Below, piece by piece: positions 1-64,000 of a DNA stretch of 64,000 nt. Both the position numbers and the translations under genes were made by a program. The stretch comes from Branchiostoma floridae (Eukaryota > Chordata > Leptocardii > Amphioxiformes > Branchiostomatidae), in NCBI RefSeq assembly GCF_000003815.2, contig NC_049996.1, positions 3,457,144 through 3,521,143 on the forward strand, written 5' to 3'. Within the stretch, counting starts at the first letter, position 1. The number at the start of each line of letters is the position of its first letter. Below the pieces are notes generated by a model. It was not told where the DNA came from. It worked only from the letters and a program-made list of their open reading frames with translations, and did no database searches.

Positions 1-272
1 GAGCTTACCCTTATATGGGCAGTCAGGCGTTGGAATATTAATGAGCTTACCCTTATATGGGCAGTCAGGCGTTGAGAATCGGGCGTAGGAGGATGGTGCT
101 ATGTAAGACGTAACATGATTGGCTGATAGCTTCCCAGCGGCCTTTGCGAGACAGCTTTCGACAACAAAAAGCCCAATACCTGGGGGTAGGGCCTGGGATA
201 GCAGGGCCCAATAGGCTGAGCAGTCAGCTAGCCGTTGGGACCGTGCGTAGGAGGATGAGGTAAACTAGCGTT
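1..272 (+). repeat. Dispersed repeat, inverted partner of 6226-6513
   Basis: The segment carries blocks such as GGGCGTAGGAGGATG, GATTGGCTGATAGCTTCCC and AGCGGCCTTTGCGAGA, which recur in reverse complement at 6226-6513 in the same order. The first 80 bases hold a short internal duplication of GAGCTTACCCTTATATGGGC. There is no coding potential. It is probably a medium-copy element, since the companion sequence 'TTAATATTCATAAGC' also appears near 34.56 and 35.19 kb. Confidence 0.7.
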
Positions 273-1160
273 ACGCCGTTTCGTTACGTATGATTTCAGT
301 CTTATTAACTCTTCAGTATCAGTTCATCTATCATAGGTGAATGACAAACTAACTTTGTGCAGTTTTCTTTAAAAAGTAAGCTGTAACTTACTGTTACTTT
401 CTGCGCCGAAGACGCCAATGACGCAAATTAAAACTGTACATAACGTTAGAATTTTGTCTCGTTGACTTAGTCTACTTCATCTATTAACATGTGGGTTAAT
501 TAATGCAAACATTTCAACAATTTCGGCGTGCTCGTTTCCGTCTTTTTGTACAACTTGATATAGCAACAGTATAATGCAATTTTATTCTCGGACGACTGCC
601 AATATTATTCATATTTATTGGCAATGATTTGCTCGGTCACTGTTGTTGTCTACCACCTTGCGATACATTGTAAAATTACCGACAGGTGTTACATATTCAC
701 GAGTATAACATTCCTACGGTTTCTTTTCTTCCTTGCTCCGTCCTGGCTACACAATAAATCAACTTGATGGTGTTACATGAAAATATAGAAAACCTGTTAA
801 ATCAGCCAGCTAAACCTAGAGAAATGAGTCATTCATGATGAACACGTGAGCCTGTATACCCCTGTGAAACAATGGACTGTTCCATATGACAGAGGACTCG
901 GGCATTTGAGGCCGGCTATGCCTAAATACACTAGTAGTCTATTCTGTTATACCAAACACTATTTTTGTCACAAGAAGTCTAAGACGCAGGGTAAGGTACA
1001 CGCATACCTGCGTAATCGACGCCAAGTCTGTCTTGTTTTTTGTCAGTCCTTCAGTGTCTTGTGTGAAACATTACAACATTGTTTTTGGAGTGTTTGTATG
1101 TTCTATGTGTGCGCGCACGCGTGCATGCGTGTATGTATGATTTTTGCTGTAATATGATTC
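273..1160 (+). repeat. Long dispersed repeat, direct copy at 38866-39560
   Basis: Blocks of this segment recur in the same order and orientation at 38866-39560. They include the TTACGCCGTTTC / ATCATAGGTGA start, CAATGATTTGCTCGG followed by CCACCTTGCGATACATTG, and the later GTCACAAGAA / TTTTGTCAGTCCTT block. The copies are diverged and carry indels. No protein is recognisable in the short open frames, so this is best read as a non-coding dispersed element. Confidence 0.65.
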
Positions 1161-1271
1161 TGAAGAAGAAAAAACTTTGATATTTGATAGATGTAAGAAT
1201 CTTAAGTTATATGCTATGAAGATTAGGTAGCGTGTGCAGGTTGACAACGCGAATAAAGAGAAATATCTAAA

Positions 1272-1550
1272 GTATTTCATACAAATCGACAAATGTACAT
1301 ATATTTCATACAAATCGACAAATATACAGTCACATATATTTCATACAAATCGACAAATGTACATGTATTTCATACAAATCGACAAATGTACATATATTTC
1401 ATACAAATCGACAAATATACAGTCACATATATTTCATACAAATCGACAAATGTACATGTATTTCATACAAATCGACAAATGTACATATATTTCATACAAA
1501 ATCGACAAATGTACATATATTTCATACAAATCGACAAATTTCATACATGT
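1272..1550 (+). repeat. Tandem repeat, 29/35-bp units in a 93-bp higher-order pattern
   Basis: The core CATACAAATCGACAAAT is repeated about nine times. Units alternate between 29 bp and 35 bp (the longer ones carry an added ACAGTCAC), and a 29+35+29 group of 93 bp occurs twice in tandem before decaying. Open frames across it are repeat artefacts with no stop codons, not genes. Confidence 0.9.
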
Positions 1551-2014
1551 CGACATTTTTTAGATACTGATATTGAAATGTCATCTGTTATATCAGTCCT
1601 TCCGCTAATGTGATGTATTTCAAAGAAGAAAATGTAGAAAAACAAAACGTTATGCATATATTTTCCGTTCTGTGAATTATGAACACATTCTTAGCAATCA
1701 GTTTATGTCTTGAGAGAACTTAACAGCATTTTCTCATTCGTCTGGCCGGAACATTCTTAATAGCACAAGTATTTACAAAAAGTAACGATATCTGTCTTTT
1801 AACGACATTTATCTGAAAGAGAGTTGTACTCGGTACACTTGCGAATCACCAATTTACAATATATTTGTCCTTACAAGATACTTCAGCGCTTATAAAATCA
1901 TGTGGTGTGTATTAAAATTTACCCTTGGCAAAATCTAAAGGGTCTGTTGTGCGCTTTTGAAGAGCGCTTATTGGAGATTCTTGACGGAGAGGAGCAAGGC
2001 GTAAGCACTAAAGC
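1551..2014. other. No recognisable feature
   Basis: AT-rich non-coding sequence. I see no supported exon, repeat pair or RNA gene here. Confidence 0.5.
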
Positions 2015-2353
2015 TAAGGGCACTACCCGTCATACGTGGAAATACGTGCTGTCTACGTGCCAGAGCGTGGGCAATCTTTGGGGATCCGTAAGTGGTAAGT
2101 ACCGCCTCCGTACGAATCCGTAGGGAATCCGACGGATTTTGGAGCACGCAAACTCGCCGTAGAACTTTAGATTTAGTGCAGGCAAAACTTTGTGTGCCAT
2201 AGGGCTGCGAATTCGCCTCCCGTTCGTATACATACGTGCCAGTACGGGCGACGCGCCTGCCTGTACAGCCTGAAGGTTTTCAGAAATGCGTGGCGGACGT
2301 GGCCTCCCAAAAAACGTATGGACAAATTGCACATACGGCGGGTTGTGCCCTTA
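2015..2353. mobile_element. MITE with terminal inverted repeats (TAAGGGCAC...)
   Basis: The left end TAAGGGCACTACCCGTCATA matches the reverse complement of the right end (TAAGGGCACAACCCGCCGTA) with few mismatches. The element is about 340 bp with no transposase frame. The short overlapping open frames inside it are not credible genes. Confidence 0.7.
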
Positions 2354-3421
2354 CCTTTAAGCAAGTAGGCAGGATCGCTTGGCTGTATCATTTTCACAAT
2401 TCTCTGCATTTCTCTGTATCTGCATTCGATACGGACGTTGGACATCTGCTAGTTTGATGTGGTGGCTCAAAAGTTATTGTAACAGTGGGATTAATTCAAG
2501 TACCGCCAAACGACCATGCCAAATGGCTGTCAGTCTTCCGTAGCGTAGTGGTTTGCGTTGCTGGGTTTGTGATCTAACGGCTGTTGACGTGGTCAGTTTG
2601 GCAGCGCTTGAACCCCACCGTTACACTATCAATGATTCTTTATCATCTTTTATGTGTAGAGTCACCGAAGTCACTCGAAGATTCCCGCTAGTCTGAGGTA
2701 TCTGAGGAGAGGAAATGGTGACAATTATTGTATCAAAAACAAACCTTTTATAAACAATGGCCGCCATGTTTTGACCAGGGAGTAAAACAACAGTAAAATC
2801 GACAGCTCTACTTCAAATAACCAGCAAACTATCAAAAGGTATCTCAAAGATTATAATGCATTGCTGTTATCTAACAGCCAGTATTAAATCTACGGACAAT
2901 AGGTGTGAAATATTCCTCCCTGCCCCTCGCGTGCCACCAGTTTAGTGTTAATTAGTTACTCTGCATCTGAAAGAACCGACTTCATGGGCGTTGACCTCGC
3001 TAGAAATCTAGTTCATGGGGTTTAGAGCTGAGCCTCCCCCCCCCAAAGAAATTGCTTGAAAAAGTTTGAAAGGCATGAACAAGTTGTGACTGACATACCT
3101 TTCAACCATCCGAAGATTCTGAAGAGTCTGAAACGACAAGATGGTGAAATTTATTAAAATTATTTCATCATAATCATTTCATAGAAATTGAAAACCATGT
3201 TCTGACGCAGGCATTAATTAAAAAACAAATCAGAACAAAAGAAGTGTTCTATCTGCATAACGTGACGTCACGACAGCAGTAGATTGTTCATTCCTTGACA
3301 AAGACTGATGCTGTGCAGTCGAAAATTTGGGTGAGTCCAATTTTCGTGTTGGAAATTACAGTTCAACTATTTCAAGGAAATGTGTGTTTTGTTAGTATAT
3401 AACAGCTGCAGGTCCAAAGGG
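2354..3421. other. Non-coding stretch downstream of the ROCO-like gene
   Basis: No supported exon was found. The terminal exon and poly(A) site of the minus-strand gene ending around 3427 could lie here, because its last recognised exon ends at a splice donor, but I could not identify one. Confidence 0.4.
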
Positions 3422-3980
3422 CTTACCTTCCAGTGTCTCCGCAACGCGCCTTTGTTCGATTTTGACGAGAGCTTTCTTCAGGGCCTGAAGAGTTGCAGCT
3501 TCTCCATCCCTGTTCCTCCATCTCCTCAGCATCTCCCAACACCTCCGGTCCTCATCTTTCTTCTTCCGCTCTATTCCATCTATCTGGTTCTCACTGAAGT
3601 TCAGCTTTCGAGCCAAGTTGTCCCAATGGGAACTGGCTCCATCAACAACTTTGTCGAAATACTTGTCCACATCAACTAGAACAAAAAACCATAAAACTCA
3701 GACAGTGGAAATTATAAGACGTTGTTCTCGAGATTCACATATTATTAACCTTTTCCGGGTTATCAAAAGAAAATTCTGATTTTTTAGGTGTTTGAAGAAT
3801 AAACAGATTAAAGTAGCTGCAATAGGTCTTCTTATTTGAATGTAAGTTCATCTGCGACGGTAGTTAACATAATGATATAATTCTTTAGACTTTATATGCG
3901 TACACAAAATAAAGCGCTTACCAACAAGCTTTCGACCAGTCTTCTTATTTGGTTAATACTAGGTCATCGCGATTTTCATG
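3422..3980 (-). repeat. Inverted duplication, arm 1 (death-domain exon plus intron)
   Basis: About 560 bp nearly identical, in reverse complement, to 9902-10462. It includes the complete death-domain exon, its acceptor and donor, and about 300 bp of intron. Differences are few single-base changes and 1-bp indels near the outer end. Similarity stops at the splice donor on one side and at the assembly gap on the other. Confidence 0.9.
3427..3675 (-). CDS. ROCO-like gene exon: death domain
   Basis: A 249-nt phase 1-1 exon that encodes a whole death domain: DKYFDKVVDGASSHWDNLAR, KLNFSENQIDGIER, CWEMLRRWRNRDGEAATLQA and LKKALVKIEQRRVAETLEGK. It has the W-x-x-LA-x-x-L...I-x-x-I core, the ML-x-x-W motif and the final A-L-x-x-I/R-x-x-E helix. 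Donor GTAAGC follows. Either another exon follows or translation runs 14 codons past the donor to a stop at about 3392. The symmetric phase makes this a shuffling-competent module. An almost identical copy lies inverted at 10209-10457. Confidence 0.85.
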
Positions 3981-6900
3981 GGCTTTATTTATGTGCTGTT
4001 TGGTTTGGTTTTATTTGGATCTCCATTAGTGACTAATATGTCACTAGTCCGGGTAAATGATGTAAATCACCAAATGTCTGATACGAGACGGAGGTTCGCC
4101 AGGCCTCCATCCGGGTGATTTAATTTGTAGTGAATCATCAACTCCAGACAGAAGGATTTGTACCATCGCACACCGGGGCATTTCACAAACCTCCTTCATC
4201 CATAATTTTTTAAAGTGTGATGGATCTAATTCCTTGAAACATTCATTGTTCAAGGTCCAAAACAATTTTGTTGTTGCATGTATAGATTGTACATATTCAT
4301 TGAGATACGTATATAAGTATCGTGCTTACTTAGTTAACATGACTTTATCAATACCTTGCTTTGGTGGTTTCGAGGATGGGCCACTGTTGCTGAGCTGTCT
4401 TCCACGTCGCCTTTGGCTTGTCTTCGTTTCACCTGTTATCAAGGAAAGGTGACAAAGGTAATTAAGTACAACAATTTAAAGCGTTCACTCCGGTCGTGAT
4501 AATTAGATAAATCATTTTTCAATAGCACGTTTCTATTTTGACCTTTGTACTTACTCTACTTTTTGTGGTTTGGCCTTCTTTACTAAGGATACGTTTCTCC
4601 TAATAAAGATGTGCGAAAAATTGCAAATGCCCAATCTAATAATAGCATCTGATCTAGCTTTCCCGTTACTCAATATGCCTTCTAAGATTCTATGCTATTT
4701 CTGTAATGACAGTTCTTCACCGCATCTTCATGACACAAATACCGGTACAAAACCGTTTTTTTCCAGAAAAAACGGACCTGAAAAAACCGGTGGACAGGAT
4801 GTTGGACCTATTGGAAAATGAACATATTATATGAACAGGCATTCAGATTTTTTGGGGGGGGGGGGCTACCTGTCGACGAAAATGACAGCGAAGTAGAGTA
4901 GAGTCTATTGCCATTTCTACCAACTTTTACAGTCAATTGTACGGAGGCAGTTAGCTTTGTAGGATTTCAAAACGCCAGTGGGAGTGGAATACTACACAAA
5001 TCAGATTTCTTTGTAGCTAATTGGACCATTGTTTTAAGTATTGTTCATTCACAAGTTTTCATATACTAAATCAGGTCCAGGTCCAGGTCCAGGTTCAGGT
5101 CCGGACCTGGACCTGAACGTCTGGACCTGAACCGGACCTGGACCTGAATTTCTGTACCGGTACCCACCCCTAGTCTTTACACTAAACACAAAAATTAGAA
5201 AATCGTCGTAGTCGCCGGAAAGGAAATGATAGGCCAATGATGTACCTTCGTCGAAGTAGAGGTACACGGCTGCTGATGGGATCCGGCGTCGGGGTTCAGT
5301 GACTGGTTCTCCGGACTCAGCATGATGTCGGCTGAAATGGACGACTCCTTGGCTGTACATCTTCTTGGCTGGATACGGAGGCTTCCAAATCAGCCCAACG
5401 GTGCACCTGTTGCAGTCAGCCGGCGGGAAGTAGAAGTTGATACCACCTGAAACATCTAGGGGGACGCCAATCACTTCTTGACTTTCGTCAAACTTGGCAT
5501 CTATCCTTTCTTCCTTGCCCATGACGATGCGTTGTTGAAACGGCGCAACCTTCAACATGTTGGCAGCTTGGAAAAATTCTGTTGGATCATCGTCCTTGTG
5601 AACACACATGAGGTGGATGTTGTTGTTGTCTGTTGTTGCCTTGTTTGGGTTTATGATGAGGAACACTTTGTCTTCGGTGTATCTATTCCAACATACCTGG
5701 AATGCCTCAGTTGCGTCTGCAGATGCGGATGTTGATGAAACTCTCGAAGCACTTTCTTCTGCTACCTCTTGTTTGGATGCCTCATCCTGCTGGTGACCTG
5801 GTTTTCTTGAGATACTTTCTTCTGCCGCCGCCTCATTGGCTGTCTCATCAGGGTTCCCCGATTTTGTTGTCTCATCAGGGTTCCCCGATTTTGTTTCTTC
5901 TGCTAACCACTGACTTGCTGCGTTACCCTGGTTCCATTGACCTCTTATGATGCCTTCATCTGCTGCTCCCTGGTTGTCTGACTCATCACGTTTCACCAGT
6001 TCTGTTAGGTTATTTTCTTCAGCTACCTCCTGATTGGCTGGCCCCTCCTGGTTTCCTGGACCGTCGCCACTAGAGGTAGAATTTTCGCTATCATTTCCAC
6101 TTTCTTTGGCACCGGCAATCCTAACGAAGAAAAACGAAATCAAACAAAACAAGGCGAATTATTAGATAAAGCCTATCAACAATCACATACATAGTTGCAT
6201 GAATGTATAAAAAGATTGCTGTCTATTACATCCTCCTACGCCCGGTCCCCAACGGCACTAGCCTATTGGGGCCCTGCTATCTAGATGCCTACTGGCGGTT
6301 ACTGTGATTGTCGCCACAAACTAGCTGTCAACCAACCAGAGAATAGGCCTAGCTTTCTTGGGCTTTATGTTTACGAAAGCCATCTCGCAAAGGCCGCTGG
6401 GAAGCTATCAGCCAATCCTGTTACGTGTTACATAGCTCCATCCTCCTACGCCCGATCCCCAACGGCTGACTGCCCATATAAGGGTAAGCTCATTAATATT
6501 CATAAGCAGGGCGGTCAGTAACTCATCTGAGTGCACGAGACAGCAGAGGTGACCACAAGGATCTTCGACACGACTGTGGTCCCTCTGCGTAGGAGAATGG
6601 TCTATTAAGGAGCATGCCTTACCCGCAGAAGTGTCTTGTTGTGAATGTAACTGCGTCTTCTGTCTCTTGAAAATCCAGCCTCAGTGAAGTCCACTGGGGA
6701 TGATGTGGCTTTCTCTCCATCAGGACGACTTTGTCTGCGTTGCAATCTTTCGTCCTCCATGCCCACGGCAGGGTAACTCTCACGGACTGTAAGAAATCTT
6801 CCTCCTGTTCCTGGTGCACGGTAAGTACCGGCGTCACAGCTGAGAAAGCGTTTGTTAAGCAGTCGTCAATGGGCAGCGTCTCGACCTTACAAAAAGATAA

Positions 6901-9900
6901 AACGAAATTAGTACAGCTTCTTGTCAGATTTGGAGTGACATGCAACTAAGTACATGTCATTGTAACAAAACTACACAATTGTTTATAGTTTGTACATCTC
7001 TTACCTACATATAAACCAACAAGACCTGCAACGCCTGAGTGCCATAGGCAAAATTATCATGAAGACACAAAGTAGACCAAAAGTTTACCTCCAAGGACAG
7101 GGACCTTTCCGTCTCGACGCATCCTTCTGGAAACACGAGAGTGACACCGTCCTCTTCGAGCGTGCAACCATCTGGTTTGATTGTGTACGTGTTCAGCATA
7201 ACAGAGGACGATGCCTGTTGAAACGAAAGTGATATTATGCAAAATGCCACAAAATATGTATGAGAACATGTGATCGTAATGGACGTTGCATTGTATCCAC
7301 GTACCTTCCTTAGGATTTCTGCAGCAGTAAGACTGATTTTAGTACAGGACAGGGGTTCTTCGGTCATCGGTACTTTTGTAGATGGCATATCCAGCATCCC
7401 CGCGCAGCGTCTGCCGAGCACCTTCAGCAAACGCTCCCTAGTCCCTTCAGGATAAGCGAGGACGGGAAAGACCATGTTCTTGTTCTGCACGGGGAACTCG
7501 TACCCGAGCGCGGACCAGTGTCTGCCGTGGAGAGCCTGTGGCGTGATGATTGGTACGACCATTCTGGCGTTACGTTTGAGAAGATGATCCAAGATCTTGT
7601 CAGTGATGTCATCCCCTGATTTGATGACGTCTTCGCAAACCGTGACACCGTACCTGCTGGACGACTTGACCATCTGCTCCACCAGTGGCTGTACGAGCTT
7701 GTCATCGTAGTTTTCAACGTGTAGGATAACAATGTCATTACCTAGAATTCAGAAATTGAACCATGAATACTAGTATTTGATCAATGTCTAAATAAAGTGT
7801 TAGGAAAATAAGCTGTTAATCAAGACAAAGTTAGCTATTGAATATAGAAATGGGGAATAAATCGGAAATTGTAGCAACAGAAGATGAGTTTGAAGCAGTC
7901 ATTATTACCTCTCTCTTCTCTGAGGAACATAGGTGCTCTCTCTGGTAGGCAAACTTCTACAGACGCGCCCAGCAAGCGACGACACACGTCTCCAGCATCG
8001 TTGACGGTAGCAACCAACTCTTGGAACCTGCTGACGAATGTGAGCTCGTGTCTGATTCGATCACAGTCCGCCAGATTCAGCGCTCTGCATGTCTCCATAC
8101 AGTCCAGGACTGGACCGATCGTGCGGACTGCACTGATGTCAGCTGGGCTCGTTGTGGGCTTTATCATCACTAGTCCGTCACCACCTGAGTTCTCTGCAAG
8201 TGCAAAGTGTTTCCATTAGTTAGGTAGTCTCAGGCCAGTCCTTTATCAAAGCAAACAGAATGTGTCATGCAAAATGAGAAAACAAACATGGTGTACCTGC
8301 ATGGGACATCCTTAGTGCACCGCTACCACGCATCCAGACGGCGTTAAAGTCTTCTGGAATACTGATGTTAAAACTTTCAGTTAGCAACAGTACAAATAGT
8401 ACAGTAATAGGACAGTACACAGAAAGTGATCACCCTCTTGCATGTATGGGCTGATCAATGAAAGGGTATGATTTACTAAAAAAACATGTATAATTGGCCT
8501 CACCGACTGGATCCCATTGCCGTTTCTTGCTCGATGTCAGAGAGCGGATGGAATGATAGTTTGCTCGCTCCTTCATCTGACTCCTCTCCGAAGCACCAGT
8601 CATACTGGATGGAGGGAATCCACTTCTCCTTGATCTCGAAGAGACAGCTGCTGAGAAACTTTCGAACGGGAAGTCCCTGTGTGAACACTGCCTTGTCTTC
8701 AGCTTCAGACGACAGAAGCTCCACCTTCAGGTAGTGCTTCACCTTGGTCACCACGAACTGTTGCTTTGCATCATCGGTAGGAAAGCGGCCGCAGCCTGCA
8801 AACACCTGGGACACCTCAAGACCAAACCTGCGCACACAGATCGCTTGTAGACGGTAGAACATGCCGCTGGGGAGAAACATGTTGTCGAATACAACATGCA
8901 GAGGGTACCGGAATCTGCTCATGTGCCCAGGATACAAGGTGCTGTCGTCAGACTTTGCGGCCAGAAGAGATGGTACGAAGTAGAGCTCTTCTTTCTCAGG
9001 CTCCTGCGTTGTGGCATCAAACCCACTGATCGGCGTGGCGTTGCAGATGAGGTAGTACTTCTCCATCAGTCGCTTTAGGAAGGGCTTGTTCCGGAGTAGG
9101 TAGGGTTTCTGCATCTTCTGATCTGCTTTGGTCCAGATGATTGTCAACAACCTGTCGCTGAGGATGCCTTCGTTCTCCAGCCTCCTCCACATCTCGGCGA
9201 CCTCCCCACCCATGCTCCTGTCTTGTTGGTACTTAGGGACGGTAATGATGGTCTTGAAGACGTCAACCATCACCTGGGGTCGAAGGGCCACGTGATCACG
9301 GAGGATGTGTTCGTTGATGAAGATGATGTCACCAAGGTCGTGCAGGAAGGTCAGGATGTCGGCAACATGACTGTCATCAGTGATGCCCACGTCACGGGCC
9401 AGTTCTACGGCATCTTGGAAAGGGCAGAATGGGTCGTCTTCTCCCCTCTTGTCCATCAGTTTGGACTTCAGATGAAGCCAGGTTATAGGCACTTCCTGAC
9501 CCATGTACCACTGAGACTTCGCCACCTCACGGAGGTACTCTCGGAGCTCGTCAATGTCGCTGTTATCCTCGCTGAAGTTGTCGATGACAAAAATCTTTGG
9601 TAAGACGTGTTTGCCGGCAGCCTTACCACTGATGTGATCAAGTATGTCTTTCTTGTACTCCTCAATCTCCGACTGAAAACCAAGAGCATAGACTCAGCTG
9701 ATGAAGAAATATTGATTGATTTAAATAAGTAATAAAAAAAGGCCAATTCTTTTAGCCATTGATGCGGCAAAGTGATAGCCTCCATAGCAGCTCTCTATGC
9801 CNNNNNNNNNNNNNNNNNNNNNNNNNNNNNNNNNNNNNNNNNNNNNNNNNNNNNNNNNNNNNNNNNNNNNNNNNNNNNNNNNNNNNNNNNNNNNNNNNNN

Positions 9901-12900
9901 NCATGAAAATCCGCGATGACCTAGTATTACCCAAATAAAGAAGACTGGTCGAAAGCTTGTTGGTAAGCGCTTTATGTTGTGTACGCATATAAAGTCTAAA
10001 GAATTATATCATTATGTTAACTACCGTCGCAGATGAACTTACATTCAAATAAGAAGACCTATTGCAGCTACTTTAATCTGTTTATTCTTCAAACACCTAA
10101 AAAATCAGAATTTTCTTTTGATAACCCGGAAAAGGTTAATAATATGTGAATCTCGAGAACAACGTCTTATAATTTCCACTGTCTGAGTTTTATGGTTTTT
10201 TGTTCTAGTTGATGTGGACAAGTATTTCGACAAAGTTGTTGATGGAGCCAGTTCCCATTGGGACAACTTGGCTCGAAAGCTGAACTTCAGTGAGACCCAG
10301 ATAGATGGAATAGAGCGGAAGAAGAAAGATGAGGACCGGAGGTGTTGGGAGATGCTGAGGAGATGGAGGAACAGGGATGGAGAAGCTGCAACTCTTCAGG
10401 CCCTGAAGAAAGCTCTCGTCAAAATCGAACAAAGGCGCGTTGCGGAGACACTGGAAGGTAAGACAAAAGGCCATAGAGAGCCTGCTATGGAGGCTAGCAA
10501 AGTGAAAGCTTGCTAGAAACACAAGCGCACCCCCTATCCGTGTCTAATTGAACAAAGACGAGTGACAAGACCTCAGAGTAAGTTGTGATTTCTTCTAATG
10601 CATAAACCAAAGGTTGGATCTACTTTGAAATCAGGAATATATGATCTAGGAAAACACAGGTTCAAGTCATAGTTTTAGATTGAAGAATTTCATGTAGGGT
10701 TAAGTTGAAAATAAATTAACGACGTGCTAGATACCTCGGTGACCATATCCTTGTGTGTGAGGACCAAGACGATAGGTGGCTTGTCCTTCCGTCCGTGCAC
10801 CAGACCGTGTGTGCGGACTGAGTTCAGCCAGTGGTCCAGGTAGTCTGAACAGGTACGCAAACGCTTATATCAGTCTCACCATTTCAATAATCATACACCA
10901 GGCAGGCTACGAAAGGTAATTCAAGTTCAATTTCAGTGCCTATGCTCGGGCAAATTTAAGCTTTCACAGTCTAACGGTACCGGTAAGCTCTCGTTTACCG
11001 TCATAAAATGACATTCAACAGAAGGGGTACCTACCTCTTCCAGTGACGAGGTTGTCCGCAGCTGCCTTGTAGTCCTGATCAGGAACTGGGTCTGACAGCT
11101 TCTGCAGCAGTGACATGACCAGGATGTAGATCCCGCGGGGGGTGAAGAAGCACTGGTGCGAGCCGTAGTACGTGGCCTGGCCGCCGAAGTCCCAGATGGA
11201 GAGACGCGGGTGTTCGGCTGTTCCTAGCTGCTCCTCGGTTACGCCACCTTGGAGTCGCTCTTTGGCCTTTGTTATGACGTCATCAGGAATGTCTTGTGTT
11301 TGCTGCTGTACTGTGTCATCTTGTAGTCGCTGTTGGTGCTGTGATTGATGTGATGTACCCTTGCCTGCACTTTCTGCTCTACCTGGAAAGAAATCTTTTA
11401 TGTTTTAATTGATCTTACTCGAAATGCAAAGAATGTGCCTGGACGATCTTCAGCTAGCCCCTTTCAAGGTGGTAACTTCTGGTTTTCCTGTAGGAACTAC
11501 CGCTCGAGTATTTGGCTCGAGACCAAGAGGTCGCGGGTTCGAATCCAGCTGCCGTGTCACCGATCTTGTGCTCTTGGGAAAAGCACTTTACACGACTTTC
11601 CTCACTATACTCAGGTGAAAATGAGTACCAAGCTTCGGCTAGGGCCGTCCCATAGATAGGACGTTAAATGGAGGTCCTGTGTCTGGGAAGAGCCATACCC
11701 CGGGCACGTTACAAAAACCCCACACGTGCGATGGTGCGGTGTGAGATGGTGCAAATCTTTCCGTCTAGAATTGGTGATTCTCCACAAATCACCCGGACTC
11801 CAGGAAGAATAGTGACATATAGTCACTAATGGAGATCTGTATAACCAAATCCAAATCAAACCAAACCAAACTACCAACTCAATCTGCTACTGGTGAACGT
11901 CGTTAAGCCTCAAAGGCAGAAAACATATCGAAGAACAACATTGAATATTAACAACTTATTTTAAACTACACTGTCCAGGTCTATGTTTCTATTGTGCATT
12001 TCTAACTAATTGAGAAATGTAGATAAAAAAGTTTCTTACTACTCTCTTCCAGCGTTTCAGTCTGTTGATTTTGTGTCTGTTCCTTACTATCTTCCATATT
12101 TGCTGTCTGTAGACTTCGTGACGGTGTCTCCTCTTTTAGTGGTTCATTTTTCTGCGTCTGAAACGTCTGCTCTCCTGTTTCTTCCTTTGGTTTTTGAATC
12201 CCAGCATCTTATGTGAACAAGATGAAACCAGTAAGACATCAATGGTACTCTAAGTCTTCCAATGTTCCTAAAAATCGAACCATACCAATGCGAATGACCA
12301 TGCGAATGTAGCTGCCATCCTTCTTGTCCTATATAGCTATACATACAGTATATGTGGACTATCAAGCTTTTATGGTTCGTCTTGTCGCTTGCTTGATCCT
12401 CTACGTTGACATTAGTGCTCTGTGTACAAATCATGCTATGATAGACGTCAGCGTCATTACATACCCGTTGGGGTTTTGCTGTCACTCTGCTGCTGGACTA
12501 CTTCTTGGGGTTGTGACATTGTCAGCCTGAGGGTTACTGATTTGTCCCGTTCTTGTTGCTCCGCTAAGCGTTCTGCCATGGTTTCCTTGAACTCGTCTGG
12601 CTCCTCTGTAATCAAAACGTTGTGTATTGCACATTATCATATAGCCAGGGGACGTTGACAAATCAGAAGTCCCCATTTCATGTTGGTTATGACGTCATAA
12701 CACATGGAAAATAATTTAACAGCATTAAATAGTTTCATTAACACACGTGTGTTAATGATTTCGGAAAGCTTGAGCCAATCAGAAAGACAGACACGCAGGA
12801 CTCAATCAGAATGAGAGATACATGAATCAGAATAGCACAGAGCTAGGAGGAAAGACCTGACCCCGGAGGGAGGAATGATCATGAATACAGTTAATGAATA

Positions 12901-15900
12901 CAGGAGTTTGCAAGTTTGTGTAGGCTATATAATAATAACGTTAATGACACGCCTGTTCCTCGGTGTACATGGTGTCATAACGCCTGGCCCTTTGCTATAA
13001 CCACCTAATAAAACAAGGTGGATTCATTCGATGGTTATGGCAAAGGACCAGGCGTTATCACACCATATACACACCTCGGGGCGGGTCATTAACCCTTAAT
13101 TGTTGTAGCTGAGGCTATTTTAATAATTTCATTTCCAACTATGACATTTTAAGACCCAATGTTTTGTAATATACAGTTTTCAAGAATTTGTAAGATATCT
13201 GAAAAAAAAACGAGTACCTATCATGGCATAGCATGTGTTGATATGTCCATACAGCAATCAAATTTCGGACCTTTTGCCTTCTGCCAAGTTGTGGTCATCA
13301 CGCTCGGTGAAATCTCGATGCCGTCTGTTATCGGTTCATCCTCCACAGCCTCCTCTCCTGTCAGCCTCCTGACGACGCAAGTCTTCCCGGATCTGTACTG
13401 ACCAACCACGAGCCCGCGCGTGCTGTGCACCGGTCGCGCCCCCTGGCGGCAGGCCTGGGAGTACAGCTGTTGCATGCCAGGACCACGCAGCTGTATTTCC
13501 AGTGGAACACTGCTGTCTTCTGTTTGTCTGCTGTTTCCCTTCATGATAATACAAACTGGTTAACGTTCTTAACATGATAAAAGCTGTTTAAAGCGTACGC
13601 CATACACACATGTATGATAATCTCCAAGCAGTAGCATATACGTACCTGATTTTCCCACAAAAAATACATGGAGTATGTATACACTGTATATAGAGCACCT
13701 GAACATGATAGTTACAGCTGCAAAGCACGCGTAGTGGAAAAATGGTACACGGTAGTGTGCTAGTATGGATATATATCAGAACATACGGGCCCTGCTTTTT
13801 CGGAGTCAAGAGCACTCAGCGGAGTTTGTGTGAACAGAAATTCAGAGTACTTATCTACCCTACTCCTGGATTTGACTTGAGTAACTTCGAAATCATACTT
13901 CTCGCTCTTGGGGTGATGTCAAGTAGCGTTTTCTTATGTCCAACTTCGAGCCGCAACTCCCGTTGAGTTAAGTAAGCTTCAGCGGAGTGTACTCCAAGTC
14001 GACTGGAAACACACTCTCACTCACTCACTCACTCACTCACTCACTCACTCACTCACTCACTCACTCACTCACTCACTCACTCACTCACTCACTCACTCAT
14101 TGAATCAATCAGAGAGAAAGAGAGAGAGAGATGGTTTATTGCCCTTGACATTAAAAACTCTTGCAGCACATTAAAAAAGGCTGAATTGTCGTTTTCTTTA
14201 CAGTCAGTATTTCAACCTCTAACTAGTTAACGCAATTAAAAGGATTGAGTGACAAAATAACATCCACTTGTTTACAATAACTGGTCAGTTATTACACAAA
14301 GAAACATTCACTACTGATTACAAATTACCCGTCTTGGTTCAGCAGCTTTACACAGTACGGTAATGGGCTATTAGCGAAACGAGCAGTTCTACACCGGAAG
14401 TGGGAGAGTTTGTCTTTGTTTCTTAGTGACCTGTCATGGGTATCCCCTCGTCTAGATGGAAGCCAATTACTGAATTTTTCAGAGTTGACAAGAGTTCGTG
14501 CAAACACTCTCTAAATCACTCAGCCACACACCCACACAATCACTCACTCACTAAATCACTCACTCACTCACTAAATCACTCATCCACTCACTAAATCACT
14601 CATCCACTCACTCACTCACTCACTCACTCACTCACTCACTCACTCACTCACTCACTCACTCACTCACTCACTCACTCACTCACTCAGAAAGTCACTCAGA
14701 AGGTCACCGCAGTGGTCGTATGGGCTTCACGAAAGCAGGCAGTAGTGATCCATCGAAAATCGAAAACTCAGCCTATTATAATTGTGCGTGACGTTTAACA
14801 CCCAACATGTCAAACGTCTATAGTATTCATCAACCCTTATATCTAAACCCTTACCTCATCCCTACTTGCCGCCTCTGCACCAGCCTTCATGAGAAGTTCA
14901 GCAACACCAACATGTCCTCTTGAAGTTGCCTTGTGAAGTGGCGTGGCTCCAGACTGTAACAATAAGGAATACAGACGATGTACAATAGCAAGTGAACTCA
15001 TTATCATAATAAACATGAATGTGAAGTTTAACACTCAAATATACCAGTCACCAGTACTTAAGCAACCACCCTTACCTGATCCTTACTGTCCACATCTGCT
15101 CCAGCCTCCAGGAGGAGTTCGACAACACCAGCATGTCCTCCTGAAGCTGCCTCGTGAAGTGGTGTGGCTCCAGACTGTGAATGTAAGGGATAGAGATGAT
15201 GTTAGGTAGCAAGTGAAGCTTTTCCATGATAAAAAAATAAGGTAAATTTGCGTGACGTCACCAGTAGGAATTAGGAATCCTTACCTCATCCGTACTGTCC
15301 ACCCGTGCTCCAGCCTTCAGGAGGAGTTCAACAACACCAACATGTCCTTCTGAAGCTGCCTTGTGAAGTGGCGTGCGCGTGGCTCCAGACTGTAACAGTA
15401 AGGAATAGAACAACAACAAGCATGGGCGGATCCAGGATTTTGCAAAGGGGGGGGGGGGCGCATATGCTGTTGTAGCTCAGGTCGTGGGCTGAACATTTGA
15501 TATAACGTTAATAAACGAACGAACACTGATTTTTATAGTTAGCAATCACATTCAACAATCATATTTTTGGCCTGGGGGAACGGCCATCGAAACATTTTTT
15601 TTGAGCCGGGGGGAGAGCCATTTGAAAAAAAATTGCCTTAGGGGCCTTAAAAATACAAGCAAAATGTGCCCCTGAAATGCAGGAAATGAAGTTTCATGTG
15701 GTCAAGATTTCAATTTTTCTTTGGACGTCTCTAGCGACGGCTTGCGCCTCCGGCGCCCACGACGCTCCGGTGCTCGTCGCCATCAAAAATCTTTTCCCCT
15801 GACAGAAATGTCATTACATTTAGCATAGTCTACCAGCAAAGTTTATCCCTCAAAGTGCAGAAAATCCTGTTTCAGAGGGTCAAATTTCAACATTTTTCTC

Positions 15901-18900
15901 CAAACCTACCTTTGAAATTCTACTAGAAAGGCTATTAAACTTAGCTTAGTCTGCCAGCAAATTTGTCTGTCAAAAGTTAGGAAAGATCGTTTCAGATAGT
16001 CAAGATTTCAAAATTTTCACGGGAGAGCATGACCCCGGATCACCTAGTATTACGTCAATATAGTTCGCCCTCCCCATAAGAAATTTGCTGCAGCCGCCTC
16101 TGTCGTGTGATCCCATGTTCGCACGAAGTTTACGTTGGCTATAAAAAACAAAATTGGTATCAAATATCAATCCTGCGTGCATCGGTTCTTTGTAAACGGA
16201 ATGGTTCACGGACGGCAACGGGATAAAACATTACGATGTTCACTTTCGTGACAGCGGGCTCTCTGCTGCATGCCACGTTCGGCAAGTTTGTTGGTTGGCC
16301 GAAATAACTCCAGTTTTGGAATGATTACAGCAGTATTGAAGCGGTTTTCGTTACGATATCGCTAAAATGTACCCAAGTCTCTTCCAAGTAGAACATTAAC
16401 TTATTTTCTTTTGTGTAAATATCGTACATGTGTGGTGGAAAAGATCGCCGTTTTTTTTTTACCTGACCCATTTTGCACCAGCCCTCCCCCCGGTAAATAT
16501 CGTCAAGTCCCTTAGCGGAGACATATCGTAAGTCTGACATTAAATTTTCAGTATGAATGAATGAATGAATGTTAAAAATTGTATATTGCGTCGCTCAGCC
16601 CACATGGGCTAATAGGGCAACAAAATAACAAATATAACGTTAATAACAATATTAGAGTCAGACAGAACATAAGCGAGTTCCGAAGGAGGGCGGGAGTATT
16701 GCCAACGTCCTGGTTACGGAACATTTTGGCTATGCCCGCAAAGACCGACGCAATGTTCAATGAGGAAGTAAAAGCGAGAGGAGTGCGCCTTGGCATTGTT
16801 GGTTAGCGGCTTTGTATTGTCGCTGCAACTTTCGCTGATTTTCTTGATTTCTTTGTGGAATTCCTTTTTTTTGTGGTCCAGCCGAATTTTTTTTTGTCCA
16901 GACAAAGGGGGGGGGGGCGCCCCCCACCCCTAAATCCGCGGATGACAAGCTTTATTGACACGACAGAAAGTACAGTGACGTTTGTATGGTCAAATATACA
17001 CGGTGGTACGGTGCGATGCTTTTGTCCGCTTTGTCAGGGGAATTTACCCGCCCAAGGCACGGCGGGGTGCCGGCAGTGGCCCTGTATTCATGTCTACAGG
17101 GCAATGACCCTAATTGAAGCAGCTGCAGAATGCATTTTAGCCTATTTTCACTTTTTAGCAGGAAAATGTATTAGCCTATTTTCAACTTTTAGCAGGAAAA
17201 TGTAAGAAATATTTCATATTGGTGAGACAGTGTAGGTTGCAGATGTTCAGATTAGGCAAAAAAACAAGGTTTTGGTTCATTTGTTAGGCCTGTGCTGACC
17301 CCTAATTTGAAGTGGTCAGTCCCTAAAAGGCCAGATGGCGGCAGATTTGACAGCTGCGATATGTTTCGCTGGTCAGAAAGTTTAAGAATTAGACTTTTGG
17401 ACACTTGAGATAGCGGGCTGCTGTGTGGGGTGAGTTCTTATGGCCTGGAATGTTCACGGATGAGATTATGACACCCTGAACTTGCTAGTTTTTATATTAT
17501 CGCCAATACAGATTTCCATTAGTGTTCACTGCTCTGCCAGAGTTTGAGTCTGAGGGCAAGAGAGCCTTTAGGGCTAATATTTCCCCTGAAACTGGTCATT
17601 TAGGTAAGAAGCAGGTTTCTGCAGACTCACTTGACTCAATATTTTTCAGTTTCTTCAATTTTAGTGTCTTTTGGCCGTTTTTGTTAGTTTTTGTATTCTT
17701 GAGGTGTACTGCAGTATGTACTCTCCTCAAATCCTTACAGGTGACTACTCCAAATATCATTTTGGTACAGATTTAGGCCCCTAAATGAAGGAAGAGTAGT
17801 CTTGTTAAGCCAGGGTGAGCAGGTTTTATAGTCGCTTACAAAGAGGATACGTTGACTTTTCAAATTCATACAAGTATAAAAGTTACACTTATACACTGCT
17901 GCTTTCAAAATACCCTATTAAATCAGACGAACGTAAGAAAGGTTACTATTGGTGACCGAACTTTGAACTTTGCAAATTTTCCTCATGGAATATTTTTCTA
18001 ATTTACGTACTAAACATTTGTTGAAGTTGTAGTCAATGTTCATAGGGATAACTTTTTAGATATTCCTCTTTCGCCGATGTCTGTGAAATTTAAGATTATT
18101 CTCCAAATTTTGGGTCACATTTCCTCACATTTTCCTTTCGTATTTCCCGTGAGCCTGATTGGAGCGAACAGACGACGTCATCAAAATGGCGGCGAAGTTT
18201 CGCTCTCCAGGTCCATTGGAAGTACAGTGTGAGTAATATCCCACCTGCTTGATGGCTCCTCCATCTGCCGTGCCTTTCGGCACCTGAGTAGCTGTGATCT
18301 TCAGCCAGAGCTCCACCCTTCATTGTACGTTTCGTCCCTTCCCTCTGGTACGCCTCTGGGTGGGGGGACGACAGGGGAGACGTCTCTCCTCTGCCTCACT
18401 GCTACTCTTACTCTTCATGCTGTTTCTTTCCTACCTCAGCTCTTGTCTTTTCTTCTCATCCAGAGCCAGAAACTGGCTTTCTCCACCTCTTCAGCCATCT
18501 TTCTCATTAGTTTTTTTACCGATTGACAGTTCTTTACACATGCGAGCTAAGGATCTTCCTGCAAATCCTCTGCAACCCACTTATACGGGGTACAGTGTCG
18601 CATTCCATCCGTTCTGCTTACACTGCTCTCTGAGATCTTCGTACTTGAGCTTTTTCCTTTCAAAGGCATGCTGAATGTTTTCCTCCCAAGGGACGGTAAG
18701 TTCAATGATAAACACTGTCTTCTGGGAATCTGACCACAGGAAAAGATCTGGTCTTAATGTTGTGAAACAGATGTGTCTTGGGAAGCATAGCTGGCGTTCG
18801 AGGTCTACTGACATCTTCCACAGTCAGGATGCCTCCTTCTGGGTTGTCTCTAGTTCTTGTTGCAGCTTTCTGCCCCTGTTTGACGAAAGGTATGGAACTT

Positions 18901-21900
18901 TGGGCTCGTGTTAAGCTTACTCCCTCCTCTACTTTGCCTCGTTTCTCTTCCAGGGTGGCTGCTAGTAATGTTGTTTTCGTCAAGATATTCCATGACGATC
19001 AAAAGATAATATAGGCCAAAAGATTAACCTTGTGCTCTATTCGGACAGTGCACATGGCTGAACGAGTTTGTTTGGGACTTATAATGAGTTGTGTCATTCT
19101 CCATCAAAGCAGACAAGATAAACAAGATGCAACCCAATGCCACCCAATCCAGATAATTGCACGCGATTTTTAACTGAACGAGTTCGACAGTAATTTTTTT
19201 ATTCAATCCTCGGAAACAAGATTCAGAAGCTGCTGTAGTTTTCAAGTTTCTTGTACATTGGCACCCCCTTCCAGCTTGTACAGTTGTAGCGCATTATGTA
19301 ATATTCCGGCTAACCTATGATCGTTGGAAGCAAGACGCTTTTATCAGATAAAGCTCCTTGCTGGGAGGATCTCAGGAAATTCACGAAAAATTTGTGTCGG
19401 CACGAGGAATTGAAACACAATCGACCGGTTCACGGGCCAGGAGAATTTGTAAAGATAGATACGTTGCAAAGTGCTTGAATAACACACGTTTGGGCCGTAC
19501 CACTTGGGATTAGAAATGCATGCATGTCGGTTGGTAAATACATCATGGATGCCTTCAAACCTCCGCTCACCTGCTGGGATGATTGGAGTGCTGTCGCTTC
19601 GGGAGGACGCGGATGTCATCAGACGGAGCAGCGGTCCTTAGATGTTTCAGCCCTCATCCGTTACATCCTCTCGCTGTCGGGCCCGGCAGTGGTGGCCAAT
19701 CCACTACCCATCCGCTCCTCCCGGCTTCCAGCCTGCTTCTTCCCTCGTCTTCCACAGCCAACATGAGGCAGCCTCTGCTGCTTCCCCTATCCTGTGCACT
19801 GCATTCTTTCTCGCTATTCCTGTTACTCCTACTGCTGTTAGTAACTTCCATGTTGATTGGGCTGGGAAGCCCCGGGACCCTACTTCTACCGGAAACAGCC
19901 AGGACTGCCATCCCTTCTCTTTGCAACTCTGCAGCAGTTCCTGGTACTTGCTAGCTTTCCTCTCATGTGCTTCTTCACATCTCTCCTCCCACGGAACTGT
20001 GAGCTCGATCACTATGATCTTCTTCCTCTCCTCTGACCATATTACCATGTCTGTCCTCAGGTTCGTCTGAACTACTTGGAAGTACAGCCTTCTTCCTAAG
20101 TCCACTCTCATTTCCCACGAGCTCGCCTTCTGCAATATGCTAGTTGCTGCTCTAGCTGATGCTTCTCCCCCTCTTTTAGAAATGCAATAGCTGGCATGTG
20201 CCTTGTTTCAACTTGGCGTTTCTTTCTCCTCTCGACCTCAAGGATGCTTGCTAGTGTTGAGAGCACCTTGTCATGGCGCCACCGATATCTCCCCTGGGAC
20301 AGCGCTACTTTGCAACTGGAGAGAATGTGCGCCATCGTACCCCTGTCGCCACATAGCTTGCACGCTGGATCGTCTCTGAGTTTCCACCTGTAGAGGTTTG
20401 TGGGTGAGGGAAGTGTATCGTACACCGATCTCAGTAGGAACGATATTCGGAATGGTTCAAGGTTCCACAGATTTGCCTAGGTGGCCTTTCTGCTTGGTAA
20501 GTTCCATCTAGTCCAGGCTCCCTGTGCTGCTAGTTCAACGGCTTTGGCTCTGCGCCCTTCTTCCTCCAGGTGTCTCACCTGCTCCTGGATCATGGCTCTC
20601 CTCTCTTTTCTATCAGCCTTGCCCCACTGCTGAAAGTGGGAGGCCCCTAGACCTTGTCGTCCGATGTTTGTAATTCCAATTATGTCTCGCAGGATCAGCA
20701 TCCCTTCTGCCTGTGTGACAAGGGAGTCGGGTTTAAACTTTCTGCCTGCTCTAGTTACCACTCCTGCCTGGTTAACCTGCTTGTCCTGTGAGTCTCTAAA
20801 CATCATGGCAGTTCTGCACTTTGCTACCTTGTACTCCTCCACTACCGATGACAGTGGGAGCTGTAACTGACTTGATTTGGAATAGAACCCCAGTGCGGTA
20901 AAACTCGGAGGGACACCTAGCCACTTTCTCAGGTGCTTATTGACTTTCCTTTCCACTTCAGCTACACTTGTCAGGGGAATGTCGTACACTGACAGCAGCC
21001 ACATCAGCCGTGGAAATAGACCATGCTGATACAACCATGCCTTGAACTTCCCTGGCAACCCAGACTTCTCAATCCTTCTTAACCACTCCTCTGCCTGCCT
21101 TACAGTGCTGCTGACATTCTTCTTGTCTGTTAGGGACTCGTCAAACCACTTTCCCAGGCACTTGATTGGGTTGCCCACAATTGTTGGAATGGGTTCACCT
21201 TGTACCTCGAGCTAGAACCTGCTGGTTACCTTCCCTCGTCTGATCACCATGCATCTAGACTTCTTTGGTTTGAACCTCATTCTTGCCCAGGTGGCCATGT
21301 GATCCAGCTCTGACAGCATCCATCTTGCTTCTACATGAGAAGTGGTTGTTAGTGTTATGTCGTCCATGAATCCCCTCAATGGGGTCTGTCTTATTCCTGA
21401 CTTCATTCTAGGTCCTTTAGCTTTTAACTTGCTGCTGCTTCAATGATGAGATTCATTCCCATGATGAAAAGGTTTGGAGAGATGGTGCAACCAGTCACTA
21501 TTCCCTTCTCTAACCGCTGCCACTGTATTGTGAAGTCTGCTGTTCTGAACCGCATCTGGATGCCGCCAAAGTAACTGCTGATCATCCCCTTCACTTTTGC
21601 TGGGATGTGGTAGTGGTCTAACGCCACCTGGATCAGGCCGTGGGGGATGGAGCCATAGGCGTTTGCTAAATCCAACCACACTATTGTCAGGTCACCGTTG
21701 CTTGCTTTGGCCTCTCTGATCAACTGGGAAGGACCCCTGTGTGTTCCAGGCAACCGGAAAAACCTGGAATCCCGCATTTTTGAACAGAAGTGTCCACATA
21801 GTTGTTCTCTGTCACATAGGTTACCATTCTCCTAGCCAGTATCGAGAAGAAAATCTTACACTACACGCTCAGTAGTGAAATTGTTCTGAATTGGTTGATT

Positions 21901-24900
21901 ACAGTCGAATTTTCTTCTTTTGGTACGAAACACCCTTCTGCCTTCTTCCAGCTGGCCGGTATGCTGCCCTTAACCCAAATTCGTCGGAGCAACCTCCACA
22001 GTCTTCGCAAGAGCAGGGGACATTTCGGGCCTGGAGCTGACGCTGCTCTGGCTTTCCTTACGACTTCCTGCACTTCCTTCCATGATGGTTCGCTAATGTT
22101 GAGAGGCTTCTCTGGTTTGTCTGCCACTTCTATGCTTGGATTAGCTTCAAGGGCTGCGTCTTTGAGCTCGTCGTTGTGTGTACTACTCAAAAACTCCTCG
22201 ACTTCATCTTTGGAACTGGTCAGCTGCCCTGACTTAGCTTCACCCAACAGGGTCTTTGTGAATTTGAATGGGTCTTTGATGAACTGCGCCCTCCTATTCA
22301 TCCTCTCTTTCCTGTTCTTTCTTATGCTTTCTGCTTTTCGTAGTTTGCACAGACGGTAGCGGAGCCTCTCTAGGCACCTTCTGTACTGCTTGTTCAAACC
22401 CTTAATCTCCTTCCTTAATCGCTGGATTTCACGCTCCCTTCTGTTTGGCTGCTTTGCAGTGCAGGGCTTCTTCTTTTTCCCTTCCACAAAAAATATAATG
22501 TCACAAACGGGAAAGTGGCGTCGGTTGTATAAAAGACAAAGGATCCCGGTCTGCTGTCAAACAACAACACTCACTTTAACCCCTACTTCACCAACTTTGA
22601 TTTATTTCTGTGTGTTTTAGTAAAATTTAAATCTTTTCTGTAATTTTCAAGTAAAGAACTCCAGACGTTTACCGCGTATATAAATCCGATACATTCGGCA
22701 CATTGATTCAAACAGGGCGTCGGTTTGTAAACAAACTGGAGGGCCGACCAGTCTAATCCAGCTTCCCCGTCAAATAATCCCCTTTCTTCCCAAGAGTTTG
22801 ATTTACATTATCTGCTTTATTACAAGTTGCATTTATAGAGATGTGGCTTTTTTATTTCAATTTTCTTATCAAAGATGCCAGAACTGGCGGAAGGTTAACG
22901 TTACCATGCATGTCGAACGCAAGCCGACACATTTAACAGCGGCTTGTGCTCTGTTACCGCCCGTATTGAATCACACGAACTGTAGTTCATTGTAGAACAT
23001 GGGTGTAAGGAGTTATCAGAAAGAATACGTCATTGAATCGGAAAGCGAAGGTTGATATTTCCGAGGCGTTGATTATTGATAGAACAGGACAGGGCCAGAG
23101 TCAAGCCGATAATTTAACAGACGAGTACAGTTCTCAATGAAGGGCGCAAATATGTAGCAAGAGGAGTGTTGCTTCCATGGATGTGTTTTGAAAACAAAAT
23201 GTATACAAATAGTCGACTTCCTCGACAAACTATCCGTACTCTGTCGGTTAATTTTATGTGTGTTTAGCGCAGATATAATGTACGTAGGGAAGAACGGATT
23301 TTGTTTACAAATGGCGACGTGTTCCGCGCGATCTCGGCGACCGCGCGGGGAAGGCCCCGGGAATGTCGGAAATTGATATTTCCTTGCATGACTCAGTTTC
23401 GGTATTTTATAAATATTGGTGGCAGAATACACAAAAATACAGCAAAGAAGGGACTGAGAGGGCTGTGTCCGTAAGACGCGTCATCGTGGGAATGACTTTG
23501 AAAGCTTGGGTATTTTTTACTGTGCTGAGATAGGCGTGCATTTGAAAGGGGAGTTCGCGGGAAAAATTCTGCTGGTCTAAGTGCGAATAAAACATTTCTA
23601 GTTTCCGCCCGCAAAGGTGTGAACCAATCAGCTACTGTTGCCATTAGTGAAATGGGTGATTGACATTGATTCTGCATGAATATGCATGCTTTTAAGATAG
23701 AATTTTTAGGGCCTTTTTAGACCATCGTGATAACCTAAAAAAGTGGATACAGAATAAATCTTAAAACTCTTCTAATTAAACAACATACGATAATAAGAAA
23801 ACATCCATACAATCAGGTGGGGTTTAACATGCGTGTCACTATCTTTTCTAATCACAAAGCAACCTTTTATGTATTTACCTATCTTAGCATTATGAGGGCT
23901 GTCGGGTCTAAAGACATTGTCAAATCTACTTCTATCAAGTATCGTAAGATCTGTAATGTTTAGACATAGGAATGTGAATAACTTATCTCGTAACATAATG
24001 GAGATGATGTTAGATATAAAATGAAGTCTTTTCAAGTAAATTTGCGTGAAGTTTAACTCTAAACATGTCATCAACAGTAGTAAGCATCAACCATTACCTC
24101 ATCCCAACTGTTCACCGGTGCTCCAGCCTCCAGGAGGAGTTCAGCAACACCAACATGTCCTGCATAGTGAAGTGGCGTGGCTCCAGACTGTGAAAGTAAG
24201 GAATAGAGATGATGTTAGAGAGCAAGTCATATCGTCACACTATGTGTGTGGCGTTTAACACCCAAAAATATCAATCACCAGTAGAAATCATTAACCCTTA
24301 CCCGATCCCTACTGTCCACCCGTGCTCCTGCCTTCAGGAGGAGTTCAGTAACACCAACATGTCCTCCTAAAGCTGCATAGTGAAGTGGCGTGACTTCAAA
24401 CTGTGACAGTCAGGAATAGACGTGATGTTAGATAGCATTATCATAATACAATTGGCATGCATAACTTTTAACATTCAAGCACGCCAAACACCCTTATCAT
24501 ATGGTCGTCTTTGTTTGGATCATAATGCACTTTTACTGGGTCGCTTGACCGGGGCCAATTCTCAAAAAGAAATTACCAGCAAAAATGTATTATGAACCCA
24601 AAAAAAGACGGAAGAAGGCCCCAAAGGGTCTGCTACGAAGGCTAGTAATAGGCTAACCCCAACATACTTAACACTAAACATGCGTGGCGATAGATACTCA
24701 GATAAGCCTTGGAGATCGCGTGGTGCAGCGGCAGCGTGTTTGGCTCAGGATTTTTTTTGCATAGAAGTGCACTTCACAAATGCACACATGGATTCAATAA
24801 CACTGTTGGCATACAGTACAACAAAAGGCGTAATTTTGAGATTTTATTGCGATTTGTTGACAAAAAAAAGGACACTTTTGGCTCCTGTGCATTAGTTTTG

Positions 24901-25689
24901 CAACCAAATGACCTAAACTTTGGTACAGGGGTGCACTAGATATTCATTCAAGTGACCCCTGTATTATATATGGCATGAACCACTTCAAAACGATTTTGGG
25001 GTCATTTTCCGATGGCCACAGAGGGTCAATGACCTCAAGGTCGTTGACCCATTTTAAGGCTTTCTGACTTGCATATCTGTATGCCAATGTAACTTAATTA
25101 AAAAGGTAACCAATCGCATAGCCCGAATCAATATCGTGAGGAGGATTTGGCTGCCAATCAGTGAGCTCGGTGTTATGTGGAAGAGTCCATTGTTACACGG
25201 AGGGGTTCATTTAAAAAAAATATTCATCTTTGGACTGGGGATTATGGAAAGTCTTTCAATGGGTGTATTTTTGGACTGGCATATTTGCAGTTTTACATGG
25301 TGGGGGCTGGAAGAGTCCATTCTTGCACGGAGGGGTTTTTTTTTAAAAGTCATATTTTGGACTTTAGTATGTCAAAGTCATTAGTAAAAGTGATTTTCCA
25401 AATGGGTAATTTTGTTGTTGCACATGGAGGGAGATGGCTGAAATATGCTGTATTTGCTCTCAAGCAGGTTTTGATTTTCATTGCAACGACCCTACGTTTT
25501 TTTACCACCATATATGAACAAAACATCAATCATTGCTTTCATTTGTTGGAGTAGAGCTAGCTAGCCCAAACAGATTATCAGACAACGGAAGACACATACA
25601 AACAAGAAGCGATCATTAGGATTGACCCCCTCCGCTAACAGCTGCTTCACTCTGTCCGTGTCTCCTTCCCCTGCAGCCTCCCACAGATC
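3427..25689 (-). CDS. Ankyrin-Roc-COR-CARD-like-TIR-like-ZU5-UPA-Death protein (multi-exon gene, partial)
   Basis: Twenty exons on the minus strand can be chained: 25689-25600, 24400-24302, 24187-24098, 15389-15285, 15174-15076, 14953-14855, about 13538-13271, 12605-12465, 12207-12040, 11382-11035, 10844-10735, 9672-8504, 8361-8297, 8193-7909, 7741-7305, 7214-7089, 6885-6623, 6120-5246, 4432-4355 and 3675-3427. All have AG/GT borders, and the codon phases match at every junction from the Roc P-loop exon to the end. The product is at least about 1,720 residues: ANK (about 1-194), Roc (about 195-570, with an insert), COR (to about 930), CARD-like (950-1045), TIR-like (1045-1190), ZU5 (about 1200-1320), UPA (about 1450-1610) and Death (1638-1720). 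ANK-Roc-COR-Death recalls DAPK-type ROCO proteins; ZU5-UPA-Death recalls PIDD and UNC5. It is probably a cytosolic scaffold that controls assembly of death-fold complexes by GTP binding; that role is inferred. The 5' start and possibly the final exon are missing. Confidence 0.8.
3985..4065 (-). mobile_element. SINE 3' end fragment
   Basis: Reverse complement of the tail seen at about 11800-11870 (TAGTGACATATAGTCACTAA, GGAGATC, then CCAAATCCAAATCAAACC). Only the 3' end is clear, and related sequence may continue to about 4180. Confidence 0.65.
4355..4432 (-). CDS. ROCO-like gene small Ser/Pro linker exon
   Basis: A 78-nt phase 1-1 exon (ATAACAG acceptor, GTATTG donor) reading ETKTSQRRRGRQLSNSGPSS then KPPKQ. 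In this phase it joins UPA (YFDEG) to the death domain (VDVDKYFDK). It is a short basic Ser/Pro linker. Support comes from splice sites and phase only. Confidence 0.55.
4739..5173. mobile_element. MITE-like element with GTACCGGTAC ends, copy 1
   Basis: About 435 bp, paralogous along its length to 47541-48000. Shared blocks are AAAACCGTTTTTTT, GGACCTGAAAAAA, ACCATTGTTTTAAGTAT, CATTCACAAGTTTTCA and TTTCTGTACCGGTACCCAC. Near the right end it has a run of AGGTCC hexamers that can fold back. It sits in the intron between the UPA and linker exons, with a truncated left end. Confidence 0.75.
5246..6120 (-). CDS. ROCO-like gene exon: acidic linker and UPA domain
   Basis: An 875-nt exon. The first 130 residues are an acidic Gln/Glu/Ser-rich linker with imperfect repeats (an 8-residue KSGNPDET unit occurs twice back to back, and EVAEE/AAEES recurs). 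The remainder follows the UPA pattern of PIDD: DKVFLIINPN, NIHLMCVHKDDD, GKEERIDAKFDE, SGGINFYFPP, and a closing strand GVVHFSRHH. Acceptor GTTAG; donor GAAG|GTACAT is chosen because it gives the phase needed by the linker and death exons. Reading past this donor runs into a MITE and gives a spurious proline/glycine tail. Confidence 0.75.
6226..6513 (-). repeat. Dispersed repeat, inverted partner of 1-272
   Basis: Reverse-complement copy of the 5' segment, in the intron between ZU5 and UPA exons. It contains two TCCTCCTACGCCC boxes, one at each end, and GGCCGCTGGGAAGCTATCAG. The pair brackets the 3' part of the gene. Confidence 0.7.
6623..6885 (-). CDS. ROCO-like gene exon: ZU5 domain, C-terminal half
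   Basis: A 263-nt exon starting VETLPIDDCLTNAFSAVTPV, matching the D-D-x-x-T-x-L-S-P-V strand of UNC5/PIDD ZU5, then SVRVTLPWAW (the P-V-x-x-T-x-P-H position) and AVTFTTRHFCG. The last residues lie where autoprocessing ZU5/FIIND domains (PIDD, NLRP1, CARD8) carry His-Phe-Ser; here it is His-Phe-Cys. The exon ends phase 2 at GTAAGG and joins the UPA exon through a Gly codon. Confidence 0.85.
7089..7214 (-). CDS. ROCO-like gene exon: ZU5 domain, N-terminal half
   Basis: A 126-nt phase 0-0 exon encoding ASSSVMLNTYTIKPDGCTLE then EDGVTLVFPEGCVETERSLS. The pattern G-x-x-L-x-x-x-G-V-x-L-x-x-P-x-G is the diagnostic start of ZU5 as in UNC5, PIDD and ankyrins. CAACAG acceptor and GTAAAC donor; it joins the second ZU5 exon with no phase change. 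Confidence 0.85.
7305..7741 (-). CDS. ROCO-like gene exon: TIR-like domain
   Basis: A 437-nt exon encoding about 146 residues. The opening strand DIVILHVENYDDKLVQPLVE corresponds to TIR box 1 and helix A; YGVTVCEDVIKSGDDITDKI corresponds to strand B and the BB-loop region; NARMVVPIITPQALHGRHW then ALGYEF corresponds to strand C and the W-x(4-5)-E segment. The spacing and order fit TIR or TIR-2 folds. The Glu after Trp lies where NAD-cleaving TIRs keep their catalytic Glu, but whether this copy is an enzyme or an adaptor cannot be told. Donor GTACGT, acceptor CTAG, phases agree with both neighbours. Confidence 0.72.
7909..8193 (-). CDS. ROCO-like gene exon: CARD-like helical domain
   Basis: A 285-nt exon (95 residues) between TTGCAG and GTAATA. 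The stretch from DISAVRTIGPVLDCMETCRA through DCDRIRHELTFVSRFQELVA and DAGDVCRRLLGA has the hydrophobic spacing of a death-fold (CARD or related) six-helix bundle: a leading helix, an acidic turn with x-x-I, then R-F-x-E-L-V and G-x-x-x-x-R-x-L-L. The resemblance is by eye and moderate; a plain helical linker is the alternative. It sits between COR and the TIR-like domain. Confidence 0.5.
8297..8361 (-). CDS. ROCO-like gene small linker exon
   Basis: A 65-nt exon with ACATCAG acceptor and GTACAC donor, encoding IPEDFNAVWMRGSGALRMSH. The incoming single base completes Arg with the COR exon, and the outgoing G makes Glu with the next exon, so the phases agree on both sides. No domain is recognisable. 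Confidence 0.7.
8504..9672 (-). CDS. ROCO-like gene exon: end of Roc and COR domain
   Basis: A 1,169-nt exon. It starts with the last Roc helix and strand (DHISGK...PKIFVIDNFS), then LREYLREVAKSQWYMGQEVP leading to WLHLKSKL, the usual Roc-COR junction. The COR signature FLHDLGDIIFINE followed by LRPQVMVDVFKTII is the winged-helix motif seen in LRRK2, DAPK and MASL1 (L-L-H-x-x-G...P-Q-W-L). The rest matches COR-B in length and pattern (PSLLAA, PLHVVFDNMFLPSGMFYRLQ). In this family COR mediates dimerisation next to Roc. It ends phase 2 at GTGAGG and continues in frame into the 65-nt exon at 8361-8297. Confidence 0.9.
9802..9901. other. Assembly gap (100 N)
   Basis: Exactly 100 N, a conventional unknown-size gap. 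It sits in the intron between the COR and Roc G4 exons, directly next to the inverted death-exon copy. The reading phase across it is consistent, so contig order appears right for the gene. Confidence 0.98.
9902..10462 (+). pseudogene. Inverted extra copy of the death-domain exon and intron
   Basis: Plus-strand copy of 3422-3980. The exon at 10209-10457 is intact (AG acceptor TGTTCTAG, donor GTAAGA), with one visible residue change, SET for SEN in helix 3. It lies antisense in an intron of the ROCO-like gene, so it cannot be spliced into that transcript. No other plus-strand exons are recognised nearby. It could be a duplicated orphan exon or an assembly product of haplotype mixing. Confidence 0.75.
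10735..10844 (-). CDS. ROCO-like gene exon: Roc domain G4
   Basis: A 110-nt exon encoding DYLDHWLNSVRTHGLVHGRK and then PPIVLVLTHKDMVTE. THKD is the G4 guanine-specificity motif (N/T-K-x-D type), and the preceding W-L-N-S-V helix is standard for Roc. It ends in phase 0 and joins the COR exon as VTE|SEIEEY. The intron after it (10734-9673) holds the assembly gap and an inverted extra copy of the death-domain exon. Confidence 0.88.
11035..11382 (-). CDS. ROCO-like gene exon: Roc domain G3
   Basis: A 348-nt phase 1-1 exon. The first 60 codons continue the Q-rich insert (QSQHQQRLQDD), followed by an amphipathic segment (ITKAKERL) and then the core Roc strand RLSIWDFGGQATYYGSHQCF. WDFGGQ is the G3/switch II motif characteristic of Roc rather than Ras-like GTPases. 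The strand FFTPRGIYILVMSLL follows, as in other ROCO proteins. GTAGGT donor and TTCCAG acceptor. Confidence 0.88.
11485..11870 (+). mobile_element. tRNA-derived SINE
   Basis: A polymerase III B-box-like GGGTTCGAATCC occurs near 11536, followed by the conserved core TTGGGAAAAGCACTTTACAC and GACTTTCCTCAC, which is also present in copies at 44.8 and 56.8 kb. The tail holds CAAATCCAAATCAAACC repeats. It lies in the intron between two Roc exons. Confidence 0.75.
12040..12207 (-). CDS. ROCO-like gene exon: Glu/Gln/Thr-rich insert in Roc, part 2
   Basis: A 168-nt phase 1-1 exon encoding AGIQKPKEETGEQTFQTQKN and onward through repeated E-T and Q-T pairs (QNQQTETLEE) with no fold signature. The donor is GTAAGA, and the overhanging A plus GT from the next exon makes a Ser codon. 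Both neighbouring exons join without frame change. It is a low-complexity acidic segment, probably a linker inside the split Roc domain. Confidence 0.7.
12465..12605 (-). CDS. ROCO-like gene exon: Glu/Gln-rich insert in Roc, part 1
   Basis: A 141-nt phase 1-1 exon between TTACAG and GTATGT splice sites. It encodes EEPDEFKETMAERLAEQQER followed by DKSVTLRL and a Gln-rich stretch. It falls between the G2 and G3 motifs of Roc, where ordinary Roc domains have only a short loop. It is predicted to be helical or disordered and is probably a surface insert. Confidence 0.7.
12939..13093. mobile_element. Palindromic MITE
   Basis: GTTAATGACACGCC at the left is matched by GGCGGGTCATTAAC at the right, and the inner arms (ATAACGCCTGGCCCTTTGC and GCAAAGGACCAGGCGTTAT) pair almost perfectly. 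It is a 155-bp fold-back in the intron between the Roc G1 and insert exons. Confidence 0.8.
13271..13538 (-). CDS. ROCO-like gene exon: Roc domain G1/G2 (P-loop)
   Basis: This exon encodes the first part of the Roc GTPase: GLVVGQYRSGKTCVVRRLTG with the P-loop GQYRSGKT, then EPITDGIEISPS, where the Thr before DGI is the usual G2/switch I residue of ROCO proteins. The segment before it (LYSQACRQGARPVHSTRG) is the typical Roc entry strand. The 3' border AAAAG|GTCCGA is a weak donor, but it gives the single-base overhang needed by the next exon (GAG, Glu). The 5' border is uncertain; an acceptor at GAAG before GGAAAC is in phase with the ankyrin exons. Confidence 0.8.
14015..14695. repeat. Two (TCAC)n arrays with intervening sequence
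   Basis: (TCAC)n runs occupy about 14015-14098 and 14600-14690, with degenerate TCAC/CCACTCACTAAA between about 14520 and 14600. The middle (14130-14500) is ordinary intronic sequence with no supported gene. Confidence 0.9.
14855..14953 (-). CDS. ROCO-like gene exon: last ankyrin repeat
   Basis: A 99-nt phase 0-0 exon, SGATPLHKATSRGHVGVAEL then LMKAGAEAASRDE. It is the last ankyrin exon before the Roc domain. CAG acceptor and GTAAGG donor are present. The next recognised exon is about 1.3 kb downstream, across two (TCAC)n arrays, so a linking exon could have been missed. Confidence 0.85.
15076..15174 (-). CDS. ROCO-like gene exon: ankyrin repeat
   Basis: A 99-nt phase 0-0 exon, SGATPLHEAASGGHAGVVEL then LLEAGADVDSKDQ: a textbook 33-residue ankyrin repeat. 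CAG acceptor and GTAAGG donor. The start lies 221 bp from that of the next exon (14953) and 215 bp from that of the previous one (15389), and the intervening introns resemble each other. Confidence 0.87.
15285..15389 (-). CDS. ROCO-like gene exon: ankyrin repeat with two-codon insertion
   Basis: A 105-nt phase 0-0 exon, SGATRTPLHKAASEGHVGVV then ELLLKAGARVDSTDE. The extra Arg-Thr arises from a 6-bp duplication (CGTGCG-type) just before TPLH. It is otherwise canonical, with GTAAGG donor and CAG acceptor. It is the first ankyrin exon after the roughly 8.7-kb repeat-filled intron, and its sequence is nearly the same as exons on the far side of that intron. Confidence 0.85.
15424..16945. mobile_element. 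About 1.5-kb repeat element with G-rich, GGATCCAGG-type ends
   Basis: The left end GGGCGGATCCAGGATTTTGC is followed by a G run. The right end, in reverse complement, gives GCGGATTTAGGGGTGGGGGG with a matching G run and GCGCCCC. The ends look like degenerate inverted repeats of a DNA element inserted in the ankyrin intron. It contains no open frame with transposase signature. The boundaries are approximate. Confidence 0.5.
16946..18099. other. Intronic sequence without recognised feature
   Basis: No exon, RNA gene or clear repeat pair is seen. One short direct duplication (TTAGCCTATTTTCA...AGCAGGAAAATGTA) is visible around 17137-17203. Confidence 0.5.
18100..18985 (-). mobile_element. 5'-truncated R2-type LINE fragment (restriction-like endonuclease end)
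   Basis: The minus strand encodes the C-terminal part of a non-LTR element: RPDLFLWSDSQKTVFIIELT, then VPWEE, then ERKKLKYEDLREQCKQNGW. This is the D...E-L-T-V-P-W-E...K-Y pattern of a PD-(D/E)xK restriction-like endonuclease. The same block is present in the longer copy at 19.7-20.1 kb. A frameshift separates it from the upstream segment ending in VEDVSR, and no reverse transcriptase is present. Confidence 0.75.
19500..22490 (-). mobile_element. Degenerate R2/NeSL-type LINE: reverse transcriptase, CCHC and restriction-like endonuclease
   Basis: Read on the minus strand: a basic N-terminal region and RT entry (22487-21861, AASAPGP and EGCFVPKEEN); RT palm with VWLDLANAYGSIPH and GIVTGCTISPNLF (21777-21424); the catalytic FMDD box in GFMDDITLTT (near 21380); a thumb/connection region (21178-20477); the zinc motif CKLCGDRGTMAHILSSC, i.e. 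C-x2-C-x7-H-x4-C (about 20360); and the endonuclease DMVIWSEERKKIIVIELTV then PWEE with ERKASKYQEL (20060-19940). These six blocks fall in three frames with stops between them, so the copy is dead. Domain order and a C-terminal nuclease place it with R2/NeSL/HERO-like elements. It inserted in the ankyrin intron in the same orientation as the gene. Confidence 0.85.
22491..24097. other. Intronic sequence without recognised feature
   Basis: No supported exon. Around 24000-24090 the sequence resembles the introns that separate the ankyrin exons (GAGATGATGTTAGAT...TTTAACTC). Confidence 0.5.
24098..24187 (-). CDS. ROCO-like gene exon: shortened ankyrin repeat
   Basis: A 90-nt phase 0-0 exon reading SGATPLHYAGHVGVAELLLE then AGAPVNSWDE. 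Compared with its sisters it lacks three codons (the A-x-x residues between LHYA and GHVG), so the first helix is shortened. The frame and both splice sites (CAG acceptor, GTAATG donor) are kept, so it may be expressed as a distorted repeat or be on the way to decay. Confidence 0.75.
24302..24400 (-). CDS. ROCO-like gene exon: ankyrin repeat
   Basis: A 99-nt, 33-codon, phase 0-0 exon encoding one complete ankyrin repeat (TPLHYAALGGHVGVTELLLK followed by AGARVDSRDR). The TPLH turn, the GH-V-G-V-x-ELLL second helix and the terminal D-x-x-D loop are canonical. It begins FEV in place of the SGA start of its sister exons. CAG acceptor and GTAAGG donor flank it. Confidence 0.85.
24690..25560. repeat. 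Dispersed repeats upstream of an ankyrin exon
   Basis: At 24830-24960 there is one unit related to the 162-bp array at 33.6-34.3 kb (GACACTTTTGGCTCCTGT, CAACCAAATGACCT). At 25170-25340 a unit with GAAGAGTCCATTGTTACACG / GGAGGGGTT is repeated. ATGGCTGAAATATGCTGTAT near 25430 recurs at about 36850. Short open frames here are repeat derived. Confidence 0.6.
25600..25689 (-). CDS. ROCO-like gene exon: first visible ankyrin repeat (capping type)
   Basis: The exon reads DLWEAAGEGDTDRVKQLLAE then GVNPND, the usual start of an ankyrin array, with a charged first helix and the V-x-x-LL-x-x-G-x-x-x-N pattern. The acceptor is CTCTACAG. The donor is probably GTATGT, which gives a 90-nt phase 0-0 exon matching the next ankyrin exon in phase. 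An initiator exon was not found upstream; the sequence beyond it is soon (AC)n repeat. The donor position is the least certain part. Confidence 0.6.
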
Positions 25690-25804
25690 CTGTAGAGACA
25701 GCAGACAGCAGGAACAACTGTCAACACTCATTTAAACACATCATAAATCTACCTGTACATCCAAATTTCATTGTTCCATTGTTCCATATTGCGGGAACTT
25801 TCAC

Positions 25805-25899
25805 AGACACACACACACACACACATACACACATAAAACACACAAAGAAAATACACACACATATAGACACACACACACACGCACATTAACACGCACAAA

Positions 25900-25932
<33 letters not shown>

Positions 25933-26158
25933 GAACACATACACGCACACAAACACGCATACACGTACACACACACACACACACACAGACACACACATAC
26001 ACCACACACACATACAGGCACGTGGGCACACACACACACAACACACACACTAGCACACGCGCACACACAACACACACACAATACACACACATACATACAC
26101 ATACAAATACATGCACGCACACACACACACACACACACACAGACATACAAATACATGT

Positions 26159-26227
<69 letters not shown>

Positions 26228-26228
26228 C
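25805..26228. repeat. (AC)n microsatellite array
   Basis: More than 400 bp of imperfect (AC)n with GC/AT interruptions, perfect over about 26167-26224. It lies about 120 bp upstream of the first visible ankyrin exon. Cys/Val or His/Thr open frames across it are artefacts. Confidence 0.95.
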
Positions 26229-26599
26229 AGACACACACCTGCCTCCGGCCCTTTCATATCTTTTATCATATGAAGACATCTAACCTACCCATTTGTCACC
26301 CATGCCTGATCAAGCCTGTGCACAGAACCTGCCCAATGACACCTTGTACCTGCTTGCCACACAAAGTCAGCTGTTTCTTTCCTGTAACGCAAACACACAC
26401 ATATTATTAGTTTGCAGCGTTGGTGGAACAGACTGGAATTACACGTACTCCTGCCAGCATACACATGTTTAGTATGATGTATAATCATGGTCTTTAAAAC
26501 GTTTCCACAAGTGGATAAAAAACAGTATTGCCAAGGGAATGAAAAGGATAAAAGACTAGACTGATTCAAGCTGTGCGCTACAGTAATTTGCCCTCTATC

Positions 26600-28500
26600 C
26601 TTTGATATCTGCGATGTCTCCAGTGGACGTCCCTACATTGTTCTCTTCGCCAAGAAGAGTATGAGATTGCTTGACTTGGGTCTGTATGTAGGTCAACAGC
26701 ATATAACTCGAGAAATTGTGGATGGAACTTTGTGATTTTTGGTAGGTGTGTAGCAGTTGTCGAAAGGAATGCCAAGTTTGAAAACGGTTTACCTGGCGTT
26801 TTCCTACGCTACTGCAGCGAGCTTGGTATGTTTTTTGCGGTTTGTTTGGGGCAGCATAAGTCAAAATCTAGCTGGGCGATTTTCACGAAACTTGGTAGGT
26901 ATGTAGCGGTTTTGGAGAGGAAGGTCAAGTGCGAAAATGGTTTACCTGGCTCTTACCTATGGTGCTGTAGCGGGATTTGTATGTAAGTGCGTTTGTCTGT
27001 AAGCAAGATAACTCGAGAACCCTTGAATGGATCCTGATTATATTTGTTAGGTGGATTGGGGTTAGGAAAACGAAGGTCAAGTTCGATAATGGGCACCCTA
27101 GTGGCTGCCTAAGGTACTGCAGCAAAACGTTTAATTTTGGCACTTCGTGTTCTGGACATGCTGTGGTCATGATTTTTGAGTGGTAGATAGCCCTTGAAAC
27201 AGAGAGTAAGTACTGTGAGTTTGGACCCCCTAGCGGCTTTTTGGGAACTGCAGGCACCGATTTCCGTTCAAACTTTGGACGAGGATAACTTGAGAACGTG
27301 AAAACAGATCATCAGGTTTTTCGGTATGTAGATAGAATGAGTGATGACTTATACAATGTAATACTAATTATGCAAATTAGTAGCTTATTTGCATAATTAA
27401 TGAGAAAAGTTCATAAATCCATGCCAACAGCATATAACTCAAGAAGCTGTGTATGGATTTTCATGATATTTAGTATTTAAGTAGCGGCTGCGGAAAGGAA
27501 GGTTGTGTTCGAAAATAGTTGACGTAGCATTTTCCGTTAGGACGGTAGCAGGCCGAGTGTGTGCGTCCTTTTGTTTGTGGAATGCATAACTCGAGAAGCC
27601 TTGAAAAAATCCTGATGATATTTGGTAGGTGGGTAGGGGTCAGGAAAACGAAGATAAATTATGATAGTGGGCCCCCTAGCGGCTTCCTAAGGTACTGCAG
27701 CAAAACTTATTAACAGAAATAAACTGTGCTCTATATATCTCATTTTGACCTATATCTATGGACACAGCTGTTATACAGATGGTTTGCTGGAGGACGCCCT
27801 TACACTGGGGACAAAGTCTAAATTGACAAGCATGAACTTCTGATTGACCAGGGATGCTACCAGGTCATCTGTCAGGTCACAGTCTGGTTTTGGTAATGTT
27901 TGTGTGTTTGTGAGGAACAAAAAGACCTTAAAGTCTTAAATAAAGGCATGATTATTTGGCGAAGAGATGGGTTCGTTGAACTCTAGTTATTATTACCTTT
28001 GCCAGAATGGCTAAGGTTATGTTTTGGGCGTGTTTGTGTGTCTGTGTGTCTGTCAACAGCATAACTCGAGAAGCCATGGATGGATCCTGATGATGTTTGG
28101 TAGGTTGGCAGGGGTCAGGCAAACGAAGGTCAAGTACGATAATGGGTCCCCTAGCGGTTTGCTAAGGTACTGCAGCGGAAACTCCATTTTTTATATCTCG
28201 TGTTCTGGACATGCTGTGGTCATGATTTTTGAGTGGTAGGTAGCCCTCGGGGCAGAAAGTAAGTGCTGTGAGTTTGGGCCCCCTAGCGGCTTTTTTGGAA
28301 CTGCAGGCACCGGTTTCCTTTCAAACTTTGGACGAGAATAACTCTACAACGTATTGACGGATCGTCATGATTTTTGGTATGTAGATGGAATGAGTGATGA
28401 CTTACATAATGGAATACCAATTATGCAAATCAACAGCTTATTTGCATAATCAATGAGGAAAGGTGATAAATCCACTGCATTCCATGATAGGACTTTCAAA
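26600..28500 (+). repeat. Tandem copies of a dispersed non-coding repeat
   Basis: At least three units (starting near 26960, 27550 and 28030) share ATAACTCGAGAA, then GGATCCTGATGATATTTGG, AGGTGGGTAGGGGT, AAAACGAAGGTCAAG, ATAATGGGCCCCCTAGCGGC and AAGGTACTGCAGC. Units also end in TATTTGCATAATTAATGAG-type sequence. Further copies are seen near 43.15, 46.7, 47.2 and 50.3 kb, and the family is probably abundant genome-wide. Confidence 0.8.
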
Positions 28501-29028
28501 CTTGTCACATATGTAGCTGGGAAGGTCTCGGACCGGAGTTTCTTTTACGATTTCGGAGGTTGGCGGACAGCCTCAGGCCGATGGGCTACAGTTCCGCTAG
28601 TAAACGTAGGACGCGAAACTTAATCAATATGGTGGAAAGCCGTTTACTGCCTCTTTCCGACAAACCTATTGGTATCGTCTGTTGTCTCTTTATTTTGGGT
28701 AGAATATGTAGTAAAATTTTAATTTTGGACCCGAAAACTATCATTTTTTAACACTTTTTTGATCGAAGCTGCTTGGAAAAAACGAATTTTCCCAGGATAA
28801 CGGCCTACGTGGTAGAGAAGCTAAATTCTTCATGTTTGTGTAAAATGAAAATAAAAAAATTCCATGTGATAACTTTTTTGCAATCTCCGATGACGTCATT
28901 TCTTCGAAATCGCGTGAAAAACGATGCTATTTGGGTCATCAGGCGAAAAAACCGCATCATCGTTGCAGCGGACTAATACAAAAATCGTTTCGCTGGTCGA
29001 CCAACTACTCCTCGCACAAAAACAATAC

Positions 29029-29128
29029 NNNNNNNNNNNNNNNNNNNNNNNNNNNNNNNNNNNNNNNNNNNNNNNNNNNNNNNNNNNNNNNNNNNNNNNN
29101 NNNNNNNNNNNNNNNNNNNNNNNNNNNN
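29029..29128. other. Assembly gap (100 N)
   Basis: Exactly 100 N in intergenic repeat-rich sequence. Confidence 0.98.
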
Positions 29129-29234
29129 AACGATCACCAAGCATTAGGGAACAAAAGTTAGGGAGACAACAGCGCACTTCCGGCCTATTACACCACCCTT
29201 CCGCCAACTCCGGTCAGATTTGAACTCCGAGCCC

Positions 29235-30379
29235 GGTGTGACAGCGATCTCGCCCCCCCGTGATCTCGCCCCCCCGGGGGCGAAATCACTAGCGATCTCG
29301 CCCCCCCGGGGCGAAATCACTAGCGATCTCGCCCTCCCCGGCTAGTGATCTCGCCCCCTTACCTCGCCCCCCTTTAGCGATTTCGCCCCCCCCCCCAAAA
29401 AAAACGGGTTTACATGACATTTTAGAAGTTGATTGGTATAAATCACAAAATGCAGTTTCAGAATGATATAAGTACACGAGTTTGATACATTCATAGTATC
29501 AATATTAACGTAATTACATGGTAATAAGATAGTTGAACTTGTTTCAGACAAGGAGGGTTGGGTCCCTTGTATTCCAATTATTGCATATACCTGAGTCTTG
29601 ACATAAGATGTATTTCATTGTATTCACCTGTCCTCAAGCAACCTATATATCTCCAATATGAAGTTTCTACCATGAAGTGACCACAAAATAACTATGTAAT
29701 GTCTTTATTAATTATGCAAATATTAGGTATTAATTAGAATAACGCACATTTTGGTATATGCACCTGGCCAAGGGATATCTTCACCTCCAACATGACTGTT
29801 TTTTCTAGTATTTAGGAACTGATGCATTTATCCGTGTTTCTTAAGACTGGTACTTTACCAGTGTTTGTGTAGCATTTAGCAACAGCTATATCAACTTGCG
29901 CGTAGATAGTGTTTATAATGAGAAACTATTATTCACGTGTGTTTTTGTTAGTGCTCTGGAAATGTTTCCAGCACAAGAAAGAAAACACTGTGACAAATTG
30001 AAAACATATATCTGACGTATTCCGTACCATAGACGGTGTTGATTTATACGTTCGCAGTAGCACTGTTTTTATGCCACCTCAGCTGCAAAAATTGTCTTTT
30101 TCATTTCAATGTTATGTTTGCACCGAACAATATAGTATCGACTTTCGAGGTATGACATCTTACGGTACGGTAATAAGGTGCCATATAGGTACCAGGTAAC
30201 ACACCATATACATTACTCCCCAGGTGCAGTATAGTGCCAGGTAGCGCACCTGTAATATGTAGTAACCAGCTACTTTGGGGGGGGGGGGGGGCGAAAACGC
30301 TAAAGGGGGGCGAAAACCCTAGTGATCTCGCCCCCCCGGGGGGGCGAGATCACAAGGGGGGCGAGATCGCTGTCACACC
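29235..30379. mobile_element. Inverted-repeat element with GGTGTGACAGCGATCTCGCC ends
   Basis: The left end GGTGTGACAGCGATCTCGCC is matched exactly by the right end GGCGAGATCGCTGTCACACC. Inside each end is a short array of CGATCTCGCCCCCC/GGGGGGCGAAATCACTAG units in both orientations. The 1.1-kb body (29400-30270) is AT-rich and non-coding. It is a non-autonomous DNA element; the superfamily is not identifiable by eye. Confidence 0.8.
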
Positions 30380-30760
30380 GGAACCGGAAGGAGAGAAATG
30401 TCAATAGATATCAATTATGCAAATGATGACCTCATTTGCATAATCAATGAGAAAATATGAATGTGTTGACGGATCATCATGTTCTTGGTATGTAGGTAGC
30501 GTAAGTGAAGACCTACATAATGAGATACCAATTATGCAAATCAACAGCTAAGTTGCATAATTAATGAGGACATTTTATAAATCTAGTACATTCCATGATA
30601 GGACTTTAAAACTTGTCACATATGTACCTGGGAAAGAGAGAAATGTCAATACATATATATCATGCAAATGACGACCTAATTTGCATAACTAATGAGAAAA
30701 TATGAACGTGTTGACGGATCGTCATGATTTTTGGCATGTAAATAGCAAGTGAAGACTTAT
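30380..30760 (+). repeat. Dispersed repeat, 5' half interrupted by the RTE insertion
   Basis: This belongs to the family at 26.6-28.5 kb (GTTGACGGATCATCATG, ATACCAATTATGCAAATCAA, TTGCATAATTAATGAG). It breaks off at GAAGACTTAT (30751-30760) and resumes after the same 10 bases at 37596-37605. Confidence 0.75.
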
Positions 30761-31139
30761 TAGCAAGCCCAGAAGCTACTCCAGAATGTAGAGACCTCCA
30801 CAGCAAGGGTGGGCCTACAGATGAACGCAGGAAAAACCAAGTTCATGGCCTTCAACCAGCTGATACCAGTCTGCTTGAAGACCGCAGATGGAAGCATTCT
30901 TGAAGAAGTGACGGACTTCAGGTACCTGGGGTCACATATGGGAAGCACCTCCAAGGATATCAACTCCCGCAAGGCAGCAGCTTGGAGGGCCTGTAATAAG
31001 CTCAAACAAGATATGGAGGTCAGACCTGTCAAGCAAGCTGAAAGTACGTCTCTTTCTTTCAACAGTGGAGTCTGTACTCTTGTATGGCTGCGAAACTTGG
31101 ACTGTAACACCAAAACTGGAAAAAGAACTAGACGGGTGC
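30761..31139 (+). mobile_element. RTE-like LINE, part 1 (reverse transcriptase C-terminal region)
   Basis: Plus-strand coding remnant with GLQMNAGKTKFMAF, DFRYLGSHMGS and, after a frameshift near 31020, LLYGCETWTV, all typical of the C-terminal third of RTE-type and related LINE reverse transcriptases. It is 5' truncated and broken at AACTAGACGGGTGC by the Penelope-like insertion; it continues at 37223. Confidence 0.8.
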
Positions 31140-31207
31140 GTTTGTGAAGATTATACATCCAGGAATATAATGAATAGATGAAAGCTCAATCTCTTCTTCT
31201 GGACAAA

Positions 31208-31270
31208 TCAAATTTAATTCAGACGTTTCAAACGACATCCGTCGTTCTTCTTCAGTGAAATAAAAATAAA
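31208..31270 (-). ncRNA. Hammerhead-ribozyme-like motif, left PLE end
   Basis: Minus strand carries the same fold as the right copy at 37112-37168: core CTGAAGA, hairpin AACGAC-GGAT-GTCGTT, GAAAC, GTC, and flanking TTCA/TGAA arms that pair as stem I. There is one extra A between the core and stem II compared with the consensus. Confidence 0.5.
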
Positions 31271-31505
31271 AGTTTACAACTCTGCGGAATAAGGAATACT
31301 TCTTACGTTCTAAATAAACAAAAAAGGTAACGGCTAAGGTGTTCTAAAGTAAACATGGTAGGTAACTACAGAGGTGTTCTAAACAGAGTTCTAAATAAAC
31401 AAAAAGGTAACTGACAAAGGTTCTGTGATACATTCTAGCAAAATAAGAAAAGGTAAAGAAGGGATATAAAGATAATAAGTGTCTATATATCAATAAAACC
31501 ATTAT

Positions 31506-33500
31506 TTACTTTAAAACATCATTCCAAGCACTGGAAAGGTCAGTTCTCAGCCCCCCCCCCCTTCCGATTGAGAGATGGACGATAAATGCGCTCGTAAATG
31601 GCTTCCTTACCCCCCCCCCCCTTTCAAACCAACGTGGTTCTCTGTCTAAAATGTCTGTGGTATCTAAAGAAAACGAATGTCCGCTGTGGATGTTAACCCT
31701 ATTCAGACCGGGGGGGGGGGGCTTTTGAGGCCTGCGCCAACTTCGATGTCCTATAACACCAGAACGGCTTACGCTAGAACCACCATATTTGGTGAGTTTT
31801 CCTAAAATATTGTTGGCAGCAATTTTACGAAGTTTGAAAAATTTTCCATTTTTTCGTGTTGCCATGGCAACCATTTGTTGACAGGCAGTTTTGCCAAAAA
31901 TCACTATTTTTGGTTCTAGCAATGTATTTTTCACATTTATTTGGTATATTACTGCTATTTTAATACATAAATAAAATCTTGTATTATTTAGCATATCTTT
32001 CATAATTATATATGCATAAATTATGCTAATTTGAGGACGTCATCAGCCCAAAATCCAAGATGGCGGACCGTATGGCCAGATCAAGAATAACAAGCTAATT
32101 ATCCCTTAAAATTTGTAACTACCTGGTATTTTTTCATCAAAAACCTTCTAAATGAATGAATTTAGTCTAGAGTCCATTCCAAGACACCATGAGGGTTTTT
32201 AGGCGGTATTTATAATTAGTCTGAATTATTTTGAATAAAAGAATATCTGAGCCACAATAATTAAATTATTTTCAAAAAATTGACTAAGAAAATACTCATT
32301 TATTTGAATTTCTTTGAATATTTTAGAAACATTTTGAAAGTAACTGTACAAAAATATCTTTATTTAGAATAATTGTGAAACCTCTCTGTGATTATTTAAC
32401 ATTTACAAATATTTACAAAAAATGGTAAACCTGAACAAATGGTAAAATTAGTTTATTGCCCCCATAAAAGTAAGCCCTATTGTTGCATCTGTATATTTTT
32501 AGATTACACTGCTGGGCACTGGTGGATCCTTTGTGGTGGGCCATTGTTGCATGGCACCCAACCATACTTTGCAAGGATGTGTGAATTGCTATCTTACCAG
32601 CCCACCGAACCATTTACAAAAAATGGTAGAAAATGGTAAATGATGGTAGAATGCTGTTATCATTATTTAGAAACCATTAGAAGTATCCAATTCCACACCA
32701 TGAATATTTCCAAAGTTTTACAGGACCAGGGAAATATTTATAAAGTTGAAACAGTGTTAAAAATATTTCTGAAGTATCAAATGTCCTAGACATATAATTA
32801 CAAAACTTTAAAATCAATTCTAAACAATGGCAACAAACATCCGCATGGTGTCTTGGAATGGACTCTATTTCCATTGCCCTTTGTGATTATTTGTTGCAAA
32901 AAAAGTATTTTTAAAAATTCAAGGTGGTGGATATAATATGGCGGACCCCAACTCGTATCTTAGATGTGCATGACGTCATTTTATGACGTCATTTTGACGT
33001 CATTGATGTTGCTATTGCCAACGGAAGTCGTACTTAACATTATTATTCTGTTATCTGCACTTGTTGTTACATGTTTGTAGCATAACTTGAAGTTTTCTGA
33101 GAAGACCCTTTTTTCATGGGTTCGGCCAATATAATCAAATTGATGACGTCATAATTACGTCATCTTACGTCAACGCAACGTCAAACGTCAAATACTTGTC
33201 AGATATTATGTCGACATCACGTCCTGAAAATTTGGTGGCCCTACGGCACGTCGTTCAAGAGTTATAGGACTTAGAAGTGGAGGGCCTCAAAAGCCCACCC
33301 CCCCCCCCCCCCCCCGGTCCAGGGATGACCAATAAAGCCCGGTCTGAATAGGGTTAAGATGATGCCAAATGGCTGACGAAAATTTGCTTGTGCTGGCCCT
33401 GCAGTGTTGCTTATACCTTTCCTTTAGTGGTTAGCTTGTCTCCCCGATGTAGGTCTCCTTGCACTGCGTGTCATCACATTTCAGTCTGTAAATGAGAACT
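31506..33500 (-). pseudogene. PLE GIY-YIG endonuclease C-terminal coding remnant
   Basis: Two coding blocks are split by the TTAA element at 31697-33353. The upstream block, about 33500-33425, has the C-D-x4-C spacing and YIGET. The downstream block, about 31690-31506, has IHSGHSFSLDTTDILDREPR followed by the C-terminal W-N-D-V-L motif. A stop (TAA) follows YIGETS, and C-runs within the downstream block shift the frame, so it is non-functional. No reverse transcriptase domain remains. Confidence 0.75.
31697..33353. mobile_element. piggyBac-like non-autonomous element (TTAA target)
   Basis: The ends are CCCTATTCAGACCGGG at the left and CCCGGTCTGAATAGGG at the right, immediately flanked by TTAA on both sides (31693-31696 and 33354-33357). 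Subterminal GGCTTTTGAGGCC/GGCCTCAAAAGCC blocks with G/C runs are also inverted. The element is 1,657 bp with no transposase frame. TTAA plus a CCC start fits the piggyBac superfamily. Removing it restores a continuous PLE sequence. Confidence 0.8.
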
Positions 33501-33579
33501 GACCTTTCCAGTGCTTGGAATGATGTTTTAAAGTAAATGATGGTTTTATTGATATATAGACACTTATTATATTTCAGCC

Positions 33580-36500
33580 ATACATAGTATGGTGAAATAT
33601 ATTGTATTCGTAATGTTTCTTCTTTCTTTCTCCTGTCAAATCTTCAAAGTGATTCATCTCCGCCGTTCCTGGACCGAATGACCTGAAATTTGGCACAGGG
33701 GTAGAATGGGCCAATACCTTGATGCTTTTTTCTCAGTTTTTTCATATCTGCCTCTAAAATGATTTTATTGAGTAATGTTTCTTCTTTCTTTCTCCTGTCA
33801 AATCTTCAAAGTGATTCATCTCCGCCGTTCCTGGACCGAATGACCTGAAATTTGGCACAGGGGTAGAATGGGCCAATACCTTGATGCTTTTTTCTCAGTT
33901 TTTTCATATCTGCCTCTAAAATGATTTTATTGAGATTTTTTGGTCAATTTTAGACCAAAACTGTATATTTTGGCCCCTGTACCCTGGTATTACAACCAAA
34001 TGAGCTGAAATTTGACAGAGATGTGCCTTGATAATGCCCCCATATAAATTCGATAACACTTTTGGTGTACAGTACAACAAAATGCTTATTTTTGCGATTT
34101 TTTGACCAATTTTTGACCAAAAAAGGACACTTTTGGCTCCTGGACCTTGGTATTGCAACCGAATGAGCTGAAATTTGACACAGACGTGCCTTGATAATCC
34201 CTTCATATAAATTCAATAATAGTTTTGGTGTACAGTGCAACAAAATGCTTATTTTTGCGATTTTTGGCCAATTTTTGACCAAAAAAGGACACTTTTGGCT
34301 CCTGTACCCTGGTATTACAATTAAATGACCTGAAATTTGGTATAGATAGGCATTAGATACTTGGCAACAAGATTCAAGTAAAATTTTTGACATAAACAAC
34401 TTTAAATGATTAATTTTGGCACTTTTCTGAGGGGAAATTTGTTTTCTTTTGGCCTCCTGACGTGACCTTCCGTGACCCCGCACAGAGCCACACCTGTGCG
34501 CGTCAGCCGGAGAGTTAATTGAATCAAAGACCTAGCCAATCAGCAAAGAGGAGGCCAAAGGCTAATTAATATTCATAAGCGGGGCCTCATGATCCCGTAT
34601 ATAGCAGTGTTCCCGCCAGGGGGAGCGAAGCCCGCCTAAGGCTCTCGCATTTTAGACTATTCAGAAGGCTTTATATTGTATCAGTTCTTAGGGGCATATC
34701 TATGATAATCGCAGCAGTCACTTAACTTCTCTTCAGGAGTTTAGCGTAACACTATTTCAGGTCAAACCGTCAAAGGCAACTAAAAACAAACTTTAACATT
34801 ACTGAGTTCAACAGTACTTATAACTTGTTATCCGAAGTTGAAACGCTAGCGATGGTATTTTCGCTGCGCTGTTAGCTCCGTGCGACTGTTGTTGACGGTC
34901 TTATAACGGTATATTTTGCACCCCTGTACCCTGGTATGAGTAACATTTGGTATAGATAGGCATAAGATAGTTGGTAAAATGATCCAAGTAAAATTTTTGG
35001 CATAAAGTACTGTAAAAGGCTTAATTACAGCACTTTTTTTAGGGGAAATTGGTTTTCTTTCGTTCTCCATGCCATGACCTTTCGGACGTTCACCCCACAG
35101 AGCCGACATCTGCACCTGCGTCTAGCCGGCAGGAAGAGTTAATTCAATTAATGGTTCAGCCAATCAGCGAAGAGGAAAGCGAAGGCTAATTAATATTCAT
35201 AAGCGGGACCACACAATACGTTAACTTGAAGACTCAGGCCGTACAGACTTCTCGCCAGGATTTTTTCAAAGCGTCGGACAGGGGTCCGGGGGCCGCCGAA
35301 TGTCCCTGGCGGGGTCCAGGGGCAGGGCCACTGTGGGGGGGACCCAGGTGGGCGAAGCCCCCCCGGAAGCTCTTGCATTTTAGACTATCGAGAAGGCTTC
35401 TTTTATCAGTTTTTTTAGGGCCATATCTACGATAATCGTAGCAGTCACTTACTTCTCTTCAGCAGTTTGACTTTAAAATATTTCGGGTCAAAGCTTCAAA
35501 GACAACTAAAACCTCATAAACAACAAACTTTACTTAGCTCAACAGTATACAAAAATATTGTACGGGTTGCCATCCTTAGTTGAAGCGCTTATTTATAGCG
35601 CTAGTATCTTCGCTGCATGCGCCGTTAGCCGCCGTGCGACTTTTGTTGACGGTCTGATATCCCTACGTCGCCGCCTCGCTGATATTCCCACGGACATGTT
35701 TCAAGAAAAATACCCAGCAAAAAACGCTGTTCTGCGTCAAATTCTATTCTATAAAACATGTGGGACTCAGTGTTACAGTCTAAATATATTGTAGAAGCAC
35801 CGCTGTAGGAAAGAAGGTCCAAGCAATGTAAAACATCACGTAGCATGAAGTTCGCTGTCAACTGGCACACAGCACATGACTGTTTGAAACTCTAAGTCTA
35901 ATCAACAGCCGTGTTTGATTGATAGCCGGCGGTCCTTTGATGAAGTCGGCGAAAGGTGCGTTAGTTAGAAAATCTGCGTTTAGTTTTGATACGTAATTAT
36001 AAGTTAGACAGTGGCGAGAATGATTATTTTCTCATCAATATTTCTCTTCAGAATTATTTGAACTTAATTGTACATCTAAACAATTGGCTTACCTGTGCAA
36101 TGTTTATATGATTAATGATCAGTGTACTGAAATCATGTGTAACGTATGGCTCCTAGTCAATAGATCAGCATTTTCTCTATAGTGACCACCTGTCTATAGT
36201 GGCCACATTTCCTAGTGCTGTTGTTGTTTGACATAAACTTTGAACATTTAAATTGTAAGTAACTTTAAACTGCCAGAGTTTCAGCCCAATAAAACACTCT
36301 CAGCGCCAGGGTATGAACAGACTGACCAGACAGACGAAAATAAATCCTCGAACAAGGTTCAATCGTATCTTCCGGGTCTGGCAGGAAGTTGTTAAACTAA
36401 AATAAGAATAGGCTCGATGGCTGATTGCATACAAAGTAAAACAGTTTAACAGTTTTACAGCTTGAAGAAAACAAACGCTCCTACAGTACCTGCACCTGCT

Positions 36501-36902
36501 TGATAATTATTAAATTGTATGCCCTACTTGAATAAAAAAAGTTCACTGCAATAATAAATGTACCCACATCACAAGGAGCTTATACTTTTTTTAAACTTAC
36601 ACCTAGTTATCGTACTGAAAATTGTTAATGACATTACATGAAGTCATTCAACAATTTTCAGTCATGATAAAAATTTTCTGAATGGAAGGTGTGATTATTG
36701 TCATTTTCTGAAAAATAGAAGCAAGCTCTGTTTTTACCTGGAATCAATTCACAATACCAGTCCACTGTGGGGGATAATGTACTGTTAAGAGGATGTTCCA
36801 TTTTTGCGCAGGGGTGATTTGGAACAGTCCAACGTTGCGTGGGAAGGGGTATGGCTGAAATATGCTGTATTTGCTCTTAAGCAAATGTCGGCCTTTCTAG
36901 TT
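33580..36902. repeat. 3.3-kb insertion in the PLE tail: tandem and direct repeats
   Basis: It interrupts the inverted PLE tail between ...GACACTTATTA and TTATCTTTATATCCC. It contains a 162-bp tandem array (33610-33933 in two near-identical copies, then about 2.5 diverged units to about 34340) and a long direct duplication (about 34440-34930 and 35040-35660) sharing CAGCCAATCAGC, GGCTAATTAATATTCATAAG and TTAGACTAT. The stretch 35660-36850 is non-coding with nothing recognised. Open frames here are repeat artefacts. Confidence 0.6.
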
Positions 36903-37111
36903 ATCTTTATATCCCTTGTTTACCTTTTCTTATTTTGCTAGAATGTATCACAGAACCTTTGTCAATTACCTTTTTGTTTATTTAGAACTCTGTTTAGAAC
37001 ACCTCTGTAGTTACCTACCATGTTTACTTTAGAACACCTTAGCCGTTACCTTTTTTGTTTATTTAGAACGTAAGAAGTATTCCTTATTCCGCAGAGTTGT
37101 AAACTTTTTAT

Positions 37112-37168
37112 TTTTATTTCACTGAAGAAGAACGACGGATGTCGTTTGAAACGTCTGAATTAAATTTG
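37112..37168 (+). ncRNA. Hammerhead-ribozyme-like motif, right PLE end
   Basis: Core CTGAAGA (37122-37128) fits CUGANGA. Stem II AACGAC/GTCGTT closes a GGAT loop (37131-37146). GAAA (37148-37151) is followed directly by CGTC, i.e. a minimal stem III, with predicted cleavage after GTC (37155). Flanking TTCA and TGAA pair as stem I, with four further pairs after one mismatch. It deviates by one extra A before stem II. Hammerheads with very short stem III are known in PLE terminal repeats, and that context is present here. Confidence 0.5.
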
Positions 37169-37222
37169 ATTTATCCACAAGAAGAGATTGAGCTTTCATC
37201 TATTCTTTAACTAGACGGGTGC

Positions 37223-37595
37223 TACACAAGATTGTTGAGATGTGTACACAACGTAAACTGGATACAGCACTGCAACAACAAAGTCTTGTATGCCGGGCTC
37301 CCCAAACTATCAACCAAAATACAAACAAGACGGATGAGGCTGGCGGGACATTGCTTCAGAAACAGCAAGGAAGTGGCGTCCAGCGTAGTCCTGTGGAGGC
37401 CAGTTCACGGAAAAAGGAGTCAGGGCAGACCACCCCTTACATACCTAGATGTATTAAGCCGGGATACTGGTCTACAGGCAGACAACTTGGGAAAGGCGAT
37501 GACTGACAGAAACTTCTGGGCTGCGACTGTGGTTCGGGTGGCAGGGGAGGAGCAGCACCCGACATAAGTCAAGTCAAGTAAGTCAAGTAAGTCAA
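37223..37595 (+). mobile_element. RTE-like LINE, part 2 (3' end)
   Basis: Continues the frame interrupted at 31139: YTRLLRCVHNVNW, RMRLAGHCFRN, HGKRSQGRPPLTYLDVLSRD and AVTMTDR-like (AMTDRNFWA), the usual C-terminus of RTE-like LINEs. It ends with a GTCAAGTAA-type tandem tail and then the 10-bp target duplication GAAGACTTAT (37596-37605). Confidence 0.82.
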
Positions 37596-38000
37596 GAAGA
37601 CTTATAGAATGTGATACTTATTATGCAACTTAACAGCCAATTTGCATAATTAATGAGGAAAAGTTCATAAATCCACTGCATTCCATTATAGTACTTTCAA
37701 AGTTGTCACATATGTAAAGAGGGAAGAGAGTAAGAGGTGTATTTAAAGACTTTGAAAGAGAATAAGTTAAAAATGGATAAAAAAAGGATCATCATGATTT
37801 TTGGTATGCTGATAGCTTAAGTAATGCTTGATACAATTTGATATCAATTAATTGTAACTTGGGATCTTATTTGCATAATCAATGCCGAAATTTTATAAAC
37901 CAACTCCAAGCATATAATTATAAAATAAAATGAGTAACGCATTTGTCTACAGACATCATTCTACATAACAAACTTGGTTTATTTGGCAAAGGTATGTGTT
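37596..38000 (+). repeat. Dispersed repeat, 3' half after RTE insertion
   Basis: Resumes the repeat broken at 30760 (GTGATACTTATTATGCAACT, TTTGCATAATTAATGAGGAA) with further diverged family sequence to about 38000. Confidence 0.7.
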
Positions 38001-38865
38001 CGTGGAACTCTAGTTTTGTATATGATTAGCCTTTTTTCAGATGATCTTTGACCTCCAAACTTGCGCAAAAAACACTTTTTGTGATACAATACAATTATGA
38101 TTTAGATTGTAGATTGTAAATGTATTGTAGACTGATTTTAGATGAGTTCGTTTTGAGTTCTTTATAATGCCAGTGTAACGTTGTAACGCTGTAGCAGAAG
38201 ACAGACGGACCTGGAGACAACTCTCCATCTCCATGTCTACCTTGTCCCGCCCAACGACCTGGAGGTCAAGGGACTAGGTAGGTAGGTAGGTAGGTAACGT
38301 TATATTACTATTCTTGTGCAACTATCAGACCCTACATGTAGACTCCAATATCAGCAACGCTGCCTGAGAGTCTGTGTAATTTGTCGCATTTCCTAATAAA
38401 TACAGTAATTTGCCAGTCTTTGTAATTGCGCACTTACGCCCAGGCGTTAGGTGTACCGTTACTCACCTTGATCTTCCGGGTTCACCTAAACTTTTCCAGA
38501 GGTGTCTTGTGAGAGACTGACTACCTTTTCCTGGTCTTGAGATCTCAGTCGGGTCCTTAAACTTACCAGGAACTAAAGCCTGTCAACTCAGACGTCCTTA
38601 GACGTCCACTTAAGGCCCAACGGCGCCGTAAAGTTCGTTACTTACGCAGGTGAGAGGGGGAAAAGTAACCAGTAGGACTCACATGATTTACCCGATGACG
38701 TATGCAGAAGCCGGGTGAATGACCTCGTGACGATTTGCCCTTTTGGTCCGTGTTTATGTTAATTTAGATAATCATTAACGTTATGTAATACTTGTGCTCA
38801 GAATGCACGCATCGAATACTCCATTACATGTGAATTGAGTCTATATCTATGCGAATATGTAAGCG
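38001..38865. other. Intergenic stretch, no recognised gene
   Basis: Only a short (GGTA)n run at about 38278-38297 is evident. Confidence 0.5.
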
Positions 38866-39548
38866 AAGAAGTACGCCGTTTCTTAACGTATGACTTCTGT
38901 CTTATTAACTCTGTTTAGGTCTTCTATCATAGGTGACTGATAAATTAACTTTTGCGCGGTTTTTTCTCAAACGTTCTCTGTAACGTTCTATAACTTAATG
39001 CGCTGAATACGCAAATGACGCAAATACATTTCACACTTTCTTGCAACTTAAATTTTAATTAATTTTAAATTTTATATATATACCTCATGTATCAACAGGT
39101 GAATAATTAATTACTGCAAACGTTTGAGCAATCTCTATCTTTCTTTGTATACGGGTCGAATACTGTAGCTGCAATTTCAATGATGATATTGCCAATGATT
39201 TGCTCGGCCACTGTTGTCCACCACCTTGCGATACATTGTTAAATTACAGGCAGGTGTTGGATATTCACCTCGTCGTATTAATTATTATAGACAGTAGGTA
39301 CCCAATCTCTCAGTAATGATGTTCAATAGTTTAATGAGATTGTTAAATGTTTACCCGGGGCACGTATACTAAGCTTCTACAACACGGGACCCTCAATTTA
39401 CGTCCCATCCGAAATACGAATGCCTAGAGCATTATTTGTGTCACAAGAATTATAAGACTCAGGTTAAGGTACATAAGCGCCTATTGACGTTAACGACACC
39501 AAGACGCTTTTGTCAGTCCTTTGGTGTCCTGCGTTGTATGACAGTGTG

Positions 39549-39560
<12 letters not shown>
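38866..39560 (+). repeat. Long dispersed repeat, direct copy of 273-1160
   Basis: Block order and orientation match 273-1160 (TACGCCGTTTCTTAACGTAT, CAATGATTTGCTCGGCCACT, CACCTTGCGATACATTG, TTTTGTCAGTCCTT). A (CT)n/(TATC)n microsatellite follows at 39550-39612. Confidence 0.65.
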
Positions 39561-39588
<28 letters not shown>

Positions 39589-39747
39589 GTCTATCTGTCT
39601 ATCTCTCTATTCATCTCACTCTGTATGTGTGTTTATGTGTGTGTGTATCTAGTGGATAGGTTAGGATAGGTTGTAATGATATTTGCTATGTGGGTAAGGG
39701 TTGACAAGACGTAGGTCAAGGTTGCGCGGTTTTCCCTAAAACTGGAT

Positions 39748-39845
39748 GTCCCTGTAGCTCAACTGGTATCTCACACAGTTCCAGGTAACTTGGAGACCAC
39801 GGTTCAATCCTGGGAAGGGCGTCTAGGTTGGTACTGTTACCGAAT
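39748..39845 (+). mobile_element. tRNA-like SINE head
   Basis: A-box-like TGTAGCTCAACTGGTA and B-box-like GGTTCAATCCT are spaced as in a tRNA, but the anticodon and acceptor stems do not fold into a functional tRNA. A second member lies at 63140-63265 on the minus strand. Confidence 0.65.
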
Positions 39846-40131
39846 TTTGGCAGGGACGAAGCACGTTAAAAGAGAAGGGTTATCAACACTGCTACAGAAA
39901 ACCCAGCTACAGAAACAGCTAACAGACTTGTGTGCTGGCATATGTGCCACTAGGAACTACAATGGTCCCACCGAACGAATTACTGTGTACCAAAGAGCTC
40001 TTCAGGTATCGATTTCTTCTCAATCGTAATGAGAAAGCCAAACAAAGCTCGCGCGACAGTAACCTGGAGTCCAGTGTATCGTGGCTTGGGCTACGTAACT
40101 ATAGTGCAGGCTCTCTACGGGGCAGATGTAG

Positions 40132-40253
40132 CTTTCTGCCGCCGGGGTAATCGTTCGCACCCGGTAGGATTTTCACGTGGTAGGATCGAGTTTTGCCCAG
40201 TGCTCCGTGGAAAAATTCTACCGGGTGTGAAAGATTACCCCGGCGGCAGAAAG
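40132..40253. mobile_element. Hairpin MITE, 122 bp
   Basis: CTTTCTGCCGCCGGGGTAAT at the left is the exact inverse of the right end ATTACCCCGGCGGCAGAAAG. The pairing continues inward through CACCCGGTAGGATTTT/AAATTCTACCGGGTG, leaving a short loop. It lies just downstream of the SINE head. Confidence 0.85.
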
Positions 40254-40667
40254 ATTCTCCTGTCCCGAAGGTAGTCTAGCCAATCCACGGTAGACTGGTT
40301 CCAGGTTAGCACTACAGGACAACCATTCCGCGACACGTCACAGAAACCCTACACCACCCACAGCTGCTGTGTGCCACGCGCCGCGGCCAAAAATACGGAA
40401 CTTAGACAAATAAACCGACTAACACCCGGCTTAGTCCTCTAATTCTATCATATCCCTATGCATGTGCTTTATATAAATGTTTCTAAACCCACAGAACATA
40501 CCCAACGCAACAGAATTACTTGTTAAAACAAGCAAGCAATCGGTCTTGTTTTAATACTATTAAATACATAACGCTACATGCATATCTGGGCTTTCGTAGG
40601 GTATGAAGAAATCTTGCATCATGCATGTTAAAACATAACGTTACATATGAGCTAAAATAAACCATAG

Positions 40668-40880
40668 ATTTTACACTTGTTTTTGAAACCGTCGTACGAG
40701 ACATCGCATTTTCTGAGTGTAAAGAGAAATGAAGCGAAGTCTGAAATGTACTGCAGCCTACAATTGTAAAATACACTTCTGTAGTAGACTTTACACTCAG
40801 AAAAACAGCTGTAGTCTACCTATACGGAAGAAGTAGATTACGATGTGTCGTACGACAATTTCAAAAAAACGTGTGTAAAG
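40668..40880. mobile_element. Fold-back element
   Basis: TTTTACACTTGTTTTTGAAA and GTCGTACGAGACATCG at the left are matched in reverse complement by CGATGTGTCGTACGAC and TTTCAAAAAAACGTGTGTAA at the right. Inner GTGTAAAG/CTTTACAC pairs are also present. It lies about 370 bp upstream of the first coiled-coil gene. Confidence 0.65.
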
Positions 40881-41253
40881 CCTGAATGTTAGAAATAACC
40901 TATTTTAGGTCTTGACATTTTGATATAACGTTACATGACGTAAGCAGTCAGGAAATCTCAAACTCCCGGATATTCTTCGAGTGCTTTCAAAACAATACCA
41001 TATCCTGGTGCACGGCGTCATTCGATTGGATGGAAGATAATTGTTTTAATCGAGATTTCTTCTGATTGGTCAAAATCTACTGAAAAGCTAGCAACCAGTT
41101 TGATGACCAAAACAACACAATGCCGACAATAGTTTTGCTGTGCCTCAGTAAATGTGGAAATATTGGAGATATTTAACCTTAGTCGGGGTCGTTTAGATGT
41201 TTACAAGTGTTTACTACAAGAATTCTCTCCATATTTGTTTATGATTCTGAAAA

Positions 41254-42907
41254 ATGAAAGAAAGTGAGATTCCACCGCCAGCAACGCCAGTTATTATACA
41301 ACTCTACGATGATTTGGGAGAACAATTGTTGGACATCGTTGAAGAAAAGTGTGGTGATCACAGGATAGTGTCCGGCGTGTGCCCGAACCTCACGGAAGCC
41401 AAACGGACGGCGGACGGAAAAAACGCGGGAAAACCTCTGAGGAAAAACGGACGACGTTTGCGTACTGCGACCACTGACTGCAAGCTACCGTCCATTGGAG
41501 GTGGGTTGACTCAGAAGATAGATCTAAATAATGATAAAAATGACGATTTTTCATCATCTTATGAAAAGAAGCCCTTTGAAATCCCTCCAGAAAACTTTAA
41601 GATAAAATTTACCAAAATGGAAGGCAATTTTTCGCCAAGGACAGGGTTTGACAAGAAGAAGAACGTATCCAAACCCAAAACGACTGCGCAAGTGACCGCA
41701 AGAAAGCCAAAAGGTGAGAGACGCGTTGGTGACACTTTACCAAAGATAACTGTCACACCTGAAGTCACAAAGAAAGGAAGATACAGTCTAAGAAATGGAC
41801 AACTTTCGGTCAATACAAGTGTAAGCAAATGTGAAACCGAGAAGTCGGGAACGCATCTTAACGTAACGGTACCGAATGAACACATTGAAGACAAGTGCAA
41901 CACCGTCAATAAAATGTCGCAAAGAATGGCAAAAAGTTTGGATCAAACCAAACATGTGTCACCACAAGATAGTGTAAACAATAATCGTTTGAAAGCAGAC
42001 AAAAAGGTAAACGCAAAAACAACCCCCCAAAAGAAGCAACAGAAAAACAACGATTCAAAAACCGAAGGAAAGACTTCNNNNNNNNNNNNNNNNNNNNNNN
42101 NNNNNNNNNNNNNNNNNNNNNNNNNNNNNNNNNNNNNNNNNNNNNNNNNNNNNNNNNNNNNNNNNNNNNNNNNNNNNCGAGAAAAAGGCACAAGAAGTTT
42201 CGACAAAGAAATCAAAAGATCCCAAAGACTTTACAGAGACAAACAATACAAGACCTCATGAGATGAACGAAAACTTCAAACATAACGTTACAGAATCCTG
42301 CGATGTCTCAGAGAAAAATGAAAAAGAAACCACTAGGACGAATGTTGGAGCAAATAAGCCAAGAGATGACACTACAAAAGCGTCAAGTGATGCTCCTGTA
42401 GAAACGAAAAGGACTTTGAAAGTGGAAACAAGAGGAACGCAAGAGGAAAAGAAAATCGTCTCAACAGAGAGAACAGTGGAACAGAAACAGATCGTTTTCA
42501 CAGTTGCCCCTCCCCCAAAACGACCAACCAAAGAAAGCAGAAAGGGCAAAGAAGACACAAAACCAAAGAAAAGGACGTCTACAAAACCAACAAACAATAC
42601 AAATGATGCAGCAAAGGACGAAAAATGTTGTCAAGGCGCTCAAAAGAACAAGGCAAAAACTGATGAAATAGAAGACGGTAAACCCGGTCCAGACACTCAA
42701 AAGAAAAACCTAAGACTTTGCGAGGTGCTCAAGAAGGGGGACAAGAATGTTCCGAAGTATAAAGACATTCATTTGAACGTTAAGGAGAAGAGGAATGCTA
42801 ATAAGGAAGCCTTGGAGGTGACGTCTATGCACTGTGAGGAGTTGAAGGAAGCCAACATGTACCTGACCAAGATTCTGGGGATGGAGAAAAACGCAAGGAC
42901 GATTCAG
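41254..42907 (+). CDS. Coiled-coil gene 1, exon 1 (Lys/Thr-rich N-terminal region)
   Basis: Starts at ATG 41254 (MKESEIPPPATPVIIQLYDD) and runs to CAG|GTAAGG at 42907 in phase 0. The 100-N gap at 42078-42177 lies inside the exon. The reading frame differs across it by one, which an unknown gap length explains; both sides are open and similar in composition. The region is very rich in Lys, Thr, Glu and Asn with no folded domain visible, contains L-P-x-I motifs (KLPSIGG, LPKITVT), and becomes coiled-coil at its end (ALEVTSMHCEELKEANMYLT). The family is not recognised. Upstream exons cannot be excluded. Confidence 0.75.
42078..42177. other. Assembly gap (100 N) inside coiled-coil gene 1 exon 1
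   Basis: Exactly 100 N. It breaks the reading frame only because the true length is unknown. Confidence 0.98.
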
Positions 42908-43129
42908 GTAAGGGGATAGAAGGTTTGGGTGGGGGTGGGGCGAGAAAGGAGGGGGTGTAGGTCGGGAGGGTCGGAAGTAAAGGGGGAGGGGTAACAAATT
43001 TGAGACAGTTCCACCATGCAAGTACATCTTAGATTGTAGTACACTAGTTACCTCAATGAAAAATTGAGGCATTGTTTTAGGCGTATCTGTATTTTTCTAA
43101 GTATTTGTGTGCATGTTTCCGTATATTTG

Positions 43130-43500
43130 TGGATAGTATACGTATAACTTAAGAATATCTGGATGGATTAGTAATGATATTTGGCATGTGGGTAGGGGTT
43201 GGGAAGATGAAGGTCGAGGTCGATTTGGGGTCCCCTGGTGTGTGACCTTGGTACTGCAGTAGGAATTCCGCTTTTCTATCCTTTATGCTGGTTCTGTTGG
43301 AAAAAAGTCTTTCAGCATACAAGACCATAGCTTGCCCAGGACAAAAGATACAAAAAACGGATATTCTGATGCAGTACCAATGTCACACATCAGGGGACCC
43401 AAAATCGACCTTGACTTTCGTCTTCCCAATTAATTGCAACTCCTATCTATATGCTAGGTATCATTTATTACAATCAATCCAGAGGTTATAAAGTTATGCT
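43130..43500. repeat. Two inverted copies of the dispersed repeat
   Basis: The plus copy at 43140-43270 (GATATTTGGCATGTGGGTAG, AGATGAAGGTCGAGGTCGAT, TTGGTACTGCAG) is followed by a reverse-complement copy at 43365-43490 (CAGTACCAATGTCACACATC, AATCGACCTTGACTTTCGTC). They form a fold-back in intron 1 of coiled-coil gene 1. Confidence 0.7.
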
Positions 43501-43554
43501 GACCGCAAATACCCGGAAACAGTTTATTCATTGTCATGTTTTTATACGTCTAAT

Positions 43555-43742
43555 GCCAGTTGACCTTTATCTGCGGGGTAACTTTTATCCGATGTCTTAA
43601 GTTTTAAAAAACTAGGTATTTAGGGATATCAAGTCGGTGGACGGTGGTTTCAAGTTGCAATAAAAAACTGTTATCCCTAATATAAATACCTTGTTGTAAG
43701 AAACAACGGATATAGGTTACCTCACGGATAAAGGTGAACTAG
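43555..43742. mobile_element. MITE with GTTGACCTTTATC-type ends
   Basis: The left end AGTTGACCTTTATCTGCGGG and the right end TCACGGATAAAGGTGAACTA are inverted repeats with a few mismatches. It is 188 bp, just upstream of exon 2. Confidence 0.65.
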
Positions 43743-43772
43743 CGTTACATGTTCTCCTGCCTTTCACAACAG

Positions 43773-43901
43773 CTGATAGACCAACTACAGCGGCATCAGA
43801 AGACGCTGGAAGCTGAGCTGGAAGAGGCAAGGAGGAAGGAGGCGCATGCGCAGGAGAGGGCGGAGAAAGCGGAGAGACAGGCCAATGAAATCTCACAACA
43901 G
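43773..43901 (+). CDS. Coiled-coil gene 1, exon 2
   Basis: A 129-nt phase 0-0 exon between ACAACAG and GTTAGT, encoding LIDQLQRHQKTLEAELEEAR and then RKEAHAQERAEKAERQANEI: a continuous heptad-type coiled coil. It joins exon 1 (...ARTIQ) and exon 3 (VEQVRRSRD) without a phase change. Confidence 0.85.
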
Positions 43902-43964
43902 GTTAGTCCATGCGATTTGTATATGTTATTCACCTGCGTCTCATGTAGTGTGGTACAGACCTAA

Positions 43965-44680
43965 CGTTAGCTCACATTTATCCGTGGGGTATCCTATATC
44001 CGTTGCTTTTGAAAGCAGAGAATTGGGGGATGTCAAGAAGACGGTATTTGCAAACCGCAATATTAAAAAAAATGCTGTCCTTAAGGTGACATAATGTAAA
44101 AATAAAGCCACTGTTTTCGGTCATTTTTCTCCATTAAGAGTTGAGTCTACCTTATTACACTGTAAAGCGATATTTACAACCTATGGATACGACTTTGTTG
44201 TGAGGTGAGGACGTCTTGAAATATACGCACTTCCCTCCGCCGCTTGAGTTGTCCGCCATTTTATTCAACACTCCGACGAACCAAAGTGCACTTTAGAACG
44301 CGTTCGGTGGTTCGCGCGAATCGTTACTGAAGTTTGTCTAAAGTCCCCGCTACGCTCCGAAGATCTGCGACCGCAACGGTCGATTCGGAAATCTACGGCC
44401 GGCTTGCTTCCGGTAGGCTACCCGGAAGTAAGTGAATTTGGTCGCGGCTTACTTTGGCGTTGTTAATTATCGCTAGAAATGTGGAAAAATGACGCAAATA
44501 AGTTACAAATGGCAATCTGACTGGAGATTTTAAAGTTCGGAACATTTTGAAATTTGGCGCCAAATTTCTACATTATGTCCCTTTAAACCACCGTCTGTAG
44601 ACTTGATATTTCTAAATATCCTGTCAAATACAACGGATATAGGTTACCCCACGGATAAAGGTGAACTAGCTTACATGTAA
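43965..44680. mobile_element. Two nested MITEs in intron 2
   Basis: Outer ends: GCTCACATTTATCCGTGGGG at about 43972 and CCCACGGATAAAGGTGAAC at about 44672, the same family as 43555-43742. An inner element with TTAAGGTGACATAATGTA at about 44082 and TACATTATGTCCCTTTAA at about 44586 interrupts it. Nothing here is coding. Confidence 0.65.
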
Positions 44681-44724
44681 ATAATGAACACAAAAATAAC
44701 AGCCACAATGTATATCTTTAACCT

Positions 44725-45065
44725 AAGAGAGCGAGTAGCGTAACAGTTAGGTTGCTAGACTCAGAACCCAGAGGTCCTAGGTTCCAATCCCCTGGCATGC
44801 CATCAATGTTATGCCCTTGGGAAAGGCGCTTTGCATGACCTTCGAATTACTCACTCCTCCTCACCTCACCTCACCGGTCCCATAGCCTCACCGGCCGTAG
44901 GGGCAGCACTTCCATCAACATAAGTTTTCCACCCAGGTGTAAAAATGGGTACCTGACTTCGGTTGGGGAGGTAAAAGGCAGTGGAAGGAGAGGGATGGGC
45001 TCCACCTTCCAATACCGTACCCTAGACACAGTGGATAGCAACAAACTGTCTCTACGGCCCCGAAA
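44725..45065 (+). mobile_element. tRNA-derived SINE
   Basis: The head has GAGTAGCGTAACAGTTAGGT and a B-box-like GGTTCCAATCC, followed by the conserved body CCTTGGGAAAGGCGCTTTGC, CACCCAGGTGTAAAAATGGG, TTCGGTTGGGGAGGTAAAAG and CCGTACCCTAGACACAGTGG. The same body is at 56.8-57.0 kb. It lies just upstream of exon 3. Confidence 0.8.
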
Positions 45066-45150
45066 TGAATGTCCATGGGACTATTTTTACCTACTTTTCA
45101 CACGTTATTTGGAAGCTTTACATTATGACGTATGTTTGTGTATTCTGTAG

Positions 45151-45243
45151 GTGGAACAAGTGCGTAGGTCACGTGACAAGACCCTCAGCGAGAAAGAACA
45201 ACTGCTACAGCAAGTCGAGAAAGAGAGGACGGCGTTCGAAAAG
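45151..45243 (+). CDS. Coiled-coil gene 1, exon 3
   Basis: A 93-nt phase 0-0 exon after TTCTGTAG encoding VEQVRRSRDKTLSEKEQLLQ then QVEKERTAFEK. Donor GTGGGT. The last 26 bases of the exon and the donor are repeated twice more downstream as part of a 99-bp tandem array, giving three equivalent donors. Confidence 0.85.
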
Positions 45244-45519
45244 GTGGGTGGTTAACGTTATCATTCAACTTTCTACCAAGAAATGTCTTTAAAGAATTAG
45301 ATCCTCTTTCGCAAATAGAAAGAGAGGACGGCGTTCGAAAAGGTGGGTGGTTAACGTTATCATTCAACTTTCTACCAAGAAATGTCTTTAAAGAATTAGA
45401 TCCTCTTTCGCAAATAGAAAGAGAGGACGGCGTTCGAAAAGGTGGGTGGTTAACGTTATCATTCAACTTTCTACCAAGAAATGTCTTTAAAGAATTAGAT
45501 CCTCTTTCGCAAATAGAAT
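45218..45519 (+). repeat. 3 x 99-bp tandem repeat covering the exon 3 end and splice donor
   Basis: The unit starts AGAAAGAGAGGACGGCGTTC at 45218, 45317 and 45416 and ends in GATCCTCTTTCGCAAAT. The copies are virtually identical, indicating a recent origin. Unit length is a multiple of three. Confidence 0.95.
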
Positions 45520-45678
45520 ACTGTAAATGCAGAAACTTTCGCGGTGGTTTAATGTTCGCGGTTTTCGCGATAGCCGCTTCACCGCGACCTTAAAACCACC
45601 ACGAACATTTTTCTATGGCAGTAAGAGACTATGTACAGTGCATGGTGCTACCGCAAACGTAAATACATTTACAGTATT
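45518..45678. mobile_element. MITE with ATACTGTAAATG ends
   Basis: ATACTGTAAATGC at the left and CATTTACAGTAT at the right, with inner GCGGTGGTTTAATGTTCG / CCACCACGAACATT blocks. It directly follows the 99-bp array. Confidence 0.75.
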
Positions 45679-46560
45679 TTGCTACGATCGTTGTTGATAC
45701 GTTTGTTGTTACTGTTGCTTGAATAAATTTAGCTCTGACTAGAAATGCAACATTTTCGCGAAAATGCAGAACGATTTCCCAAAAGCCTTTTGTCAAGCTA
45801 TTCACACACAATACTATACCATTAGGCTCGCCTTATATAGCATTGTATGCGAGTAAGAAAAAGGATACATAAAAAAAGGCCACCTTATATATGCTTGTTT
45901 TTCGCAGGTCATTAATAAAATTATACTATTATACCATTATGCTCGCCGTATAGTATTGTGTGCAAGGCCACCCTACATCTGCTTGATTCTGTTCACTGTA
46001 CATCTACTTGGTTTTTGAGAGTGATGATGTCACTATAGCTCTAAGCTTTGATTGGTTAATGACAGAAGAAGAAGGATGGAAAAGAACACACCAGCAAGAC
46101 CAATATGTTTTTTTTCCTATCGGGGATATATAATAAGCGTGAATAACTAAGCCTAACAATAGAAACAAATCGTACTTTATTACTGAGATTCAAAAACAAC
46201 ACAGAAAGGGACTTTATAAAAAGAATCGACGTAACAGGATAGAAATGTCATAGATATTAATGATGAAGTTTGTATGTCGTTATATTTAATCTTACATCAT
46301 TACACTTGAAATCACATCCTGCTAGTATGCGTCCTCAAATTAGCGTGTCGAAGTCGAAAGAAAAGAAAACATTGTAACACTAGAAACTACATTGCATATA
46401 CTAGGTCAAGCATGTTATAACAAGTACATCCATACAATACTGGGTGTAGCAGGTCCTGCTAAAAAAGACTTTAAAACGTTCCAGTTCTATGAACTTACGT
46501 CCACATTTTCACTTAACCGTTTTCATGTAAGTTAGGCGTTTTTTAAACAACGTTTCCCAG
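45679..46560. other. Intron 3 sequence without recognised feature
   Basis: AT-rich intron. A short direct similarity (ACTATACCATTAGGCTCGCC at about 45812 and ACTATTATACCATTATGCTC at about 45926) suggests local duplication. Confidence 0.5.
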
Positions 46561-47330
46561 TTTGAAAAGGTGGTTTGTATTTGTTTGTCTCTTTGTGAAC
46601 TGCGTTGCTTGTGTTCTGCGTTTGCCTTGTAGTGCAAGTCTAAATGTTTCAGACGCGTCGGCTGTTACCTTCGCAAATAGTTACTGTTTTGAGCGCCGTT
46701 TTCTGTGTGTTTCGGACAAGATAACTCGAGAAGGCGTGAACGGATTCTTATGATATTTTGTATGTGAGTAGTTGTCTGAAAAAGGAAGGTCGAGTTCGAC
46801 AATGGGCCTCCTAGAGGCCTTCTATGGTATTGTATCGGAACTTCAGGTTTTCGTATCTCCTTCTGTTCCGGGTTTTCTTTGCAGTGCAACTCGAAATGCT
46901 TGTCAGGCGCGCTGTTTGTTTTGAATGCATTGTCGAAAGGCATCTAGTAGCTCTTGTGGCGTGGTGGTGACACATATACAAGTCCCTTTCCTTTGGAACA
47001 AAATCTATCTTTTAACCGCGTCGTTCTTTTGAAAGCTTCCTGTCACCAAACAAAGCTTGCAAGTCTTCTACACTGAAAGACAGACGACCGATCGCTTATT
47101 GTAAGCTTTTCTGCGAGGTTATTACAGATTGCGACAATCAACAATCATCTACGACATAGTACAACTTTATTTACGACTGCGGAAAGACTGTCAAAAAGCT
47201 GTAGCTGGATCTTCATGATATTTGGTAGGTGGGTAGGGGTAGTAAAAACGGTCAAATTCGATGGCCCCCTAGTGGTTCTCTATATCACTGCAGCAGAACT
47301 TCTAGAATTTCATTTACCTCTTGTTTGTCT
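46561..47330 (+). repeat. Dispersed repeat copies in intron 3
   Basis: Units at 46640-46860 (AAGATAACTCGAGAAGGCGT, GATATTTTGTATGTGAGTAG) and 47200-47300 (GGATCTTCATGATATTTGGT, GGTGGGTAGGGGTAG, GGCCCCCTAGTGG) belong to the 26.6-28.5 kb family. The last ends about 40 bp before the exon 4 acceptor. Confidence 0.7.
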
Positions 47331-47338
47331 GTTTGTAG

Positions 47339-47530
47339 GTTCGTCAACATGTTGATACGGTTGGGAAGATGCGACAAAGGGCGCACCAAGTAAAGGAGAA
47401 TGCGCTACGCCAGAGGAACAAGCTGGCCAAGGACATAGAAGCCGAGCGCGCCAAAATGTCCGCCATGTTGTTGGCCATGAAGGAAGTCAACACGCAGAAA
47501 TTCAACGCAGAAAGACGTCGACTGAACATG
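47339..47530 (+). CDS. Coiled-coil gene 1, exon 4
   Basis: A 192-nt phase 0-0 exon (TTTGTAG acceptor, GTGAGC donor) encoding VRQHVDTVGKMRQRAHQVKE, NALRQRNKLAKDIEAERAKM and a segment ending FNAERRRLNM. It aligns with the single-exon gene at 54459-56255 (RAHRIKTTAMRE, EQAKMDQMTVALREAKKQK, ADRRRIEM), which marks it as part of the shared coiled-coil core. Confidence 0.88.
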
Positions 47531-47540
47531 GTGAGCATAT

Positions 47541-48000
47541 ATTAGGGAAGGGTACCGGTACGTTGTACCGTTACAAAACCGTTTTTTTCTTGTTGGACCG
47601 GTCCAGAAAAACTGGACCTGAAAAAAATTAGTGGACCAAATGTTGCACCTATTCGAAATGTACAGATTATACCGGCAGGCGTTCACGTGTTTTTGGGTCA
47701 AAGAAAATAAGTAGAGAAGAGTTGATAGTAATTTTACGGAGTTTCTGCAGTCAAATTTGGTATAAAACAGAAGCAGTTAGTGTTGTTTACATAAACATAG
47801 GATTCTATAACGCCAATAGACGTCGGATACTCCACCAAACAGATTCATTTGTAGCAAAATAGACCATTGTTTTAAGTATCTCCCATTCACAAGTTTTCAC
47901 AGATTATTAGGTCCAGGTTCAGGTCCGGACCTGAACCTGACCTTCTGGACCTGGACCGTACTTGGACCTGGATTTTCTGTACCGGTACCCACCACTAATG
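47541..48000. mobile_element. MITE-like element with GTACCGGTAC ends, copy 2
   Basis: ATTAGGGAAGGGTACCGGTA at the left and GTACCGGTACCCACCACTAA at the right are inverted repeats. The 460-bp element fills nearly all of intron 4 (47531-48036). It is paralogous to 4739-5173. Confidence 0.8.
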
Positions 48001-48036
48001 CCTACCGCAAAAATCTCATTACTTTCCTCTTCTTAG

Positions 48037-49143
48037 GTCCGAATGAAAAACAAGCTCGCGAAGGAGAGAGACGAAGAAAGAGCCAAGCTACGGGAACTCC
48101 ACGACACCATAGAAGAGATGAAGAAAGAAAAAGAGGAGGCCGTGAAACAAAAATACAGGGCCCTGAAACAACGCGACGAGGCCCGAACAACTTGTAGGAA
48201 GTTGAACGGCGAGTTGAAAGAACTACGTGAGTCCGTCGATTCGTTGAACGAATCAGGCTGCTTCGTTCTGGAAACTACAGAGAGGTTAGCAGTTGTTGAG
48301 AACACTCGCCGCTCAACCGCAACGAACTCAAACAAAAACCCGCGCTCTATGTTCCCCTCTATCGACAACAAGCGCTCGCAAAGGGTGCTTAGGGCTTCAG
48401 GACCACATCCGGGTGTTTCAAAGGCAAGGGTTCCCGCCAAATTACCCAAAATGAGTCAGATACAAGGGACCGTACCAACTCCTGTAAGGGGTGGGTATCC
48501 CTGCGTCCATGGAGGGAGGCCGTACGACCAATGGAGCTCCGCCTACAATCATGACGTCACAGACTCTGACGTCATGAGGGGCGGGGCTGAGCTCTACGAC
48601 TATGGTTTCTATGACGACGACCTTCCGGATCATCTGACAAGGAGCTATGTTCAATATGCTGACCTGCAGGCGACTGGTCATCAGAGGGCACTGGTCAACC
48701 GGCCCCCTCATCACGCTGGACAATGGAAAAAGTACCCCACTGGCGAAACTCTGGCCACTCACTCCCACCGTCGTCCTACGACGTTGTCAGACAACGGTTT
48801 CCATAGCAACGCAGACGTGAACTATGAGGAAAGTGATGACGTTGCGACCAGTACCACAGAGAGCGGTAGTCATGGCAACACTGTTGACAGACAGGTGTCG
48901 GCACACTTAGAAGGGCTGTCGAGCGATCCGCGCGCTCACGTTACTCACGGTTACCATGGCAACATGGTTGACAGACAGGTGTCCGCGCACCTCTGTCACT
49001 GGGACTGCGACTGCGCGAGAAATAGTGTCGACCAACCAGAGTCCGTGAAACTACCAATGATTAAAAGTGATCAATCATATCGCCAATCAGGAATAAACTC
49101 GTCAATAGTCAACCCTTCACGAATGAAATTCCCCGAATTGTAG
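48037..49143 (+). CDS. Coiled-coil gene 1, exon 5 (terminal)
   Basis: Starts after TTCTTAG and runs to the TAG at 49141-49143 (368 residues). The first 80 residues complete the coiled coil (VRMKNKLAKERDEERAKLRE, ALKQRDEARTTCRKLNGELK), then GCFVLETTERLA leads into a long disordered tail with Ser/His/Asp-rich sequence and an imperfect internal repeat (HGNTVDRQVSAHL and HGNMVDRQVSAHL). L-P-x-I/M motifs recur (KLPKMS, KLPMIK). A poly(A)-type AATAAA lies near 49566. The family is unrecognised; an intracellular scaffold or cytoskeletal role is only a guess. Confidence 0.85.
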   Translation, partial: VRMKNKLAKERDEERAKLRELHDTIEEMKKEKEEAVKQKYRALKQRDEARTTCRKLNGELKELRESVDSLNESGCFVLETTERLAVVENTRRSTATNSNKNPRSMFPSIDNKRSQRVLRASGPHPGVSKARVPAKLPKMSQIQGTVPTPVRGGYPCVHGGRPYDQWSSAYNHDVTDSDVMRGGAELYDYGFYDDDLPDHLTRSYVQYADLQATGHQRALVNRPPHHAGQWKKYPTGETLATHSHRRPTTLSDNGFHSNADVNYEESDDVATSTTESGSHGNTVDRQVSAHLEGLSSDPRAHVTHGYHGNMVDRQVSAHLCHWDCDCARNSVDQPESVKLPMIKSDQSYRQSGINSSIVNPSRMKFPEL

Positions 49144-49814
49144 GCTGTTTTTTGTGCAGGAGAACAATAAGCACTGTCACCGACGATAATGCGCATTCGC
49201 AGTCAAAGGTAAATCTCCTGAGACACAAATTTTGGATATTATCATTATGGAAATCGATCAACGGAGACCAAATGTACATGTATGTGAACATGGTCGAGAC
49301 AAGAGTTTCTAAAAGTTAGGGGTCTTCACCTTTGACCTACGCATGCGCAGATGGATTAATTAAAAGGCTTATACAAACTGTATGGTAAGAAAGGAGTCAA
49401 CACTCATAGCAACATAAGGACAGAAAAATATGTTTTTAGATGTACAGTTTCTATTCATGTTCCGATTGTTTGATAACGAGATATGTGTTTTCATGTTTTC
49501 ATATTGTTTACTGAAAATGTGCGTTATGAAATATTGTGCTTAATTACAATCAGATTTCAACTTGAATAAAAATGTATATATCAATATAATAAATAAGATG
49601 AAAACAAAATGTACACTGGAGTTCACTTTATATTGTATATAACTTGAGAAGAATATATCAAAAGGAATTATCTATATAAAGATGGAGGCAAATGTATGAT
49701 CCTGGCTGTTTGCTTTGTTTATATTCACTAAAATGGAATTTGAGCGAGCAAGATGTGCCGTCAATAACAATGCAAATATCTGAATCAATAGAGACGTAGT
49801 AAGGAGGTTCACGT
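49144..49814. other. 3' untranslated region and intergenic sequence of coiled-coil gene 1
   Basis: AT-rich sequence with AATAAA at about 49566. No further exon is recognised. Confidence 0.5.
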
Positions 49815-49907
49815 GTGTGTGTATGTGTGTGTTTGTTTGTTTGTTTGTGTGTGTGTGTGTGTGTGTATGTATGTGTGCGTGTTTGTGTGTGTGTGTTCGT
49901 GTTTGTT

Positions 49908-49938
<31 letters not shown>

Positions 49939-49956
49939 TTGTGTGCGTGTGTGTTT
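49815..49956. repeat. (GT)n microsatellite
   Basis: Imperfect (GT)n/(GTTT)n array of about 140 bp, followed by a (GAT)n run at 49983-49999. Confidence 0.95.
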
Positions 49957-50249
49957 AAATACAATTGTGGTCAGCATATCTTGATGATGATGATGATGAC
50001 TGGTTTATTCAAACAACAATTCATATATGCATGACCCAGATAGCAGCCCTAAGGCTGAATTGATAGGCACGTTTACATTTACAATTGAAATAAAATCTGT
50101 TAAAAAAATATTTACAGCATGTCATCATTAAAACAAGAATTTTACCGAACAACACCATCAAGTAATTAAAACAACGATTCACACAGAGTCATCGTTTAGC
50201 AAGGAAACCATTTAGTTAATCGGACTTCTCTTGAAACGAGTAGTATTCG

Positions 50250-50560
50250 CTCTTAAGAACCTCAGGAAGGATTGTAATGAAAGTTAGTACACGTATACGG
50301 TTAGGTATTGGGAAGACTAAGGTCAAGGTAAGTTTGTGCCCCTATGTGTGACCTTGGTACTGCAGCGGAGCTTCCAGTTTCAATATCTCGTGTTCTGAAC
50401 ATGCTGTAGTCATGATTTTTGAGTGGTAGATAGCTTTTGAAACCCCCTACCGACTTTTTTGTAACTGAAGGGACCGCAATTTTGTTTGAGACACAAAGAG
50501 AATATCTCAAAGAGGGTTAACGGATCATAATGATTTTTGGTATGAAGGTAAGCTAAGTGA
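50250..50560 (+). repeat. Dispersed repeat copy
   Basis: Contains GACTAAGGTCAAGGTAAGTT, CCTTGGTACTGCAGCGGAGC and GTCATGATTTTTGAGTGGTA, as in the 26.6-28.5 kb family. Confidence 0.7.
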
Positions 50561-51035
50561 TGCTTGTTTACAATGTAACAGAAGGATTATCGTAACTTTG
50601 GCAGAAAATCCCTTACCCGTGCAACAAAGAACTGTATTGTCCATTTTTTTGTAGTAACCTGATGAAAGTATTGACTGATAAGAGCTTTGTTTACAAGTAT
50701 GCATTGTGTACCAAAATGCCAAGTGCCAGCAAATGATCCTTCTATGGTAGTCAAAGCGTGACCGAGCGCTTGCAGGTGTTTCTTTTATCACATCGACTCA
50801 TTTTTTTCTAGTTTTGTGCCGCACTTATGTTACGGATGCAGAACTTGAGTCTGACATTTGAAAAATTTGTTTACAGAGAGAAAACGCTCGTAAGTAGACA
50901 GTTATTTACACTACAGTCGACGGTCACATCGAAGGCAGTGAGTGGGTTTGTGTTCCTGGCAGCATTCTGTAACAACTACTATGTAGGGATTATCTGAACC
51001 AGGTTGTCGGGATAATATTCTTCTCTCCAGAACCA

Positions 51036-52100
51036 ATGGCGCTGAAAGGATCCACGAAGATCAAACGGAAACCTCCGAAGCGGAACGAAGACTCACGACG
51101 GCGTGTCGGAGACGCTTCGGAGCCGTTCGACGTTGAGGGACTCGGCTTGAAGGCGCCACCGACTACCCTCTTTCTCGTCAGAAACTTACGTTGCCACATA
51201 ACCGCCATGGAATCTGAACTAGAGTGCTGCAAGGTAAAGAAGGAGATGGCCGAGCGGAAAACTAAAGAAGCAGAAAAAAACGCCGCACGAAAATCACTGG
51301 AGTTAACAGACAACAGAAAATCCGTGGACAAAGCTGTCAAAGAAAAGGCAACCGCAAAAGCTCATCTAGAAAGCCAACAAAAGGCTCACATCCGCTTCCG
51401 GCGAGATCTCGACCATCTAAAATCCGTAAAAGATCTATCAGTCGAAGCCATGGAGAATGCTGTAAGGCAAACAGAAAGGATCGTCTCCGAACTGGACTCT
51501 CTGAAACAACGACTGGACTGGACTTCAGAAATGATGCAAGAACTAAAAGGTGAGAGAGATCTTGCAGAGAAAGAACGTCTTGGCGTTGTGTACGAGAAAA
51601 ACAAGCTCGCTAAAGAAAGGAAAGCTGTAAAATCAAAAACTAGCTGTCTCCAAGCAAGCAAGGATCTCTTAGCACGTGAAACTTGGGAGGCGAGAAGAGA
51701 CAAATACAAGGCCATACAAGACAGAAATGAAGCCATCAAACAATGCAGAGAGATGCGTAGCGAACTCACAGAGCTAGAAAGAAAGAAGAAGAGGATACTT
51801 AAACTCACAAGCCTTTACCAAGACCGAGTGCTATCTATGTATCCAGAGGATCATAGCTCAACAGATAAACAAAGTAGAGCGGAGTCATCCCTCTCTTGCG
51901 TTGCGAAGAAAACAAACGTGAAGTTGCCGAAAATCTACGGAAACTACACGCTGAGTAAAACCAACATGTTGGGACCAAGAGAGGAATACTATGTGCTGAA
52001 CAACACGAGGAAGGTTCCTGTGGAGAAAGACTGCGGACAAGATGGCGTTATTCTTCCAAAAGTCAACAACATAACGCTTCAAAACAAGGCCAGAAAATGA
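51036..52100 (+). CDS. Coiled-coil gene 2 (single exon, 354 residues)
   Basis: Intact frame from ATG 51036 (MALKGSTKIKRKPPKRNEDS) to TGA 52098-52100. The N-terminus is basic; residues about 50-265 are an unbroken charged coiled coil (MESELECCKVKKEMAERKTK onward). The segment YEKNKLAKERKAVKSKTSCL...DKYKAIQDRNEAIKQC matches gene 1 exon 5 (MKNKLAKERDEERAKLREL...QKYRALKQRDEARTTC). The tail has L-P-K-I/V motifs (KLPKIYGN, ILPKVNN). There are no introns where gene 1 has them. A CTCTCCAG just before the ATG could be an acceptor for a 5' UTR intron. AATAAA lies near 52733. Function unknown. Confidence 0.85.
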   Translation: MALKGSTKIKRKPPKRNEDSRRRVGDASEPFDVEGLGLKAPPTTLFLVRNLRCHITAMESELECCKVKKEMAERKTKEAEKNAARKSLELTDNRKSVDKAVKEKATAKAHLESQQKAHIRFRRDLDHLKSVKDLSVEAMENAVRQTERIVSELDSLKQRLDWTSEMMQELKGERDLAEKERLGVVYEKNKLAKERKAVKSKTSCLQASKDLLARETWEARRDKYKAIQDRNEAIKQCREMRSELTELERKKKRILKLTSLYQDRVLSMYPEDHSSTDKQSRAESSLSCVAKKTNVKLPKIYGNYTLSKTNMLGPREEYYVLNNTRKVPVEKDCGQDGVILPKVNNITLQNKARK

Positions 52101-52145
52101 ACAATCGTCATAAAGTCTTTATTACGCACAGTGTCCTTGGTTGTT

Positions 52146-52365
52146 AGGGCGCGGTCACAAAGTAGGTCGCGCGATCGTCGTACGACTTTGATGCCATAGG
52201 ATTTCCAAGCAGGCTGTGACAGAACCAACCACAGACATGGATTCAAAACAGAACTTTGTGTACCGCAAGATAGTTGAACATTACAGGGGACGTACATTTT
52301 TGTCGTACAAAATGGACGAAGTTAGCGATCGTACGACGATCGCACGACCCATGTGACCGCGCCCT
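52146..52365. mobile_element. MITE with AGGGCGCGGTCACA ends
   Basis: AGGGCGCGGTCACAAAGTAG at the left and ATGTGACCGCGCCCT at the right, with inner GCGATCGTCGTACGA / TCGTACGACGATCGC arms. It is 220 bp, starting 45 bp after the stop codon of coiled-coil gene 2, so probably within its 3' UTR. Confidence 0.85.
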
Positions 52366-54458
52366 GGTTAGCCTGCAAAATATGTCATAGAACATTAATA
52401 TTAATATCATAGCAAGCGTAATGTTTTGCCTTTGTTTTGCCCAACTACTTCAATGATTCACATGACGATAAATATATTTCAATCGTTGTGGCTAAGAGAG
52501 AAGTAAGAAAAGCTATCTCAAAACGACTGTAATAATATCTTGTGAATTCTCTTCACATACAAATGGTGCTTTTAATTTAGAATACGTGCTATTCAAAACA
52601 TCTAGTTTCTATGTTCGTGCACTTTTGAAATATGTGTGTGGAATTGTGTGTGTGTAAAGATGTATTCAGTGGTATGTAAATGATATGCAAAGAATTCTAA
52701 CTATAGAATTATGTTGCTACAGAGATATGAAATAAACTATTTCCCTTTCATTGGCCTCCTGTTATTGTGGTATTGTTTTGTTTTCCATTATTCTCTTAGA
52801 GCCATTATTTCGTTATTAACTCTATGTAAAATAGAGGTACTGGTATTGTTGTGTTTGTGTGCGTACGCGTGTGTTTCCGGATATTTCAAGTCAATATAAC
52901 TCAAGAACCTCGGGATGGATTGTACTGCAGAAGATTTAGATCTTCCGTTTTTTGCCTCTTCTAAGTTGTCCTAGACATGCTATGCTACTATGATGATATG
53001 GTATCTATTGACCAAGACCGTATCCATGGGCCACGGAGGTAGAAGCATATACATATAAAAAGGCTAGTGGTTAGGACCCGGGAGCTTGAGGTGGCATGAC
53101 ATAGTATTTCACCTACGGGGATTTATATGGTTAAGGACCCCAAAGTGAGGAGGTTCGACGCCTCAAAATACATAGCAGGGTGCACAAGCAATTAACAAGA
53201 ATCTAATATGTTGAAGTGCAGGGTATAGCCTACAAAATAACTAAAAATGAGCCTAGATTTAGGATCGTTCTCTTTTTAAAGCCACTTTGATTTGACCCCA
53301 GCGGAGGTCATGAAACTGCAGCCGACGTACAGACAGTATCCGGTAACAGTATCAAGGCGTAAATTCACGCCGACCGAAAAAGCATCGCACTCAACTTATA
53401 TAGTATCAAAACTGATATGTACGTATACCATTCACCACAGTTTCCACCTCGCTGTTGTGAACAGGACAATAACTAACGCCTTTTCAAGTACTGTGGCGCA
53501 CAACTTTATACCCGAACTACTATTGTGTCCCGCGACCTTGAAAAAATTGCCTCTCTATATCTGCTTGAATGTCAATAACAGATGGCCGATGGCAGAAGCA
53601 GAGCATTACGGGAGTCTGTGAGAAATGTGAAGGTCTCTAAAATGGCGGCCATTATGTTTTACATTTTGGGACACACATTGTTTATCAAGTGGTACAGCAT
53701 GATCAAATGTTACACTCATCTCGAGTGCTACTACTGTTTGTTTGTAACGGTAGTAGATTTTTTAAGTACGTTGCAAAGTCCGGGTCCTGTTTAGGTCAAG
53801 ATTAAGGTCTACTTTTGAGAGACTTTTAGATCTTTGAAAATAACAAGAATGAGTCACATGGACACGGAGCATTTCTAACATTACTATCATGTGGATACGC
53901 AAAACTGAGCGTTGATTATGAATAAAGGAATGTTCAAGTTAGATTGCGAAAAAAAGGGGGAAAAATTAAAAACAAACTCAAAGATATGCTGAGCGTTTCA
54001 AAATCAACGAAATACGTGGAAATGTTATATTGGGTGGGGCCATGTCCTTGGTATGGCATATCGGTTGGGGCTGCACCCGTATTTCGGAAGGGATGTAAAA
54101 TGGGGTTTCCATGTTCGAGGAGGTGCATCGAGCACGTTTAAAGAAGAGGGGCTAGCAACCACTCGCTGTAAAAACATAATCTGTTACTGAAAACCAAGGA
54201 TATCTGTTGCCCTGCAAGAGTCTGATATAATAAGAGTACCTTCGATGTTTCAAAATCAGCGAATAACGTGGGAATGTTGCAAAATATCTCCACATAACGT
54301 TGTGAGGCAAACTCAACAGTCCACTTGATCGAAATCAAGACCCACTCAAAAACCTAGAATACTTCAATTCGTGGTAGCCCAAGTACCAAGTTTTTCTCAA
54401 GCGTTCGCCACTTTTATTTCAGCGTTGTATCGCCTTTCATGACATCGATAAATATGTT
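52366..54458. other. Intergenic stretch between coiled-coil genes 2 and 3
   Basis: No supported gene. The only point of note is a short repeat-related piece at 52890-52950 (CAATATAACTCAAGAACC). Confidence 0.5.
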
Positions 54459-56255
54459 TTGAAGTACGGTGAGCGATTTTTACCGCCAAATAACATTTCA
54501 GATCAAGCAAAATCTCTTTACAAAGTTGCCAACATGGATGGCAGAATGGACGACGATGTAGCGGACACAGAACGGATCAAGCCAGACTTGCGAGAAATGC
54601 CGAGTGAAGACGAAAATACCCGACGTCAACCGAATGAGGCCGATAACAGCGCACCGTCGAGGGGTTCGGGCGACCGGAGCATACTGTCAAAGGGTGGCGG
54701 TGACGGGAGCTTTCTGACCGGGAGCCCCGGAGAAGGTGTAGCGAGGAAAATGCGGAGCGACAACGTGGTTGAAAGAGCACACAACGACGCCGTACAACGG
54801 TCCCCGAAACACGACAACTGTCTCAACCCACAAGGCATCAACAAGGACGCAAACTCCATACATGAAGCAAAACACTACGAGCAACGGAAACAACATCAAG
54901 AATTCCTAGACCACGCAAAGAAGCTACAAGAAGAGGTAAAGAAGCAATCGTCTGTCATAGAAAATTTGCTTACTGCTAAAAGACAGCTGCAAACGGAACT
55001 TGAACAGCTAGCAGTGAGAGAACACCACTACCGAGAAAGAGCAGAGTATCTCGAAGAGAAAATACAAGCCATAACTGCGGAAACCGAAGAAACGAGAGAG
55101 CAAGCGAAAGATGTTGTTTCGGTGCATGACAAGCTACAGGGGCAGATAGAATGGCTGACACAAGCAAGAGACAGAGCCCACCGCATCAAAACAACGGCGA
55201 TGCGAGAAAAACACCGCATCCAACAAGAGCTGAAGCTAGAACAGGCCAAAATGGACCAGATGACAGTCGCGCTACGAGAGGCGAAGAAACAAAAACTTGT
55301 CGCAGACAGACGACGGATAGAAATGGCAAGATACAAGGACGACTTAACCAAGGCCTTGGAAAAGGAAAGATCAAGAAGTACAACCCTTCTCGAGTCGATA
55401 GAAACGTTGAAGATTCAAATGATCGAAGCCATGAAGGTACGAGACGATGCCGTACAAAGAGAAGTTTCCTTGCAGCAACAATGCGCTCGCTTGAAAGGAA
55501 TGCTACGCCGTGACAAAGTCCAAGACTACGACAAAAAAGGTTGCGTTGTACTTGACACCACAGAATGGCAAAGAGAGACACCAGGTTTTCGACTCCCATC
55601 TATAAACAACAGACAATACTCCAACAGGTCTATTCCTCCAAGCAGTGATTCCAAAATCACACTACCCGACATATCTCCACAACAACGGAGGAGAAAGTGC
55701 CGTCCTTTTGGTAGAATCTCTCGTAAAAAGATGCCCATACCAACATCAGTTGATCATGATTCGGATATACAAGACGAGTGGACTCCTCCCGAAGAAAACA
55801 ACCTCTCGCACCAGGCAAATTCTTTGTCAAAAACCCACCATCGTTCAATACAAGAAGACAGTGCGTACTCTGGGAGTTTTGAGTCGCTTCCCTACCTCCC
55901 AAATATCAACAAAAACGGTAAAACTTCCTCCAGTACAACCTCTTACTTCGAACAACATATCCCTAACAGGACGCGGTCGAAGGTTTCTAGACATCCCAAC
56001 CAAAGCCAGAGAAGTTCTATGCCCGAATTTCCACCTAAAAGACCGACGCGTTTCCGTTCGTACTCCGAGGGGCAAGCACTTATCCAAGAGGGACCAAATT
56101 CGTCGGATATCCCGAAGGATAATAGGCTAAAACCTATTCAGAATGGTACGGTTCTACCAAGTTGTATACAGAACAAAACAACGGAAACTGTCTGCAAAAC
56201 AAACAATGGACAACAACTGAATCAGAACCACATGATGCTGAAACAAACATACTAA
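54459..56255 (+). CDS. Coiled-coil gene 3 (single exon, 598 residues)
   Basis: Intact frame from ATG 54459 to TAA 56253-56255. A second ATG at 54534 (MDGRMDDDVADTERIKPDLR) is also possible. Residues about 1-140 are acidic and disordered, about 145-355 form a continuous coiled coil (AKKLQEEVKKQSSVIENLLT onward), and the rest is a Ser/Pro/Arg-rich tail. The core aligns with gene 1 exons 4-5 straight across the positions of the gene 1 introns. The motif after the coil, GCVVLDTTEWQ, matches GCFVLETTERL of gene 1. L-P-x-I motifs recur (RLPSINN, TLPDISP). AATAAA signals lie near 56600. Function unknown. Confidence 0.88.
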   Translation: MKYGERFLPPNNISDQAKSLYKVANMDGRMDDDVADTERIKPDLREMPSEDENTRRQPNEADNSAPSRGSGDRSILSKGGGDGSFLTGSPGEGVARKMRSDNVVERAHNDAVQRSPKHDNCLNPQGINKDANSIHEAKHYEQRKQHQEFLDHAKKLQEEVKKQSSVIENLLTAKRQLQTELEQLAVREHHYRERAEYLEEKIQAITAETEETREQAKDVVSVHDKLQGQIEWLTQARDRAHRIKTTAMREKHRIQQELKLEQAKMDQMTVALREAKKQKLVADRRRIEMARYKDDLTKALEKERSRSTTLLESIETLKIQMIEAMKVRDDAVQREVSLQQQCARLKGMLRRDKVQDYDKKGCVVLDTTEWQRETPGFRLPSINNRQYSNRSIPPSSDSKITLPDISPQQRRRKCRPFGRISRKKMPIPTSVDHDSDIQDEWTPPEENNLSHQANSLSKTHHRSIQEDSAYSGSFESLPYLPNINKNGKTSSSTTSYFEQHIPNRTRSKVSRHPNQSQRSSMPEFPPKRPTRFRSYSEGQALIQEGPNSSDIPKDNRLKPIQNGTVLPSCIQNKTTETVCKTNNGQQLNQNHMMLKQTY

Positions 56256-56699
56256 GGATGTACATAAGGTAGGAATGTGTACCTTTACAGTACAGTACAG
56301 TACAGTACAGTATAGTATGTAAGGTACGGTAAAAAATACCGGTCGGGAATATCATTGTACCTGTACTGTACCTAAATAACCTTGCACATGAAACGTTTTA
56401 GGTGAAAGCACGTTTTGTTTATGTCATCTTTGTGATTTGTTGCAACGCCATTTTGTTACTTATTCTAATTTTCATTTTCTTCGTGTATACTGCAATTCTT
56501 CGTACTCTTTGTGTATTCTTTAGACTGGGTACCACTGAATATAAACGTTTAACAATTCGCCAGAGTTGAATGGGGCTATTCAGCTGTTTGAAAACTTCAA
56601 TAAACAATAAACTGGATTGCCAAGAAGAAGAAGAAAATGTTGTCATGACTGTGTTGAGTTTCATGTATCACATATTTGAGGATTGAAGGTAGGCGTTCA
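56256..56699. other. 3' untranslated region of coiled-coil gene 3
   Basis: Contains a (ACAGT)n run at about 56288-56312 and tandem AATAAA signals near 56600. Confidence 0.55.
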
Positions 56700-57000
56700 A
56701 TGCACGAGTGGCTAGCATAGCGGACAGGAGACCGATCAAGCTAAGATTCCAGTTTTTTTTTACTAGACGTTGTGCCATTGGGAAAGGCACTTTACACAAC
56801 TTTCCTCACTCCACCCAGGTGTAAACATACTTTGGGTAGAAGTCAGTCAAGTCAAGTCAAAGTATGGGTAATGACTTCGGCTGGGGAGGTAAAAGGCAAT
56901 GGAAGGAGTGGAATGGTCTCTTTTTTCCAATACCGTACCCTAGACACAGTAGATAACAACCCACTGTCCCTATGGTCTTGAAAAGGCTATGGGACTACTT
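56700..57000 (+). mobile_element. tRNA-derived SINE
   Basis: Same body as the copy at 44.7-45.1 kb: ATTGGGAAAGGCACTTTACA, ACTTTCCTCACTCCACCCAG, GACTTCGGCTGGGGAGGTAA and CCGTACCCTAGACACAGTAG. The head is degenerate (GAGTGGCTAGCATAGCGGAC) and an AAGTCAAGTCAA insertion lies in the middle. Confidence 0.78.
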
Positions 57001-57979
57001 TTACATTTTTTGACGACGCCTCAGGGGAGTCGTCAAGTGGTATATATTGCATTCAGTCTGCAAAAATTCTAGGAATTGCACAGGCATTTTTCCAAGCATG
57101 CTAGTAATCCACAGTATGTTGGGTAAGCAAGTTCCCCCCCCCCCCCCCTAAATCTGTTCCAGATGTATCTCTGGTATGCAATGGTGGAATGTAGGTCACA
57201 CTTTTTCCCTGGGGGAATTTGTCCTTTGAAACTAGTGGTAAGACAGGGAAACTCTGCACAATGGATCACGTTGTCTTGGTTGTTATGTTATGTTATGAAG
57301 GATACATTTTCTTTTCCAGAGCTTGTTCAAGTCATACGCCACAGACAGACAGGAAATACTTTTGTAGTGCTCAGCTGTAGGTTTAGGTCACTGGCAGACC
57401 ATTGTGCTGTACCGGGGATAGTACATTTCTGCTGGCTGTAGGTTTATGTTACAGGTGGCCTAGTATATTGTGCCAGGGATAGTGCGACAGGGAAGTTCCA
57501 GTCTATTTCTGATTTCAGCTGTATTGTTGTACCCTCAATCGTCGTCATGGCAATGATACATTTTTATTTCCAGTCTTGTTTATTAGAGTGTTTAAATAAA
57601 AGCAGCCCATTTGTAAAGAAATTCTGGTTTTCAACATGTTGGTACGGCATAATACGTTGAATATCGTGAATTCACTTTTTGATCCTTCCGATCCAACATA
57701 ATGATTATTTTTACTTAAAAAAGGGACAAATAGCCACATGTACTGTGTTCCCCCTCCATAACAACATGATATGCGCTTACGTGACTTAATGGTCTCATGC
57801 TGACATATCGTGACGTCATAGCTGTCAATCATATCGCTTTTCTTCTGTGTACAAATATGTTAAGTGTTCTTGAATGTGTAAAAGAGTAAAAAAAATCGAT
57901 CGTAACAAGCTCGTGAAAAAACACACTCCATTTCTTTCGAGAATACTTGAAAGACAAAGGTACGACAGGACAAGTGCGT
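57001..57979. other. Intergenic, no recognised gene
   Basis: A small direct duplication (CAGCTGTAGGTTTAGGTCAC / TGGCTGTAGGTTTATGTTAC) is visible at 57370-57460. No other structure was seen. Confidence 0.5.
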
Positions 57980-58620
57980 AGTCAAGAACGTCACATGGGT
58001 CCAAAATTCTGTCCGAACGGTCGTTGACATCATGATCATGATTCTTCTAGGGTCATCGTCCTCTGTGCATAGTTGCATTAGGTTGGTAAGTCACTGAATA
58101 AACAAATTCTTTATACACAACTAAGTGTTTTGTTCAACTGACGTTTCGGTGACCGTCTGTCACTTTCCTCAGGGCAATTCTCACTGGTCCACATTGCACT
58201 GCAGCTAATGTATGTATATATGCAAATACATTACGTTTGGGCCCGCATCTGTAAGCAGCGACACCTATGCTGCAATGCAATATATGAACCAGTCGAACCG
58301 CCCTGGAGAAGGTGACAGACGGTCACGAAAATGTCGGTTTAGTATAATGCATGATTGTGGATAAAGAATCTTGTTATTCTTTCAAAGACTTTGTCCAAAG
58401 TCCAAAGAATTAAAAATCATCAGAGTAAAATAAATAAAGTGATCAAGTGAAGTGAGAGAATTTTCATTATTGAAGACACCTATCATATAATGATAGCGAT
58501 GGATTGATGCATCTTCGGAGCAAACCGCCAGGGGTCCTACGCCATTTTCCCCTGGCAACAGCTGTCTGGTAATGTCAATGACCGTTCGGACAGACTTTGG
58601 ACCCATGTGACGTTCTTAAA
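57980..58620. mobile_element. Inverted-repeat element enclosing PLE-like ends
   Basis: AAGAACGTCACATGGGTCCA and TGTCCGAACGGTC at about 57985-58025 recur in reverse complement at about 58573-58618. Inside are two inverted segments with GGTGACAGACGGTCACGAAA or its equivalent (minus strand about 58145-58185, plus strand about 58303-58345). They look like PLE terminal repeats with a hammerhead-like core. Confidence 0.55.
58145..58185 (-). ncRNA. Hammerhead-like motif, second family
   Basis: The minus strand reads CTGAGGA (fits CUGANGA), a GTGAC/GTCAC hairpin, then CGAAACGTC. Stem I pairing is weak. It has the same order of parts as the PLE-end motif at 37.1 kb but unrelated stem sequence. Probably degenerate. 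Confidence 0.3.
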
Positions 58621-59749
58621 TTAACAAAGCACTTGTGCTTTTGTATTTTGAGTACTCAGGAGTGCACTTTTTCAAGAGGTCGTTTTTGATCGATTTTCCG
58701 ACTCCTTTACACATCCAAGAATACTTTACAATTTTGTACACCAAAAAATAGCAAGATGATTGACATCTATGACGTCATGATAATTTGAGACCTTTGAGTA
58801 ATAAAAACACTAGCACTTCCAGGATCATATGAAAACGCTAGCACATACAGAAACCGGGCGTTATGTTGTAGTTCTTTTTCGTTCCTTTTCGTTCCTTTTT
58901 GTTCCTTTTCTCACTTTCGATACATCGCCAAAGAAAGGGGGTCAAAATCGACCTTGACCTTCGTCTTGCTAACATCAACCCATATATTATAAGACTCATC
59001 CAAACAACTTATCCAAATGTTGTTGCTGACCACATAAATGTCGAAACACAGATAGACAGACACAGACACATGCAGACACACAAAAACAGTGCCTCGAATT
59101 TTCATAGAGGTACGCACTGAGACTGACACATCCTCACATCTGTTTGGAGAGTATGAACGTGTAGATGTTGCAATCGGCAGAGTACCATACAACCAAGCGA
59201 CATTCTCTCATGCTTGGGTCAGATTTCAAAATCTGGGCCCCGCCGGGCTGTTTTTTGAAACGATTTTTAAACTGTTTATCAAGAAATACACACAGATCAA
59301 GCTTGACTAATTGTTCTTTCTCCTTTTCTGTGTTACGTTGCCTTGTATACCATACCTTTCGTTGCAAGGCCGCAAACAACTCGGGGGGTCGCCATTTTGA
59401 AAATGTGACCCTAACATATTTTATAACACGGGGTGCCACGATGTGTTGTGTTCGGCAACATTCCCCGACAGGGTTACATGTACGGTATATTTTGAGCGCG
59501 AGTGATTTAAAGCTTCCTTCGTCAACCTGCCAAACAAAAAATAACAGACATGCCGAACATATGTCGCCCGAAGAGTCTCCAATTCGTCTTTGTCTGACCA
59601 AATCCAAACTGTTTATAGTAAAAGGGGGTCTAACGTTACACTTCGTGCTCTGAAAGAAGACATTGTGACCTTCGTATCATAACAACATTCTTCATTGACA
59701 CAAAAAACGACTTTCGGCGACTTTCAAATAAGGTCGCTAACTGTCTCGA

Positions 59750-59945
59750 GTACGCATGCGCGGCGACAGGAATTGTGGGTACTATGTCAAAGGTGAAGGT
59801 CCCTGACTTGTAGACAGTTCCCGTCTTGACCATTGTCTTGATTTGCATAAGAATGTCAAGACGTGTTTTGTTTACTAATCTGTTTTAGGAGTCTTTACCT
59901 TTGACATATTACCCACAATTCATGTTGCTGCTTTCTCGTGCGCAC
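59750..59945. mobile_element. Inverted-repeat element
   Basis: GAATTGTGGGTACTATGTCA followed by AAGGTGAAGG at the left is matched in reverse complement by CCTTTGACATATTACCCACA and ATTC at the right. It is about 190 bp. Overlapping open frames on both strands upstream (59134-59653) have no supporting signature. Confidence 0.6.
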
Positions 59946-61025
59946 TCGGAACGACGAACGCATTGTCATCACTACATGCACGAATAGAAATGTGTAAAAG
60001 AAACTATACATTGTACATAACTTTCTTTCCTCGTAGAAGCAAGACAAGGCGATACGTCCAAACCACAAAACTGATGACTTATCATTAAGGTGAATGAAAT
60101 ATGAATATGAAGATAAAAACATGAAATCATTAAAGGAATCGGGCTAAGATCAAGAAAAAATACTGCATCACTTAATCATATACGGTGTAATTATAAGAAA
60201 AGCAACATACATTATCAAAATCTCTTGAGGTAGTATACACATATTTTAAGAAAAGGGAAGAAGCATGTAAACGTTAAATATAGTGATATCATAGCTCCAG
60301 ATGTATTGTTTATCCAAGTATAATTATAAATACATGTAGTAGTACTTAGCCTTTAGTGTCCCATGTAACACAACCAAACTGTTGCATTTAGCCCATATGG
60401 GCAGGAACATATGACAATATACCAAACTACATGCGAATGCAGCAAATTAAAGGGATCGTGAGATACAGCTGCGAACAGCACAACAACGTTAACCCCAACT
60501 ACAATACTTCGTCAGAATTCGAAGGTGACCCGCCTTCTCGGAGTAAAAGAATAACATCTGGAATTCAGATATCAATTTTTAACTGTTGTATGTTGTTGAT
60601 GCTTCAAAAGGGACATATTTGGAATTGAATGGTGCATCATTTAAGGACTTCTCTGTTTAGTTATGGTCTTAAGCTCCAAAAGTAGACATGAAAGGATCTG
60701 CCATTTAGAGAGTAGACAAATACTTCGCAGTGTGCTAGATGTGTCAATGAATTAGGTTGACAAATTGATCTATTTCCCACTTTAACAGAGATGACGCAGC
60801 CTTTATTTTCTTTGGCATTAGTACTTATAATTCTTCTTCTTATACTTCATAATGTAGTTATGTTCTGTCGTCTTCCACTGTTCATTGTGCTCTAGGGGGC
60901 TTTCTCCAGTACAATGAACCTGAGTGTAAATACTGTATATAGTGTCTGACTTCTCTTTCACAATCTGTGGAAGAATAGCTCTTCAGTTAGCTAAACTAGC
61001 TCGAAATCAACTTTAATCTACACTT
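59946..61025. other. Intergenic, no recognised gene
   Basis: AT-rich sequence in which I could support no exon, RNA gene or repeat pair. Confidence 0.5.
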
Positions 61026-61399
61026 AGGCCATGTCGATTTGATTATATGGATGACATCCCGTCCGCATCAATTTTCCGGCTGTTATGAAAAAAAAGTTTT
61101 CAACTATTCTATAATTCGTACAAAGCAGCTCCGAAATGAGCAAATGCATGGCGTAGATTGCAAAAATGATATCAGAAATCATATAATGTCAACGTCGATT
61201 CCAAGGTCAAATTAGAAGATGCGAAAGAATAAAAATGAATAATCTATTGTTCGGTATATCATGAATTTCATATCATCATACCTGACCACTTTGATTTCAT
61301 AATGAAGGCATTTTTTTGGGCCAAACTTTATTTTATTCGCATCGATTTGGGGTTCCCAGAAGATGCCATCCATATAATCAAATCAACATGGCCAGGCTA
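61026..61399. mobile_element. MITE with long inverted ends
   Basis: GCCATGTCGATTTGATTATA then TGGATGACATC at the left pairs with the reverse complement at the right (GATGCCATCCATATAATCAA, ATCAACATGGCC). The arms are about 33 bp with three mismatches and the body is AT-rich and non-coding. Confidence 0.8.
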
Positions 61400-62379
61400 G
61401 AAAATGAAATTTAGAAAGTTCACAGCGAATGATATTGTTGGCTGAGGCTAATATGCCAAGTTCGCATCAGCTAACTAGATTTAAAAGAAAAGACTACGTA
61501 CATTTGACTGAACACTCATAAATAAAGTAGCCTATACCAGGCTCTTTAGGATACTGAAAAAATAGCAAAAATTGGCCACATAAACCGAATAACTTGCAAT
61601 AGGAATCGACTGAATAGTTGCATATTTTGAGCTTCAACTGATCTTAGTTGGCTAATTTCTCTATCAGATTATTGGCAAATTTCTGTCATTTTTCAATCAC
61701 CCGAAGAAGCCTGATAGAGGCTACAAGGGATGAGCGAAAGTGCCGTATGTGATATATGGATTATGGCAACCCAGCAGCCGGATATGATATTTGATATCGT
61801 CCCCTAAAATAGCCAAGGTATCACTTACACAGGATTTTACCATGACGGTATGTCTGGATCAGTATAGCACCACGAGTTAGTGAAATCTGGAACCACTGGC
61901 GAAAACTAGGACGTTTGCTTTGACCATATTCTAACGTCTATTTGATACTGGGGGTCAATTTATGGCATTACCATTCCAAATAAACACGCATCCTCGCATT
62001 GGTCTCTTTGCTAATGAAATCAATCTGCTGTGTATATCATTTACACTTGTTGACAGCTATGGTATAGTATTTAGCATGTAAGTTTTCCCGCCTGTTTTTC
62101 GATACACCAATAAAATAGCAATTTTGTCGCCAAAATCCAACGTTTATTGGGATTTTATGTTCAGATTATGAAATTATGGAACGGTTTGGTACTTAACATG
62201 GTTCGGAAACCCCGCTGGTAAGAGATTTTGTAGAGCGCGTACGGAATGCAGAAACTGCCTAGGTACACAAAAAAGCACATCCAATCCGCGCCCATATACC
62301 CCGTTAATAGATAGGCATGATACTCTAAGAATAACTTCGGTACATCCGAAATCTTTCCCGGTGCCGCAGCCACTAACGC
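61400..62379. other. Intergenic, no recognised gene
   Basis: Nothing supported in this stretch. Confidence 0.45.
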
Positions 62380-62649
62380 CTACCCCTCCAACGAATTGAA
62401 ACACTATTACAAGAAGTACAAGAAAGAAAAGATGTCGGCGGAAACTGCAATAAAGGGACTTAACCATGACTGCGTTTTTGCAGGGGCGAGGGGAAGAAGG
62501 AAGTATTTCTGCCACGATGTGTACGTGTGTTTTCCCCCGGTTTATCATGGTGACGTGAAGCAGCCCCGTTTGCAGCAAGCCGGCAGCTATACCCCGAGTA
62601 ACTATGCCGTAAGGTTGCACCAGAATAGACTGGAGGGCGTCAGGCGTAG
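62380..62649 (+). CDS. Candidate coding exon, unrecognised product
   Basis: An open frame on the plus strand reading NAYPSNELKHYYKKYKKEKM and continuing to LHQNRLEGVRR ends at AG|GTAAGTAG, a perfect donor consensus. A possible alternative acceptor (GTTTTTGCAG) lies at about 62474-62483. Composition is basic, with Tyr/Lys-rich and Cys-containing parts. No domain is recognised and no partner exon was found before the window ends. A chance frame is quite possible. Confidence 0.3.
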
Positions 62650-63139
62650 GTAAGTAGCAAAAATGATATTCTCAATGTTGTACTACAATGTGAGGTAGCC
62701 ATCTGAGTTATACCCCCTTTCTACTAAGACGGCGCTCTCGCCGCGCTCTCTCTGCGACCTATAATTTCGCAGATCGCTCAACGAATCGTATAGAAACGAA
62801 ATAAATCTTTTTATACTTTGCGTCTTTTGTAGTCTTCTCTGGCACACTTTTACATTTTGTACTCCGTATGAAATCAAAGGTTGCACATGTTCTATTTAGG
62901 TCGCAGTGAGAGCGCAGCGCGATCGCCGTCTAGTGGAAAGGGGACCTTAGGCCTATGTCACATTTCCAAGCAAACCGGGGCCCGGCCGGGCAGCTTTCGG
63001 GAACGAAAAGTATGATATAAAAGACAACAAACTATACGCATAAGGATGGGAATTGTTTTTGTATATTTTTACGTTTTCGTTTCAACAAATGTGACGTTAG
63101 CCTACTCGAACACGGTACCGCTATTTTACACCCCTCCCT

Positions 63140-63268
63140 TCCGAATACATCTCCAAGCAGTATGCCCTAGCTTCACAGGATTCGAACCAAGGTCTCCAAG
63201 TTACCAACTAACTGGAACCAGAAGTACAACTGTGAACCGCTACCAGTTGAGCTACAGGGACATATATA
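63140..63268 (-). mobile_element. tRNA-like SINE head
   Basis: On the minus strand TGTAGCTCAACTGGTAGCGG (A box) and GGTTCGAATCC (B box) are spaced as in a tRNA. The sequence is similar to 39748-39845 and was the likely origin of that SINE family's promoter. The cloverleaf does not close, so it is not scored as a tRNA gene. Confidence 0.65.
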
Positions 63269-63837
63269 CCCGATTCTTTAAATGCATGTGGGTCTCAGTT
63301 TGGATGCCTGTAGCAATATAACGTTATGTTTCTAAGCCTTGAAATATTTACTTGTAAACTTTTATCACGATTTAAACTCTGGAAACGTAAGATTCTCGAC
63401 TTTACGGGTCTGTGTACCCCTCTTAACCCCAGTAAAGATGAAAGTCTTAACATTTATAGTGTTTACATACCTATTATATTGATGTGACTTTACGAGTACA
63501 TATTACAGGGCCACCTACAGCATACTGTATAGTTTGGTACTTCGCTATATGGTATTTGATATACCGATGATGTAGCATGTGGAACGAAAACATCTAACAT
63601 TTTGGCACGGCAAAGTGAAACGTTCCTGTGAAACATTTTTGTTGAAGGCATATATATATATATTAGGAAATAGATATCATTTAGAAATAAAATTTCCTGG
63701 TATAGTTAGTTCTTACCAAGGTGAAAAACAAGTGATGATTTCAGATACATTTGATGTCGGAAAGAATCAATTTATCGACATCAAAAATTGGTAAAACCAC
63801 CCACAAAGTTTAGTGGATATCAAAGATTGCAGTTCAA

Positions 63838-64000
63838 CAGAGAGAGAGACAGAGACAGGGACAGAGAGAGAGACAGAGTTAGGCAGAAAGAGATAGAGAC
63901 ATGCAGAGACAGAGAGAGAGAGAGAGGCGCAGAGAGACAGAGACACGTAGAGAGATAGAGAGAGATAGTTGTAGAGAGACACGCAGAGAAAGAGAGAGAG
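63838..64000. repeat. (GA)n/(GAGACA)n array reaching the window end
   Basis: An imperfect purine-rich microsatellite of GAGA and GAGACA words. The minus-strand Ser/Leu open frame across it is an artefact. Confidence 0.95.

Follow-up and report, generated by a model that had tools for sequence, protein, structure and literature searches.

What is encoded by a lancelet gene in which a ROCO core is joined to CARD-like, TIR-like, ZU5 and Death exons, and what kind of work would such a protein do? Most of what is known of ROCO proteins comes from LRRK2 and DAPK1, and the latter has the order ANK-Roc-COR-Death, which is also that of the present gene apart from insertions. The gene lies in a stretch of 64,000 nucleotides of Branchiostoma floridae DNA (NC_049996.1, positions 3,457,144 to 3,521,143), referred to here as the window, and an initial annotation had read it as a ROCO protein fused to a PIDD-like ZU5-UPA-Death tail. 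The reading that best accounts for the locus, with about an even chance of being right, is that of a GTP-switched, ankyrin-sensing innate-immune ROCO scaffold whose tail cassettes can be exchanged, which would be an animal counterpart to the bacterial Roc-COR conflict proteins.

The starting point is the gene itself. Twenty minus-strand exons in agreeing phase, running from 25689 to 3427, give an open product of 1,721 amino acids without a stop, with the predicted domain order ANK-Roc-COR-CARD-TIR-ZU5-[UPA position]-Death. The exons are as follows.

25600..25689, minus: E1, first recognised exon, partial ankyrin unit (DLWEAAGEGDTDRVKQLLAEGVNPND); phase 0, AG/GT, 3' boundary tentative
24302..24400, minus: E2, ankyrin repeat; phase 0-0
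24098..24187, minus: E3, ankyrin repeat; phase 0-0, 9 bases shorter than E2, E5 and E6
15285..15389, minus: E4, ankyrin repeat; phase 0-0
15076..15174, minus: E5, ankyrin repeat; phase 0-0
14855..14953, minus: E6, ankyrin repeat; phase 0-0
13271..13538, minus: E7, Roc GTPase with P-loop GQYRSGKT, by Pfam; 5' boundary tentative, acceptor not kept in C18b and C10
12465..12605, minus: E8, Roc insert in the interval between P-loop and WDFGGQ; phase 1-1, tblastn match in 6/6 other close copies (in T3 of only 18 amino acids)
12040..12207, minus: E9, low-complexity Roc insert; donor picked by phase, match in T1, T2, T3 and C18b, none in C10 and C12
11035..11382, minus: E10, Roc with WDFGGQ; by motif and Pfam
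10735..10844, minus: E11, Roc with THKD; by motif
8504..9672, minus: E12, COR; Pfam COR-A 9.4e-14 for E12 with E13
8297..8361, minus: E13, linker; match in T1, T2, T3 and C18b, none in C10 and C12
7909..8193, minus: E14, CARD-like; Pfam CARD 0.0022, under cut-off, and PDB matches of the family profile
7305..7741, minus: E15, divergent TIR without the catalytic Glu (Gly at Trp +4); by profiles through intermediates
7089..7214, minus: E16, putative first part of ZU5, GVTLVFPEGCV; profile alignment E 0.0051, probability 7
6623..6885, minus: E17, putative second part of ZU5, HFC at its end; by motif
5246..6120, minus: E18, low-complexity linker and UPA-position domain (UPA identity putative); by position
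4355..4432, minus: E19, linker; phase 1-1, match in T1, T3 and C12, none in T2, C18b and C10
3427..3675, minus: E20, Death domain; phase 1, Pfam Death 3.9e-19, a donor following

An AG precedes and a GT follows each of the 20 exons (40 of 40 splice dinucleotides, the exon bounds having been chosen so), and the five motifs that had been picked out beforehand (GQYRSGKT, WDFGGQ, THKD, FLHDLGDIIFI and GVTLVFPEG) all recur in the spliced product. When each exon interval was moved at random by up to 400 bases, none of 2,000 products was free of stops (mean 73, minimum 30). Chance open frames were rejected on this control as the source of the product; it shows only that so long an open product rarely arises by chance; the real test of the gene model lies in its conserved copies.

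Where, then, are these copies and how closely do they agree? Exon-wise searches of the 513-Mb, 431-contig assembly, whose counts are lower bounds, return seven close copies of the TIR-like exon, the window's own included. Four stand in tandem on contig C18, at 3390191 (T1), 3414969 (T2), 3441388 (T3) and 3464448 (the window), and the others lie elsewhere on C18 (C18b), on contig C12 and on contig C10. The six other close copies are 63-92% identical to the window's TIR-like exon, and ten more are 37-43% identical. Neighbourhoods were examined for the seven close copies and for three of the ten more distant relatives (L040, L041 and L042). By tblastn, the Roc, COR, CARD-like, TIR-like, ZU5 and UPA-position exons keep their order and strand in all seven close copies, and the order is the same in L040 and L042, whose TIR exons are about 40% identical; the third relative, L041, has no COR in the 10 kb examined, a stretch with gaps. 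Across 12 exons (leaving out the ankyrin exons, E8 and E9) splice dinucleotides agree in equivalent position and phase at 136 of 138 sites, or 112 of 114 without the window's own, the two disagreements both being the E7 acceptor, in C18b and C10.

These data bear directly on whether two adjacent genes, an ANK-Roc-COR gene and a CARD-TIR-ZU5-Death adaptor gene, have been read as one. Agreement in phase counts for little against this by itself, since phase-1 junctions are frequent. A break between COR and TIR is nevertheless very unlikely because the introns there are short (142, 103 and 167 bases), the order (in the seven close copies, L040 and L042) and the splice sites are conserved, and COR-A lies upstream of TIR-like exons elsewhere in the genome. 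For 13 of the 17 strong TIR-like exons, Pfam places a COR-A match on the same strand no more than 5 kb upstream, and the count with COR upstream rises to 15 of 17 once tblastn is added (for C10 and L042). The counts took 17 of the 34 rows of the TIR-like search (E <= 1.2e-14), dropping the 17 weaker, and all 84 COR-A exon matches, including those under cut-off; 65 are over it, 8 of these only with neighbours in frame. The genomic evidence thus contradicts the break at which the initial annotation had thought its single gene might fail, and the single gene stands on its in-phase product, its short introns and the exon order kept in the copies.

The claimed span of 3427..25689 holds for the exons and fails for completeness. 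Having no start methionine, the exon at 25689 is not the opening exon of the gene, and, given also the splice donor after the Death exon, the gene may extend beyond both ends. The tandem copies have E1-like exons (C18:3400270, 3425556 and 3448895), and the GT donor after Death is found in the window, T1, T3, C10 and C12. No start-codon exon and no terminal exon emerged from an unsystematic inspection by eye and in the open frames. A terminal exon could sit near the low end of the window, because several kb there read N, and a read-through ending is possible because a stop occurs 11 codons past the Death donor in the window and T3.

Two of the introns hold other elements. The 8.7-kb intron between E3 and E4 contains retroelement fragments (20480-21831, minus strand), one piece of which matches reverse transcriptase (Pfam RVT_1) at 5.1e-07 with the piece beside it giving no match. 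The intron between E11 and E12 carries an inverted copy of the Death exon (10211..10456, plus strand; 98.8% amino acid identity) about 300 bases from an assembly gap, which is due either to a recent inverted duplication or to an error of assembly.

Is the gene then a decaying pseudogene? Its few ankyrin exons (5 matches, where two of its tandem neighbours have 11 and 10), the reverse transcriptase match in its long intron, the inverted Death copy and the start and stop that were not found would suit such an account. Set against it are 1,721 codons without stop or frameshift, the intact splice dinucleotides and dN/dS ratios of 0.14-0.42 relative to the three tandem neighbours, and decay is accordingly judged improbable. 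Over nine pairs the Nei-Gojobori ratio lies at 0.14-0.57 in every domain wherever it can be computed, taking for each exon its best tblastn piece (in C10 this covers 118 COR codons); the UPA-position exon is saturated in the two C10 pairs, and pairs with T2 or C18b have no Death to compare. By these ratios the core is under purifying, not diversifying, selection. The C10 copy may itself be broken because its COR falls by tblastn into two pieces with a frame change in between.

What the exons encode is clear to different degrees. For the whole product Pfam returns Ank (3.2e-42), COR-A (1.6e-12), Roc (7.2e-11) and Death (5.5e-17) over cut-off and CARD below it (0.0022-0.0043), with no direct match to TIR, ZU5 or UPA. 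The profile check proposed with the initial annotation therefore succeeds for the first four domains; TIR is reached through intermediates, CARD stays under cut-off, ZU5 is weak and UPA fails. Of the two domains whose absence from profile searches would have counted against the initial annotation, TIR is recovered in this indirect way and UPA by no profile. The ankyrin repeats come one per phase-0 exon, with 5 exon matches in the window, 11 in T1, 10 in T2 (one partial) and 8 in the surroundings of T3, where two follow the E1-like exon and six precede it and the order of units is ambiguous. Roc is followed directly by COR, both over the Pfam cut-off, which places the product in the ROCO family, as do its GTP-binding motifs (GQYRSGKT, WDFGGQ and THKD), predicted from the sequence; control of assembly by GTP, as had been proposed, is plausible.

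For the CARD-like exon, a family profile of 9 copies gives ten PDB matches, all ten to CARD-bearing chains (ASC, Apaf-1 and CARD8), each at E 0.53-0.81, and among the relatives Pfam finds CARD in L040 at 0.029 and not in L042. These matches are consistent with a CARD in E14, as a weak assignment.

The TIR assignment has a longer route. Direct Pfam scanning finds TIR in one of 11 family members (E 0.011), and single members also give weak matches to Pico_P2B (0.14, two members), CcdB (0.031), Acetyltransf_4 (0.17) and Redoxin (0.25) and to the PADLOC model E2 (0.0082). When the family profile is run against the PDB, five of 14 matches are TIR chains (E 0.59-1.0), with seven ATG7 and two histamine methyltransferase chains ranking above them (E 0.17-0.47). 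The window's exon, by comparison with its own genome, finds 17 weaker relatives (E 3.3e-5 to 9.3e-4), four of which (5.2e-5, 8.1e-5, 1.6e-4 and 9.2e-4) served as intermediates. Both of the two intermediates that were scanned pass Pfam TIR_2 (3e-11 and 6.5e-12), the profile of the four reaches bacterial TIR structures at 3e-14, and the family profile aligns with that of the intermediates over 136 columns (probability 98.1, E 1.1e-13, a single comparison). Through these intermediate true TIRs, the identification of E15 as a divergent TIR is supported. A single-sequence AlphaFold2 model of the exon was unusable (mean pLDDT 44.3, pTM 0.43), and Foldseek with it returned no match at E <= 0.001.

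Does this domain retain an activity? The glutamate four residues after a conserved tryptophan is the catalytic residue of TIR NADases such as SARM1 and the bacterial effectors. E80 is invariant in the four intermediate TIRs and aligns with the WTNYE of AbTIR, and the family has G, A, T or D at the position in 11 of 11 members and glutamate in none. Because the catalytic position is lost throughout, the TIR of this family probably serves assembly and not NAD cleavage, as a catalytically dead domain, and an enzymatic complex of the TIR type becomes unlikely. Some other acidic residue could in principle make it an active NAD-cleaving effector, for instance the invariant glutamate two positions on, in a YE motif (Y80 and E81 in 11/11 members), a case rendered improbable by the residues found at the site aligned to the bacterial glutamate.

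The domains behind the TIR differ markedly in how well they can be named. The G-V-x-L-x-F-P start and HF(C) end of E16-E17 resemble, by eye, the ZU5s of the same genome; a profile alignment with these is in register over 67 columns (E 0.0051, probability 7), and a small profile of 8 local ZU5s scores the window's at 3.5 bits. Pfam gives no ZU5 match in the six copies scanned and the PDB no relevant one, so that ZU5 is a weak, candidate assignment. The UPA domain of the initial annotation finds no backing in profiles: there is no Pfam match in six of six copies and no relevant PDB match, hhalign aligns 14 columns at probability 0.2, and a single-sequence AlphaFold2 model of this part was unusable (mean pLDDT 34.6, pTM 0.23). 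The name is unproven and is one of position. The Death exon is secure, its Pfam match (3.9e-19) being over cut-off and its PDB matches including FADD (4.7e-08), RIPK1 (8.3e-08) and Death domains of ankyrins.

How far does the gene resemble the proteins after which its parts were named? As compared with DAPK1, which has an N-terminal kinase, ANK, Roc, COR and Death are all found, no kinase appears among the Pfam matches to a model that has no N-terminal exon, and CARD, TIR and ZU5 stand between COR and Death in the window's gene; a plain DAPK orthologue was rejected on account of these three extra domains. With PIDD1 the gene shares a ZU5, a UPA-position domain and a Death domain at the C-terminus. 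PIDD has HFS self-cleavage sites at its ZU5 ends, whereas here the ZU5 ends in HFC in six of the seven close copies and in QF in C10. An HFS within the UPA-position domain was weighed as a possible site of PIDD-like cleavage but discarded, being absent in T1, C10, C18b and C12. The domain set given for PIDD, in the available text of PMC9573974, is LRRs, two ZU5, UPA and Death; the window's gene has no LRR match in the Pfam scan, one ZU5 and not two, and a putative UPA. A PIDD orthologue is thus ruled out, and the label 'PIDD-like' finds no support.

The copies part company at their C-terminal ends. A Death exon follows the UPA-position exon in five of the seven close copies (the window, T1, T3, C10 and C12), and a GT4-type glycosyltransferase exon takes its place in the other two (T2 and C18b), which have no Death behind the tail in the stretches examined. 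The UPA-position exon ends in phase 1, and a phase-1 acceptor opens GT4 and Death exons alike. In T2 the exon is a full-length match to Pfam GT4-conflict (1e-65; 222.7 bits versus 64.1 for Glycos_transf_1), and it is 86.7% identical to that of C18b. The relative L042 is followed by a third GT4 start. For the window's own Death exon no GT4 exon turned up behind it, the T2 GT4 protein matching only T2's own exon in the C18 stretch examined. The word 'conflict' is a label and not proof because the model is broad, passing its cut-off in 14 of 14 control genomes too.

Genome-wide, 57 of 102 GT4 candidates were scored, T2's being outside those 57. A scored GT4 exon lies within 15 kb downstream on the same strand of seven of the 17 TIR-like exons, or eight with T2. 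Taken from the GT4 side, COR-A falls within 10 kb of the 57 exons upstream on the same strand in 16 cases, downstream in 3 and on the opposite strand in none, the figures at 15 kb being 20, 7 and 0. Contig C3 (31.9-33.3 Mb) and contig C191 carry COR-A clusters with same-strand GT4 exons, a second ROCO-GT4 group, and a TIR_2 exon (4e-13) at C18:16197835 on the plus strand, about 6 kb past the GT4 exon of C18b, perhaps belongs to another immune gene.

Other ends and fronts vary as well. In L040 TPRs come first and a Death exon immediately follows TIR, with a FIIND match over cut-off (2.5e-7) in its tail; C10 has a second Death exon; and a Death match of 34% in C18b sits upstream of the Roc exon and does not follow the tail. 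Within the tandem array (C18:3380000-3484000), dS between T1 and the window is 0.09-0.20 for Roc, COR, CARD and TIR and 0.27 for Death, as against 0.86 for ZU5 and 2.5 for the UPA-position exon, and DNA identity runs at 89% over E12-E16, 75% in E17, 69% in E18 and 86-92% in E19 and E20. On these values T1 is a mosaic, in which either the ZU5-UPA block would have been exchanged or the flanks converted. The Roc-COR core is constant among the paralogues and the C-terminal domains differ, the pattern of the bacterial conflict systems in the available text of PMC8195603, and copies that share a core with different ends suggest immune receptors swapping their working ends.

How might such a receptor work? 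In the preferred reading of an immune scaffold, the ankyrin repeats, as interchangeable phase-0 exons, would bind a ligand or guard a host protein, and binding would alter the nucleotide state of Roc-COR and cause dimerisation or opening of the molecule. The opened molecule could then expose the CARD and the catalytically dead TIR for higher-order assembly, with the ZU5-UPA-position block locking or presenting the C-terminal module. A Death tail would recruit Death-domain partners (FADD- or RIPK-like) into signalling of the cell-death or NF-kB type, and the sister genes that end in a GT4-type glycosyltransferase would make the tail an exchangeable output slot. The claimed domain order, the CARD-like and TIR-like exons and the idea of an immune or cell-death type ROCO protein have all gained support here.

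A related and more tentative account, well short of an even chance, treats the genes as a cassette family in which ankyrin exons make up a shufflable sensor, Roc-COR-CARD-pseudoTIR is the fixed core, the ZU5-UPA block can be replaced, and a slot entered in phase 1 takes Death or GT4 as the output. The core would assemble on GTP switching, Death would signal to the cell, and GT4 would be a GTP-gated enzyme modifying invader or host molecules. It is made slightly less probable because the GT4-conflict model also matches the control genomes.

Might the gene have nothing to do with immunity? Ank, ZU5, UPA and Death co-occur in ankyrins and ZU5-UPA-Death in UNC5, and a developmental or cytoskeletal ROCO scaffold, making stable contacts as in ankyrins, UNC5 and DAPK and present as plain tandem duplicates, would be in keeping with these, with the ankyrin Death domains among the PDB matches and with selection on the domains that is purifying and not diversifying. 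This is unlikely, in that the combination of CARD, TIR and GT4 tails is typical of immunity and conflict systems, the GT4 exons follow COR-A in orientation (within 10 kb, a same-strand COR-A precedes 16 of the 57, and none has it on the opposite strand), and both repeat number and tails differ between neighbouring copies.

The preferred reading of an immune ROCO scaffold has relatives in print. The bacterial Roc-COR (AP-GTPase) conflict proteins are described, in the text available of PMC8195603, as having one core and variable C-terminal effectors that include TIR and GT4, with several paralogues able to occur in one bacterium; the same source names DAPK1 as the metazoan AP-GTPase homologue and records GT4 with TRADD-N in cephalochordates. 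Shared with the gene are a repeat sensor, a Roc-COR switch and a C-terminal slot with differing effectors. The repeats there are N-terminal LRRs, in contrast to the ankyrin repeats found here (TPRs in L040), and in the animal genes a CARD-TIR block and then a ZU5 block come before the tail, which is Death or GT4. In the accessible part of PMC9334734, Aplysia has ROCO-TIR proteins, some MyD88-like, which share Roc-COR with TIR, a Death-like domain being expected in the MyD88-like members; the main text of the article makes no mention of ZU5, and CARD, UPA and GT4 are not named there for the ROCO-TIRs. The alga Chondrus has a TPR-ROCO-TIR protein, and brown-algal LRR-ROCO genes shuffle single-repeat exons, according to the available sections of PMC11378527. 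The ROCO-TIR fusion (of Chondrus), the arrangement of one repeat per exon and the proposal of immune receptors are thus held in common, and CARD, ZU5 and a GT4 tail are not named in those sections. The same article counts as many as forty ROCO domain combinations in animals, one of which may include the present architecture. Amphioxus itself has domain-shuffled death-fold and TIR proteins (PMC2575513, in the text available), which likewise combine CARD, Death and TIR in new ways; as whole words, none of Roc, COR, ZU5 and ankyrin is present in that main text.

The full architecture is not described among the matches listed, in a search that had few subscription journals and left figures and supplements outside, and for ROCO together with ZU5 the sole match was PMC8195603, with 'Roco' in its reference list alone. 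The earlier statement that no protein with the full set had been described is borne out within those matches, with published relatives in kind: ROCO-TIR fusions are already known, and their combination with CARD, ZU5 and Death or GT4 tails was not found there.

Why would such a family matter? If the tail is an effector slot, one conserved switch would link bacterial conflict systems and animal cell-death receptors, and the tandem array would offer a model of receptor evolution by exon exchange; if the cassette account is true, a chordate would be using the design of the bacterial Roc-COR conflict systems. The 84 COR-A exon matches, some wired to CARD, TIR, Death or GT4, would be natural experiments on Roc-COR control, in which the tail differs and the switch stays.

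Elsewhere in the window, three long open frames lie in a row on the plus strand (48037-49140, 50973-52097 and 54378-56252); they look coiled-coil by eye, match no Pfam family over cut-off and may form a small tandem family. At 1260-1550, short tandem repeats with 'catacaaatcgacaaat' are visible by eye.
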